The notes under the pieces were generated by a model, which was not told where the DNA came from, did no database searches, and saw only the letters and a program-made list of their open reading frames with translations. Shown piece after piece: positions 1-64,000 of a stretch of DNA of 64,000 bases (position 1 is the stretch's first letter; the number at the start of each line of letters is the position of its first letter). Source of the DNA: Lunularia cruciata (taxonomy: Eukaryota; Streptophyta; Marchantiopsida; Lunulariales; Lunulariaceae); assembly GCA_948567375.1 (NCBI GenBank), contig OX419762.1, positions 4,532,001-4,596,000 of the forward strand, written 5' to 3'. A program made the position numbers and the translations under genes.

Positions 1-3000
1 CAACATTCACCTTTTCTTTCTCCTCTACAAATCTTCCTCTAATCTCAATGTGCTTAGTCCTTGGGTGATGTACAGGATTTTCGCTAAGTGCTATATTTAA
101 TGTATTGTCACAATACAATGTAGTAGGACTTTCTTGCTCAAAACCTAGCTCCTTAAGAAGTCTCATGTTCCAGATGACTTCTTGAGTAGTATTTGAGGTA
201 GCCATAAATTCTACCTTAGTAGTAGACAATGCAAAAGATGTTTGCTATTTAGTATGGTAGCTGATTGGTCCACCATTAAGCATGATTACATATCCACTAG
301 TTGATCTGCTGTTATTTGTGTCATCTCCCCAACTAGCATCTGTATATGCTTCAAGAGTATAAGCAAGTATGTTTCCTCCCTTGCCTTTTGTACTCCAAGA
401 ATGCATCTTGAGTACCCTTTAAGTACCTGAATACTCTCTTTATACCTTTCCAATGTACTTGTGCATGGTTGCTAATATATCTAGCTAGTGCTCCCACTGC
501 ACAGCATATATCTGGTCTTGTACAGACCATGATAAACATTAGAGAACCAAGAGCACTCTGATACAACACTTTGTCACAGAGATTCACCTCCCCATCTATA
601 ATTCTGTTGTGCTTCCATCCCAGAGCAAGAGGTGTAGAGACAGGATTTGCCTCTGATACTTAGTTAGTATGGATCTCACATATTGTGGTTGGCTGATCCA
701 AATCCATCCTGCTTCTCTATCTTTGTTCACTTTGATTCCCAAAATGAGTTTTACAAGACCAAGGATAGTCATCTCAAAAACACAGCACAAGAAATCTATC
801 ACTCCTTTGATAGATTCACTGTTCCCCAATAGTAGTAGATGATCTATTACTGTTGTAAGAGATCATCTACATATACAACTATGTATACATCATTTCTAGT
901 ATACACACTCATGTCAAAATCTGCTTGTTTGAAATCCTGCTCTCTCAAGTATGAGTCTAGTTTCTCATACCAGGCTCCAAGAGCTTGCTAAAGACCATAT
1001 AAAGCCTTCTTAAGCAAGCATAATTTTTCTTTGCCTTCAGTATACCCATATGGAACATCCATGTAGATAGTCTCTCTCAAATCTCCATTGAGAAAGGCTA
1101 TTTTCACATCTAACTGCTCCACTTCCCAATCTCTATCTGCTGCAAGAGCTAGAAGCACGTGAATAGATCCATACCTAGCAATTGCTGCAAAATTTTCTCA
1201 ATAATCTATTGATGCTTTTGATCAAAGCCCTTTGCAACAAGTCTTGCCTTGTACGTGAAGACCTCATTCTCAGCTCCACGTTTGACCCTGAAAACCATTT
1301 ACAGCCAATTGCTTTCCTACCTGGTGGTAAATCAGCTAGTACCTAGGTACCATTGATTTGAAGAGACTTCTTCTCTTTTGCTACATCCAACTCCCACTGA
1401 CTTGAATCTGGTCCAAGCATAGCTTGCTGTAAAGTGTCTGGATCACAATCTTAATGACAGATGTTAGATTCATCTAACACCTCTTTTGATAGAAAGCCAA
1501 GTCTATCAATAGGTTTTCTATCTCTGTGTGATCTTCTTGGCTCTGTGCCCAGAAGTTTCAAGTCATCTCTTGACATCTCTAGAATCTCACTCAGAGATTC
1601 TGCATCTGCAGTCTGCTTTTGGGAGTCATCTTCTATATTATCAGAATCAGAAATCACCGGCTGAATAGGCCTTGTGATCCTTTTGTACACCTTCAGACTC
1701 TCCTTTGGTGAACCATCAGCTTCAGGTAAAGATTTCTCTTATGATGATTGATCTGAAAAATTGACTCTGCAGCTTGGGAGGATAGGTTGATCAGGCTGAT
1801 CAAACTGATCAGCTTGCTTCTGCAACTCATCATTGTTCTCACTCCAAGTCCTCAATTCATCAAAGAGTACATCTCTACTTCTGATGATCTGTCCAGACTA
1901 AGGATTGTCCAAATATATCCTTTTAATCCCTCTTCATATCTGACAAAAAGCATTCTCTCAGCCTTCTTTGTGAACTTCCTCCTTTGCTCCTTGGGAATAT
2001 GATCATAGGCAGGACATCCAAAAACTTTCAAAGCTGAAAGATTAGGTTTCTTACCACTCCAACATTCTTCAGGAGTTCTTCCTTGCAATGCTGTGGTACC
2101 ACTGATACTTCTAAGGAAATATGTAGTGCTAATAGCAACACCCCAAAACTTTCTCTCCAGCTTGGCATGTTGGAGCATTGCCAATGCTTTGTCCACCAGT
2201 GTTCTATTCAACCTTTCTGCAACTCCATTCTATGCAGGACTGTCTCTGGCAGTACAGTCAAGGAGAATTTCTTTCTCTGACATAAAAGAGAGAAATTCTT
2301 CATTCCTGTTCTCTCTCCCTCCATCTGTTCTCAATTGCTTGACTTTCCTCTCAGTCTTCAACTCAGCAATGGATACAAACTTCTGGAATTTTTGCAGCAC
2401 TTTATCCTTGCTTTTCATGAGATAGATAAAGCTCTTTCTACTTGTAATCATCCATGAAGGAAATATAGTAGGCTGCTCCACTCAATGACTTCTCAGTCAT
2501 GTAATCCCATGCATCAAAATGTATGACATCTAGAAGACCAGAAGCTCTAAATGAAGATTTCTTGGGAATAGGAGCCTTGTGTGCCTTACCTTCTGCATAC
2601 CCAATGCAGAACTTGAGTTTTCCTTTTGGGATCCAGTTTCAACCCATCCACTATCTTCTCTAAAGCATATAGGTTTTGCACTTACAAGTGCACTAACCTC
2701 AAATGCCACAGATGGATATCATTTCTGTTTTTTGCTACCAATGCAGAATCAAAACAATCAGCTTCCATCAACTTGAACAGCTTTCCTTTGGCAATATCAT
2801 ACACAAGGACCAGCTCTCCTTTCTTCAAAGTGCATTGATTTCTGTTGCTCTCAAACAGAACATCCACTCCATGTCTCCATGAGGCAATGTACTGATATCA
2901 AGTTCTTGGTGTAGTCTAGAACATATAGCACATCTTCCAAATAGCTCTTACAAGAACTTGTGTTAGATCTTCCCATGAAGGCAATAGGAACTTTGCCAGT

Positions 3001-4393
3001 TCCTAACACTAGATTTAGAATCCTAGGTCCACAAAAAACACTCTTGAGAATCTTTAGAGGCTGAAGAGTTGAAAACAACTCCTTTTTGTAACGGATATGA
3101 GAGGTGGCTCCAGAATACAAGAACCATTGAGAACCATTTGTGGAAAACTACGATTCTACCAACATTCCACAATCTAGCTCTTCTGTTGAGTACCCCTCCT
3201 CATTGCTTTCTATCTCATTGCACTCCTTTGTGTTGTAAGCTAAATTTGCAAAATTTTTACCTTTTACTGGTTGAGGTCCCTTGCCTACCTTCTTCAGCTC
3301 TCGTTATCTACTTTCTCCTCTATTGGGACATATTGTTGCAACATGGCCTTTCTCATGATAGAAATAACAGATCCTGTTATCAACACTACTGACTCCTTTA
3401 CTAGATTTACTCACTCTAGATTGCTCTGGTTTTCTCACTCTTCTATTTGGCACTCTCCTTGACTAAGAAGAAGCACTAAGTAGAGCAAAATCTCCCAAAT
3501 CATCAAAATTCATCTCTAGGTCCTCTTTGTCTCTACTAAACACAAGCAATTTGTTTATCACATAATTCCATGTGACAACTTGAACAAGTAGAACTTTTAG
3601 AGCTACTAAGATAGGCTTGTAGCTTGGAGGGAGAGTCTTTTAGAGATGGTTGATCTCATATTTCTCTGTAAGGGGACACCCATCCTCCTTGACACTCTTG
3701 AAGACCTTCTATAACTTTGACAAGTGCAAAGTAGACTCTTCACCATCTTCTAGTTTAGTGTTCCACATCCCATCCAAGATCCTACCATAACTTTCCAACC
3801 TCTCAATAGAGTAAATATTCTTGAGTTTGCGCCAAATCTCCCAACTCCAAGCACAAGTGTCTACTAGGTCTCTAACTAGCTCTTGCATAACCCTTAACAG
3901 AAACCTCCTAGTAATAGAGTGCTTGATTCTTTACTCCTTGTTGGAATCAAGCTCATCTATATCATGAGCTTCTAATGCCAAGTCTAAACAGTCATAATTG
4001 TCTAAGATACACTTCACCTCCAAAGCCTAGGCTTTGTAGTTAGTGTTTCCTAGTTTCTCTAGCTCTTTGAGTTCTACTATCAACCCCAATGGTGACTCTG
4101 GGCCCATAACCTGATGAAAACCTTTCTTCCTAGTCTTTGAAGTAGATGATCTATCCTTAGTCATTTTGACTTCTGATGTATCAGACATTCTAGCACTAAG
4201 CTTTCATAGTCTAACCAGAGTAGACACTCTTGATTGCACACATCAATACTCAACTCACTCTCTCTTAGAGCCTTCAAAGGTAGCACACACCAATTTACTC
4301 GTGCAACACTAATAGCCTCCAATACTAAGTAGCACAAAACACTCTTGAGATGATGTTATGTAGCTCTGAGCTTCACAAAATGCTATGGGTTGG
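1..4393 (-). mobile_element. Ty1/Copia retrotransposon, decayed, cut by the window edge (Copia-1)
   Basis: Minus-strand fragments read, from right to left, as a Copia polyprotein: gag (about 4189-3330, with a zinc-knuckle area near 3400), gag-pre-integrase (about 3120-2680), integrase (about 2870-1790), an acidic hinge (about 1690-1451), reverse transcriptase (about 1440-600) and RNase H (590 to the edge). Typical Copia signatures include a GATSHI-type protease remnant, the integrase C-terminal block about shared 'cust' protein names such as FGCPAYDHIPKEQRRK, and the RNase H end HHPRTKHIEIR. The 3' end and 3' LTR lie outside the window. The element is broken in many places and is clearly a fossil. 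The gag start near 4189 and a short leader to about 4393 mark its 5' side. Confidence 0.9.
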
Positions 4394-5040
4394 TGCTGGG
4401 AAATACCCATGTAGAAGAAATTAACAAAACAAGAGTAGAAAGCACTCTTATATACACATAAACAAACCTTAGGGGGTTGCTTTGCTCAACCTTAATTAGG
4501 ACTACGCTCACTTTATCTTAAATATTTAGCACAGGTTCTAGAAGAATGTAACAAACCCTCAAAAGTATAGAAGTCACTAAACTAGAGATTAACTAAATCC
4601 AACAAACTATGATCACTCATAGCTAACATGCACGCCAGAGTGAATCACCCATATAATTACACATATGCTTGAGCATGAAAGCAGTTCACTCAAGGAGTGG
4701 TATTTGACACAATGCTTAGCATATGTGTGTTGAATATACCATCAAGAACTTTAGGGTCCTTATATGTCTTGTATATGGTTGTAAAATATACTATATAGTG
4801 GAGGATCTCCGATATTGAAGATTTACAAAGGACATAAAGAGGATGTGATTAGACAAAGCACCAAACTCAGAAACGTAATGTAACTCAAAAACTTAATACC
4901 TTGTACCGGCTAAAAAAGACAAATTGAGCTTTGGTTCACACATAAAACTTCTTTCTAGCAGATCCCTTCCCCAGACATTTGGTTCTATCTAATCTTGCTA
5001 GGTTTGACATTGCCTCAATCTTGCTAGGTTTGTCTATTCC
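4394..5040 (-). repeat. Probable 5' LTR of Copia-1 and unassigned flank
   Basis: This stretch begins right after the Copia-1 leader with TG (4394) and contains a minus-strand TATA-like box (TATATAAGAG near 4449-4458), as expected for an LTR promoter. The matching LTR lies outside the window, so the outer boundary is not resolved. The rest, up to about 5040, contains nothing I can assign. Confidence 0.35.
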
Positions 5041-5870
5041 CAGAAAGCCTATGGTGCGAGCTACAAATTGAAGGAGTGTCGTGATCGAACTAGCGCTTTT
5101 GAGAGGTTTCTCTTAGGAAGTTCCTAGTTCGTGTTATTGTTCAATTGCTTGTAGAAAATGACATGCTGGAAATTCGAGGTGAAATCACAATCATCCATGG
5201 AGTTATTACACATCTGTTGAAGTGGGACGAGTATTTGAGAGGATTGTCGGGGGAGGAAACGTTTCTAGCTTACACAGACCTAGAGAAGATTGGCCGGTGA
5301 ATGTGCAGGGATGCATCATGATTGCTGACCTATCTAGGCGGAAATCTAGCTTACAATGGTTAGGTACAGCACAAATAATACTCTTTAGAGTGGATTGACG
5401 TAGCAGTGGCTACGGAAGTCACTGCGAACAACACATTTTCTATAAACTTCCCAAATCACATCTGCAAGGGCCACTCCCGGTAAGGGTACTGCGGAACTCC
5501 TTGACTAAGTAGATTACGGTCAATCAATCACATCTGTGTGATCCTGAACTGTCTGCGTATTGACAACATGTTCGGGCATTAATTCAAGTAGTTTGATCTG
5601 GCCTTTCCTTCGTGAAACGGCTGTCCCCTGATATAAAAACCTGATATAGTCAATAGGGAAACATCTGAAGATCTAGACGAATACATATTTGTGTCAGGGA
5701 ATCTGATGGCTGCTGAGACTACGGGATCCACTTTGGGGGCCATATGGGGTTTAGGTCTCGGAGAAGTACATCAAACCTTCAATCGTGTTTCAGTTCACCG
5801 TGAAAGCAGAAGCTTATCCATAGATTATCCATTCTCTACTGCAGTTTACCATGTTTTATATGTTTGGTAA
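5041..5870 (+). pseudogene. N-terminal remnants of the HNL-like resistance locus
   Basis: Short coding-like stretches occur in more than one frame. One, about 5041-5125, reads as Tyr/Lys/Arg-rich helix (KLKECRDRTSAFERFLLG). A second, 5103-5303, is open for 66 codons and contains ENDMLEIRGEITIIHGVI before a stop. A third, about 5697-5869, contains STLGAIWGLGLGEVH and SVHRESRSLSIDYPF. The helical, repeat-like texture resembles the armadillo/HEAT-like region ahead of the hydrolase in SERAC1-type plant proteins, but that is inference. The pieces sit directly upstream of the hydrolase exon on the same strand. No continuous reading frame joins them, so they are decayed exons or exons separated by short introns. 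Confidence 0.4.
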
Positions 5871-5972
5871 CCTCAAGTACAATTAATATTTCTGAAGTTT
5901 ATAGAAACGTATCTTCTCTTCCATAAATGTCTCAGAAGCTGGTGGCATCTTACCTTATACTTCGTGTTTTGC

Positions 5973-6730
5973 AGTTGAATGCTTACGTGTTACGAGCTTT
6001 ACAAAATGAAGTCAGGGGCTTCCGATCTTGAGATTGAGTTCTATCATGCCTTACAACTCAAGAACGGCGACCAGGAAGGCACTCAATTTTCTTCATGGAT
6101 GCAAGGATCCACCGGTGTGTTGGACACAGGAGTAGCTTGGCTGGGCGAGAAATTCCCCAAAGTTCACATTCTTGCGGTTACATTCCATGCCAGCTCGTAT
6201 CAAGGATGCGACAGGGGACGTTCTGAATCTCTCTAAGCTAATCTGATCCAATTATTACTGCTGAAGTGGGTCAGCAATTCAGCGTTCCAGTGGTTTTAGT
6301 TGGTCACTGTTTGGGGTCCTGTGATTAAGCAACTGTGAGTTGACATCTCATGAACGTGTTCCACTTAGTCTTGGAAGCGAAAAAACTGAAGGGCAGTTTT
6401 TAGGTATGCCCCACCACACTTCTGGATACCACACATTCTTTCATCAGTGTTGGCGCTTAGATCATGCCAAGAAGTTGTGGCGATCTTTGCCTTGTTGAGC
6501 AGAAACAGGATCGCAAAACGTCTTGGACCTGTGATTGGTTCAGAACAGCTAATAATACGAAGCATCGGGGAAAAGAAAGGCGAGTAGGAGTTCATGAGCA
6601 TACGAAGCTATCAGGCGAAGCATATCCCAACCAATCAATAGTCACTGATGAGGATGAAGCAGATTTGAAAGATCTCCTGAAGCAGCATTTGAGATTCGAT
6701 GTTCTTCAAGAAAGGAGGTAACGCACGAGC
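5973..6730 (+). pseudogene. Alpha/beta-hydrolase (SERAC1/lipase-like) module of an HNL-like gene, broken
   Basis: An acceptor-like TTTTGCAG ends near 5973. From about 5979 the frame contains YELYKMKSG, LEIEFYHALQLKNG and WLGEKFPKVHILAVTF, which resembles the WL...FP.ARIL.VSY block of SERAC1/PGAP1-like hydrolases fused to plant NLRs. After a frame change at about 6236, 6250-6330 reads EVGQQFSVPVVLVGHCLG. This is the nucleophile elbow (normally GHSLGG) with Cys in place of the catalytic Ser, followed quickly by a stop. A further piece (about 6340-6420) resembles the KLKG-F-Y-PPH block of this family. A remnant at about 6464-6721 ends in an acidic linker (TDEDEADLKDLLKQHLRFDV). An intact NB-ARC P-loop is not visible between this module and the LRRs. 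The frameshifts, stops and missing NB-ARC mark it as a pseudogene, or less likely a multi-exon gene whose introns I cannot place. Confidence 0.6.
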
Positions 6731-6789
6731 AGTCCCCGACCTTGAACGGCAATTTATTTGTGTTCTGAATCTCCATGTATCAATGTATA

Positions 6790-7640
6790 CACTCCCATGC
6801 TGTGCAGGATTGGTGAGGATTTGAAGGGCAAAAATGGACACAAATGTTGTTCCGTTTATAGGCAACAGTTTAAAGCTCTGCGGTACTTGAAACTGAACTC
6901 ATCTCACATCAGAGACCCTTGCTTAAGCTTTGGGAGCAGGTGATCTATCTGACATACCTGATACTGTTTAACTGCCTCACCTCTAAATGCGTGCTAATTT
7001 CTTAGAGGAATTTCTTAGGTGCCGGAGGACGAGATTGTTCCTTGTCTAATAAGAACATTCCAAATATAAAGATATTTATACAGTCATCCCTACTTATCCG
7101 TCTGGAGATTAGAAGCTGTCCTAAGTGAGGAGTTTGCCTGCATCATTTGGGAACTTAACCAAGCTTCACTATTTACGGATCAAAGACTGTCGAAGTCCTG
7201 CAGAACTCCCAGTCTCCTTCGACATGTTGTCCTCCCTTTGTTTCCTACAATTCGAAGACTGCCATCAGTTACACGCTTTTTCATACTCTTTTGGAAGGCT
7301 ATGTGCTCTTGAACGTCTCATAATTGATGGATATCCCAAGCTGATAGATTTTTCAAACTCGTTTGGAGATCATCTTCCCTTTCTTACTTGACGATCAAGA
7401 ATTGTTCCAGTTTCTCAAGTTTACCATTTCTTCATTCTTTTCAGAAACTGGTGTCTCTAAATCACCTAAGACAGACTTCGACAACCAGAATGAAGTGTAC
7501 GGTCGACTTCTTGGCAAGATTTTGTTCCCTCGTAACCTGGAATTTAGAGGCTGGAAAGATTTGCCTATCCAGAGAGACCTGAGGTCCCCGTTTTCTCTGG
7601 AGTTCCTGCGCGTTTTTGGGAAGTGAAAGATCATCAATGG
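6790..7640 (+). pseudogene. Leucine-rich-repeat region of the HNL-like gene, broken
   Basis: Plus-strand frames encode plant-type intracellular LRRs. At 6800-6940 there is FKALRYLKLNSSHIRD. At 7125-7391 at least four repeats of about 24 residues follow the pattern LPxSFGNLxxLxxLxIxxC (LPASFGNLTKLHYLRIKDC, LPVSFDMLSSLCFL, SFGRLCALERLIIDG). A frame change leads into 7388-7582, with IKNCSSFSSLPFLHSFQ and then decay. Cys-terminated LRRs of this sort are typical of NLR immune receptors, where they mediate effector recognition or autoinhibition. Frame changes at about 7390 and after 7580 show the locus is not intact. It continues the hydrolase module upstream on the same strand. Confidence 0.65.
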
Positions 7641-7739
7641 CCTCAATGTTTGGAGGTCCTAAACGCATTCTATACGGATAGTTTGCCGGGATTTAGCCGG
7701 GAAGTTTTCAGTGTAATTTGAAACTTTCTTGCCTTTGAT

Positions 7740-8400
7740 GTCATGAATGGGAGTTTATTTCTACTTGCTGCAACCGAGAACTTGAGGATGCAAAGCATGA
7801 ATTCATGAATGCTCTACGAGTAAGAGACTGGCAGAATGCCATCAGGAATTTGATCAATTGCCACGATATTCCGCTCACTGAATCCAAGAACCTTCATGGC
7901 GTTGAGACCTTGAAATATGTGGTGAATTCTTTTAAGATTGAGGCCAAGGTGCTTTGTTCATTGCTGGGTAACTTTGATCTGCTGAAACGAGCGCTGATTA
8001 CCATGTTTTTTGGTCACCAACTGGTGAACCAACACATTATACGATATCAAGTCTAACAGCGAGATATATGGTGTATGGTCCTCTTCAGAATGGGGCTGGT
8101 GAAATGCCATTGCAAAGATCATCGACCTATTGGTCTCTATTAAAGAGTGGAATCGCAATATTGCATCTTACGATCCAGTATACGGAGTTAGGGCTGAGGT
8201 CGAGACTCCTGAGACCATCTGTTCGACGATATGGTTCTGGGAGTAGAGTTGTTACACTGGACTGTCAGCTAAACAATCTGCCGAATGATGATGTTCACTT
8301 ATTTCCGGATTCTTATAAGCCTAGAAATATTGAAGGTATATGCAAGAAGGTTACAGACGTCTCTCTTAGAGTCTCTTTCATCTCACGATTATCCCCGAGA
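7740..8400 (+). pseudogene. Second NLR-like fragment (possible NB-ARC C-terminal part and LRR), broken
   Basis: 7805-8056 encodes NALRVRDWQNAIRNLINCHDIPL, then TLKYVVNSFKIEAKVLCSLLG. This spacing (W...AI..L, ...LKY...S..., ..CSL..) resembles the ARC2 part of NB-ARC proteins. About 8100-8230 in another frame reads AKIIDLLVSIKEWNRNIASYD and VYGVRAEVETPETIC. About 8245-8390 looks LRR-like (VVTLDCQLNNLPND, then ILKVYARRLQTSLLESLSS in the next frame). Lying after an LRR block, an NB-ARC-like piece is out of the usual order, which suggests a second, partial NLR copy or a rearranged locus. The assignment is tentative. Confidence 0.35.
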
Positions 8401-8414
8401 AATGCACCCCTGCC

Positions 8415-8580
8415 CTTTCCAAGCGAGAGAAAGGACGATCACGTAGAAAAAATGAAGGATGGGAAGACCCGTCAAGCCGTACAAGGGAAAGATGAAACAG
8501 GGAAAATGCACCTCGACCCTTTCGAAGCGAGAGAAAGGACAATCGCCTAGAAAAAAATGAAAGATAAGAAGACTCCATCC
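8415..8580 (-). repeat. Two orphan 3' tails of the LINE family, in tandem
   Basis: Two related segments of about 60 bp (about 8425-8490 and 8527-8577) each contain GAGAGAAAGGAC, GTAGAAAAAATGAA/CTAGAAAAAAATGAA and a GGGAAGACC/AAGAAGACT block. The same block, continuing with CAAGCCGTACAAGGGA, is found at the 3' end of LINE copy i (10.03-10.14 kb). No LINE coding sequence is attached. They are either extreme 5'-truncated insertions or copies of a non-autonomous element sharing the tail. Confidence 0.6.
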
Positions 8581-8599
8581 TCAGCTAGGTACCAATATT

Positions 8600-9275
8600 A
8601 GGAAGTCTTAGGATTAAGAATAAATTTCCATGGAGTGACATTTGCAATATATTTTTTATCTATGAGACGGTCAATATTGTATCTAGTCAATGTTAAGTAT
8701 TGCAAGGAAGGTATCTATATTAGAAGGAATACGATTAAAATGACAGTTAATATTGTGTCGCTAGTCAATGTTAGTTAAGTAGGGAAAGCAAAGTATTATT
8801 TTAGAAAGGATTAGGATTAAAATGATGTTAATAATATATTTCATCTAAAGTGTGGCTAACATTACATTACATTGCTTATCGATATTAAATATGGCGAGTT
8901 AGGGATCTATAATAGAAAGAATTAGGATTAACAATAAAATTTATATGGAGCTATATTTGCACTATACTTCATCTATAGTATGGTTAATATTACATAGCTA
9001 GTCAATAATAAGTATTGTAAGTAATTTAAGTTTTTATATTAGGAATAGTTATAATCAAGAATAAAATTATTTTAGAGTGACATTTACAGTACATTTAATT
9101 TGTAGTATGGTTAACATTACCTCTTTAATCAATGTTAACTTATAGTAAGTTAAGTATGTATATTAGAATGATTAGAATTAAACATAACTTTTCTATGAAA
9201 TGACATTTACAATATATCTCTTTTATAGATGACTAACATTACATGGCTAATCAATATTAAGCATATTAAGTGAGG
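8600..9275. repeat. Degenerate AT-rich tandem array (unit about 110-130 bp)
   Basis: About six diverged units recur, each with the theme GGATTAGGATTAA(g)AATAAA, then AGTGACATTTGCAATATAT, then TCATCTATAGTATGGTTAA, then CATTAC-TAGTCAATGTTAAG. The first landmark appears near 8610, 8743, 8811, 8922, 9046 and 9170. A further unit reappears at about 9720-9770 (GGATTAGGATTAATAATACC...TATGGAGTGACATTG), beyond the coding-like fragment at 9.3-9.7 kb, suggesting that the array was interrupted. No coding potential is seen. Confidence 0.65.
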
Positions 9276-9289
9276 CAGCTGTCTATTCT

Positions 9290-9696
9290 TCACATCTCTC
9301 CTTCTCCTCTTATTCTTAATTTACTTCTCCGTACATCCATTTCCTTTACCTCTTTGCACTTATACATTTCTCGCACTTGGGGCGGAAGCTGCACAGATTT
9401 TTGAGACTATTTGGTCGATGATTCAACTGTTAGATAGAGCAGGGAACCAAAATGGTCAGATTACCAAGTTTGACATAGAAGGAACTCAGGTTCCACAAAG
9501 AGGGAAGGCTTATGAGCTTATGATATATGCTCAAACCAAACAATTCTGGTCGACTTTGGGTACAAAACTGACAACATCTAATTGGCATACACTGGACTAC
9601 TTTCTTCGGGTATTCAAGCTAATCACGATGATAGTAGCTATCCTTAGGGATAACAAGCTCCTCCTTCCCAATACTGTTGTAATCTTGAAGCAATGA
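9290..9696 (+). pseudogene. Unrecognised coding remnant inside the tandem array
   Basis: From about 9376 to 9696 the plus strand is open and has protein-like composition: AAQIFETIWSMIQLLDRAG, QITKFDIEGTQVPQRGKAYEL, IYAQTKQFWSTLGTKLTT, YFLRVFKLITMIVAILRDN. There is an ATG at 9418, but the frame extends upstream without a stop for about 14 codons. Just before it lies a pyrimidine-rich stretch (9290-9375) like that preceding a splice acceptor. I do not recognise the family. It could be an exon of a gene or of the nearby NLR cluster. It is flanked by units of the same AT-rich array, so it may have been carried in by insertion or gene duplication. Confidence 0.4.
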
Positions 9697-9765
9697 CATA
9701 TTTATTCTAAATATCCATATTGGGAAGGATTAGGATTAATAATACCTTTATATGGAGTGACATTG

Positions 9766-10170
9766 TAAGGAAGAAATGAAAGAGGTAAAATGGGGCTAAG
9801 CCCCAAAAAGACCTTCACAATGCCTCGTGAGGCATTACGCAAACCGGGTCGCCTCCTCGGAAAGGTGTCTCATTGAGTCCGAAGAGCCCGACGTAATTTG
9901 AAGCTGGTATCTTTGATAAGGAGGAATCAAAATTTCATTCGAGAAAGCCAAGAAGGGTGCCCCTATTGCACGTCTTCATATGTCAGTTACGAGATCCCAC
10001 TAGGGGGCATCTGCTGACTGTGTAGAACTTATGTTGAGGAGAGAGGGGAGGAAAGGCGACCGCATAGGAAAAATGAAGGATGGGAAGACCCCATCAAGCC
10101 GTACAAGGGAGAGACAAAAAAGGTAACATGGGGCTAAGCCCCAATAGAGTCTATATGAGAAATCTGCCCT
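9766..10170 (-). repeat. LINE-family 3' tails with conserved hairpin
   Basis: Two tail segments lie here. The hairpin TGGGGCTAAGCCCCA occurs at 9791-9805 and again at 10129-10143. The second copy is preceded by the tail block found elsewhere (GAAGGATGGGAAGACCCC, CAAGCCGTACAAGGGAGAGA). The downstream (rightward) copy is contiguous with the coding part of LINE copy i and is its 3' untranslated end, since copy i is read on the minus strand. The stretch 9830-10030 between the tails shows no recognisable gene. Confidence 0.65.
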
Positions 10171-10307
10171 ACCGCACCTAAGATATCCGAGCTATGCAAG
10201 TTGTACGGTCTACACACAAGTGGAGCATCCGAAGAAACATCACCTAATGGGATTGCTCTCCTATGGATTGCACCAGCCACTGCCCTTTGTAGACCAATGA
10301 ACACACG

Positions 10308-10860
10308 CTATCTAAAATATGCTACAAAGTATGAGAATGAGAGTGGTACCCCCTGACGCCTAACATGATAAGCTCTCGCGCACTCCATGAAAAATGTGTC
10401 AAATGCCGTGTCCATTGCTCCATATAACTCCAAGTTTAGAGGAACAAAGAGGTGACCTTGCTGCATGCCCGTATACTTGGAGACCTTGCAACCTGCTGCT
10501 GCACTCGCCCCCCATCCAGGGGGATGGGTAATCACTCCCTCCAAAACTGTATCTCACGTAGGGTCCATAACCACTACATCCACTACTATCACCTGATCAT
10601 CTTGGACCAAGTATAAGTCTGCCTTGACACGTGTTGTCTGCAAAGCATACGAATGCTCCCTCCAAGCCAAGTATACACTCTCTCGTGCCATAGCAAACAC
10701 TATATCTCTAATGGCATCATGGGTAGCTATCGTCTGTCCTCCAAAAGGACACCGTGTCATGTGGACCGCTGCTGCATCTAATGTAGAACCACACTCACAA
10801 GTGAGTAATGAAGATGCAGATGGGTGAACCAAACCTAGGCAAAACCTCATTGCTGTAGAG
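10308..10860 (-). pseudogene. CCHC finger and restriction-like endonuclease-like C-terminus of LINE copy i
   Basis: The frame 10850-10554 contains CECGSTLDAAAVHMTRC, a C-x-C...H-x3-C finger. It is followed by IATHDAIRDIVFAMARE and then RVKADLYLVQDDQ with VIVVDVVVMDPT. The order finger, then R/H helix, then (P/A)D about 12 residues before a hydrophobic D-x-V strand, resembles the PD-(D/E)xK restriction-like endonuclease of R2/CRE/Hero-type LINEs, which nicks target DNA for target-primed reverse transcription. After a stop, 10544-10308 continues with GVITHPPGWGASAAAGCKVSKY and ends in a conserved tail also seen in copy ii. The finger is plain to see. The endonuclease assignment is inference from motif spacing. 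Confidence 0.55.
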
Positions 10861-11012
10861 AAAGTAGCTAGTGCGAGTCGGAAAGCCCTAATGCATGGTC
10901 AAGCTAGGATCCAAGAGCCTGCACCCTTGCCGGAGCAAGAGCAAAGACGTGCTCTAGTAGCCTGAGGAATGGACAAGTCGACTAAGAGAGAATGTAGCGT
11001 ATGCTCACACTG

Positions 11013-12616
11013 TCACTCCATCAAGGAAGACTGTAAACCTCTAGTCCAATCTGACGATAGTGAAGCAAAAGGTGGAAAATCCTCTTGTGCTCGTGGAGAT
11101 AGACTATCTCTTGTCTGCCGCAATAATAGCTGGAGAGAAAAGGATCCTCCCTCCACTTTTGTCATATAAGTCTCCAAAACCAGCATATCAGCAACCACAA
11201 AATGAGAGGAAAGTAGGGGTGCTGAGAGAGTCCAACTACCCAAAAACACAATAGGTGCCGTCTCCTCCATAGAAAGCAAGCCAACCCCACCACATGAGAT
11301 TGGTAGAGCTGTCTGTCTATGTGCCAAATCCCTTGTCACACACTCAAAAGTCCTCGGTCCAATAATATCACCAAAGACTCCCATAATCCTCCTATCAAAT
11401 GCTCTCAGACGTGATAGGAAGGACGGTGAGGAGGGAACTATACGAATGAGGTAGGATGGTTGATGAGCAATATTGGAAGAGAGTATACCAAATGCCACAT
11501 GTGGATCTCCTAGTAATGGAAGGTCTTCTACATGGAGAACATCCTCTACAAGGGCAACGTCTAAGAAGCGTGTGACAAAATCCTCCGATCCTACTGGCAC
11601 TCCAAAAACATGAAGTCCATCTGTGGATGTGATACAACCCTTTGGAAGCTCAAGGTGGGGAGTGATACCTAAAGGGGACCATGTCCTACACTTTGATACC
11701 TTGACTCTCAAGCCTACTAGATGTAGCTCGGTAGTCAAGTAGTCAAAGGCCTGCCTAATCTGATCTACAGGGCCTATGATGTGTGTATCATTTGCCAAGG
11801 AGGGAAATACACAACTTGACATGGCCAAAGTAGTAGATAGGAGAGCTCTAAAGTGAGCCATGGCAAATAAGTGCCCCCCTAAAGGATCTCCCTGACGTGT
11901 ACCAATAGCAGACTCCAAGACGATGACTTCTTCTTGTGAACCACCATGCTGGTAGTAAAGGGAAGCCAGAGAGCCATATAAAGACCGCACAAAAGGAATG
12001 AGACTCGCCAAGGATCCACCAGCCTCCCTAAGCTCTCTAAAGATGGATGCACATCCACCTATAGAACTACCTACTCCGGATGGATATCTAGGAGTGCTCT
12101 AATGCCTAGAGATATAGCCTCACATCGTCTCGGTGTAGCTACTCCAAACTGATGTGGACTAAGGTGATGTCGAAAGTGAGAATGATGTTGAAGGACAATG
12201 GTACGACTGACCAAATGCAAAAAGATCTCTCCAATAGCAATCGGTCTAATGCTTCCCATGTCCTTCTCCATTGCGAGAAGTCGACTAGCACCTAACACCC
12301 GACTAACAGACATAGGAATGTCTCCTCTCGCTATTGCTGCAACCACCTGAAACAACTCGGTAAAACCACTAGAAGGATCATCTACTTGGAAGCAATCTCT
12401 AAGGTGCTCATAAACCATCCCTGATAAGCCTCCTGAGGAAAAGCGAGGGGCAATGCATAATGCTTGTGCAAATAGCAACCTATCAAGACATAAAGGCTGC
12501 TCAGGTTGATAATCTAAGACCTCTAGTGGTAGTCCCTCTATTGCTATAGGATGTAGTGAGCGTAGGGAAGAGATGGTCTCATCAATAAGACTTGCTATAG
12601 ATAAAGGGTGTAGCAC
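11013..12616 (-). pseudogene. Reverse-transcriptase domain of LINE copy i
   Basis: The RT copies element RNA into DNA at the insertion site. 12616-12071 has the N-terminal RT blocks (EVLDYQPEQPLCLDRLLFAQ, GGLSGMVYEHL, IRPIAIGEIFLHLV). 12011-11013 has IFRELREAGGSLASLIPFV, motif B (GTRQGDPLGG) and motif C as FPSLANDTHIIG. The expected catalytic pair here is DD, as copy ii has (LADDT), so copy i has Asn for the first Asp. Motif A (VDVENAYNKVS in copy ii) is damaged at about 12012-12070, where a short segment is missing and the frame changes. Both lesions suggest a dead enzyme. The thumb/connector continues through ERTFECVTRD-like sequence to about 11013. Confidence 0.8.
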
Positions 12617-13125
12617 TCATGCTGCTCTACTAAACCCTCCCGCTTGACCCAATGTCTTACATCGTCGTAATCGAGTGGAATCTGTGGTATCCTATGGCGA
12701 TGCTTGTCTACTAAATTGTGCAGCCCTAACAGACTCCTCTTGAAGGGCTGCCCAATCCCCTGCTCTAAATCAACAAAATCTAACAGTCACTTCTCTATGC
12801 CCCGCACGTCTCCCTCTAGCATAACAAAGACACCATCGAGGGAGTAAGAGGAATAGGAACCATGCTAACTCGTCCAAGGGATCACGTGCCAAACGGTCTA
12901 GTGGTAGGCAAAAAGCCTGTCTAACCTCATCATGGAGTGTGCGGGGTAGCCTATGGAATAGACGTGGACATGGAAAACTAGTCTCAAATAACCCCAACCA
13001 CTCCCATGACTCGATAGATCTGCACTATCATCATTGAGGGAAGGAGGAGGAGAGGAGTGAAAGGGTGGGGGAGGTACGGATATTTTATATTCTAGAGTTT
13101 TAGAGGGTTCATTCAAATATCTCAC

Positions 13126-13690
13126 AATTGAATAGTTTATTTTATTTATTTTGTAATTTTTAATTGTATTTATATTTTAAAATAATTTGAGTAAAAATTA
13201 TAAATATATTTAAGGTTTAATATATATTTTTTTTTTAATTTTATTGATATCTAGATGGTAAATTGTATAAATATTATGAATATTTTTAGAATTTAAATAA
13301 TTCTTTGGTTATAAATGATTGATTGAAAATTTTAATGTTTAAATATGGATTTTTAATTGATTTATATGGTAATTAATTAAAAAAAATCAAATAAAAATTA
13401 TAAAAATATAAAATTTTAAAATTTTTAGGATTTAAAAATTTTATATTCCTTCAAGAGAATTGAAATATGAATAGTATTGTAACTATGTGGAAATATGGAG
13501 AAGAACATCATGTTATTATCATTATTCTTGTGCTAGCCCAGATTACATATTTCTAAAGTGAATTGAAATATGGATGATATTACAACTATGTGAAAATATG
13601 GAGAAGAGCATCATGTGTTATTATCATTATTCTTGTACTAACCATGGTTACGCTTTTCCATGTGATGTTTCTAAAGCGACTCATGATACA
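13126..13690. other. AT-rich spacer with a tandem duplication
   Basis: There is no gene here. 13130-13450 is very AT-rich with no open frame of note. About 13455-13560 and 13561-13665 are two diverged direct copies (unit about 105 bp) sharing GAATTGAAATATG, AACTATGTG-AAATATGGAGAAGA and CATCATG-TTATTATCATTATT. The spacer separates the 5' ends of the two head-to-head LINE copies. Confidence 0.6.
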
Positions 13691-14348
13691 TTATACTTGA
13701 TGTGTCATTGACTTATTGACTTTTTACCTCGGAAAAGATAAAGACCCATGTGGGAAGGATACATAAGGATTATGATTGGACCACTTGGGATGCTCATGTG
13801 AGGTGAATGATCACATTGACAACAACGATATTCGAGATCAAGCACACTTCTTCTATCCTTTTCTCAATAGTCCCAATAATATAGATCAAATCATGAGAGT
13901 GGGTAGCATAATAGGTTGTATTTTGGAGTTATTTGAGACTAGTTTTTCATGTCCTCGTTTATTCCTTAGACTACCTCGTACATTCCATGATGAGGCTAGA
14001 TAGACTTCTCACCTACCACATGATCATTTGGCATGTGATCCCTTGGACAAGTTAGCATGGTTTTTATTCCTCATACTCCATTGATGGTGCCTTTGTTATG
14101 CTAGAGAGGGACGTGCGGGGCATAAAGAGGTTGTTGTTAGATTTAGTTGATTGCAAATAGAAGATTGTGCTACCCTACAAGAGGATTCGGTTAGAGCTAT
14201 ATATTTTAGGAGACAAATTCTACCATAGGATATCATAGAGTCCACTCTATTACAATAGTGTAGAACAGCGGGTCAAGCATGAGAGTTTAGTAGAGCAACA
14301 TGAGTGCTACACTCTTTGTCTATGGCTAGTCTTACTGATGAGACTATA
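13691..14348 (+). mobile_element. LINE copy ii, 5' part (upstream of Gypsy-A insertion)
   Basis: Plus-strand frames match the N-terminal portion of copy i: LFETSFSCPRLFLRLPRTFHDEAR at about 13930-14003, and at about 14305-14345 LHSLSMASLTDETI, equivalent to LHPLSIASLIDETI in copy i. The match stops abruptly at 14348 and resumes at 38076 with the next residues of the same protein, showing a 23.7 kb insertion. The last five bases (CTATA, 14344-14348) nearly match the five after the insertion (CTATC, 38076-38080). Stops make this copy inactive. Confidence 0.8.
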
Positions 14349-14827
14349 TATAAAAGATTGAGACTAAGGAGAGAAATAGGAGAATGGAAGACTATAGTGT
14401 GAGATCATATTGAGATACTTGAATGAGTGAAACTATGATTGCTAAGCATGAGCTTGGGCTTTGGAATTTATAGAGAGCATACAAGAAGTTTCTTAAATTC
14501 ACCTTCTTGGAGTGCAAGCCAAGTTAATGAGAAGCTTCTCAAAAAGTTTTCTTTTAGAAATTATTTATTTGGCATACAAGCTAAGCTAGTTGGAAGCTAC
14601 CCAAGAAGCTTTCTTTTAGAAATTATCTACTTGGGATGTAAGCTAAGCTAGCCGAGAAGCTTCCTAAGAAGCTTCCTTCTAGAATTTGCCACTTGGCATG
14701 CACATTACCCAATACTTGGAAAGTACCTAGTAGCTTCCTATATACTTTTAGAATATTCTAGGCTAATTTGGTCTATTTGCTATTTTTTAGCCTTGACTAA
14801 CTCATTAGTAAACTCCATATTGTTATA
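14349..14827 (-). repeat. 3' LTR of Gypsy-A
   Basis: The LTR is bounded by degenerate TGTAAAAG...GTTACA ends and rich in GAAGCTTCTAGAAGC-type palindromic modules shared with the LTRs of Gypsy-C and at 55.0 kb. A CT-rich block (CTCCCACCGC on plus, purine tract on minus) follows it, as expected of the polypurine tract next to a 3' LTR. Confidence 0.75.
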
Positions 14828-17800
14828 TATTCTCCCACCGCTAGTTGGTGTCCTCGGCACCATTGAAATTTCAAATTTTTGGATTTTTTTTTGGAGATGA
14901 GAAAAAGGTTTCCAAGTGGCATCATGAAGATGATACCATTTCTAGAGGACTTTGTACTCTATGTGTTGTATGTATGTTGTATGCCTTGTTGAATGTGGGA
15001 ACGTGCATGGATACGATCAACTTCATACTCTTCATTATCATTAATAGAGACGGGAAGAGAAGGAGGTTGGAGATGATAGGAAAAAAGAAGATGGATTAAG
15101 AGCAAAGGGTTTCAATTTGGAAATATGAAAAATAGAGTGGATACACATATGACAAGGCAAGGCAAGTCAATAAAAAACAAGAGAAATGATTTGGGTGACA
15201 TCAAAGGGTCTTATCCAATTAGGAGCAAGTTTATGGACTTGGGTATCAAATGGGAAGGGTAGATACTATAAGAGAGTGTGACCTTATCATCAAGTTGAAA
15301 AGTAATATCAAAACAATGGTGGTCCACATATTGTTTTTGATGATTCTTAGAAACAAGGAGATGAGATTTTGCTTGTTGGAGGGATTAAGATATGGTGGTC
15401 AAGAAGGTAGAAGTATGAGGGATATGAGATGGGGAGGAGCAAGAAAGTAATTTGGAACAAGTGTGGCTTAAGGAAGAAAAGAGAGAATCTAGTGCTTGCA
15501 TGTTTGAAATTATTGTATGCAAACTCAATAGTTTCAAGACATTTATCCCAATTGGTATGGTGAACATTGATGAAGGCATAAAGTATATACTCCAAGGTGA
15601 AATTTTCATGTTTGGTTTGTCTATCGATTTGAGGATGATAGGTTGTGGACAAAGCAAGCTTGATGCTAAGTATCTAGAAAAGTGTCTACCAAAATTGTCC
15701 AATGAATCAAGGATCATAGTCAAAGATGAGTACATGAGGTATCCTATAACAATATGGAGTTTAACGATGAAGTTAGTAGGGCTAACAAAGTAGCAAATAA
15801 GACAAATTAGCCTAGAATATTCTAGAAGTATCTAGGAAGTTTCTTGGGAAGCTTCCTGGCTAGCTTAGCTTGCACCCCAAGTAGATAGCTTCTAGAAGCT
15901 TCCAACTAGTTAAATTTACATGCCAAGTAAGCGGCTTCTAGAAGGAAGCTTCTTGAGAAGCTTCTCAATTAACTTGGCTTGCACTCCAAGAAAGTATATC
16001 AAGGAAGCTTCTCAAGAGCCTTGTATGATCCCTATAAATACAAGAGCCAAAGCTCATGCTAGGGCTTTGGAGTTTTTCCTCATTCAAGTGTCCCAATGTG
16101 AGCTTCCATTCTCCTATTTCTCTCCTCGGTCTTGGTCTTTTACACATCCCATAATACTTGAAAACATTATCAAAGTAGATCTATAATAATGTTGGAGCAT
16201 TCATGATATCAAAGGTTGGTAGCAAATAGATTTGCTTACTAAGCTTATCCACAAACACCACAATTTTTGTATGACCTTGCTTTGTCTTGGGGTAAGGATG
16301 TGATGAGATCTAAGTTTACATGGTTCCCATCAAGTAGATAGAATGGAGAGTGGATAAAAGAGTCCACTTGGTTTCTGGTTGCTGGCCTTGTTGTGTTGGT
16401 AGCTTTCAAAAGATTGGACAAACTTTTAAACATTTTATGCCTTTTTTGGCAACCACTATTGATGTTGGAATGTACCCAAGTTCTTGTCCACACCCATGTG
16501 ACCAACAATTGGTAAGTCATGGGCTTCTTGAAGTTGCAAAAGTTAGAAATCACCCTTGGCTAGAATATAGATCTTGTTCTCATAGAATAGAAGTTCTTTG
16601 AAGTAGAAGGTGTTGTGCTCCTTGTTGCTTGCTGCAAGATGACCTTGTACTACCTAAAAGAAGGGATCTTGTTGTAAAGTTATCCTAAACTTAATTTGGA
16701 CTTTGGAGTCGACTGACACCATCTTAATTGTTGTTGTGATGAGAAGAAGAGTCTTCAAATCAAGTTGTTGTGATAGGGCATTGGGGATGACATGGAACCG
16801 ATTGGGTTTGTACTCAAGTTTGATGTCAAATAATTGTAGTTATTCCTTCCGTTGATGATGTCTACTCTTCATGTGTTCCAAATTTAATATCTACAATAAG
16901 GGTTTTAAATTGGTTTATATGATCACTTGTTTCTCCAAGAGGAAATGCTCCATACCTTGATGGCATATACCAATGCTAGTTGTTCTTGATCTTGAGTAGA
17001 GTAATTTCTTTTTGTAGTATTTAGTCAACAAGACACGAAGGCAATAGGATGTAACACATCTAAGAATTCTTGTTGCAATAGAGCTCCAATTACAAAGTTA
17101 AAAGCATCAAAATCAACCACACAAGGTAGTTGAGTGTCATATGGTTGAAGAATGGGTCTTGAAGACACCATATGTTTTAGCTTTTGGAATGCTTCTCTTT
17201 GTTTGGTGGTCAATTAAGAGCTTAAGTTCTTCCCTAAGAGGTCAGTCAATGGTGTGGTCACATGAGCATAGTAGTGGATGAATCGTCAAAAAAAACTTGC
17301 CAATCCATTAAATACCCATACTTCTATAGTATCCTTTGTAGTATGAAGTATCAATAATGACCTTGATTTTCTCCTCTTCTATCTTGATCCCCTCTGATGA
17401 GATCTTGTTACCCAAGAAGGTAACTTCCTTCTGCCAAAAGGCACACTTTGACTTCTTGTAGTAAAACTTCCATTGACATAGTCATCTTAGGACTTCTCGC
17501 ATGTGATTTACATGTTTTATGTGCCTTGCTATAGATTAAAATATCATTGAAGAACACCACCATGTATTGATCCAATAGTTCACTCCAACACCCAATGCAT
17601 CTAATCCATGAAGGCTGTTGGAGCATTAGTGAGCTCAAAAGGCAAAACTCTCTACTCAAAATACCCATACCTTATGCAGAAGGTAGTCTTTTGCACATCT
17701 TCTTTATCAATGGGAATTTACCAATAGTCATTTTGGAGATCCAACTTGGAGAAGTACTGTGCTCCACTCAATTGATCAAGCAAGTCATCAATTTGAGGCA

Positions 17801-18987
17801 AGGGATATGCATTCTTTTTTATTTGTTTATTGAGGCCACAATAATCAATACCAAAGCAAAGTCCTCCATTCTTCTTTGGAACAAATAGTATTAGTGTTCT
17901 CCAAGGAGATGTATTATATCATATGAAATCGTTTTCCAACAACTCTATCAATATTATTCAAAGCTCATCCAACTCTTTTGGTGAGAGCAAATAGATTGGT
18001 CTATTCATTGGAGTACTTCTTGGCAATAACTTAATCTTGAAGTGCAGACCACGGTCAAAGGGTAATCCCTTTGTTAGATCATCCAAAAACACATTTGAAA
18101 ACTCCTGGACTATTTGATCAACCATGTCTTGGTTAGGCTTTTGATCCTCCTTAGTTCCTCCATACATAATCAGCTTGATCCATATCATAAAAATAGACTT
18201 ATCTCCCTCCAAAGCTTGCCCTATGGTTGTTTTATTGACAAACTTCCCATCTTGGGACTTATCTTCCTTCAAAGCTTACCCTATTGTTGCTTCATCAACA
18301 AACTTCTATCTTTGGACTAACTATTCTTAGGTGTCTTACTCAAGGGTGCCAAACAACCTAATTGGAAATTCTTTCCTTGATGTTGGATTTGAATTTGTTG
18401 TTAGTTCCAATCAAATTGAACCTTATGATGTTCAAGCCAAAGTAGACCTATAATGACATCTTAGTGTAGAGTTACCATTACAAACCTCATACACTCCAAA
18501 TACTCTTTTCTAATCTTAGATGCAATAGGATGGGAGGTAGAGAATGCAGAACCTTTTCTAACATTTGCCATCATCAATCTACTTCCAATTATTGGCTTGA
18601 TAGGAATATTTAATTTCTTTGCTAATTGCATAAACATACAATTCTTTAAATTTCCAAAATCAACTAAAATCCTACTACCATGATCAAAGATCGTACCTTA
18701 CAAGTGAAGCAAACTTGCATAGGTCAAGCTTTCAATCCCATTGAAAAAAATCAAGTTCTCAATAGGCAGCTCAAAATCTCCTATTAGGATTCCTTGTTTC
18801 CTTGATCATTCCGCTCCACAAACTCCATGAGGGTGATTTGTCAAGGTTCCCCATTCTTGAGTGGACATTTCACAATTTGATGTCCAATTTGGTAACAATA
18901 AAACTAACCACCATTTTGTCATAATCTTTCTTGATTCGCTATGCCAATGGGTCTTTGTTCAATGACATCATTGATTGATGTCGGTAT
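14828..18987 (-). pseudogene. Gypsy-A pol remnants (integrase, RT, protease), broken
   Basis: Read on the minus strand from right to left: a protease/gag junction area (about 18700-18400), a segment similar to the pre-RT spacer of Gypsy-C (about 18270-17960), RT (about 17890-17400), RNase H (about 17213-17025) and integrase core (about 16550-15350, interrupted by a solo LTR). Each block aligns by eye with the better preserved Gypsy-C at 30.8-34.1 kb. The region is broken many times and is a fossil. Confidence 0.75.
15745..16144 (+). repeat. Solo LTR of the Gypsy-A/C family inside Gypsy-A, opposite orientation
   Basis: The stretch runs from TATAACAATATGG to GGTCTTTTACA, the reverse complement of the flanking family LTRs, and is rich in AGCTTCTAGAAGC modules. 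Flanks are TATCC (15740-15744) and CATCC (16145-16149). Gypsy-C has a single CATCC at the corresponding place in its integrase region, so this is a target-site duplication with one change. No internal element sequence accompanies it, so it is a solo LTR left by recombination. Confidence 0.8.
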
Positions 18988-19479
18988 TGTCAAGAAAATA
19001 GTCCGCATGTACTATTGATGCCATTTGGTGTGAAGGATTTGTTTACTTGTGTTGCAATGACTTAGGGTTTTTTTTAGTTATTGTGTCTTTGGAATACCTT
19101 TCATGCCGTTGTGAAGTCAGAAGTTCTTTTATATTTCATAAGCTTGAAGGTTCAGAAATGATACATAAAATCAAGAGTATCTATTAGTTTGCATGGAAAC
19201 TGGAGTTCTTTTGAGTCACACAAACTCGGGGCTTAAATTTATATTACACGAGCTCAAGACTTTTTTTTTATGTTACTGGGGTCTTATGAGTATTTTCCAT
19301 TTTTAGTGGCAGAGCAAGAGAAAAGGAGAAAGCTTCGAGTGATCAAGAGGGTTTAAGGAATGTTTTGTGAGCCTTTGGGAATACAGGCCACTAAAAGGTT
19401 GGGAAGAGTTTTGAGGAATCAAGAGGGCTTAAGGTTTGTTTTCTTGAAGGAAAAATGGAAGGAGAGTGATTGACAATGG

Positions 19480-19870
19480 AAGGTTGGATAGAGAGGGACA
19501 TTTTTTGAATATAAGGGCTTGATTGATAGAGGAAGGCTAGACAAAGAGACATTTCCAAATGTAAGGGCTTGATTGACAATGGAAGGCCGTAAAGAGAAAG
19601 ACATTTTTTAATATAAGGGCTTGCGAGGAGGTTGACAGCTGGACAAAGAGACATTTCCAAATGTAAGGGCTTGATTGATAGTGGAAGGTTGGACAGAGAA
19701 AGGCATTTTTTTAATGTAAGGGCTTGAGAGGAGGTTGAAGGCTAGACAAAGAGAGTACATTTTCAAATGTAAGGGCTTGATTGACAGTGGAAGGCTGGAT
19801 AGAGAAGGGCATTTTTGAATGTAAGGGATTGAGAGAAAGGTTGAAAGTTGGACAAAGAGAGTGCATTTCA
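19480..19870 (+). repeat. Minisatellite array 1 inside left LTR of B (unit about 60 bp)
   Basis: About six units of the form GACATTTCCAAATGTAAGGG, CTTGATTGACAATGGAAGG or CTTGAGAGGAGGTTGAAGG, then CTGGACAAAGA. Two unit types alternate. The equivalent array in the right LTR lies at about 28200-28600 with a similar unit order, so the array predates insertion. Confidence 0.75.
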
Positions 19871-20830
19871 CAGGTATGCCTTGAGAGTGTGCTGCCTTGA
19901 GAGGGGAAATTTTTGCAGGACTGGGGTTTGCGCACAAAGGAGGAGGAGAGGAGAAGTTTTTCATGAAGGAGAAGTCTGGATAGGAGCCAGCCAAAGACTA
20001 ATTTTTGCAGGTATCCCTTGAGAGTGTGCTGCCTTAAGAGAGGAATTTTTGCATCTATGCCTTGAGAGTGTGCTGCCTTGAGAGAGAAATTTTTGAACTG
20101 CCTTGAGAGTGTGATGCCCTGAGAGGGGAAAATTTTGCAGGACTAGGGTTTGCTCATGAAGGAGCAAGAGAGGAGAGGTTTGTTCATGAAGGAGAAGTCT
20201 AGACAGGAGAAAGTTTCCCAAGACTAGGGGTTTGCTCAGGGAGGAGCAAGAGAGGAGATGTTTCTCATGAAGGAGAAGTCTGGACAGGAGCAGGCCAGCG
20301 AGGAATTTTTACAGGTATGCCTTGAGAGTGTGATGCCTTAATAGAGGAATTTTTGTAGGTATGCCTTGAGAGAGGAATTTTTGCACGTACGCCTTGAGAG
20401 TGTGTTGTCTTGAGAGGGGAAAATTTTGCAGGACTAGGGTTTGCTCACAAAGGAGCAGGAGAGGAGTAGTTTCTTCATGAAGGAGAAGTTTGGACATGAG
20501 AAATTTGCAGGACTAGGGGTTTGCTTAGGAAGGAGCATGAGAGGAGAGGTTTTTCATGAAGGAGAAGTCTGGACAGGAGCAGGCCAGAGAGGAATTTTTG
20601 CAGGTATGCCTTGAGAGAGGAATTTTTGCAGGTATGCCTTAAGAGTGTGCTGCCTTGAGAGGGGAAATTTTTGCATGGCTAGGGTTTGCTTGTGAAAGAG
20701 CAAGAGAGGAGAGGTTTTTTCATGAAAGAGAAGTCTGGACACGAGAAAATTTTGCATGACTAGGGTTTGCTGAGAGTGTTGGAAGGAGAGAATGTGTTGC
20801 CACAAGAGGAGGGGGTTTTTGCAGGAAGTG
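19870..20830 (+). repeat. Minisatellite array 2 inside left LTR of B
   Basis: Higher-order units are built from GGTATGCCTTGAGAGTGTGC, TGCCTTGAGAGGGGAAATTT, TTGCAGGACTAGGGTTTGCT, CATGAAGGAGCAAGAGAGGA and CATGAAGGAGAAGTCTGGAC. They recur four to five times with gains and losses of sub-units. The right LTR has the same array at about 28600-29350 with a different number of sub-units, as expected from replication slippage or unequal exchange after insertion. Confidence 0.75.
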
Positions 20831-21909
20831 TTGCCTTGAGAGTGTAGGGAGGTTTTTTCATGAAGGAGGAGTCTGGACTAAGAAGGAGAGATAGGGGACA
20901 AAGACTATTTTTTGAATTTTGGAAGGAGAGTGTGAACTCTGGACGGAAATTTCAAAGTGGCCTGACTTGTGTCAAACAGAAGGAGAGAAGAAGTTCCGTG
21001 TGCTTTTGAGACAAGAGTGAGAAACCCTGAGGGAGAATTTGTTGATCAGTGGAGACTTGGAGTGGATGCCAAGTGGAGACACTACAAACAAGGAGATGAA
21101 GAGCTATAAGGGATAGGAATTAGGACCAGGCTGATTTCTTTCTTTCCTTTATATGCTTGGCTAGTTAAAGTGCTTTGATGTGAACACTATTTAGTCAGGA
21201 GCTGTTTGACTTTTCTCAAAGGATTTATAAATTGGGAAGACTTGGTATAGTGATATAAATGAAATTCCTCATGAGTGAATGCATGTATATTTGATAAGTG
21301 AATAGTGATAAGGAGAGAACATATTTTTTGGAGTACTCAGACCAACCTACATAGGTGAATCAGATCATTGAACAAGTTGTACGGGGTTGAGTCGGTTGCA
21401 TAAACTGTGGACTAATCCACAAATCCTGCTAGATCTATTTCTATTAGACCAGAGCAGACCAGACCATTACAGCAAAAACCCAACCAAACCTAAGAATGAT
21501 AGACCAAGAACAAAGTCAAGAATGACAGGCCAGGAACAGTAGCCAAGGGAACAAGAAGGGCAGAAATAATCTAAAGCCTTATGCAAATATCCATTGGGGA
21601 GGGTCAACACACTGAATAATGACAAACAAGTTTCCAAGAAAGAGTTGCTATCACTAAACCAAAGAATAGCACCAGTGTCGGACTACAAGAGAACTACCAA
21701 GTCTTTGACAAACAAAACAGCCTAAGCACATGCAGCCAAGTACCCCGGTTCAATCTTGAGACCTTACAATCTCCGCAACATAAGTGGCAACCATGTTGGG
21801 GAATCTCGAGGCTTGTGCTTAGACATTAGGAAGAGTTGGAGTTGAGGGAGGAGTTAAGAGCAGATTGGGGCTGAGTTAGGTGTGAATAGCTGATTGGGTT
21901 GAGGTAAGA

Positions 21910-23370
21910 ATGGGGCTTGAAGCGTCATCTTCAGCTATGTCAAGGGAGCAAGAGCTCTCACTGATTGTCATGGCAGCCATGAAAGCCATGAAGGATCAGG
22001 ACAAAGAGAGAGATAGAGTGAAGGCGCAATCTTCCCAAGTCATGAAGTGTCTGCGCGTAGTGGTCAACCAACAAGGAGAGTTTGACGAGAAGGATGTGAC
22101 TAAGTACTTGACGGTCTACTAGAGAGAGGTTAAGCTTCATGACCTTGATGAGAAGGTTTCCATTGCAAGGTTCCCTATGCTCGTGGAGCTCAAAATCAGG
22201 AAGGTGGTTGAGAGTTTAGTGGAAGAGGCTGCAACATGGGAGGAATCTCACAGATGATGAAAGAAGAATTCTTGCTGCAAGATGTGGATCGGGTCACCCA
22301 AGCCATGTTCTTGGATTGGGTGAGCAATAGGAGCAAGAGCTTGGGTCCACATGATCTCTTTAGGGAGTTTAATAAAAGGCTAGGACAATTGTCAACCTAC
22401 GAGGTTGAGGCAATAAAATTACAACAGTCTAACTATTTCCTATAAGCTACAGATAGCCATTTGCGAGATGAGTTGGAGTATGCACTTGACTTGCTTGAAC
22501 CTAATTGTTTGGGAACAATTGAGTGGAAGAAGATTGAGGAGGCTGTTGTCTGGGTGAGCCATAAGAGGAGACAGAGGGAACTAGATGAGGAAGCTATAGC
22601 CAAGGCACTAGTTTGGAGCAGTCCTGTTGGACCCAGCCAAGAGAAGGTGGAATAGCAAGTGAATGAGGTGAACAAAGAGAGAGCAATTGATGAGATTTCA
22701 CGGCTGATGGAAGGATTGAAGATTCTGACCACCAAGGTTGACCAATTGCAGAGTGGAAGTAGCACTACAAAAACAAGTGGAGAGAAGAGGCAGCCCTTTG
22801 GGTGCATGTGGTATGACAGTGAGAGTCATGCCAAAAGAGACTATTAGGAGCTATCAAAAGCATTGCACAACCAGTGGGTGAAGTTTGTTGGGGAACCTGG
22901 AATGAAGAAGATAGCCTTCTATGGCACCGAGGAGCCAATACCGCTGAACGGGAACAGAAGGAGCATGAAAGCTCTGCCTGAAAGACACATTGGTAGAGAG
23001 ACACATGGGTAAATGGGAACTATGCATGGCAGTTGTTGCTTTTGAGCCTGGTTTGTAGAACATATTGAGCAAGAGGAAGCAAAGGGCAGATCTGGGCGAA
23101 GTGGAGAAGAGAAGACTTGCGGAGCAGGTCCAAAGAAAATCAGGGTGGGATGCACCAGTAGCAATAACAACTATCATAGTGGAGGTTGGTGCTACTTGGG
23201 ATGCAATGGTTGAGGAGAAGCAGAGGGCTGATCAGCGGGCAGAAAGTGAGGGACAAGCAAAGGAGAAGCAGCAGCAAGTGAAACCAGAGAGAAGCAGATT
23301 TAGAAGGAAGGAAATGCAGTTTAGCAACACTCAAAAGGGTAAGGACTAGAGTTTGAGTGGTGGAGAGGAG
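21910..23370 (+). pseudogene. gag remnant of element B, broken
   Basis: Plus-strand frames contain SREQELSLIVMAAMKAMKDQ near the start (21910), a capsid-like stretch at about 22236-22655 (EEFLLQDVDRVTQAMFLDWV, LGPHDLFREFNKRLGQL) and a zinc-knuckle area near 22800, then a charged Lys/Glu/Gln-rich linker. The style matches long-gag Ty3/Gypsy elements of non-flowering plants. Broken in several places. Confidence 0.7.
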
Positions 23371-23809
23371 TCCCAAATGGACATAGATGCAGCAAACCAG
23401 AAACTTGGAGAGAGATCTCCTAAGAAAGGACGAGGTTGGCTATTGAGCCAGGATATAGAGATGGAACTCAATCCTCAAGAAATTGCTAAGAAGTTTTGGA
23501 AACAAGAGGTGAGAAGGTTCACAAATGAGGAGTTCTTTGGTAGTTTGCGGAAAGATGTGCAAGATCTTATCTTGGTCAAGGCAAAGAAGAAGAGGTTCTA
23601 CAAGGGAGGACCTCACACGTCTTTGTTGTACAAGGACGGGAGTGAGGCGGAAGAAGAAGTAAGCACTTATGGCCTAGAACTTGAACAAGAAAGACTAGAA
23701 GATGACACCAGAGAAGCAAGTGTCTATCATGTTGCTCTTGAGGAGGAAAGGCCTTTTGTGCCCTTGTCCAAAGAGGTGTAAGAGTCCTTTTGGGCAAGAA
23801 GTTGCAACG

Positions 23810-26800
23810 AGTGTGAGATCAAGATGCAGGGGGTGAAGCATCCGGTGAGAGAACTGATCGACTCATGATCTGAAGTTAACCTCATGTCAAAGGCTGTCTA
23901 CAAAGAAGGTCGCTAGAAGGTGGACCATGACATTGACTGGAAGGTAAATTCAGTGAATACAACTAGGAATGCATTGTGGGGAGTCCTGATGTCAAGATCA
24001 AGATAGGGAATGTGGTAGAACCAATCAGCATGTTTGTACATGATACCTTGCCCTATCCGGTCATACTAGGACAGCCCTTTATCACTCAGTTTGGGATGGA
24101 GAGCAAAGTCTTGAATGATGGGACTCACATGGAAAAGGTCAGGAGTCAAAACGGGGCCAAAATAGTGCAATTCCCTACTATTTTTCCAGGCAGCAATAAG
24201 AACAAGAGAGAGTTAAGAGATCCGGAAAAGCCTACTAGAAGGTGGGGTTTCCACTAGGCGCCTTGGCAAGGAAGGTGGAAGAACGAGGCGCCATGTGCAG
24301 CATTCTACTGTAGGAAAACAACAAACAAGACTGTTTTGATAGGTCCTATGTTGGAATCCAAAGAGATAGGATTGTTTGCTTTGTGCATGTAGAGAACACA
24401 TCAAAGATTTTGCAAAAAGAAATGAGAAGGAAGGAGCAATGTCTAGAAACAGCTAGAGAAATGGATAATCTTCCAACACTCATTGGAGTGTTGGAAGATT
24501 GGGGAGAAGGCAAAGCAGTCTGGGAAGTGATCAGTGCAATGGAGAAAGGAGAATTTGTGATTGAAATAGGGAAGGAGCTTTATGGTCCACTTTCAGAATT
24601 GGTTCATAAAGTGGAGTGCAACACCAAGTACAAAATAGTAGACAAAAAGGTTTGTCCATTGCTGCTTCATTGCCATTGGATGCATCTAAATTGCTACGCA
24701 AGACTAGAGAAGAGCCAAGGGTGAGGCAGGTGAAGAATATTAGTCATTCCTTTACTGAGGAGACCTTGGCAGAGCTTACAATTGGAGGGGATGGTTTGCT
24801 CATGGAGGTTGAGCGCCAAGCATTTAAAGAGATGCTTAGTAAATGTGGGAAAGCTTTTTCTTTCAAGATTGAGGAGATCTGGTGTGTGAACCCATTGGAA
24901 ATCACACCAATGATCATTTTCACAGTTCCTCATGTACCTTGGGATCTAAGACCAATACCAGTGCAAAAAGGCACTTTTGCCCCAACTAACAGAGCTATTA
25001 AAGGAGAAGGTCAAAGCCAAAAAAATTTAGCCATCAAAAAGCACCATATTTGAATCGCTGGTTCACGATCAGAAAGAAGAACAAGAAGTTGCGGTTCACA
25101 CAACCGCCAAACAAGTTAACAATTTGAAATTTGAGTGTAGGACCGGCTGTAGATGATTTTGTTGAGGAGTTTGCAGGGAAGGCAATTTACTCTATTGGAG
25201 ATCTATATTCAAGGTATGATCAGTTTCAGCTCACTAAAGCCATGACCTAACCACCATATAGACACCTCTAGGCTTGATGTGTTTGTGCACTCTCCTGATG
25301 AGAGCTACTAACTTGGTGGCACATATGCAAAGTGCTATGAATCATATTTTGCAGCCCTTCATTCCTGAAAAGACCCGTCCGTTCCTGGATGATAGACCTA
25401 TTAAGGGTTGCCCAACGGGTGACAAGGACAAAACTTTGGTGGATGGCAGTATAAGGAGGTTTGTCATGGATCACATTCACGATGTGGAAGCTATACTTAA
25501 GCGGTTGATAGAGCCAGGAGTGACTCTTTCTCGAGAAGTCAGTATTTAGGCTTGGAGAAATTCTGGTGGTAGGACATCTATGTGGTTCATATGGGCAAAA
25601 ACCAAATCCGGAGAAGGTGGACATTATAGGGAAGATCAAAGATTGTTCCTTGGTTCAAGAGGTAAGACCGTTCTTGGGAGCATGGGTTTTCTATTGTATT
25701 TGGATACCTCATTTTGCTCATGTTGTAGAGCCACTTTACCAACTTCTGAGGAAGAGAATCAAGTTCATATGGAAGCTCAAGCATTCCATTGCTATGGTAA
25801 AGCTAAAGGAAGCGCTGCAAAACCCGCCAGTGCTTCATTTGCTTGACTACAGCTATGAGCGGCCAATCATAGCTATAGTAGATTTGAGTCCCTATGCTGT
25901 TGGATGGGCGGTGGGCCAAGAAGATGAAAATGGTAGCAGATATGCAGTGAAGTTTGGAGCAAGAATCTTCATAGAACGGCAGTGAGGGTATCCTCAGGTC
26001 AAGCGGGAGTTGTGGGGTGCCAAGATAGCATTAAGATAGGATAGGAATTGCTTGATTGGTGCCTATGTCATTTTAGAGACAAATTCCTTGCCGCTGCTAG
26101 GGATGGTTGCCAACTATGATACCCCAGATGTTGCAATGTTGCATTGGATTGCTTTCATTTGAATGTTTAATCTAGAGCTAAGATATATAGCTGGGAAGGA
26201 CAATCCAGTGGCTGATATGTTGTCTCAAGCGTGCTATGATGGAGCCAAAAATGGCTGTAAGGTAGATGTACATAAACTAGATCTGAATCTACCCTTTAGA
26301 GAAGAATTATACGCAGATGATCTTCTTGTTGTTGAGAAGTATCTTAGTTCCCTAGAGAAAAATTCAGAATGGACCATAGAGGAGTTTGAGAAGGTTAGGA
26401 GGAAGTCTGGCAAATTCTTGTTGAAGGACGGGTATCTTTGGCAAAGGCCCAAGAACCGTGCTGGAATTCCATTGAGAGTGGTGGGAGATGAAGAGATGAA
26501 GCAGAGAGTACTACAGGAATTGCATGATGCAAAGGCTGCGGGTCATTGTGGAGTTCAAGGTATGTATGAGCGCATTTGAATGTTGTATTGGTGGCCTGAG
26601 ATTTAAATAGAGGTATAGCATTATGTGGAGACCTGTGAAACTTGTCAAATCTACTCAAAGGTATAGCATAGAGATGGATTGAAACCTACTTACCCGCTAA
26701 ACCTTCATTTTCAGTGGGTCCTAGACTTAGTTCCTATGCCTTCAGGAGTGCAAGGAGAAAAGTATCTAGTATTGGACAAAGAGTACTTGTCTAACTATGA

Positions 26801-27600
26801 GGAAGGGAGGGCATTGACATTTACACATACCCAACAAGTATTTTGGTTTGTTTTAGAAGACATTTTTTCCATGCACAAATGCTTCTACCGGATGAGGGCG
26901 GATCAAAAGGAGTTGGATGCAAAGGAAGAAACTGATTCCTTTTCTAAGTTCAACATCGAATTGAACCTTACAACTACCTACAATCTGGAAGCCAATGATA
27001 AGAGTGAACGAGGTCATCTGTCGATAGTGAATGCTTTGGTGAAGACCTGCCGAGGTGAGACATACAAATGGCTTGATTTGCTGCCATTGGAGCTTATGGT
27101 GGATAGGTTGACTTGTAGCTCAATGATTGGAATGCCACTCACTGAGTTAGTGTCAGGGCATTTGCCTAATATGCCCATAGAAGAGGACATTGCAAGCTAG
27201 AGGACTGTTCAATGGGAGGATAACGTGCAGATAGAGGAATTGATTTGGCACAAAATCAAGCATTTTGATCTCACACTGCAGAAAATATAGGTGGCAAGGG
27301 ATAAGGTGAAGGAAGTGTGGTTGAAGAGCAAAGTGTATTTTGATAAGACTCACCGGCTTTGACTAGTGCCTATCCACAAAGAAGATTGGGTGCTGATTTT
27401 AGATAATAGCCTGGACATGTAGCACTCGGCACTCAAGAAGTTTTGCTCATCATTGGCATGGACCCTTTGTGGTCACCAAGGTGCATGAAAATGCAACCTA
27501 CAGCATGTGGGAGCTAGATGGACAAGGCACAAACTGCCATATGTAGGAAAAAAGAGTTAAGCTTTTCAAATGGCAAATAGAAACCAAGGAAGGAGATGAC
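23810..27600 (+). pseudogene. pol remnants of element B (protease, RT, RNase H, integrase), broken
   Basis: In order: an aspartic-protease region with PYPVILGQPFITQFGM (24050-24110), an RT region with recognisable palm blocks between about 24.9 and 25.6 kb, RNase H near 25860-25985 (PIIAIVDLSPYAVGWAVGQ), the H2C2 integrase finger near 26500-26650 (LHDAKAAGHCGVQGMYERI, then C..C), and an integrase core/C-terminal part at 26680-27600. The region carries many breaks and is a fossil. Confidence 0.75.
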
Positions 27601-27719
27601 CATGATAGCAGCTTGGAGGATGAACCAGATGAGGCTATTGGAGAAGGTTGAAAATGATCACCTAGAACCTTGTTGGTGCAGACCAAAGGCTGCACAAGAT
27701 TGGTAAGGGTGAATATCAT

Positions 27720-30170
27720 TGAGAAAAGACCCCGCATGTACTATTGATGCCATTTGGTTTGAAGGATTTGTTTTCTTGCATTGCAATGCCTTTGGGTTTT
27801 TTTTAGTTATTGTGTCTCTAGAATAACTTTCATGCCGTTGTGAAGTCAGAAGTTCTTTTATATTTCATAAGCTTGAAGGTTTGGAAATGATGCATAAACT
27901 TAGGAGTATCTATTAGTTTGCATGAAAACGGGAGTTCTTTTGAGAACCACCAACTCGGGGCTTAAATTTATATTATACGAGCTCAAGACTTTTGTTTTAT
28001 GTTACTGGGGTCTTAGGAGTATTTTCCATTTTTAGTGGCAGAGCAAGAAAAAAGGAGAAAGCTTCAAGTGATCAAGAGGGTTTAAAGAATGTTTTGTGAG
28101 CCTTTGGGGATACAAGCCAATAAAAGGTTGGGAAGAGTTTTGAGTGATCAGGAGGGCTTAAATTTTGTTTTCTTGAAGGAAGAATGGAGGGAGAGTGATT
28201 GACAATGGAAGGCGGGATAGAGAAGGGCATTTTTTTGAATATAAGAGCTTGATTGATAATGGAAGGCTAGATAGAGAGACATTTCCAAATGTAAGGGCTT
28301 GATTGACAATGGAAGGCCGTACATAGAAAGGCATTTTCAAATGTAAGGGCTTGAGAGGAGGTTGAAGGCTAGACAAAGAGACATTTCCGAATGTAAGGGC
28401 TTGATTGACAATGGAAGGCTGGACAAAGAAAGTCATTTTTTTAATGTAAGGGCTTGAGAGGAGGTTGAAGGCTAGACAGAGAGAGTACATTTTCAAATGT
28501 AAGGGCTTGATTGACAGTGGAAGGTTGGATAGAGAAGGGCATTTTTTAATGTAAGGGCTTGAGAGAAAGGTTGAAAGTTGGACAAAGAGAGTGCATTTCA
28601 CACGTATGCCTTGAGAGTGTGCTGCCTTAAGAGGGGAATTTTTTGCAAGAGTAGGGTTTGCTCGCAAAGGAGCATGAGAGGAGAGGTTTCTCATGAAGGA
28701 GAAGTCTGGACAGGAGCACGCTAGAGAGGAATTTTTGTAGGTATCCCTTGAGAGTGTGCTGCCTTAAGAGAGAAGTTTTTGTAGGTATGCCTTGAGAATG
28801 TGCTACCTTGAGAGAGAAATTTTTGCAGGTATGCCTTGAGAGGGGAAAATTTTGCAGGACTAGGGTCTGCTCATGAAGGAGCAGGAGAGGAGAGGTTTTT
28901 TCATGAAGGAGAAGTCTAGACAGGAGAAAGTTTCCCATGACTAGGGGTTTGCTTAGGAAGGAGCAGGAGAGGAGAGGTTTTTCATGAAGGAGAAGTCTGG
29001 ACAGGAGCAGGCCAAAGAGGAATTTTTGCAAGTATGCCTTGAGAGTATGTTGCCTTAATAATAGAGGAACTTTTGCAGGTATGCCTTGAGAGTGTGCTGC
29101 CTTGAGAGAGGAATTTTTGCACGTATGCCTTGAGAGTGTGCTGCCTTGAGAGGGGAAATTTTTGCAAGGCTAGGGTTTGCTCACAAAGGAGCAAGAAAGG
29201 AGAGGTTTTTCATGAAAGAGAAGTCTGGACACAAGAAAAATTTTCCGGACTAGGGTTTGCTGAGAGTGCTAGAAGGAGAGAATGTGTTACCAAGAGAGGA
29301 GAGGATTTTTGTAGGAAGTGTTGCCATGAGAGTGTATGGAGGTTTTTTCATGAAGGAGGAGTCTGGACTGAGAAGGAGAGATAGGAGTTGGACAGAGACT
29401 ATTTTTTGAATGTTGGAAGGAGAGTGTGAAGTTTGGACAGAAATTTCAAAGTGGCCTGACTTGTGTCAAACAGAAGGAGAGAAGAAGTTCCATGTGCTTT
29501 TGAGACAAGAATGAGAAACCCCAAGGGAGAATTTGCTGATCAGTGGAGACTTGGAGGGGATGTCAAGTGGAGACACTGCAGATAGGGAGATGAAGAGTTG
29601 TAAGGGATAGGAATTAGGACCAGGCTGATTCCTTTCTTTCCTTTATATGCTTGGTTAGTCAAAGTGCTTTGATGTGAACACTATTTAGTCAGGAGCTGTT
29701 TGAATTTTCTCACAGGATTTATAAACTAGGAAGACTTGGTATGGTGATGGAAATGAAATTCCTCATGAGTGAATGCATGTGTATTTGACAAGTGAATAGT
29801 GATAAGGAAAGAACATATTTTTGGAGTACTCAAACCAGCCTACATAGGTGAATCAGATCATTGAACAAGTTTCCCATGTTTAAGTTGGTCGCATAACCTG
29901 TGGACTAATCCACAAATCCCACCAGATCTGTTTCTATCAGACCAAACTAGACCATTACACCAAAAACCCCACCAAACCTAAGAATGATAGACCAAGAACA
30001 AAGTCAAGAATGAAAAAATGGGAACAATAGCCAAGGGAACAAGAAGTGCAGAAATAATCTAAAGCCTTATGCAAATATCCGTTGGGAAGACCCAAAAAAA
30101 TGGCAAACAAGTTTCCAAGAAAGAGTTATTGTCACTCAACCAGAAAATAGCACTAGTGTCTGACTACAAG
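27720..30170 (+). repeat. Right (3') LTR of element B, first part
   Basis: It starts TGAGAAAAGACCCCGCATGT and follows the left LTR through the same two arrays (about 28200-28600 and 28600-29350) and the unique 3' third to GACTACAAG at 30170, where Gypsy-C interrupts it. Confidence 0.8.
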
Positions 30171-30595
30171 TGTAAAAGACCAAATCCAAGGAGAGAAATA
30201 GGAGAATGGAAACTCACATTGGGACACTTGAATGAGGGAAAACTCTCAATCCTAGCATGAGCTTTGGCTTTGGTATTTATAGGTAGAATACAAGGCCCTT
30301 GAGAAGCTTCTCAAGAAGTTTACTCAAGCCGCTTTCTTAGAGTGCAAGCCAAGTTAACTAGGAAGCCTCTCAAGAAGCTTCCTTCTAGAAGCCGCCTACT
30401 TGGCATGCAAGCTAAACTAGTTGGAAGCTTCTAGAAGCTTCCTTCTAGAAGCTACTTACTTGAGGTGCAAGCTAAGCTAGCCAAGAAGCTTCCCAAGAAG
30501 CGTCCTAGATACTTCCGGAATATTCTAGGCTAATTTGTCCTATGTGCTACTTTGTAAGCCCGACTAACTTTGTCGCTAAACTCCATATTGTTACA
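30171..30595 (-). repeat. 3' LTR of Gypsy-C
   Basis: Ends TGTAAAAGACC...GTTACA. It is about 60 bp longer than its partner at 36152, with an extra AAGCTTCTAGAAGCTTCC module in the palindrome-rich middle. Confidence 0.9.
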
Positions 30596-30844
30596 TATTC
30601 CCCCGCCGCTAGTTGGTGACGTCCTTGTTGCTAGTGAGGCTTGGAATTCCTGGATGGCCGTCTGTGCATTTTGGAGATGAGAAAGAGGTTCCCATGTGGC
30701 ATCATGAAGGGAATACCCTTTCCAAAGGACCTGATACTTTGTATGTTGGTGATGGCCTCGTTGAATATGGAGACGCGCAAGGATACTATCAACTTTGTAC
30801 TCCTCATGAGCCTTGATAGGGACAGGAAGAGGGGGAGGTTGGAC

Positions 30845-33800
30845 TCAAGAGGAAAAGGAAGAGGGGTTAGGAACAAAGGGTTTTAACTTGGAAACATGAA
30901 AGATAGGATGGATACGCATGTGACAAGGCAATGCAAGTTGATAAGCAACAAGAGAGAAAATTTGGGTGATATCAAAGGGTCCTATCCAATTAGGTGCAAG
31001 TTTACGAACTTGGGTATCAAGTGGGAGAGGAAGGTTACTAGAGGATAGAATGAATTTATCACCAACTTCAAAGGTGAGATCACGATGATGGTGGTCCGCA
31101 TATTGTTTTTGGCGATTTTGAGCAACAAGGAGGTGAGACTTAGCTTGTTGGAGAGATTGGGATATAGTCGTCAAGAATGTGGAAGTATGAGGAACCTGAG
31201 ATGGAGGGGGAGCAAGAAGAGAATCTAGAACAAGCGGATCTTGGCCAAAATTGAGAAAAAAAAGGAGAAAATCTGGTGTTTGCATGTTTGGAATTGTTGT
31301 AGGCAAATTCTGCAACTACAAGACATTCATCCCAATTGGTATGGTAGACATTGACAAACGCACATAATATATTCTCCAATGTATGATTTGCACGTTTGGT
31401 TTGTCCATTAGTTTGAGGATGATAGGCCGTGGACAAAGCAAGCTTGGTGCAGAGTATCTGGAACAGTGCTTGCCAAAACTTCTCGGTAAATCAAGGATCA
31501 AGGTCGGAGATGAGTACACGTGGCATCCCATGATGCTTGAAGACATTGTCAAAGTAGATTTGCGCTAAGGTTGGAGCATCCATGGTATCACAAATTGGTA
31601 TCAAGTGGATATGCTTACTAAGCTTATCCACAAACACCGCGATTGCGGTCTATCCTTGTTTTGTCTTTGGCAAGGATGTGATGAGATTCAAGCTCACATG
31701 CTCCCAACAAGCGGATGGAATGGAAAGTGGTTGAAGGAGTCTACTCGGCTTTTGGTTGCAGGCCTTGTTACATTGGCAGCTCTCACACGATAAGATAAAT
31801 TCTCAAACATCTGGTGTCATGTTGGGCCACCACCATTGATGTTGGAGGATACCCGAGGTCTTGTCCACACCCATGTGACCAGCGATGGGTAGATCATGGG
31901 CTTCTTGAAGGCGCACAAGTTGAAGATCCCCTTTGGCTGGAACATAGATCCGGTCCGCATGGAATAGAAGGCCTTCCTTGAAGGAGAAGATGTTGTACTC
32001 CTTATCACCTATTGTTAGATGACCATGTACCATTTGGAAGAAGGGATCTTGTTGTAGAGCTAACCAAAACTCTTTATGGATCTTGGGGTCAATTGACACC
32101 GTCGTAATTGTTGCCACGATGAGAGGAAGAGACTTCAAATCAGGTCGTCATGATAGAGCATCAGGGATGACATGGAACCAACTTGGTTTGTACTCAAGTT
32201 TGATGTCAAACAATTGGAGTTGCTCTTCCCATTGATGATGTCGACTCTTCATGTGCTCCAGGTGTAAGGTCTGCAACAATGGCTTGTGATCAATTTGCAT
32301 GATCACTTGTTTCCCCATGAGATAATGCCTCCATACCTTATGGCATATACCATTTCAAGTTGTTCCTGATCTCAAGTAGAGTAATTTCTTTCAGCTATAT
32401 TTAGTTGGCAAAACACAAAGGCAATGGGATGTAATCCATCTGGGAATTCCTATTGCAACATAGCTCCAATTGCAAAGTTAGAAGCATCAAAATCAACCAC
32501 ACAAGGTAGTTGAGGATCATATGGTTGAAGAATGGGTCTTGAAGACACCATATGCTTTAACTTCTAGAATGCTTCTTCATGCTTGGTGTTCCATTGGAAG
32601 CTTGAGTTCTTTCCTAAGAGGTCAATCAATGGTGCAGCCACATGAGCATAATAGTGGATGAACCACCGGAAAAAACTGGCCAATCCATTGAATGCACGTA
32701 CTTCTGTAGCATCCTTCGGGGTAGGAAAATCAATAATGGCCTTGATCTTCTCTTCTTCCATCTTGATCCCCTCTGATGAGATCTTATGACCCAAGAAGGT
32801 AACCTCCTTCTGCCAAAAGGCACACTTTGACTTCTTGTAGTAAAATTTCCATTGCCATAGTCGTCTTAGGACTTCTCGCACATGATTCACGTGCTCTGCC
32901 TCTATCTTGCTATAGATTAAGATATCATCCAAGAACACCACCATGGACCAATCCAATAGTCCATCCAACATCTGATGCATCTGATCCATGAAGATTGTTG
33001 GAGCATTAGTGAGTCCAAAATGTAAAACTCTCCACTCAAAATGCCCATACCTTGTGCAAAAGGTAATCTTTTGCACATCCTCTCTATCAATTGGAATTTG
33101 AAAATAGCCGCTAAAAAGATCCAACTTGGAAAAGTAACGTGCTCCACTTAGTTGATCAAGAAATTCATTGATCCGAGGTAAGGGATATGCATTCTTCACG
33201 GTTTGCTTATTAAGCCCACGGTAATCATTACAAAAATGAAGTCCTCCATCCTTCTTTGGAACAAATAGTACTAGTGCTCCCCAAGGAGAGGTACTATGTC
33301 ATATGAAGTCCTTCTCCAACAACTCTGTAAGTGTTGTTTGCAACTCCTCCAACTCTTTTGGTGAGAGCTGATAGATTGGTCTACTCACTGAAGTACTCCT
33401 TAGCAATAACTTGATCTTGAAAGGCATACCTCAATCAGAGGGTAATCCCCTTGGAAAATCCTCCAAAAACACGTCCACAAACTCCTGAACTATCCAATCA
33501 ACCATTGCTTGATGAGGCTCTTGGCCTTCCTCAGATTTTTCTTGTGCCATTGGCTTGATCCACACCGCAAATACATACTTATCTTCCTCCAAAGTTTGCT
33601 CTATGGCTGCTTTACTAACAAACTTCCCTTCCATGGACTCATCTCTCTTCCAAGCTTGCTCCATGGTTGCCATCTTGGCAAACTTCCCATCTTGGGACTC
33701 ATCTTCCTTCAAGGCTCGCTCTATGGCTACCTTCTCGACAAACTTCCCATCTTGGGACTGACTATTCTTAGGTGTCTTACTCAGAGGTCCCAGACAACCT

Positions 33801-34110
33801 AATAGGAATTTCCTACCTTGGTGTTGTACTTGAATTTGTCATCAGGTCCAATCAAATTGAACCTTATGATGTTCAAGCCAAGGTAGACCCAGAATGATAT
33901 CATAGTGTAGAGGTGCCACTACAAACCTCATACACTCCAAATACTCCTTTCCAATCTTGAAGGTAACAGGATGCGAGGTGCGGAATGCAGAACCCTTTCT
34001 ATCATCCCCCATCATCAAACTACTTCCAATCACTAGCTTGATAGGAATACCCAATTCCTTTGCTACTTGCATATACATACAATTCTCTGAACTTCCAGAA
34101 TCAACCAAAA
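30845..34110 (-). pseudogene. Gypsy-C pol region
   Basis: Minus-strand domains from right to left: aspartic protease (34108-33842: MVDSGSSENCMY, YDIILGLPWLEHH), an acidic spacer (33712-33431), RT (33199-32564: ARYFSKLDLFSGYFQI, FLDDILIYSKIEAEH, CAFWQKEVTFLGH), RNase H (about 32500-32200), integrase with H2C2 finger (about 31960-31800: EAHDLPIAGHMGVDKT) and core (31436-31140: STAYHPQTNGQTKRAN), and a C-terminal GPF/chromo-like part (31315-30845: KLAPNWIGPFDI). This is the clearest Ty3/Gypsy pol in the window. Some breaks are present. Confidence 0.85.
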
Positions 34111-34682
34111 TCTTACAACCTCAATTAGATATTGTACCTTGCAAGTGAAACAAACTTGCATAAGGTCAAGCCTTCAATCCCATTGGAACTAATCAAGCTC
34201 CTAGTAGGCGGCTCAAAATCTCCTACTGGGATTCCTTGTTTCCTTGATCATTTTGCTCCACAACCTCCACCTAGGCAACTTGTCAAGGTCGTCCATTCTT
34301 GAGTGGACATTCAGCAATGCGATGCCCTATTTGGCAACAATAAAAACAACCACTATTTTGTCACAATTTCTCTCTATCTGCCATGCCAAGTGGTCTTTGT
34401 TGAATGGCATCAATCTCCATGGGTGCTGGCTCCTCCACTTGTGTGTAGTGTATTGGTAGGCTCTATGGAGGTCGAGGTCGAGACCAAGTTGTTGCCACCA
34501 AGGAATCAAAATGTTTGACCAACCGCATGGCTTCCTCCAAGTGTTGTGGCTCTTGCATGGTTACCTCTAATTTGGTTCTTGCCTTCAAGCCCCTCACAAA
34601 TCAATCCAGAGCTTCACCTTCCAATATATTTGGATTTTACATGATGGTGTTTTGAAATTGTGTGATGTAACTTCTTACAGAG

Positions 34683-35428
34683 TGTAATACCAAGGGTTAG
34701 CCATATGATCTAGATGTTAAATTCGGTTTGGTAACTTCTAGAATGATGTTATACATGATGGTCAAAATAGATCAAATAGAAGTATCACCAAAAGAGTACT
34801 TCTACTAATAGGGCAAAAACCAAAATAGACTTGAGAACCTTAGAACCAATAGCTAGACATATGATTTAAAGGTGAGAATTGGTTTGGTAATATCTGGAAG
34901 GATGTTACACATGATGGAGTAAACAGATCATAAAGAGGTATCACCAAAAGGAGACTTCTACTAATAGAGTAGGAACCGAAATATGCCTAAAATCTTTGAA
35001 GGCAATTTCGGAGGCCTAAACGGATGAATTAGGCCTCAAAAATGTGCAAATTCCCCCCCCCCCTTAAAACATAAGAAAGGCTGGCCTTTCCTCCCCCTTG
35101 CTTTGTCTCGTTGAGAGCTTTCCAACGAGACCTTACTCACGTGATTCTGAGATTCCTACATGAAGATTTCCTAACAGATTCCCTCCGGTCAAAGCTTGTT
35201 TGACCAACCAGATAGGACCTAGACCAGACAAGTCACCCATCCAAGTAAGTAATCCAAGGGTGGAGCTTGCTGACATGTAACATATCTGTGTCCCTAATCC
35301 TATGGTGGAGCTTCCTTGGAGGAGATCCTCTTTGTCTATATAATAAAGAGAAGGTGCTCCCTTGGAGCATCAAATGTTTGAGTGTGCAATCTGTGTCTTC
35401 TCTCTTCTCTTGTCTTTGGAGTATTACA
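34683..35428 (+). repeat. Solo LTR D (Gypsy-F family) inside the gag of Gypsy-C
   Basis: The sequence runs from TGTAATACC to GTATTACA, the palindromic ends of the Gypsy-F family seen at 47.7-55.0 kb. It is flanked by perfect 5-bp direct repeats CAGAG (34678-34682 and 35429-35433). It contains a partial tandem duplication (units at about 34697-34850 and 34851-34990) and a C10-11 run near 35055. No internal sequence is present, so it is a solo LTR. It is the innermost level of the nest. Confidence 0.9.
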
Positions 35429-36151
35429 CAGAGCCAATCTGTTTCAACTTTGCCAACTTATCCCATGCAACTCCTGTAGCATTTATAGCTTAGAATCAAC
35501 TAATTATTGTGCTCTTGAATTTTGCCCATGTCAAGACTGGTGTAACAATTTGTTGTTCCGCTCGCTCCACTTGGAATCTCCACCATAGTTTTGCTACTCC
35601 ATCCAACTGGCTAGAAGCCAAGAGAATCTATTTTTGCTTGTCTTGTAGATTGGTAGCTTCAAAATAACATTCACAATCAAACACAAAATTCTCCACTGCA
35701 TCCAGAAGATTCTTGCCTTCAAATACCTTGGGTTTAGGGAATCTGATCCAATCTTCTCCTTCTCGAATTGGTACTCTCTCCACATGCTCTTGTCGTCAAA
35801 GATCTTGTTCATCTAATAATTGAGTAAGTGTGCTTGATTTGTTGCTGCATAGCAAAGATAACATCAGGTATTGCCACCATGGTTGCTACTCTATCACACC
35901 ACTCTCAATCTATCTAATTTATTAACACATAAAAACAGCATGTCCACCATTCTCCATAAGTTACAACCGGAAGCACCAAGGGTTCCTTAGATATGGTGAT
36001 CATATGCAGAAAATCTTGTCCAAAGTGCAAGGTGATGAATTGTGTGAAATGATGCTTGGGTAGTACTTGGATGCAAAAATCCCAATGGTTTGGTGGAAGT
36101 GTATTTGGTGGTCCATAAATTCCATCCATCCCATTCCTGCTTTGATACCAA

Positions 36152-36516
36152 TGTAAAAGACCGAATCCAAGAAGAGAAATAGGAGAATGGAAACTCACAT
36201 TGGGACACTTGAATGAGGGAAAACTTCCAATCCTAGCATGAGCTTTGGCTTTGGTATTTATAGGTAGCATACAAGGCCCTTGAGAAGCTTCTCAAGAAGT
36301 TTTCTCAAGCCGCTTTCTTAGAGTGCAAGCCAAGTTAACTAGGGCACTTCTCAAGAAGCTTCCTTCTAGAAGCTACCTACTTGGCATGCAAGCTAAGCTA
36401 GTCGAGAAGCTTTCCAAGAAGCTTCCTAGATACTCCTGGAATATTTGAAGCTAATTTGTCTTATGTGCTACTTCGTAAGCCCAACTAACTTTGTCATTAA
36501 ACTCCATATTGTTACA
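36152..36516 (-). repeat. 5' LTR of Gypsy-C
   Basis: Ends TGTAAAAGACC...GTTACA. It lies directly next to the tRNA-Met-type primer site and is followed by the target duplication ACAAG. Confidence 0.9.
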
Positions 36517-36521
36517 ACAAG

Positions 36522-36611
36522 AGAACTACCAAGTCTTTGACAAACAAGACAGCCTAAGCATAAGCAGTTAGGTGCCCGGTGCAATCTCAAGACCTTACAA
36601 TCCCCATGACA
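36522..36611 (+). repeat. Right (3') LTR of element B, last 90 bp after Gypsy-C
   Basis: The sequence resumes with AGAACTACCAAGTCTTTGAC directly after the duplicated ACAAG and ends CCCCATGACA. It matches 21691-21780 of the left LTR. Together with 27720-30170 it completes the LTR. Confidence 0.8.
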
Positions 36612-37580
36612 CCGGGTCCTCCACCCATGTGTAATGTGTTGATAGGTTTTGTAAAGGTCAAGGTTGAGACCAAGTTGTTGCAATCAAAGAGTCAAAGCAC
36701 TCAACCAATTGTATGGCTTCCTCCAATGATATGGCTTTTGCATAATCACTTCCAATTTAGTTCATGACTTCAAGCCTCTCACAAATTGATCCAAAGCTTC
36801 ACCATCCAATATAGATAGAATTAGCATGATAATATTTTGGAATTACATGATAAGTTTCTTACTAAACCAATTTGTTTCAACTCTACCAACTTATCTTGTG
36901 TGGCTTGTATGGCATTTATTGCTTGGAGTTGCCCAATTATTGCACTCTTGAATTCTTCTCATGTCAAGATTGGTGCAACAAACTGCGGTTCTGCTTGCTC
37001 TACTTAGAATTATCACCATAGTTTTGCCACTCCATCTAATAGCTTGAAGTTAAGAGAATTTTTTTCCATTCATATTGAAGATTTGTAGCCTCAAAATAAA
37101 GTGCATAGTCAAATACAAAATTCTCCACTACACTCAGGAGATTCTTGCCTTCAAGTACCTTGGGTTTTGGAAATTAGATTTGTCCTTCTCCTTCTTGAAA
37201 TGGTGCTCTCTCTACATGCTCTTGTCATTGATGGTCTCATTCTTCCTACAAAAAAGTATGGTGCTCAATTTGTTGTTGCATAGCAAAGATAACTTTGGGC
37301 ATTGCCGCCATGGCTACTACTCTATCCAACTAACTACAATTTATCTAAATAAACATGGAGATATAGCACGTCCACCATTCTCCATAAGTTATAATCAGAA
37401 GTACCAAGGGTTCATCAAACAAGGTGATTGTATTCAAAAAATTCTACCCAAAGCATGAAGTAATGAATTGCATGAAATGATGTGTGGATAGTACATTGAC
37501 ACAAAAATCCCAATGGTTTGGCAAAAATAGATTTGGTGGTCCATAGATTACATCCATCTCATTCTTGCTCTAATACCAAA
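36612..37580 (-). pseudogene. Gypsy-A gag and leader, continuation right of element B
   Basis: The sequence aligns by eye with the gag of Gypsy-C at about 34430-36150. Landmarks are GGTCCTCCACC, the AAGGTCAAGGTTGAGACCAAG block and the ...TTGCCACTCCATC... block. It runs to a Met-tRNA-type primer site (about 37569-37580) next to the 5' LTR. It is the missing right side of Gypsy-A. Broken. Confidence 0.7.
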
Positions 37581-38075
37581 GTTAAAAGACTAAGACCAAG
37601 GAGATAAATAAAAGAATAGAATACTAGAGTGTGGATCAAATTGGGACACTTGAATGAGTGAAACTTTGAATGCCTAGCATGAGCTTAGGTTTTGGTATTT
37701 ATAAGGAGCAAACAAGGCTCTTGAGAAGCTTCTCAACTTTCTCAAGCTGCCTTCTTGGAGTGCAAGCCAAGTTAAACGAGAAGCTTCTCACTTAACTTCT
37801 TCTAGAAATTATCTACTTGGCATACAAGCTAAGCTAGTTCAAAATTTCCCAAGAAGTTTCCTTCTAGAAGCTACCTACTTGGGGTGCAAGCTAAGCTATC
37901 CAAGAAACTCCCAAGAAGTTTCTTCCTAGAAGTTACCACTTGGCATGCACGTTACACTATAATTGGAATGTACCAAGTAGCTTCTTAGATACTTCTAGAA
38001 TAATCTAGGCTAATATGGTCTATTTGCTCCTTCATTAGCCTTGACTAACTCATCAATCAACTCCATATTGTTACA
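37581..38075 (-). repeat. 5' LTR of Gypsy-A
   Basis: This family LTR (AAAAGACTAAGACCAAGG ... CATATTGTTACA) has the same AGCTTCT-rich middle. It ends at 38075 exactly where LINE copy ii resumes with CTATC. Confidence 0.8.
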
Positions 38076-40520
38076 CTATCTCTTCCTTATGCTCACTACA
38101 TCCTATGACATGAGAGGGAGTACCATTAGAGGTCTTAGATTATCAACTTGAGCAGCTTTTATGTCTTAATAGGTTTCTTTTTGCACAAGTGTTGTGCATT
38201 GCTCCTTGTCTCTCCTTAGGAGGATTGTCAAGGATGGTATATGAGCATCTTAGATATTGCTTCTAGATAGATGATCCTTCTAGTGGACTTATCAAGTTGT
38301 TTCAAGTGGTTGTAACATTAGCAATGGGAGATATTCCTATGTCAATTAATTAAGTGTTAAGAGCTAGTCAACTTCTTGTGATAGAGAAGGGCATAAAGGG
38401 CATTAGACAGATTGTTATTGGAGAGATGTTTTTATGTTTGGTTAGCTGCACCATTGTCCTTGAGCATCTATCTCACTTTCAAGAGTACCTCAGTCCACAT
38501 CAATGTAGAGTAACTACACTTGGAGGTTCAAAGACTATTTCCCTAAGCATCAAGGCACTCCTTAATATCCATCTAAGGTAATTTGTCTTATAGGTGGATG
38601 TTGAGAATGCTTATAATAAAGTCTCTTGGGCATCCCTCTTTAGAGAGCTTAGAGAGACTGGTGGATCCTTGGAAAGTCTCATTCCCTTTGTGCAATTGTT
38701 CTATAGTGCTCCTACTTCCTTTTACTACCAGCATGGGTGGTCATAGGAAGGAGTCACTGTCTTGGAATCAATTGTTGGTACACGACAATGAGATCCTTTA
38801 GGAGGGCCTTTGTTTGTCATGTCTCACTTTAGAGCTCTCTTATCTACTACTTGGGCCATGTTAGGTTGTAAATTTCCCTCCTTAGCAGATGATACACAAT
38901 TTGTAGGCCTTGTAGATCAGATTAGGCAAGCCTTTGATCACTTGATTGCCAAGCTACGTCTTGTAGGGTTGAGAGTCAAGGTGTCAAAGTGCAAAGCATG
39001 GTCCCCTTCAAGTATCCCTTCCCACCTTGAACTTCATGAGGGATCTGTCACATCTTTAGATGGACTACATATTCTTGGAGGGCCAATAGGATCCAAGGAT
39101 TTGGTCACATACTTCTTAGATGTTGCCCTTGCAGAGGATATTCTCCATTAGGATGACCTTCCTTGACTAGGAGATCCGCATGTGGCTTTTGGTATACTCT
39201 CTTCTAGTATTGCCTATCCATCAACTTACCTTCTTTGCATGGTTCTCCCCTTCCTTGACTTTCCTATCATGTCTAAGAGCTTTTGATAGGAGGATCATGG
39301 GAGTCTTTGGTGATATCATCGGACCAAGGACATTTGAGTGTGTGACGGGGGATGGGCACATACATAGGCATCTCTATTGATCTCATGTGGAAGGATAGGC
39401 TTATTACCTATAGAGGAGATGTCACTCATAGTATTTTTGAGTAGTTATGCCTTCTTGGCATCCCTACTTTCCTCTTGTTTTGTGGTTGCTGATAGGCTAG
39501 TTTTGGGGACTTATGTGACTGAGGTGGAGGAGGGATCCTTTTCTCTCCATTTTTTATTTTGCCAAACAAAAGATGGTCTATCTCCATGGGCATGTGAGGA
39601 CCTTCCATCCTTTGCTTCACTACCATCAAATTGGACTAGAGGTTTGTAGTCTTCCTTGATGGAGCAATAGTGTCAGCATATGCTACATTCTCTCTTAGTT
39701 GACTTGTCCATTCCTTGGGCCACTAGATTATGTCTTTGCTCTTGTTCCGATAAGGGTGCAAGCTCTTGGATCCTAGCTTGATTGTGCATTAGGGCATTTT
39801 GACTTGCACTAACCACTTTCTCTACAACGATGAGGTTCCACCTAGGTTTGATCCACTCGTTTGCATTTTTGTTACTCACTTGTGAGTGTGGTTCTACATT
39901 AGATGCAATAGTGGTCCATATGACACAATGTCCTTATGGAGGAAAGATGATAGCTACCCATGATGCTATCAAGGATATAGTGTTTGCTATTGCATGAGAG
40001 AGTGGATACCTTGCTTGGAAGGAGCGTTCATATTCTTTGCAGACAACATGTGTCAGAACAGACTTATACTTGGTTTGAGATGATCAGGTGACAATGGCGG
40101 ATATTATGGTTACAAACCCTATGCATGATGCAATTTTGGAGGGAGTGATTATTCATCCTCCTTGATGGGCGGCAAGTGGTGCTGTAACATGCAAGGTCTC
40201 CAAGTATAGGGGTATGCATTGAGGTCACCACTTTCTTCCTCTGGCCTTGGAGTTATATGGAGTGATGCACATGGCTTTTAATATATTTGTCAAGGAGTGC
40301 ACAATAGCTTATCACATTAGTTGTCAGGAATACCTCTCGCACTCTCATACTTTGTAATATACTTTAGATATTGTGTGTCCATTGTTCTACTGAGAGCATT
40401 GGTTGGTGCAATCCACAAGTGAATAATCACTCTAGGTGATGTTTCTTTGAATGCTCTGGTAGTTTGTAGACCTTGCGACTTGCATAGCTCAAATATCATA
40501 GATGTGGTAGGGTCAATTTC
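38076..40520 (+). mobile_element. LINE copy ii, 3' part (RT, finger, endonuclease-like end)
   Basis: It continues the protein cut at 14348. 38076-38580 has RT N-terminal blocks (PLEVLDYQLEQ, GGLSRMVYEHL-type). About 38595-38670 has motif A, VDVENAYNKVSWASLFREL. About 38780-38900 has motif B (DPLGGPLF, preceded by a stop) and motif C, FPSLADDTQFVG, with both Asp retained. 39100-39650 matches the connector of copy i (RAFDRRIMGVFGDIIGPRTF). About 39880-40340 has the CECG/H/C finger (HMTQCPYGGKMIATHDAI) and the endonuclease-like end. Several stops and frame changes make it inactive, yet it preserves motif A, which copy i has lost. Confidence 0.8.
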
Positions 40521-40700
40521 TCGTATTGATATTATTGGGACCTAGCCCCATTCTAACTCTTTTGTCTCCCCTTTGGAGGGATTGATTGATCTTCCCATCC
40601 TTCTTGTGTTCTACGAGGGCTTTTGTCTCCCCCTTGGGAGGGATTGATTGATATTCACATCCTTCTTGTGTTCTATGAGGGCGACTTTTATATATATTTA
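40520..40700 (+). repeat. 3' tail of LINE copy ii with tandem tail units and hairpin
   Basis: The family hairpin occurs at 40536-40550 (TGGGACCTAGCCCCA, written on plus). It is followed by two tandem units of about 62 bp (about 40561-40622 and 40623-40684), each with TTTTGTCTCCC, GGAGGGATTGATTGAT and CATCCTTCTTGTGTTCTA. Copy i has a related unit at 10.03-10.12 kb in the other orientation. Confidence 0.7.
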
Positions 40701-41398
40701 AGTGTAGAAGTAATAGTTTGCTCTATTTTTTGATCAATTATTCCGAAATGACCGATAAACAGGAGATTATCCTTTAAGATATAGGAGATTTCTATTTTAT
40801 CTGCGACAATCAGATATTCCTATTCGAATTGATACATACGGTGGTTTGATTAAAGTCACGAATTTAGTAATTTAGTTTCACATTTGTACTCTACATAAAC
40901 GCTGTTAATTAAGTCAACTTACAAAACCGGAACCTTGTGAAATCACCATCAAGTTCAGAGCTTCTCTCATAAATGAACAGTAAAATTCGATTAGCCGTTA
41001 ATCTGGTAAGATCCGAAGATTCGGTTGTTAGCTGGGATTGGAGTGGTTCCGGAGGAAATCTTTCCGACCACTGGGTTCAAGTCCGAAGTGAGGTACCGTA
41101 GCAAAGGCAGCGTGTCTGCTGGTTCGATTCATTATTCAACGTTATCCACTTGGGATTTTGGAGTCCAAAAAAAGCGGTGATACCGTAACCCTAAACCCCG
41201 GACAAGCGCCTGTATTTTTTAACATTCAGCAACGCTGGGTTGGATTGGAAGCAAAAGGGTCCGAATTCCGAAGGACGATTTGAATGAACGGTGTGTTGAA
41301 TCATGTAGGTTACCCAATTGGTGGGAGGAGCAGTGATTGTTAAATTGGGGATTAGGAAATTTTGTTTCGGAAATCCGGGTGTGAATTGTGCAGGCGCA
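40701..41398 (+). other. Upstream region of the oxidoreductase gene
   Basis: No gene or repeat is recognised between the LINE tail and the oxidoreductase start. The region probably holds the promoter and 5' untranslated leader. Nothing like a clear TATA box at a fixed distance can be supported. Confidence 0.4.
41187..41198 (+). promoter_or_regulatory. Telo-box-like motif (AACCCTAAACCC)
   Basis: AACCCTAAACCC lies about 200 bp ahead of the chosen start codon. Plant telo-boxes (AAACCCTAA) are short promoter or leader elements common in housekeeping and translation-related genes. One short motif could be chance. Confidence 0.4.
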
Positions 41399-43648
41399 AT
41401 GCATAGTTTGGCAGCTGCACAGCAGCAAGTAGTTGTGTCTGTTTCTCGAGCTTCACTCTCATTATTCCGGAGCTCCTCGACCTGTGGGTTGAACTTGGTT
41501 TCCTTTTCACCCGGGAATTTGTTTTCAGTCACAGGATTGAGAATTAGAGAAGTCCAAAACTGTAGAAATTTATGTGCCAAGATTGAACATGGAGGACTGA
41601 GGATAGGAGTTATCAGAAGCATGGCTAGTAAGAAGGATAGAAGGGAGGAGGCGAAGGATGAGCCTGGAACATTTAAACCGGACCTTGCATCGTTGAAGAG
41701 CGGAATTGCCAAAAGATTTCCAGAGGAAGCTTCCAGTTTCAGCTACGAATGGGATTCAGATGATGAAGAAGGTGATGTTCAGATAAAAAGCTTTGCTGGA
41801 CGTAGAAGCCCCAAGGAAATTTCTTACAGTAGTGCTCCATCTAGTTCCAGTTCTACAGGGTACAACAACAGGGAGGGTTATCAGACGAGAAATAGTGGAG
41901 GAAGGAGCTCTACTGGTGGGAGTTTCCAGTCCCGGTACGAGGGTAAGAGGGAGGGTAATCAGATGAGAAATACTGGAGAAAGCAGGTCTACGAGAGGGAG
42001 TTTGGAATCTCGGGACGAGGACAACAGGAGATGGGCACCGAGGTCTAGTGGGAGTAATGCTGGTGATGCAGAGGTTAGAAGCTTTTCTGGAGGCAGAGGG
42101 GACTCGTCTTCTTCTTCAGATCCCAGTTCACGAAACAGGGACGCTTATGAGCGAAGAATGAATGGAGGAAAGCCGGTTGCGGCTGCTGCAAGGGAGCCTG
42201 AGTCGGGGCTTACCAGTGGGCGAGGACAAGCGTCTAGAAGTGGAGGAAATGGTAGAACGGAGAATACTGGAGGTAGAAATGTTAGATCTTCTGCAAATCC
42301 TGGTACCGCTAGGTCTTTTAGGGACGATAAAAATGGTGCATCTGGCTACAAACCTGACTACGATAGAACTGGACGAAGAGAATGGGCCGAAGAGGTGGAG
42401 AAGAAAAAGAAGCCAGTCGTTGAGCCTGTTGACTTTACCACTCCCATGAGTAAGGAACCACACGTTGCTATTCTAGGAGGAGGAATGTCTGGGCTCGTCT
42501 GTGCACTAACACTCGAAGAACTAGGGATAAGATCGACGGTTTTCGATACGGGGAAACATGGGTTGGGGGGCCGGATGGGAACGAGGTCTGTTGTACAACG
42601 AGGAGATCAGACCCTGGAATTTGACCATGCTGCTCAGTTTTTCACAGTTACAGACCCACAGTTTCAGAAGCTTGTGGATCGCTGGATTTCTGAAGGAGCT
42701 GTAAAGGAATGGAAGGGTAGTATTGGGAACCTCCAACCTGGAGGTAAGTTTTCAGAGTTACCCGCTGCAAAAAGATACGTTGGTACAAATGGTATGCGGT
42801 TTCTTGCAGACCATATGGTGTCCCAGGCTCGTAGCATAGATGTGAAGAGACCTTGCTGGATAAGCAGAATGACTGCTCAACATGGGCGGTGGGTTTTATG
42901 TGAGAACAATAAGCCGCAAGGAGAGTTCGATGCTGTGGTTATTGCACATAACGGGAAGTGTGCAAACCGACTGTTGGCGCCTGCGGGAGTGCCTCATATT
43001 GCCCGGCAGATGAAGAGATTGGAGTTGAGCTCAATCTGGGCACTTCTGGCCGCATTTGAAGAGCCTCTTCCTTCGGTGAATTTTGAAGGGGCGTTCGTTG
43101 ATGGAGTGAGTTCCTTGTCATGGATGGGAAATAATTCTGCAAAACTTCAAATTCCTAATAAGAAGTCTCCTCAGTGCTGGACATTCTTCAGCACAGGGGT
43201 TTACGGGAAGAAGAATAAGGTTCCACAAGAAAGTATCCCTCATGCCAAAGCTGAAAAAGTCACAAAAGACATGCTTGTTGGGGTGGAAACTGCTCTTGGT
43301 TTACCAGAAAGCTCCTTGCCTGCTCCCATTTACAGTCGTCTCCAGCTATGGGGAGCAGCTCTGCCGACCAACACACCAGAGATACCCTGTATATTTGATG
43401 CGCAAGGCCGGGTGGGGATATGTGGAGACTGGCTTCTGGGATCAAGTCTGGAAGCAGCGGCTTTGAGTGGCATGGCACTTGCGGAGCATATTGCCAAGTA
43501 CCGTGATGAGGGAAACCAAAACCCACAAGACTTCAACATGGGGTTACAACATTTGTACAATAGAGTTGAAGGACACGATATTGGGCAGTTCCCTGGAACA
43601 GCCGAATCGCCCAAGGAGTCCTCGCAAGAAGCTTTGGCACTTGCTTAA
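41399..43648 (+). CDS. Plastid-type FAD/NAD(P)-binding oxidoreductase, renalase-like (At3g04650 family), intact
   Basis: 749 codons in one exon. The start is the first in-frame ATG (MHSLAAAQQQ); the frame is open further upstream but without ATG. Residues 1-75 are Ser/Arg-rich with few acids, like a chloroplast transit peptide. About 80-345 is Arg/Gly/Ser-rich low complexity (STGGSFQSRYEGKREGNQ, then a related second unit). The Rossmann FAD motif HVAILGGGMSGLVCAL is at about 355-370, followed by FDTGKHGLGGRMGTRS. DHAAQFF, RPCWISRM, AHNGKCANRLL, SSIWALLAAFE and SLSWMGNNSAKL follow, and a C-terminal FAD block GICGDWLLGSSLEAAALSG lies at about 672-690. From memory, the Arabidopsis protein is about 486 residues and closely similar from the FAD motif to HDIGQFPG, so this one is about 260 residues longer at the N-terminal side. 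Renalase relatives are flavin oxidoreductases; the substrate of the plant group is not established. No stops or frameshifts. Confidence 0.93.
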   Translation: MHSLAAAQQQVVVSVSRASLSLFRSSSTCGLNLVSFSPGNLFSVTGLRIREVQNCRNLCAKIEHGGLRIGVIRSMASKKDRREEAKDEPGTFKPDLASLKSGIAKRFPEEASSFSYEWDSDDEEGDVQIKSFAGRRSPKEISYSSAPSSSSSTGYNNREGYQTRNSGGRSSTGGSFQSRYEGKREGNQMRNTGESRSTRGSLESRDEDNRRWAPRSSGSNAGDAEVRSFSGGRGDSSSSSDPSSRNRDAYERRMNGGKPVAAAAREPESGLTSGRGQASRSGGNGRTENTGGRNVRSSANPGTARSFRDDKNGASGYKPDYDRTGRREWAEEVEKKKKPVVEPVDFTTPMSKEPHVAILGGGMSGLVCALTLEELGIRSTVFDTGKHGLGGRMGTRSVVQRGDQTLEFDHAAQFFTVTDPQFQKLVDRWISEGAVKEWKGSIGNLQPGGKFSELPAAKRYVGTNGMRFLADHMVSQARSIDVKRPCWISRMTAQHGRWVLCENNKPQGEFDAVVIAHNGKCANRLLAPAGVPHIARQMKRLELSSIWALLAAFEEPLPSVNFEGAFVDGVSSLSWMGNNSAKLQIPNKKSPQCWTFFSTGVYGKKNKVPQESIPHAKAEKVTKDMLVGVETALGLPESSLPAPIYSRLQLWGAALPTNTPEIPCIFDAQGRVGICGDWLLGSSLEAAALSGMALAEHIAKYRDEGNQNPQDFNMGLQHLYNRVEGHDIGQFPGTAESPKESSQEALALA

Positions 43649-45019
43649 GTTTCAGACCTCGTTTATTTGAACTTTCCGTCAAATTTGCCTCACACTCGCC
43701 AGTAGACTTACTTCCTGATGCAGCCAGTGATACTTGTGGTTTAGCTGTCAAGGTGTAACATTGAGCATCAAGGTTATATGCAGCCAAGGCTTACGACTTC
43801 GGTGTATATTTTAGAGCACCCATCTGCGGGGTTTAAGTGTCCAGACTATCTGCTCCAAGCAACGGAAGTTGGTCTTGCACATTATTTGGATTGGAAAAGT
43901 GGATGTACCCATCCCTGAACTGACCTCATATTTCTAGTAGATTGAGATTGTACTGAGCCTGTCATGTCAATCTTGTAGTTTCGCCTGTCTATGGCGTCAG
44001 GACTGCAGTACATTGATAGAGAACTCTCATCAACGGGAGTGGTAGGAGACTCGATCCTGAGCACTATTCGATAAATCAACTTGCCTGTGTTTACACACAG
44101 GATTTCGTACTTTACTTTTGTTTCCAGGTGTTCCTGTAATTGCTTTCTCCTCTATTTCATAGTCAAGGATTCGATGTAAGGTCTGTACAGGAAGACTATC
44201 CAACCCCAACCCTGACAGTTCTGAGGGCACTGATAATGTTTTGACAAACGGTACATGCTTAAGGTATATGGTATGAAGTTTTAATTGGCTTTGTGCTACT
44301 ACTGGAGTTCTTTGAAAATGTTGCTCCTGTAAAATTCTGTGAGCAAGATTCAACAGAATCTTGGATCATAGGATCAGGACCCAGGATCACCCTCTATAAC
44401 GTTCCCCACAACAAAGTGATTCTCTGGATATGCCATGAAATCTCGCTTACATCTAACTCTGACATACTATTCATGGAATATGCAGTTCAACCTTTTATCA
44501 AGCTCTACGTATATGGTGCCCATATATCCCTCGAAGGCGCAGTGAACTTTAGTCTCATATAAACTGCACAGCTGAAAACATTACTTCTAGGTCGAATATA
44601 TGTAAACATGAGTGCTATTGAAACACAGGAACTGAGCACAAGTCCCAGCATGGAGGAAGCGACACAAACTCATGAACGGATCACTCCAATATGTTCTTGG
44701 CTTCTGACGATGTAAAATGTCCTGTAGGTCCTTTGCACGGATCAAGGGGTAGACGGTAAAGGCGAGAATTTCTCATAAATATCTTGCCTATGACTGAAGC
44801 TGGGTCAGAAATGGCAATCGATCTCCATTCAACAAAACACTTTAAAATTATCCAAGGGTGCTACGTTTCACAAACTCTATCGGAATTCTTTGGTCGACTT
44901 ATTTCTATTCATAACAAGAGATTCTAGCCAGCTAATTTTTGAGAGACTAGAACGCATGGAGCTAACGAAACCATTGCTCGAAAGGGAGAGGTATCGCATT
45001 CCATTCAGATTACCCAATA
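43649..45019. other. Downstream flank of the oxidoreductase gene
   Basis: This presumably starts with the 3' untranslated region of the oxidoreductase. I see no convincing second gene, RNA gene or repeat. Short open frames on both strands lack protein-like features. Confidence 0.5.
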
Positions 45020-45390
45020 TGAGAAACACTAGATAAAGAGAAGACAGAGAGAGTTCAATGAATGATTTTCGCAGAATAGAATAATGTAGAGAATACTCTC
45101 GTGCTGTAAAGTCGAAGGTAAAACCTCCAGAAACCAACAGCTGCAAAACACAGGACGACTATTCATGTTGAATAGTCACCGCAGAATAAAATAATGTAGA
45201 GAATACTCTCGTGCTGTAAAGTCGAAGGTAAAACCTCCAGAAGCCAATAGCTGCAAAACACAGGACGACTATTCATGTTGAATAGTCACCACTGACTAGG
45301 ATTAAGCGCTAGTTTAGATCTCCTGATCATGCTACTCTAAATCTTGAGGACAGTAAAATAACCAGTTGTTTAAGATGCTATAATCTAACA
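45020..45390 (-). repeat. 3' LTR of Copia-E with a 110-bp tandem duplication
   Basis: On the minus strand the LTR starts TGTTAGATTATAGC at 45390 and ends near 45020. Inside it, 45070-45179 and 45180-45289 are nearly identical direct copies of 110 bp (CGCAGAATA...GAATAGTCAC). The related LTR at 56319-56585 has only one copy, so the duplication arose in this LTR. Confidence 0.85.
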
Positions 45391-47699
45391 CTCTTACTCA
45401 ATTGAGAATTTGAGTATTATCCTACTCCTAATGTAACGTTATGTTTCTGATGAAGTACTTTAGGTAAACCTTTTGTCAATACATCAGCACACATATCTTC
45501 AGTAGGGAAATAGCTAATACTGATTTCTCCACCCGAGTAACTGATCCTTAATAAAATGCTATTGAGTATCAATATGTTTAGTTCTATCATGATTCTTACT
45601 AGTGGAAGCAATAACTATTCCACTCTTATTATCACTGACAATACTTTTTGTCTTCTGAGGATAATCAATGTCTGAAAGTAGTCGTATTATCCATATTGCT
45701 TCAGTGTTGCCTTTGGTTAAAGCCATGTATTCAGCTTCTGTACTCGGTCGAGCAATGACTTCTGCTTTTTACTTGCCCAGCTTACTGCTCCTCCTGCAAG
45801 GACGAAGCAAAGTCCACCAGTAGACTTTCGAGGATCCACATTGTTAGCACACGCTGAATCTGAAAATCCTTGTAAATGCAATGGTGATCCTGAGCAAGAA
45901 TACTTGAGGGATAAATGTAGAGTCCCTTGCGGATAGCAGAAATGTGCAGGTCCAAGAGCGGACATGTACTGAGCAATAGTAGTAACAGAGTAGGCACTAT
46001 CTGGTCGAGAACAGATCATTCCCCACATTAAACTGCCAACAGCATTTTGATATGGGATGGTCTTCATATAAGCTATTTCAGCTGGGGTAGACAATGATTG
46101 ATCAACAATGAGAGACATGCGATGAGCCAAGAGCCGCAACAGGTTTACCGTTGAACAAATTGAATTGTTCAAGCTTGTTACGAATATAACCGGTTTGGTC
46201 GATCTTCAGCCATCCTTATTTCCGATCTCGTTGGAGGCGCAACCCAAGGACATAATAAGCTTCACCCAAATCCGTCATTTTAAACTCTTGACTGAGTAAA
46301 CTCTTAACGGTCTGGAGTAATGTAAGGCTTAGTAATGTAGGCCAATATTAAATCATCAGCATATAATGCCAATATAAGCATAGCAGAGTCCTTGCAAAGA
46401 TCATATATATTATTATCAACTATAGAGTTGATAAAACCAATATCTAGTAAAACATAGTGTAGTTTCTCACTCCACATATGTGCCCATTACTTCAAACCAT
46501 AAATAGATCTATTAAGCCGACTAACAAGAGCAAGATCAGAAAATGGGTAATCCTTCAGGAAGAGCCATGTAGATCTGTTCATGGAGTTTGCCATATAGAA
46601 AAGCAACAACAACATCCAGTTGATGCAGCTCCACATGGAAATGCACAGTCAAGGAAAATAGAATCCATAAGGATTGAGGTTTCATAGTCGAAGAGAATGT
46701 CTCGATATAATCAATATCATGAATTTGAGTAAATCCCCAAGCCACCAGATAAGCTTTATATTTTTGTATTTGACCATCTACCGTGGGTTTGATCTTAAAG
46801 ATCCATTGACAGCAAACGATAGTCCAACCAGCAGGTAAAGAAACCAAAGTCCAAGTTTGCATTGTAGCCACGTTTTGGAGTTGAACCTGAATAGCAGCTT
46901 TCCAATGTGGAGCATCAGGTTTTGAAATAGTTGCATTATAAGTAGAAGGCTAGTTAAAGGATTATGAGGCAGATAGAAATGCCCATTTTCTACCTTTCAT
47001 CTTTTCAGCTTCCACCACTTCGTCATACTTCTCAACAGCCTTGGAAACTTGAGAATTGCATCTCAGTGTATATGGGGGAGTAGGGGGTAGAAAAGAGAAC
47101 ATATGGGGGTCTTGGTCTCCTTTGATAAGAAAGAGGAGTTCATCTGCTCATAGAAGAGGATGGAAATAGAGTAGAAATAGGAGGGTTCAATTGGGTAGGC
47201 ATTGGCTGAGTATTTACAAAATATGGGAAAACTCCCACTAGACACTAAAGGGGAAATACTCGGGACAACTCCCATTGAATAGGTAATATTGGGAAAGGAT
47301 GTTGAAATGGAAGTAGGATAAGGAGATGCTTGGAAGAAGAGAGGATCAGATCTGATAGTGAGATCTTCATCTTCATGGGATTTAGTAGATGACGATAACT
47401 AATCTGTCCCGATTTGGTCCTCTAGAATGATAACATCTTTTGAGATTATAATTCTATTGTCACTCTTGCATTCCAAGTGGTATCCTTTACTTTCTTCACT
47501 CTAACCCAAGAAAGTATATGTTGTTTTTCAAAAATCAAGTTTGGAGCACAAGTTATCATTGATATGGGCAAAAACAGACTGCCAAACACTCGTAAGTGTT
47601 TTAAAGAAGGCTTATGTCCATACCATAGTGTATAGAGGGGATTTTTGAGAGATAGTGCTTTGCTTGGGTATCCATTTTGGACATAGTTTATTCTGATAG
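45020..47699 (-). mobile_element. Copia-E, 3' part: Ty1/Copia pol and 3' LTR, broken
   Basis: Minus strand, right to left: integrase C-terminal region (about 47690-47450, with YGHKPSLKHLRVFGSL), a hinge, RT (46871-46536: WTLVSLPAGWTIVCCQWIFK, LDVVVAFLYGKL), RNase H (46172-45717 and 45611-45417: RPDSAYSVTTIAQYMS, ADVLTKGLP), a polypurine-like stretch and the 3' LTR (45020-45390). It is cut at 47699 by Gypsy-F1. Several breaks. The 5' part is probably at 55.5-56.6 kb. Confidence 0.8.
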
Positions 47700-49563
47700 G
47701 GTAATACTTTGAGGACTACAGAATTCTCCAAGAGATAAGAGAGGAAACGCCAACTTCACACTCAATACTCAAATGCCCCAAAGGAGCACCTTCTCTCTAG
47801 TATATAGCAATGAGGATCCCCACAAGCTCCACCCTTAGATTAGTTGCTTGGGTGGGTGACATGTTAGTCCTTGTCCTATCTAGTTGGTCAAATAGGTTTG
47901 ACCAAAGGGAATCTTTAAGGAATCTTCTTGTAGGGAGCTCAGAATCACATGGTACCATTGGAAAGCCCTTGATGAGATAAATCATAAGGGGGAGAAAGGC
48001 AAGCCAATTTTCCGTAAAGATGAGGGAGTCTGTTCATTTTTGAGGCCTGATTCATCCGTTTAGGCCTTTGAAATTGGCTCTAAAGTTTTCAGACTATTTT
48101 TGGTTTTTGCCTTATTAGTAGTACACTTTTCGTGACACCTTTATCTGTTCTACCTAGCCCATTGTATACAACATCCTTCTAGATGTTACTAAGCCAATTT
48201 CCACCTCTAGATAATATATCTAGCTATTGGTATTACAGACCTTCCTCCTTTTAAGATGCAACGTCCTCTTTGCAAAGTTGTTTCTCAAACGCTTGAACCA
48301 ACATTGGCATGTTGGTCAAGTTAGCAGTTGGCTCCCAAGTTGCCTCATACAATGGGTACACTTTCCAATGGATAAGATATTCCACATGTTGATGGTGAGT
48401 ACCATGAATGCATTTTTTTAGAATATATTTGACTTCATATTCCTCTCTGTCATCAATGAGAGTTTTGCAAGGTCTACTTTCCTGGAAGGAAGAGAAGTGG
48501 GGTGGTCAAGGTGCATATCTGCATAGTAAAGAAACATGAAATACTGGATATATCTTTATGTGTGGTGGTAGCTTAAGGTGGTAGGTCCTTGCGTCGATTT
48601 GACAAAGAATGAAGAAAGGTCCAATAAAACAAGGTCTGAGCTTACAAGGGCCAACTAACTTGAGGTTGATGGTTGACATCCAGACTTGATCTCCAACATT
48701 GAACTCCAAGTGTTGGCAGTGTATCTACGTACCGCTTTTGTCAATTTTGGGCAATCTGCAACCTATGCTTGGCATTCTCCACATCCTATTGGATTCAAGA
48801 AACAAAAGTGTTAACAAGATCAACCTTGGTAGCCACCAGATGGACCTTCATCAAGCTTGAAGGTATGAAAGGATTCTCTCCATACATGAGAAAGAATGGT
48901 GTGATATGTGTGGAGGCATTCATTGAAATGTTGTACGCAAATTCCACCAATGGGAGTAAGGTGTCCCACCTCTCTTGCTCATCTAAGGTAAAGCCTTATA
49001 GCATGTCTTCAACAATGCAATTTTCCATCTCTATTTGTCCATAAGTTTGTGGATGGTAAGTTGTGGACATGGCTAATTTGGTTTTGAAGAAACCAAATAC
49101 GGTTCTCTAAAGCAATCTCATGAATTGAATGCCTCTATCTATGATGAGCACTCTAGATAGGCCATGGTAAGAGAAAATGGCATCTAAGTACAATTGAGCT
49201 AGTTGTGGGACAGTCACGTCCTTGGTGGTAGGATGCACATGAATCATTTTGCTGAGTTGGTTGACAAAGACTATGATGGAGTCAAACTTGAGGTGGTCTT
49301 GGGCAATTCACAACCAGAAACATGCTTACTTGTTCCCAATGTGTGTAGGAGTGGAGAGAAGTTGAAGGAGTCCTGTGGAAGCTTGATTAGAAGCCTTGTT
49401 TTTTTGACAAAGTAGGCAGCTCCAACATATTCCATCACTTCATTGCTCATCTTGGGCCAATAGTATTGGCATTTAACTGCTTCTAAGGTCTTGTCCATTC
49501 CAACTTGACCTACAATGGCAAAATCATGACATTTTGCTAGGATGGTGGTTCTTAGATATGTTG
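47700..49563 (-). mobile_element. Gypsy-F1: Ty3/Gypsy fragment (3' LTR plus integrase end)
   Basis: Minus strand. 3' LTR 47700-48237 (GTAATACTTTG ... GTATTACA), with a purine tract (minus AAAAGGAGGAAGG) just right of it. Then comes the integrase C-terminal region (48709-48506: GDQVWMSTINLKLVGPCKLR, IYPVFHVSLL), the integrase core (about 49250-48760) and the H2C2 finger (about 49570-49430). It is cut at 49563 by Gypsy-F2 and its upstream part is not seen. Broken. Confidence 0.8.
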
Positions 49564-50157
49564 TGTAATACACCAAGGACAAGAGAACTCTCCAAGAGAG
49601 ATACAAGAGAGAAAATGCAAGTTTCACACCCAATATTACGATGCCCCAAAGGAGCACCTTCACTTTATTATGTAGCAAAGAGGATATCCCCAAAGGAAGC
49701 TCCACCCTTGGATCAGATACATGGATTGGTGAACTATCATTGAGCTCAATCCTTGGATTAGTTGTGTGGATGGTGACATGTCAATCCTTGTCCTATCTAG
49801 TTGGTCAAATGGGTTTTACCAAAGGGAATCTTTAGGGAATCTTCCTATATGGAGCTCAGAATCACGTGGGTGAGGTACCATTGGAAAGCTCTCAATGTGT
49901 AAATGATAGAGGAGAGAAAGCAAGCCTTTTCCTCTTGTGAGGGAATGGCCTTTCTATTTTCAAGGCCATTCATCCATTTAGGACTCCAAAATTGGCTCTA
50001 AAGTTTTTTGGCTATTTTCAACTTCTACCCTATGGTAGAAGTATTCTTTTGGTGACACCTCTCTCTGATCTTCCTAGCCCATTGTACACAACATCCTTCT
50101 AGATGTTACCAAGCCAATTTTCACCTCCAAATAATATGTCTAGCTACTTGTATTACA
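49564..50157 (-). repeat. 3' LTR of Gypsy-F2
   Basis: The ends TGTAATAC and GTATTACA are exact inverted repeats of 8 bp. The same family gives the LTR at 47700-48237, the truncated one at 54899-54999 and the solo LTRs at 34683 and 60513. Confidence 0.88.
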
Positions 50158-53100
50158 AACCTCCCCCCTCTTAAGATGCAACGTCCTTGTTGCAAAGTTG
50201 TTGCTCAAAAGATTGAACTAACACTGATGCATTGGTCAAGTTGGTCGTTGGCTCCCATGTTGCCTCATATAGTAGGTACACTTTCCAATGGACCAGATAT
50301 TCTACACGTGGATGGCGAGTACCACGGATGTGTTTCTAGAGAATGTGTTTGACCTCATACTCCTCTACTTCATCAACATATGTTGGACAAGGTCTACTTT
50401 CTTGGATGGAAGAGAAGCAGGATTTCCAAGGAGCATATTTGCATAATAAGGAAACATGAAACACCAAGTGGATCTTCATATGTGGCGGTAGCTTGAGGTG
50501 ATAAGCCACGGCACCGATGCAACAAAGGATGGAGAAAGGTCCAGTGAAACAAGGTCTAAGCTTATGAGGACCAACTAAATTGAGATTGGTGGTTGAAAAC
50601 CAAACTTGATCTCCCACATTGAACTCTATGTGTTGGCGGTGTACATCTGCATACTACTTCTACTGATTTTGAGCAATCTGCAACCTGTGCTTGGCATTTT
50701 CCACACCCTGTTGGATTCTAGAAACAAAAGAGTTAACAACATCAATCTTAGTAGCCATCAGACGGACCTTCATCAAGCTTGAAGGTGTGAAAGGATGCTC
50801 TCCATACATGAGGAAGAACAGTGTGACTTGTGTGGAGGCATTCACTGAGTTATTGTAAGCAAATTCCACCAATGGAGGTGTCCCAACTCTCTTGCTCATC
50901 CAAAGTAAAGCTTCAAAGCATGTCCTCAATTGTGCAATTTGCCTTCTCTATTTTTCCATTGGTATGTGGATGGTAAGCTATGGACATGGCTAATTTGGTT
51001 TTGAAGAACCTAAAGAGTGTTCTCCAAAACAAACTAGTGAATTGAGTTCCTCTATTTGTGATGAGCACTCAAGACAAGCCATGATGAGAAAAGATTACAT
51101 CTAATTACAATTGAGCTAGTTGCGGGGCAGTCACATCCTTGGTGGTAGGACACACATGAATCATTTTGCTGAGTCAATTGACAAAGACTACAATGGAGTC
51201 AAACCTAGAGGTGGTCTTGGGCAATTCACAAACCATATCTATGTTTACATATTCCCAATGTTGTGTAGGAGTGGGGAGAGGTTAGTGGAGTCTTGTGGAA
51301 GCTTGATTAGAAGCCTTACTTTGTTCATAAGGTAGGCAGCTCCAAACATATCCATCACATCATTGCTCATCTTGAACCAATAGTAATGGCGTTTGACCGC
51401 ATCCAAAGTCTTGTCCACTTGAACGTGACCTACAATGGTAGAATCATGACATTTTGCTAGGATGGTCATTCTTAGATCCGTGTCATTTGGGATCCATAAC
51501 CTACCATCATAGAAGGTGAGTCCTTGGGTGTTGGTGATGCCTTTGGATGATTGAGCACCTGCAACCTATGGATCAATTTTTGTAGTAGCAAGAATCTTAG
51601 GCTAGGATTCAAGGTTCATCTTGACTCCACCACCAAATTATTTGCCATTAGCATTTGGGTGAGTGCATCTACAAGTTGCTTCTTGCCTTCTACATATCTG
51701 ATTGTCATGTTGAATTGTTGTCTCCACTCTACCCACCAAATCTATCAACAAGAAAGATCTTTTTGTGTCTCAAAGTAGACTAGAGGTTTGTGATCTATCT
51801 CTACCACAAATGCCTTCTCACCCAAATAGTGCTTCTAATGCTTGGTTGCAAGGACAATAGCCAACTCTTCTCGTTCAATGGTGTGATAGTTGCATTAAGC
51901 TGATAACAGCTTATGAGAGAAGTATGCAATTGGGTGTCATCCATCCTATTATTCTTGTTGTAGGATTGCTCCTACTGCTACACTTGATGCATCTGTAGCC
52001 ATCTTGATTGGACGTTTTGGATCATACCATTTCAAGATTGGTGCATGTAGTAATGCATCTTTCAACTCCTAAAAGGCCAATTCTTGTATAGTTCCCTATA
52101 TCCACTTCTTCTCCTTGCTCAATAGTGCTATTAAGGGCTGTGCAATCTTGGAGAAATCCTTGTTTGAAAGGTTTTTTATGTATGTCTTCTTCCACAATTC
52201 TGATTTGGTTGTAACCACTCCGTAAATCAAGTTTGGTGAAGTGCCTTGCCTCATTTAATTGATCAAACAAGTCATCCATGCAAGGTAATGGATATTTGTT
52301 CTTCACCATTTGTTGATTCAGTCCCCAATAGTCAATGCACATGCACATTGTTCCATCCTCCTTCTTCACAAATAATACAAGAGCCCCATATGGTAATAAG
52401 TTGGGTTAGATAAACCCTTTCTGCAATATATCCTTGATTTGAGCCTTATACTCCTCCAACTCATGAGATGATAGTCAATATGGGGCCTTACAAGGAGGTG
52501 TCTTCCCAAGAAGTATCTCAATTTTATGATCTACTCTCTTTTTGGTGGTAAACCTATGGGTAATTCATCCAAAAAGATATCTTGGAACTCATTGACCACA
52601 TATTTCAATTTCTCAAGATTTTTTCCATTGTGTTGGGCACTCTTGACTTCTCTTATTAAACACATGAAACATCTATATGTCTTACTAATAGATTTGGTCC
52701 TTATGACATATAGAGATAGCTCTTGCCTTTGTGATTGTCCTTTAACCCCAACAATCTTCTATTGACTAGTTTTCACTACCTTCTTTCTCCATCTACTGTG
52801 GGATTAAGTGCTCCATTCACGGTATACCTAAGATTGTATCATAATGAGCTGGTGCTCACTTGCCACTTGATTGCCTCTTTGATACCCTCCTACAAAGACT
52901 ACTACCTTTCTAGGTAATACATGACTCAATCTTCTCTATCTGACCATTGGACAACTCTAATTTGTCCTTCTCATCCTTCTCTAGTTCCACTTCAACCTTA
53001 TTGCATCAAAGTGAGACAAAAAATTCTCTATTGCCCCAAGGTCTATCAACACTCTCACCGGATTACCTTTTAGCATTCCATTAACATAATTAATTGTGTG

Positions 53101-54898
53101 TCTATCTTACTCTATCTTTGCACACTCGTCCTCTTTCTTCCCCTACTTTTACTCTTCTTCATCAAGCCAATAAGGTTGCAAGGTACATTTATTGGCAATC
53201 TGTGTTTTCCAATGTGGTTTCCATATCCTCCTCTTCAATTCATCTCTCCATGTGGTTCAGAGATTACTTGTATGGAGGCCAAAGGCTTCTAAGATGACGA
53301 GCATGATAATTGATGGTTATGTGCCCGATTTGGCTACAATCGGGCACATAACCATAACATTGTCGTTGTCTTGCTTGAGCCTCTTCTTCCCATGGGACTC
53401 CTTCTCTCCTTTCTTCAACCTGTCCCCATTCTCCTTAGAGAGGTCTTGCTCCTCGGTCTTGGAATCACAATTCCATAGGCACTAGTCCACCAAAATGGTG
53501 TATCTCAGCCCAATGGTTTTGCATTGATGTTATTGCTTCACCTCCTCCAAGTACCCCTGCTATTCTTTGGGTGCAAGCAATGGCTTCAAAAACCATATGA
53601 GGATTTTGCACCATTACCTCTTGGAAAATCCGCTCTTTAAATCCTCTCTTGAAATTGTCAAGAGCTTTGGCTGGACTCATATTGATTATCACAACCTATA
53701 GATCCAGAAATGTCTCCATGTACTCTTGTATGTTATTCTTCTACTTCAACCTCTAGAGTTTGGTTTAGGCCATTTGCATGGAATCCATAGATTGGAAATT
53801 CTTGAGCAGCTCTTCTTGCATGGTTATCCAAGTGACCTCTCTTCCTTCTACCAAAAATGACCATTCCCAAGCATCATACCATGTGAGGGCTTTATATGTC
53901 AAGTACTCACATGCAAACACACCTATAGAATGATCAATGATCTCCATTGTGAACAATCAAAGGTATCAATTCATTCTTGAAATCCAATTTTCCACTACTT
54001 CCATGGAATGTTGTCCCTTGTAAAGCTTGATGTTGCACATCTTTTTCATTCATAGTAACAATATGGCTTGGTTGTTGACTGGGATCCGTATCATCCACAT
54101 GCATAACTCTCCAAGTACTTTGATCGCTGGTATTGGTTGTTGAGACAACTTCCCTTCTTGCATTACTTGATTGTTCTTGTAAGTACATATTTGATTTTTC
54201 AACTCCTTCATTGTCATCTTGGTTTCCCAAAACTTGTTCAACATCCCCTGCATTCCTTGCATCAACTCTTGCAACTATAGATCCATGATTCATGCACACG
54301 GCCAATGTTCAATTGCTACTTTGTAATAAAGGGTTAGAATGATCACTCATGAGGGAGCACAAACTATGGGAACTACCATTGGAACCTCAAAGGCTATCAC
54401 TTGTTGATAATATTTCTCACCAAAATTGTGTACTACAAAATCTCTAAACATCACTCTTGGTCTAACTATATAACAAATTTCTACTTGTGTGTTGAAAGGT
54501 TGAGTAATTGGTACATTCAGATCCATAACATACATCATAATAGAATGTGGATTGTCAAATCCCACTCTTTGTTGTATACTACCATAAGTAGAATCATCAG
54601 GTTTGGTGAATCCATCATTATATCCATGAATATTGCTCCAAAGTGATAAACAAGAGATACTCTCATTTGCTCACGCTGAATGTACATAATCTTGATGTGG
54701 AATAGATTCAAGAATGAGAATCTAGGTATAGGAAATTGTCCTCTTGGTGCCTCCATGCCATCCACTCTCTAAAACACTTCCCAAGTCTAGCAATTGCACT
54801 ATGTTTTCTCCCCTAAAATTACTTAGTTTTCAATAGCTCATGGTCTTCCTAGAAGGATGATCCACTCTCTTGGATTGAAACACCTGCTCTAATACCAT

Positions 54899-54999
54899 TG
54901 TAATACTCTGAGGACAAGAGAACTCTCCAAGAGACAGGAAAACTTTCCAAGAGAGACACAAGAGAGAAAATGTAAGTTTCATACTCAATACACCGATGT
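54899..54999 (-). repeat. Truncated 5' LTR of Gypsy-F2
   Basis: TGTAATACTCTGAGGACAAG matches the start (plus orientation) of the other F LTRs. After about 100 bp it is replaced by a Gypsy-A/C-family LTR. Confidence 0.8.
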
Positions 55000-55530
55000 T
55001 GTAAAAGACCAAATCAGAGGAGAGAAATAGGAGAATGGAAACTCACATTGGGATACTTGAATGAGGGAAAACTCTGAATGCCTAGCATTAGCTTTGGCTT
55101 TGGTATTTATAGGTAGCATACAAGGCCCTTGAGAAGCTTCTCAAGAAGCTTCCTCAAGCCGCTTTCTTAGAGTGCAAGCTAAGTTAACTACTTGGTGGTG
55201 CAAGCTAAGCTAGTTGGAAGCTTCCAAAAGCTTCCTTTAGAAGCTACTTACTTGAGGTGCAAGCTAAGCTAGCCGGGAAGCTTCCCAAGAAGCTTCCTAG
55301 ATACTTCTAGAATATTCTAAGCTACTTTGTCTTATTTGCTACTTCGTAAGCCCAACTAACTTCATCGCTAAACTCCATATTGTTACATATTCCCCGGCCG
55401 CTAGTTGGTGACGTCCTCATCGCCAATGAAGCTTCAAATTCCTAGATGGCCGTCTGTGCATTTTGGAGGTGAGAAAGAGGTTCCCATGTGGCATCATGAA
55501 GGGGATACCCTTTCCAAAGGACCTTGTACT
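55000..55530 (-). mobile_element. Gypsy-A/C-family 3' LTR with about 140 bp of internal sequence, truncated
   Basis: 55000-55387 is a family LTR (TGTAAAAGACC ... GTTACA, AGCTTCT-rich). 55388-55530 matches 30596-30735 of Gypsy-C (purine tract next to CTAGTTGGTGACGTCC, then the CTTTCCAAAGGACCT block). The rest of the element is absent, so this is a fragment left by deletion. Confidence 0.8.
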
Positions 55531-56585
55531 TGGCAGAAACAGCTCATTCAAAATTTCCAAATAAAATAATACATCCTATTAAACTTGTGGATATCTTTGA
55601 CCTTCAACATTGTAGTTTGTTGCATCATCACAACAAATGTTGAATAAAGCAAACAAATTCCTGAGGTAAGTCTCAAGACCTTGAAACTTTTAGTTGATTG
55701 TAATCAAGCTGAATAAATAATATAGTTTTGTGTTGGTTATTAAAAGTCAAGTAGAAGCATGGTCTTCAAGATGAAAGATTTGAATAGAAATTCTCCAGAT
55801 CAAGATACAAAAGAATATTCAATAAAATCTTAAACTCAAAAAATATGTGAGTTGGGTCACCTTGGGTTGGGTTGGGTAAATTTGGTACTTTAATATGTTA
55901 ATACTCTTGAGTTAATTGCTTTAGACTATCTTGAATCTAGATTCAAGATATGGGTAGCAAACAATCACCATGTGATAGTCAAATCGAGGCAGATTGATCA
56001 GTATTTTTGCATTGATAAATAGCTGGATTCAGTTTTGCAAGTTGTTCTACTTGTAATGTTTAAATTTTTCGTGTTAAGATTGTTTATCAAGTAGTTTGAT
56101 TGGGAGAATTTCTCTCTTGAAACTTTTATAGGAATTACCTAAATTTGGGTTCATGACCTTGGAGCAAGAGATTTGAATTTTAAGAATTTATCTCTAGAAA
56201 ATGCAGTCAACAGATTTTCAAACAATAAAAAACCATCCTCTCTTATCCTCCAAAAATTTTGAGACATTGAGATATCAAAAAAATAACTATAAAGTTTTCT
56301 AAATCATCTTTGATACCATGTGAAAAATATTAGATAGAGAGAAGATACTGAGAGTTCAATGAATGAGTTTCATAAAAGAGAATAATGTTGAGAATACTCT
56401 TGTATTGTAACCTCAAATATAAATCTTCCAAAGGCCAAAAATTGCAAAATATAGGGCGTCTATTCATATTGAATAGTCACTATTGACTAGGATCAAGCAC
56501 AAGTTTAGATCTCCTAATCATGATACTCTAAATCTCAAGGATAGTAAAATAATCAGTTGTTTAAGGTGCTATAATTTAAACCCAA
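55531..56585 (-). mobile_element. Copia-E, probable 5' part: leader and 5' LTR
   Basis: 56319-56585 resembles the Copia-E LTR at 45020-45390 along its length. A primer site TGGTATCAAAGATG (minus, about 56305-56318) abuts it, marking a 5' LTR of a minus-strand element. 55531-56304 is its AT-rich leader and gag-proximal sequence. It is probably the other end of the element at 45.0-47.7 kb, but the gag-to-integrase part is missing, so two separate copies cannot be excluded. Confidence 0.6.
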
Positions 56586-56797
56586 CTCTTCAGGAATAAA
56601 CCTAGGAGGTTTTTATTAGAGTCATCCAAAGAAATCCAAATGGATTCTACATATCTTAGGAAAAGTTGGTGGTCAATAGCATCAATAGTGATATCTCTAA
56701 CAATTTTCAATGTTGGAGAATAGAAGACCTTGAAGTTGGTATTTCTTGTGCATATGCAAACACAGAAGATAACAAGAATGATGACAGACCTATCATG
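56586..56797. other. Unassigned spacer
   Basis: A short stretch between the Copia-E LTR and LINE copy iii with no recognised feature. Confidence 0.4.
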
Positions 56798-57281
56798 CCA
56801 TACAATGGAAGAGATAAAATGGAACTAACCTCTGATACTCAATATGAGAAATCTGTTCTATTGCACCCAAGATATCTGAACTATGCAAATCGGATGGTCT
56901 CATCCAAAGAAGCATCACTTAGTGTGATTGCTCTTTTATGTGTTGTACCAACCAATTCTTTATAAAACAATGGACATACACTATCTAAAGTCCGCTATGA
57001 ACTAGGAAAGTGAAAGGAGTATAAAGTAAAAAGTGAAAATAGTATGCTTGATACTTACTAGATAAGTTCCTGAGCATTCTTTGATGAATGTGTTAAATGT
57101 TGTATCAATAGCTCCATACAACTCCAAGACTAAAGGAACAAAGAGCTGATCTAGTTGCATATTCTTATACTTTAATACCTTGGTTCATATTGCTCTACTC
57201 TCTACCAATCCAAGAAAATCACTACCTCAAAAACTGCATTAACTGTATAAACCACAACATTGTTAGGAATCAAAGTAATCC

Positions 57282-57283
<2 letters not shown>
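56798..57283 (-). mobile_element. LINE copy iii, 3' part (left of Copia-G)
   Basis: It begins with a family tail (CATGCCATACAATGGAAGAG, a decayed hairpin near 56818-56832). It then matches the 3' end of copy i: GAGAAATCTG, CACCCAAGATATCTGAACTA, and from about 57070 the end of the coding region (CTCCATACAACTCCAAG, GGAACAAAGAGCTGA, AAAACTGCATTAA). It is more decayed than copies i and ii and has no useful open frame. Confidence 0.65.

Positions 57284-57358
<75 letters not shown>
57284..57358. repeat. (AT)n microsatellite, about 75 bp
   Basis: An uninterrupted AT dinucleotide run at the left edge of Copia-G. It yields a spurious Ile/Tyr open frame on the minus strand. Confidence 0.95.
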
Positions 57359-57364
<6 letters not shown>

Positions 57365-60300
57365 ATGGACATAATAATTTTATTGAATTTCACCCAACTT
57401 GGGCTATGTCCTCATGCAAAGGCACTTTTCTAGGAGTTCAACTAAACTCAATAGTGTTGTTACAAAAGAGGAACCATGAGATAATAGAAGAAAAAACTAC
57501 TTTTTCTTTCTTTATACAACACACTCTTCTATGTAATCTTATAACTACTTGATTTCTTTGGGAGCTTATATGATTGTCAAATACTCAACTTATGTTGTTA
57601 ATCGAATAATTATGTTTTATAGTTAAGTCATCCAACTTAAAATTGTACCTCCAATCCAAAAGAAATATTCAATGGTACTCCTTCCACTATCTTTATCACT
57701 CAAACAATCAATATCTATATAACTTTTTATCTCTAGAGTTTTCCACTCAAAACAAAGAGAGTAAATAAATGTAATTGCTAGATACTTGAGTATCCAATTT
57801 ATAGTATTTTGATGCTCTTAGCAAGGATTTTGAGTATATTTGCTAGCAACTCCCACTACATGCATAACATCTTGTTTTATGCTCATCATTGCATACATCA
57901 AACGTCCAATTGCCAATTGATATGGAACCTTAGCCATCTCATCCATCTAGATTTAAGTGTTTAGTCATAAGTCTTTAGAAAGTTTGAAATGTCTCCTCAA
58001 AGGGGTCAAAATGATTTTAGCATTGCTTATGTTGAAGCTCTTCAACACTTTCTTCACATAGTGTTCATACTACAGCTATAACTTCTTGTTATTTCTATCC
58101 TTGATAATATTCATGCCCAATATCTTCTTGGCTTCACCCAAGAATTTTATAAAAAAATTGGATCTCAACATTTTCTTTACTTTTGCATCATATTTACATT
58201 AGAACTAACTACTAGCATCATCATCCATGTATAAAGAAATATGTATTATATCATCATTGCTAAATTTTTGAAAGAAATGCAATGATCAGCTTTGCATTTG
58301 ATGAAACTTTTTTCTTGCATGAAATTATCAAATCTAAGATACCATTGCCATGGAGCCTATTTTAACCTAAACAAACTCTTTTTCAAGCAATAAATCATGC
58401 TCTTTGCCTTTGGCAGCAAACTCCTTTGGTTATATCATGTACAATTCTCCATTGAACTTGCCATATAAAGATGTCATCTTTACATCAAGATCTTCAAGAT
58501 AAAGATCCTCCACAACAACTATTTTCAGCAACATCTTAATAGATGTCATCTTTACCATTGACGCAAAGATCTTTTGTAGTCAATTCTTTCCTTCTAAGAA
58601 AAATCTTTAACCACAAGCCTTGCATTGTGTTTTATGCTACCATCTGTCTTTTTCTTCATTCTATACACATGTTTGTTCAACAATACCTTCTTGGCTATGG
58701 GTAATCTTGTCTATTCCCATTTCTTATTTTGATACTTATTTTGATATTTCTTATTTCTTAAATCTCATCCATATTAGATGTATTATACTTTGCTTCCTTG
58801 TATGTCTCTAGTTCCACTAAATGTGTATATAAGACATGACTTATCATTATATTTGCAGATGGATCAAATATTACTTTTGCATTTTTCAATCATGTAGATC
58901 TCTTTGGTGTTTGAACCACTTGTTCCTTAGGTTCTTCATGTTCTTCCTATTGGGGTTCTTGTTCAGTAGACTCTTCATGAATCTGATCTTGAATTGCACT
59001 TTGCTCCATTGGATGCCTCTTTTTGGATTTAATATCCAAATCAACATACTTTGGTACAATTGACTTTTGTTGCTTTTGACAATCCTTGTACATCTTATTT
59101 TCTTGGAATATCACATTCTTGCTATATATACCTTTTCTAATTTCATAATCCCATAGTCTGTAACCATACTTATCATTGCCAATGAAGATTCCATGTTAGT
59201 ACTTAATACTTTTGGTCTTGGTCAATTAGATCATATGGTATGCAACCAAACATCTTTAAGAAGGAAAAATTGAACTTGATACATGACCATGCCTCCTTTT
59301 GTTCTTTCCTCCGACACACAAGACTAACTTTAATTAATTAAAAAGATAGCTATATTAATTATAGCAGCACAAAGGTAGAGCAGTAATTTTGTATCTAATC
59401 TCATACACGTTGCTTACTCCAAGATTGTAGAATTCATCCTTTTTGCTACATCATTTTCTTGTGGCATTTTTGGAACAATCTTTATATTTTGTATGCCTTC
59501 TTGGCTAAAGAACTTTGAAAAATTATTTTTTTTTTACTCATCTCTATTGTTAACTTTAAGGGTTTTAATCTTGCACTTTGTATCTTTCTCAACCACTTTT
59601 TTTCCATATCTTAAACATCCTAAAAACTTCTGACTTTTTGAAGAGAGCATAAACCCAGTTTTTCCTTGTTGTATCTTTATTGGTGACAAAGTACCTCTTG
59701 CCTCCATATAAAAAATCTTTTGCTGACCCCATACATTGATATGTACAAACTTCTTGCTTTTGTTCCATTAATATTTCAATTTAAAGTTAACTAGTATCTA
59801 CGTTCTATACATACAAGTTTTGCAAAATTCCAACTTGGCTTTCTTCAAACCTTGAATAATTTTCTTGTGTATATCTCCTTTACAACCTTTATGCCTAGAT
59901 GCCCAAGTCATTAATTCCATAGAGTGGATAGATTTTTTAAGCCACTATAGTTGTATCACCAATTTTGTCTTCCTAGAGTAGGTAAAGTGTACTTGTATGA
60001 TCCCTTTGCTACTAGTATTTCTCCGCATGTTATCTTCCATTTCCACTTCCAAAGGTTGTAATAAAACCTTCCTTGGTGAGTTTATTAGCTGAGATAAGAG
60101 TTTTATCTCATTGCGAGACGTGCTTCATCTCTGGTAGAACAAGCTCTGCTCCACCATAAATTTTTGATCACAATCATTCCCTTCCCAAATAAAGGACACT
60201 TGTGACCATTTCCCACAACCACTTATCCAAGATCTCTGCTACAATAATTCTTGAACAAAATTTCTTTGAGATACAATGAAAAGAAGCTCCCGTGTCCACA

Positions 60301-62545
60301 AACCACTTATCCATAGACAAATCAAAACTTGTAGATAAACATAAGGTTTCTAAGTGAAGTTCCTTGCTAACTTATTTGCATCTTCTATATGTTCCTACAT
60401 TTTTCTTTTGTAGGCTTCACATTGATGTCTTTTGTGTCTGGGTTAGTGGCAATACCAACACTCATTGTTTGATGTTGCTTTCTTACCTCTTGTAGTCACT
60501 TTAGACTTTGACTATAATACCATTAGCTAGACAAATTATCTAGATGTGGAAATTGGTTTGGTAATTTTTGTAGGGATGTTATATATATATTGGTCTAAGT
60601 AGATTATATAGATGTGTCACCAAACGAGTACTTCCACTAACAAGGTAGAGGCCAAAAACACCTTGAAAAATTCAAAGCCAATTTTGGATGCCTAAACAAA
60701 TGAATTAGACCTTGAAAATTTAGATTTTACTCCCCTTTTGAGAGAAAATTCATTGACTTATCCCCCCTCAGTTTTTTTCATCAAGATCTTTCCCATGGTA
60801 TCTTATCCATGTTGTTTTAAGCTTCTTACAAGAAGATTCTCCAAAGATTCTCTTTGGTCAAACTTGTTTGACCAACCAAATTGGATAAGGATCAACATGT
60901 CATCAATCCATGTAACTAATCTAAGGGTGGAGCTTGTTGACATGTCAAAAAAATTCCATGTATTTGAAACAAGGATGTAGCTCTCGTTGAGTGGATACTC
61001 TTTGTTATGTGATAAAGATAAGGTGCTCCTTTGGGGCATTGAAGTATTGAGGAATGAAACCTTGTGTTTCTCTTGGGTTTTCTCCTATCCTTAGAACATC
61101 ACATTGACTTACCATGAATATCTATTATGTATTAGCTCTAGCTTCTTCCATAATTTTGTATTGCTAGTGCCATAGAAGATGTAGATGTAGATTTATTCTT
61201 TCATCTAGAAGCTCTTCTTCATATCTCCTTGTTCATGATGCTACTTATAACATCATCAAGTAATGAAGTAGTCTTTCATGTGCTAGAAATCCCTTGCACT
61301 ACTATCTTGTAGTTATTTGGTAAGGAGCACATAAATAATAAGGCTTGGAGTTTCAAGTCCAAATCTATGCCTATTGATTCCAACTGATTTTTTATTGATG
61401 CGCTTTGTTACATATCCATATCAATCTCATATTGAGTAGTTTCCCTTGCAAATATCTTATCTGAGGTAGAGTGCTTCTTATACAAAATATCCATTTCTTT
61501 TTTGTTCTTTTAGCTTTTGCAATGTGGACCCTATGTTTTATCAAGCCTAGAGTATCTTTTGTCAACAAAATTCCATGTGGGATCCACCATTGGAACAAAT
61601 TTAGCCCTTTTTGGCTTCATGCCTTTGAGTGGTGCATATAGATCCTTTTAGTATAGTTAGTTTTTGATATGGAGTTTCTACCATCCAAAATCTTGTCCAT
61701 AGAATTTCTCTACTTTGATTTTATCTTCTGCCATTTTTATTTGCTTTTGGATCCATCTACTCCAACCTCATTATGATACCAATTGTTAAGAATAAAATAA
61801 TCACTCAATCTCATAAAAAAAATTGAACATGGAAATGGCATAAGATTTGTAATCAAGGTTTACCTAACTTGTGTTATGTCTCCAAGTGGAGGCACTTTTT
61901 TTTTAGTTCCATTAACTCAATAGTGTTGTTACAATAGAGGATCTTTGAAAGAATATCTCTACTCCAACCTCACTATGATACCAATTTTTAAGAATAGAAT
62001 AATCATTCAATCCCATAAAAAACTTAACATAGATATGGCATAAGATTTACAATCAAAGTTTAACTAACTTGGGCTATGTCCCCAATTGGAGGTACCTTTC
62101 TTCTAGTTCCATTAACTCAATAATATTTTTACAACAAAGAATCATCCAAGAACTAATAGGAGAGAAACTCTTTTTTCTCTATACAACACACCTAGTGTTT
62201 TAGTTTTTGGGATGATATGAAACTGAAATGAAAAGCTCTATTTATAAAAGGTGCATTAAGTGTCACCCTAAGCAACCACCACATAAAATTCAACCATCCA
62301 AAAATAATTCATACTCTTCCTCTTCTTTCACATGTTGAATGAATTAATGCTCAAGACACATCTCCTAATCATCTCAAACCAAATGCAAATTTGCCCTAAT
62401 ATGGGTTATCTCCAAGCATACTGACTCTCCTTCCAAGTGAGGTATCCACTCTCTCATGTCATGGCAAGCATTATATTCTTGATTTTATTGTGTGTAATTA
62501 TCCCTTATATTCCGAATTAAATCAAAACTTATCGTGGTCCAACAT
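57359..62545 (-). mobile_element. Copia-G: Ty1/Copia element, old and decayed, inserted in LINE copy iii
   Basis: Minus strand. A 3' LTR-like segment at about 57359-57545 matches the 5' side at about 61784-62545 (shared ACTTGGGCTATGTC, AACTCAATAGTGTTGTTAC and TTTATACAACACACT). A primer site TTGGTATCATAATGAGG (minus, about 61768-61784) marks the 5' LTR edge, and the LTR/leader segment is repeated in tandem (about 61770 and 61965). Between them are RNase H (about 57930-57600), RT (about 58600-58000), integrase (about 59900-58900), gag-pre-integrase and a zinc-knuckle area (about 60500-60000) and gag (about 61770-61104). Very many breaks. Confidence 0.7.
60513..61103 (+). repeat. Solo LTR H (Gypsy-F family) inside Copia-G
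   Basis: It matches solo LTR D and the F LTRs throughout (TAATACCATTAGCTAGACAA at the start, GGTGCTCCTTTGGGGCATTG near the end), with decayed ends. It is flanked by perfect direct repeats TTGAC (60508-60512 and 61104-61108). No internal sequence is present. Confidence 0.85.
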
Positions 62546-62785
62546 CTATAAGTGATGGTGTTAAAGTATTAGAAAATTTATATCCATAAAACCTTTGGAA
62601 AGAATTTATATCATTAAAATTTGAATAAAATTTGAATTGAAAAAATGGAACATTGATTTTCATGAATGTTCCCTTTAAAAAAAAGAATTATGCTTTTTAT
62701 TTCATAAAAATTTTTTATAAAATTAAAAATTCATTTCAACTAGTTGTATCTTTCAAAAAGACATTATGTAGCATATGAACTCTTA
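62546..62785. other. AT-rich junction right of Copia-G, unassigned
   Basis: AT-rich sequence with no recognised feature. By position it should hold the decayed part of LINE copy iii equivalent to 10560-10780 of copy i, but I cannot align it by eye. Confidence 0.35.
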
Positions 62786-63400
62786 TTGTATCTAGTTTAG
62801 AATCACACTCACAAGTGACTAATTAAAATACAAATAGGTGGACCAAACATAGGTAATAGAACCTCGTCACTAAAGTGAAAGTTTTGATGTAAGTAGAAGA
62901 TGCTTTTTGAGCATTAATTCATTCCACATGTATAAGAAGAGAAAGAGCAAGAATTTTTTTTTGTAGGCTCTAGGATCCAAGAGCCTACACCTTGCCATAA
63001 CAAGAGTGAAGACATTGCATTGGTAGCATGAGGAATAGATTAGTTAATTAGGAGAGAATGTATTGCATGTTGAAACTGTAGATCCATCAAAGAAGGCTAC
63101 AAATCTTTGGTCTGATCAAAAGGCAAGGAGGCAAAAGATGAAAGACCATCTAGTGCCTATGAAGATACATCTTCTCTCATCTGCTACAATAGCACCTTGA
63201 GAGAAAAAGATCATCTTCCATCTTGATCACATGTCTTCAAAATTTGCTCATAAAACAATCACAAAACACAAGGAAAGTAGAGGTGTTGAGAGAGCACAAC
63301 TACACAAAAAATTATAGTTACATTCTCCTTTAAATATGATAGACCTACGTCTCCACTAAATTAGTAAAAATGTTTGCTTATCCATATCATTTTCCAAGGA
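62786..63400 (-). mobile_element. LINE copy iii, continuation right of Copia-G
   Basis: It matches copy i at about 10781-11290: GAATCACACTCACAAGTGA (finger region), AGGATCCAAGAGCCTACACC, GAGGAATAGATTAGTTAATT-AGAGAATGT, and AAAGTAGAGGTGTTGAGAGA. It therefore spans the finger and the RT connector. The rest of the RT is missing or unrecognisable beyond about 63350. Decayed. Confidence 0.7.
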
Positions 63401-63700
63401 TTGAGAATTTCCATTGAATTCCATTGCTATCCAAAATTGTGTGAATATGATCCACTTAGGATTGTGTTGTTCTCCGCACTGCACAATTCTTCTCAATCCT
63501 TTGACACATTCAAATGCAATGTACTATAGTTATCACATTGCTCGGGCAAGAAGTGCTATTGCCATGCACTGCTAATCAGTTACTACGGAGCAAAATACAA
63601 TTGCAGTTTTTTGAGCAATCTCCTACACATGCACAAAACAAGTCTCTTCTAGCATTTCTCTTTTTCACTACTATATTGTAATATAGCGCAAACTAAAAGC
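63401..63700. other. Unassigned spacer
   Basis: No gene, repeat or family match is recognised between the decayed LINE copy iii and the next LINE tails. Confidence 0.35.
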
Positions 63701-64000
63701 CGTAGGATAACAAGAAGGATGAGAAGACCTCATCAAGCCATACAAAGGAAAAAGATAGAGGTAAAATGGAGCTAAACTCCAATGGTATTGGTCAAAAGAA
63801 TTTACCTTACAACACTTAAAATATTTTAACTATGCAAGTCATATGATTAGACAAGAGATGACACTTCTAAAATACAAAGGAAGGGAAGACTCCATCAAGT
63901 CATACAAAGGTGAGACAGAAGAAGTAAAATGGGACTAAGTCCCAATAGTATCAAAGTGAGAAGTCTGCCCTATTGTACCTAAGATATCAGAGCTATGCAA
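63701..64000 (-). repeat. Two tandem LINE tails, start of LINE copy iv
   Basis: Tail units at about 63710-63860 and 63878-64000 each carry GAAGAC(C/T), CATCAAG(C/T)CATACAAAGG and a hairpin (TGGAGCTAAACTCCA at 63767-63781; TGGGACTAAGTCCCA at 63930-63944). The second goes on with CTGCCCTATTGTACCTAAGA, as copy i does at 10.16 kb, so a further minus-strand LINE copy probably extends past the window's right edge. Confidence 0.7.

Follow-up and report, generated by a model that had tools for sequence, protein, structure and literature searches.

Among plant LINEs, L1 and RTE elements predominate, and plant LINEs are taken to encode an apurinic (AP)-type endonuclease. LINEs with a restriction-like endonuclease (RLE) are better known from animals and protists. 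The window analyzed here, a 64,000-nt stretch of the 566-Mb Lunularia cruciata assembly, raises the question of whether a plant genome carries a LINE family of the RLE type. The plant origin of the genome is borne out by domain matches to SAM_LFY (E=1.9e-35) and AUX_IAA (E=3.9e-24), each seen in 0 of 14 control genomes. Passages of PMC4640811 regard RLE LINEs as ancient and mostly site-specific.

We searched the window by blastn and tblastn using L015, an intact genomic copy of the family, as the query. The family covered 7546 of 64000 bases (11.8%), compared with 0 in a shuffled window and 9.9% in the sampled flanks of the window. The two copies on which the preliminary description relied (copies i and ii) are present with the features quoted for them (Table 1). 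All of the reverse transcriptase (RT) motifs that it had attributed to both do occur, though never together in one copy: VDVENAYNKVS and LADDT are found in copy ii, which reads RQ*DPLGG, while RQGDPLGG and the strand pattern ADLYL...VIVVDVVV are found in copy i, which reads LANDT. The 361-aa RT fragment of copy i was not recognized by Pfam alone; its intact homolog matched RVT_1 with E=6.6e-15. Copies ii and iii, which had been counted separately, are a single insertion (copy A) split by LTR-retrotransposon material. Copy A is interrupted at element positions 1176-1180, with ACTAT at both borders (14343-14347 and 38075-38079). Just inside the insert are LTR-like repeats (14351-14825 and 37583-38073) that are 81% identical, and Gypsy-like RT frames were read by eye within it. 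The main pieces of copy A are 77% and 80% identical to L015. Although one split plus strand copy had been counted twice, the estimate of at least four copies in 64 kb remains true because older minus strand fragments add to the total.

Table 1. Family copies and associated features in the 64,000-nt window.
Feature	Position	Strand	Description	Source
Copy i	10052..12997	-	Element 756-3729, 92.5% nt identity to L015, 5'-truncated	blastn, tblastn
Copy i, 361-aa open frame, RT part	11013..12098	-	FRELREAGG to RQGDPLGG, and LANDT	ORF list
Copy i, CCHC-like knuckle	10749..10799	-	CECG...HMTRC; C-x1-C-x9-H-x3-C	Coordinates from gapless tblastn block
Copy i, endonuclease core	10473..10619	-	D-x12-D and KVSKY (KX2KY)	tblastn; motif as defined in a passage of PMC5678591
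Copy A, 5' part (copy iii)	13484..14347	+	Start partly duplicated	
Insert splitting copy A	14348..38074	.	Terminal repeats and 5-bp duplication at borders	
Copy A, 3' part (copy ii)	38075..40689	+	3' tail partly duplicated from 40621	
Copy A, knuckle and endonuclease core	39881..40207	+	CECG..., TDLYLV*DDQVTMADIMV, KVSKY; stop codons within	
3'-terminal family fragment	8430..8492	-	Element 3667-3729	
Old family fragment	56843..57182	-	Element 3293-3627	
Old family fragment, three pieces	62361..63329	-	Element 2515-3192	
Two old family 3' tails	63701..64000	-	Match to L015; reaching window edge	

Genomic copies define an element of ~3.73 kb, with a leader of ~480 bp before the ATG, one ORF of 1055 aa, and a 3' UTR of ~85 bp that ends in T6 and lacks poly(A). 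In a sample picked for long frames, 14 copies were colinear across ~3.73 kb with closely matching ends, and none of the 14 contained a second frame of at least 150 aa inside the element. Open frames of ~1100 aa are present in many genomic copies. An uninterrupted ORF was found in 18 of 34 fetched copies, again a selected sample (17 of 1055 aa and one of 1101 aa). Many family copies are nearly identical, and the pN/pS of 0.63 indicates mild constraint only. Many copies look intact and young.

The order of domains in the protein is a putative N-terminal CCHH finger, the RT, a CCHC-like knuckle, and a predicted C-terminal endonuclease. RVT_1 was the sole Pfam match above the cut-off in the 1055 aa, and there was no match to an AP-type or RNase H domain up to E=10. 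No N-terminal AP-type endonuclease was found, as had been noted from copies i and ii. In a different LINE from this genome, Exo_endo_phos was readily detected. The N-terminal finger was recognized by eye (C18-C21-H33-H38), with none above the Pfam cut-off in the 1055 aa; C18, C21, and H38 are invariant in the 17 intact copies. The knuckle between the RT and the nuclease has the spacing CX1CX9HX3C, compared with a published spacing of CX2-3CX7-8HX4C for RLE LINEs, and its last cysteine is missing in one of the 17. D504 of the RT catalytic pair is missing in two of these copies.

The C-terminus had been proposed to be a restriction-like endonuclease. When compared with a profile built from three R2 endonuclease pieces, it scored 14.8 bits, and the best of 5000 shuffles reached 6.7. 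Five residues (D895, D908, K939, K942, and Y943), which form D-x12-D and KX2KY, are kept in 17/17 intact copies; a passage of PMC5678591 gives KX2KY as the LINE-type catalytic signature of the RLE. The family has A in place of P in the PD motif. Searched alone against the PDB, the C-terminal 272 aa gave five matches up to E=10, none of which was an R2 chain, and the link to R2 therefore depends on the profile. The AlphaFold models were unusable, with a mean pLDDT of 27.8 for the full-length protein and 31.7 for the C-terminal piece. The significant profile match and the retained signature support, at the sequence level, the prediction of a PD-(D/E)xK-like nuclease whose lysine lies in KX2KY, as in LINEs.

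The RT is closer to R2, at 42.9 bits against an R2 profile, than to AP-type LINEs, at 19.6 bits against a profile that combined human L1 with this genome's own AP-type LINE. Against the same R2 profile, human L1 scored 114.3 bits and a group II intron RT scored 36.9, and the RTs of R2 and AP-type LINEs score 93-141 bits against each other. Because the family scores below human L1 and near the group II intron RT, its assignment stops at the broad RLE group. A weakly supported tree of seven sequences (bootstrap 55-78) placed the family on a long branch of about 2 substitutions per site, apart from the R2 clade. The best PDB matches were the R2 proteins 9nl2, 9nl3, and 9dou (E=1.2e-8 for the whole protein and 1.3e-7 for the RT alone); Bombyx R2 (8gh6 and 8ibw) and human L1 were missing from the match lists of both queries. 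The sole NCBIfam match, which fell well short of its cut-off, was to a model of group II intron RTs. Searches of three collections other than plant collections found no relatives among viral contigs (350-aa RT query, four pattern matches), genome contigs (whole-protein query, 20 pattern matches), or plasmids. We conclude from these sequence comparisons that the family RT is a deep or fast-evolving lineage. The preliminary description had named three outcomes that would count against it, namely an N-terminal AP-type endonuclease, an RT inside L1 or RTE, and a C-terminus without RLE similarity. None of them appeared, the RT comparison covering R2, human L1, and the AP-type LINE of this genome, and its core interpretation is supported. 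Its label of R2/CRE/Hero-type is supported for the broad RLE group only.

Insertions of the family carry target duplications and are dispersed. Half of the copies tested (17/34) have shared end words of 9-13 bp, as compared with shared words of at least 9 bp in 12 of 1122 swapped-flank pairs, and 16 of the 34 lack a shared end word of at least 8. The 113 best-scoring copies are distributed evenly over the eight chromosomes (KS p=0.67). The duplicated words and flanks vary among copies, and no common target such as U2 or rDNA was seen; the dispersal of the 113 copies and the differing duplications likewise do not fit insertion in 28S rDNA. A weak preference at the first cut was observed, with T occupying the third duplicated base in 15/18. 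The AP-type LINE of the same genome is found mainly in one cluster per chromosome. A query with a piece of the R2 RT did not recover canonical R2, as the 147 scored of 2086 candidates reached only 31-33% identity. Most of these 147 sit in AP-type LINE clusters.

Taken together, we conclude that the family is very probably an RLE-type non-LTR retrotransposon in a plant. We considered whether it could instead derive from L1 or RTE through loss of the AP-type endonuclease, with the C-terminal similarity being a chance strand pattern. The predominance of L1 and RTE among plant LINEs would favor such an origin, as would the C-terminus finding no R2 chain in the PDB and giving no usable structure model. 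Chance similarity, however, is difficult to reconcile with a profile score above 5000/5000 shuffles and with both motifs being kept in every intact copy. The RT also scores lower against the AP-type profile than against R2, and the intact copy lacks an AP-type domain, yet Exo_endo_phos was found in a different LINE from this genome. Neither the N-terminal AP-type endonuclease and L1-type RT of L1 nor the N-terminal AP-type endonuclease of RTE was found, and we regard this origin as very unlikely. Dualen/RandI elements occur in green algae and have an RLE, and an element of that type with both endonucleases could be imagined in this plant. Dualen encodes an RLE as well as an AP-type endonuclease, according to passages of PMC4640811. 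The family has only the ~480-bp leader before its ATG and no Pfam match to an AP-type or RNase H domain, making a Dualen-type element extremely unlikely.

A narrower version of the RLE-type reading, rather than an alternative to it, is that the family belongs to a named clade (CRE, R4, NeSL/Utopia, or HERO) and has an RT made remote by fast evolution. The long branch could mask such kinship. Against it, reports of Utopia come from Amoebozoa, SAR, and Opisthokonta, and, with duplicated words and flanks that vary by copy, no shared target such as U2 or rDNA was seen. HERO includes many families without target specificity, according to a passage of PMC4640811. We view membership in a named clade as possible, at somewhat less than an even chance. 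Tentatively, and with similar reserve, the family could be the first recognized representative of RLE LINEs that form a deep lineage of their own in land plants, one that lacks the site specificity typical of such elements and, at about one tenth, is among the major components of the genome beside an AP-type LINE that is mainly clustered.

In its RLE-type organization the family resembles R2, which also has one ORF with an RT, a knuckle, and a C-terminal RLE with D...D and KX2KY. Unlike R2 (9nl2, 9nl3, 9dou, and 8gh6), it has a very distant RT (that of human L1 is far closer to the R2 profile), dispersed insertions, A for P in the PD motif, and its own knuckle spacing. HERO, compared by description only, shares the RLE and, in families covered by PMC4640811, the lack of target specificity. 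Utopia/NeSL are also of the RLE type, but the family has neither a common target in the copies examined nor RNase H. Plant L1 and L047, the AP-type LINE of this genome, share a LINE-type RT with the family; in L047, an AP-type endonuclease precedes the RT and the first ORF is separate, whereas the family has neither feature. Dualen/RandI are also RLE elements of the green lineage, but Dualen has in addition an AP-type endonuclease, which was not found in the family. A single ORF of the element RNA most likely encodes the 1055-aa protein, which would combine an N-terminal CCHH finger and the RT with a zinc knuckle and, at the C-terminus, a PD-(D/E)xK-like nuclease. Such a protein may adopt the nuclease fold, be catalytically active, and carry out target-primed synthesis, making the element autonomous.

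In a search of open-access papers, no title or abstract opening among those listed described an RLE LINE in a plant. R2 is under development for gene insertion, as stated in the abstract of PMC12222951, and the many natural copies with open frames would offer a compact one-ORF system for comparison with R2. If the RLE-type reading is true, a young, dispersed, high-copy plant LINE of this type would be relevant to the timing of the switch from the RLE to the AP-type enzyme, and to the ways in which elements acquire or lose site specificity.

We searched the genome with the open reading frame (ORF) of copy i, a 5'-truncated single insertion on the minus strand of the window, and scored 113 matches, the best of 13751 first-look candidates. 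Thirty-four copies were fetched, 14 picked for long open frames and 20 taken from the upper list, not strictly in order. Of the 14 long-frame copies, L015 served as the intact reference; the remaining 13 were 98.6-99.8% identical to it and colinear along about 3.73 kb. Beyond this length these copies diverge on either side, and their first bases differ slightly. The ORF starts about 480 bp from the element start and encodes 1055 aa. The 3' end lies about 85 bp past the stop codon, with a terminal ...CGCGGTCGCCTTTTTT in most copies and no poly(A) in those fetched. In this selected sample, the ORF was uninterrupted in 18 of 34 copies, with a length of 1055 aa in 17 of them and 1101 aa in one. 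Among the 17 intact 1055-aa copies, ORF identity of 97.6-99.97% and a crude pN/pS of 0.63 suggest that the family amplified recently under mild constraint. The family, older fragments counted, makes up 7546 of the 64000 bases of the window (11.8%). Around the 34 fetched copies it also makes up 10,812 of 108,887 flanking bases (9.9%), with extra pieces at 21 of these loci. Because window and flanks are non-random samples, its genome-wide share can be put only roughly at about a tenth. The window belongs to contig C12 of a 566 Mb assembly that has 558 Mb in eight large contigs; the genome contains genes of the streptophyte families SAM_LFY and AUX_IAA, which none of 14 control genomes showed and which point to a plant, most likely a land plant.

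The preliminary description had treated the two plus-strand pieces in the window as separate copies. We found that they are halves of a single older insertion, copy A, because they join at element positions 1176-1180, ACTAT stands at either border, and repeats just inside the borders are 81% alike. The intervening material looks like LTR-retrotransposon sequence; the presumed borders of its terminal repeats are not TG...CA, and it holds a second pair of repeated regions. Some copies carry a partial duplication, about 70-113 bp long, of their 5' start or their 3' tail: this was observed at window positions 13484-13640 and 40600-40689 and in copies L020, L024 and L028, and L024 has the additional tail directly upstream. 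About 600 bp past copy A lies a host gene candidate whose open frame of 779 codons encodes an NAD/FAD-binding amine-oxidase-like domain. Direct repeats further along the window are spaced about 1920 bp and share 84-86% identity in three blocks of 231-300 bp; they had no match to the family when the window was compared with L015.

A Pfam search of the intact 1055-aa protein, up to E=10, returned RVT_1 at residues 335-569 (E=6.6e-15), two further matches well under their cut-offs, and no endonuclease family, in agreement with the earlier remark that no N-terminal AP-type (apurinic-type) endonuclease is visible. The N-terminal sequence CPVCHRRFTSQGVKTHVGRMH, read by eye, has a CCHH finger pattern. 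At the C-terminus, a profile built from three R2 sequences, covering the knuckle and the first half of the restriction-like endonuclease (RLE), scored 14.8 bits, compared with 6.7 for the best of 5000 shuffles. D895 and D908, with 12 residues between them, and the following K939-V-S-K942-Y943 are present in 17 of 17 intact copies. According to PMC5678591, the first K of KX2KY is the catalytic lysine in the RLE of LINEs, and the first RLE helix of R2Bm opens with a conserved RH; where R2 has RI-x-RH, this family reads RIATH (R857, H861). Both window copies retain D-x12-D and KX2KY; in copy A a stop codon separates the two Asp. Other dead copies show partial motif loss (for example, KVSKN in L028 and KDFKY in L010). 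At the sequence level, these results support the proposed RLE-like C-terminus. Of the proposed order RT, CCHC, PD-(D/E)xK, the D...D pair and KX2KY are present, but PD reads AD, and the CCHC-like knuckle is spaced CX1CX9HX3C rather than the CX2-3CX7-8HX4C of RLE LINEs. Since AlphaFold with shallow alignments (13 and 11 rows) gave no usable model, the endonuclease fold is one that we infer from sequence.

The best PDB matches of the protein were the R2 proteins 9nl2, 9nl3 and 9dou (1.2e-8 to 3.6e-7). The same three headed the search with the RT region alone (1.3e-7), followed by group II intron RTs (0.014), and both human L1 and Bombyx R2 were absent from its matches up to E=10. An R2 profile gave 114.3 bits for human L1, 42.9 for the RT of this family and 36.9 for an RT from a group II intron, whereas an AP-type profile gave 19.6 bits for the family's RT and 47.0 for the intron RT. 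By these scores the RT is not L1-like, nor is it a close relative of R2. In a seven-sequence tree it formed the longest branch, with support too weak for placement.

For target duplications, we compared 90 bases upstream with 50 downstream of each copy, with 1122 swapped pairs as control. Words of 9-13 bases were common to both ends in 17 of 34 copies, and words of at least 9 in 12 of the swapped pairs (1.1%); 16 copies had no common word of at least 8. The duplicated words vary between copies and the 113 best-scoring copies are evenly distributed along the chromosomes (KS p=0.67), so the family does not have R2-kind site specificity. Preferences were weak: among 18 copies with words of at least 8, the base right before the duplication was A or G in 16 and the third base of the duplication was T in 15. 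In the 34 copies (L009-L042), 0-53 extra bases separate the duplication from the point where the aligned element begins; they look like variable 5' ends or additional synthesis at the 5' junction. At the 5' ends, an 11-base head GGTCCGGCTGG is common to 4 of the 34, and some copies carry repeats of a AGGAGCTGCGGG-like unit.

Taken together, the family fits best among the RLE-type LINEs in the broad sense, and it probably works like one of them. The earlier assignment to R2/CRE/Hero-type LINEs survives at this broad level; the RT scores and the dispersed targets speak against membership of the R2 clade, and by its anatomy the family is neither Dualen nor L1. Among the open-access papers that our searches listed, none was on an RLE LINE in a plant. 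Proteins with a similar RQGDPLGG...ADDTHIVGP motif occur in mosses and charophyte algae.

Coordinates of features in the window and of AP-type LINE clusters on the large contigs
Feature	Sequence	Position	Size
Copy i (-)	window	12997-10052	
Copy A, first half (+)	window	13484-14347	
Inserted material splitting copy A	window	14348-38074	~23.7 kb
Second pair of repeated regions	window	18993-21195 and 27722-29689	
Copy A, second half (+)	window	38075-40689	
Host gene candidate (+)	window	41309-43648	779 codons
Direct repeats	window	48116-51175	
AP-type LINE cluster	C1	46.28-46.50 Mb	
AP-type LINE cluster	C2	33.19-34.29 Mb	
AP-type LINE cluster	C6	25.25-25.65 Mb	
AP-type LINE cluster	C7	46.54-46.89 Mb	
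AP-type LINE cluster	C8	39.42-39.66 Mb	
AP-type LINE cluster	C10	20.29-20.76 Mb	
AP-type LINE cluster	C11	25.98-26.45 Mb	
AP-type LINE cluster	C12	25.24-25.61 Mb	

As a control, a search with PF03372 recovered an AP-type LINE (146 scored, the best of 568 candidates), whose copies often have open frames of 1077 aa. Most of it is concentrated in a single cluster on each large chromosome, 3.6 Mb altogether; many further copies are on small unplaced contigs, and a few stand elsewhere. It is partly arranged in regular tandem units, with steps of 10,598 bp on C1. L047, the sole AP-type locus inspected closely, has a 283-aa first ORF followed by an AP-type endonuclease and RT. None of the 113 best-scoring RLE-type copies fell within these clusters. 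The clusters resemble those formed by the LINEs Zepp and ZeppL in green algae, which are centromeric according to PMC11005252. By this analogy, the AP-type LINE clusters are candidate plant centromeres and are worth a study of their own.
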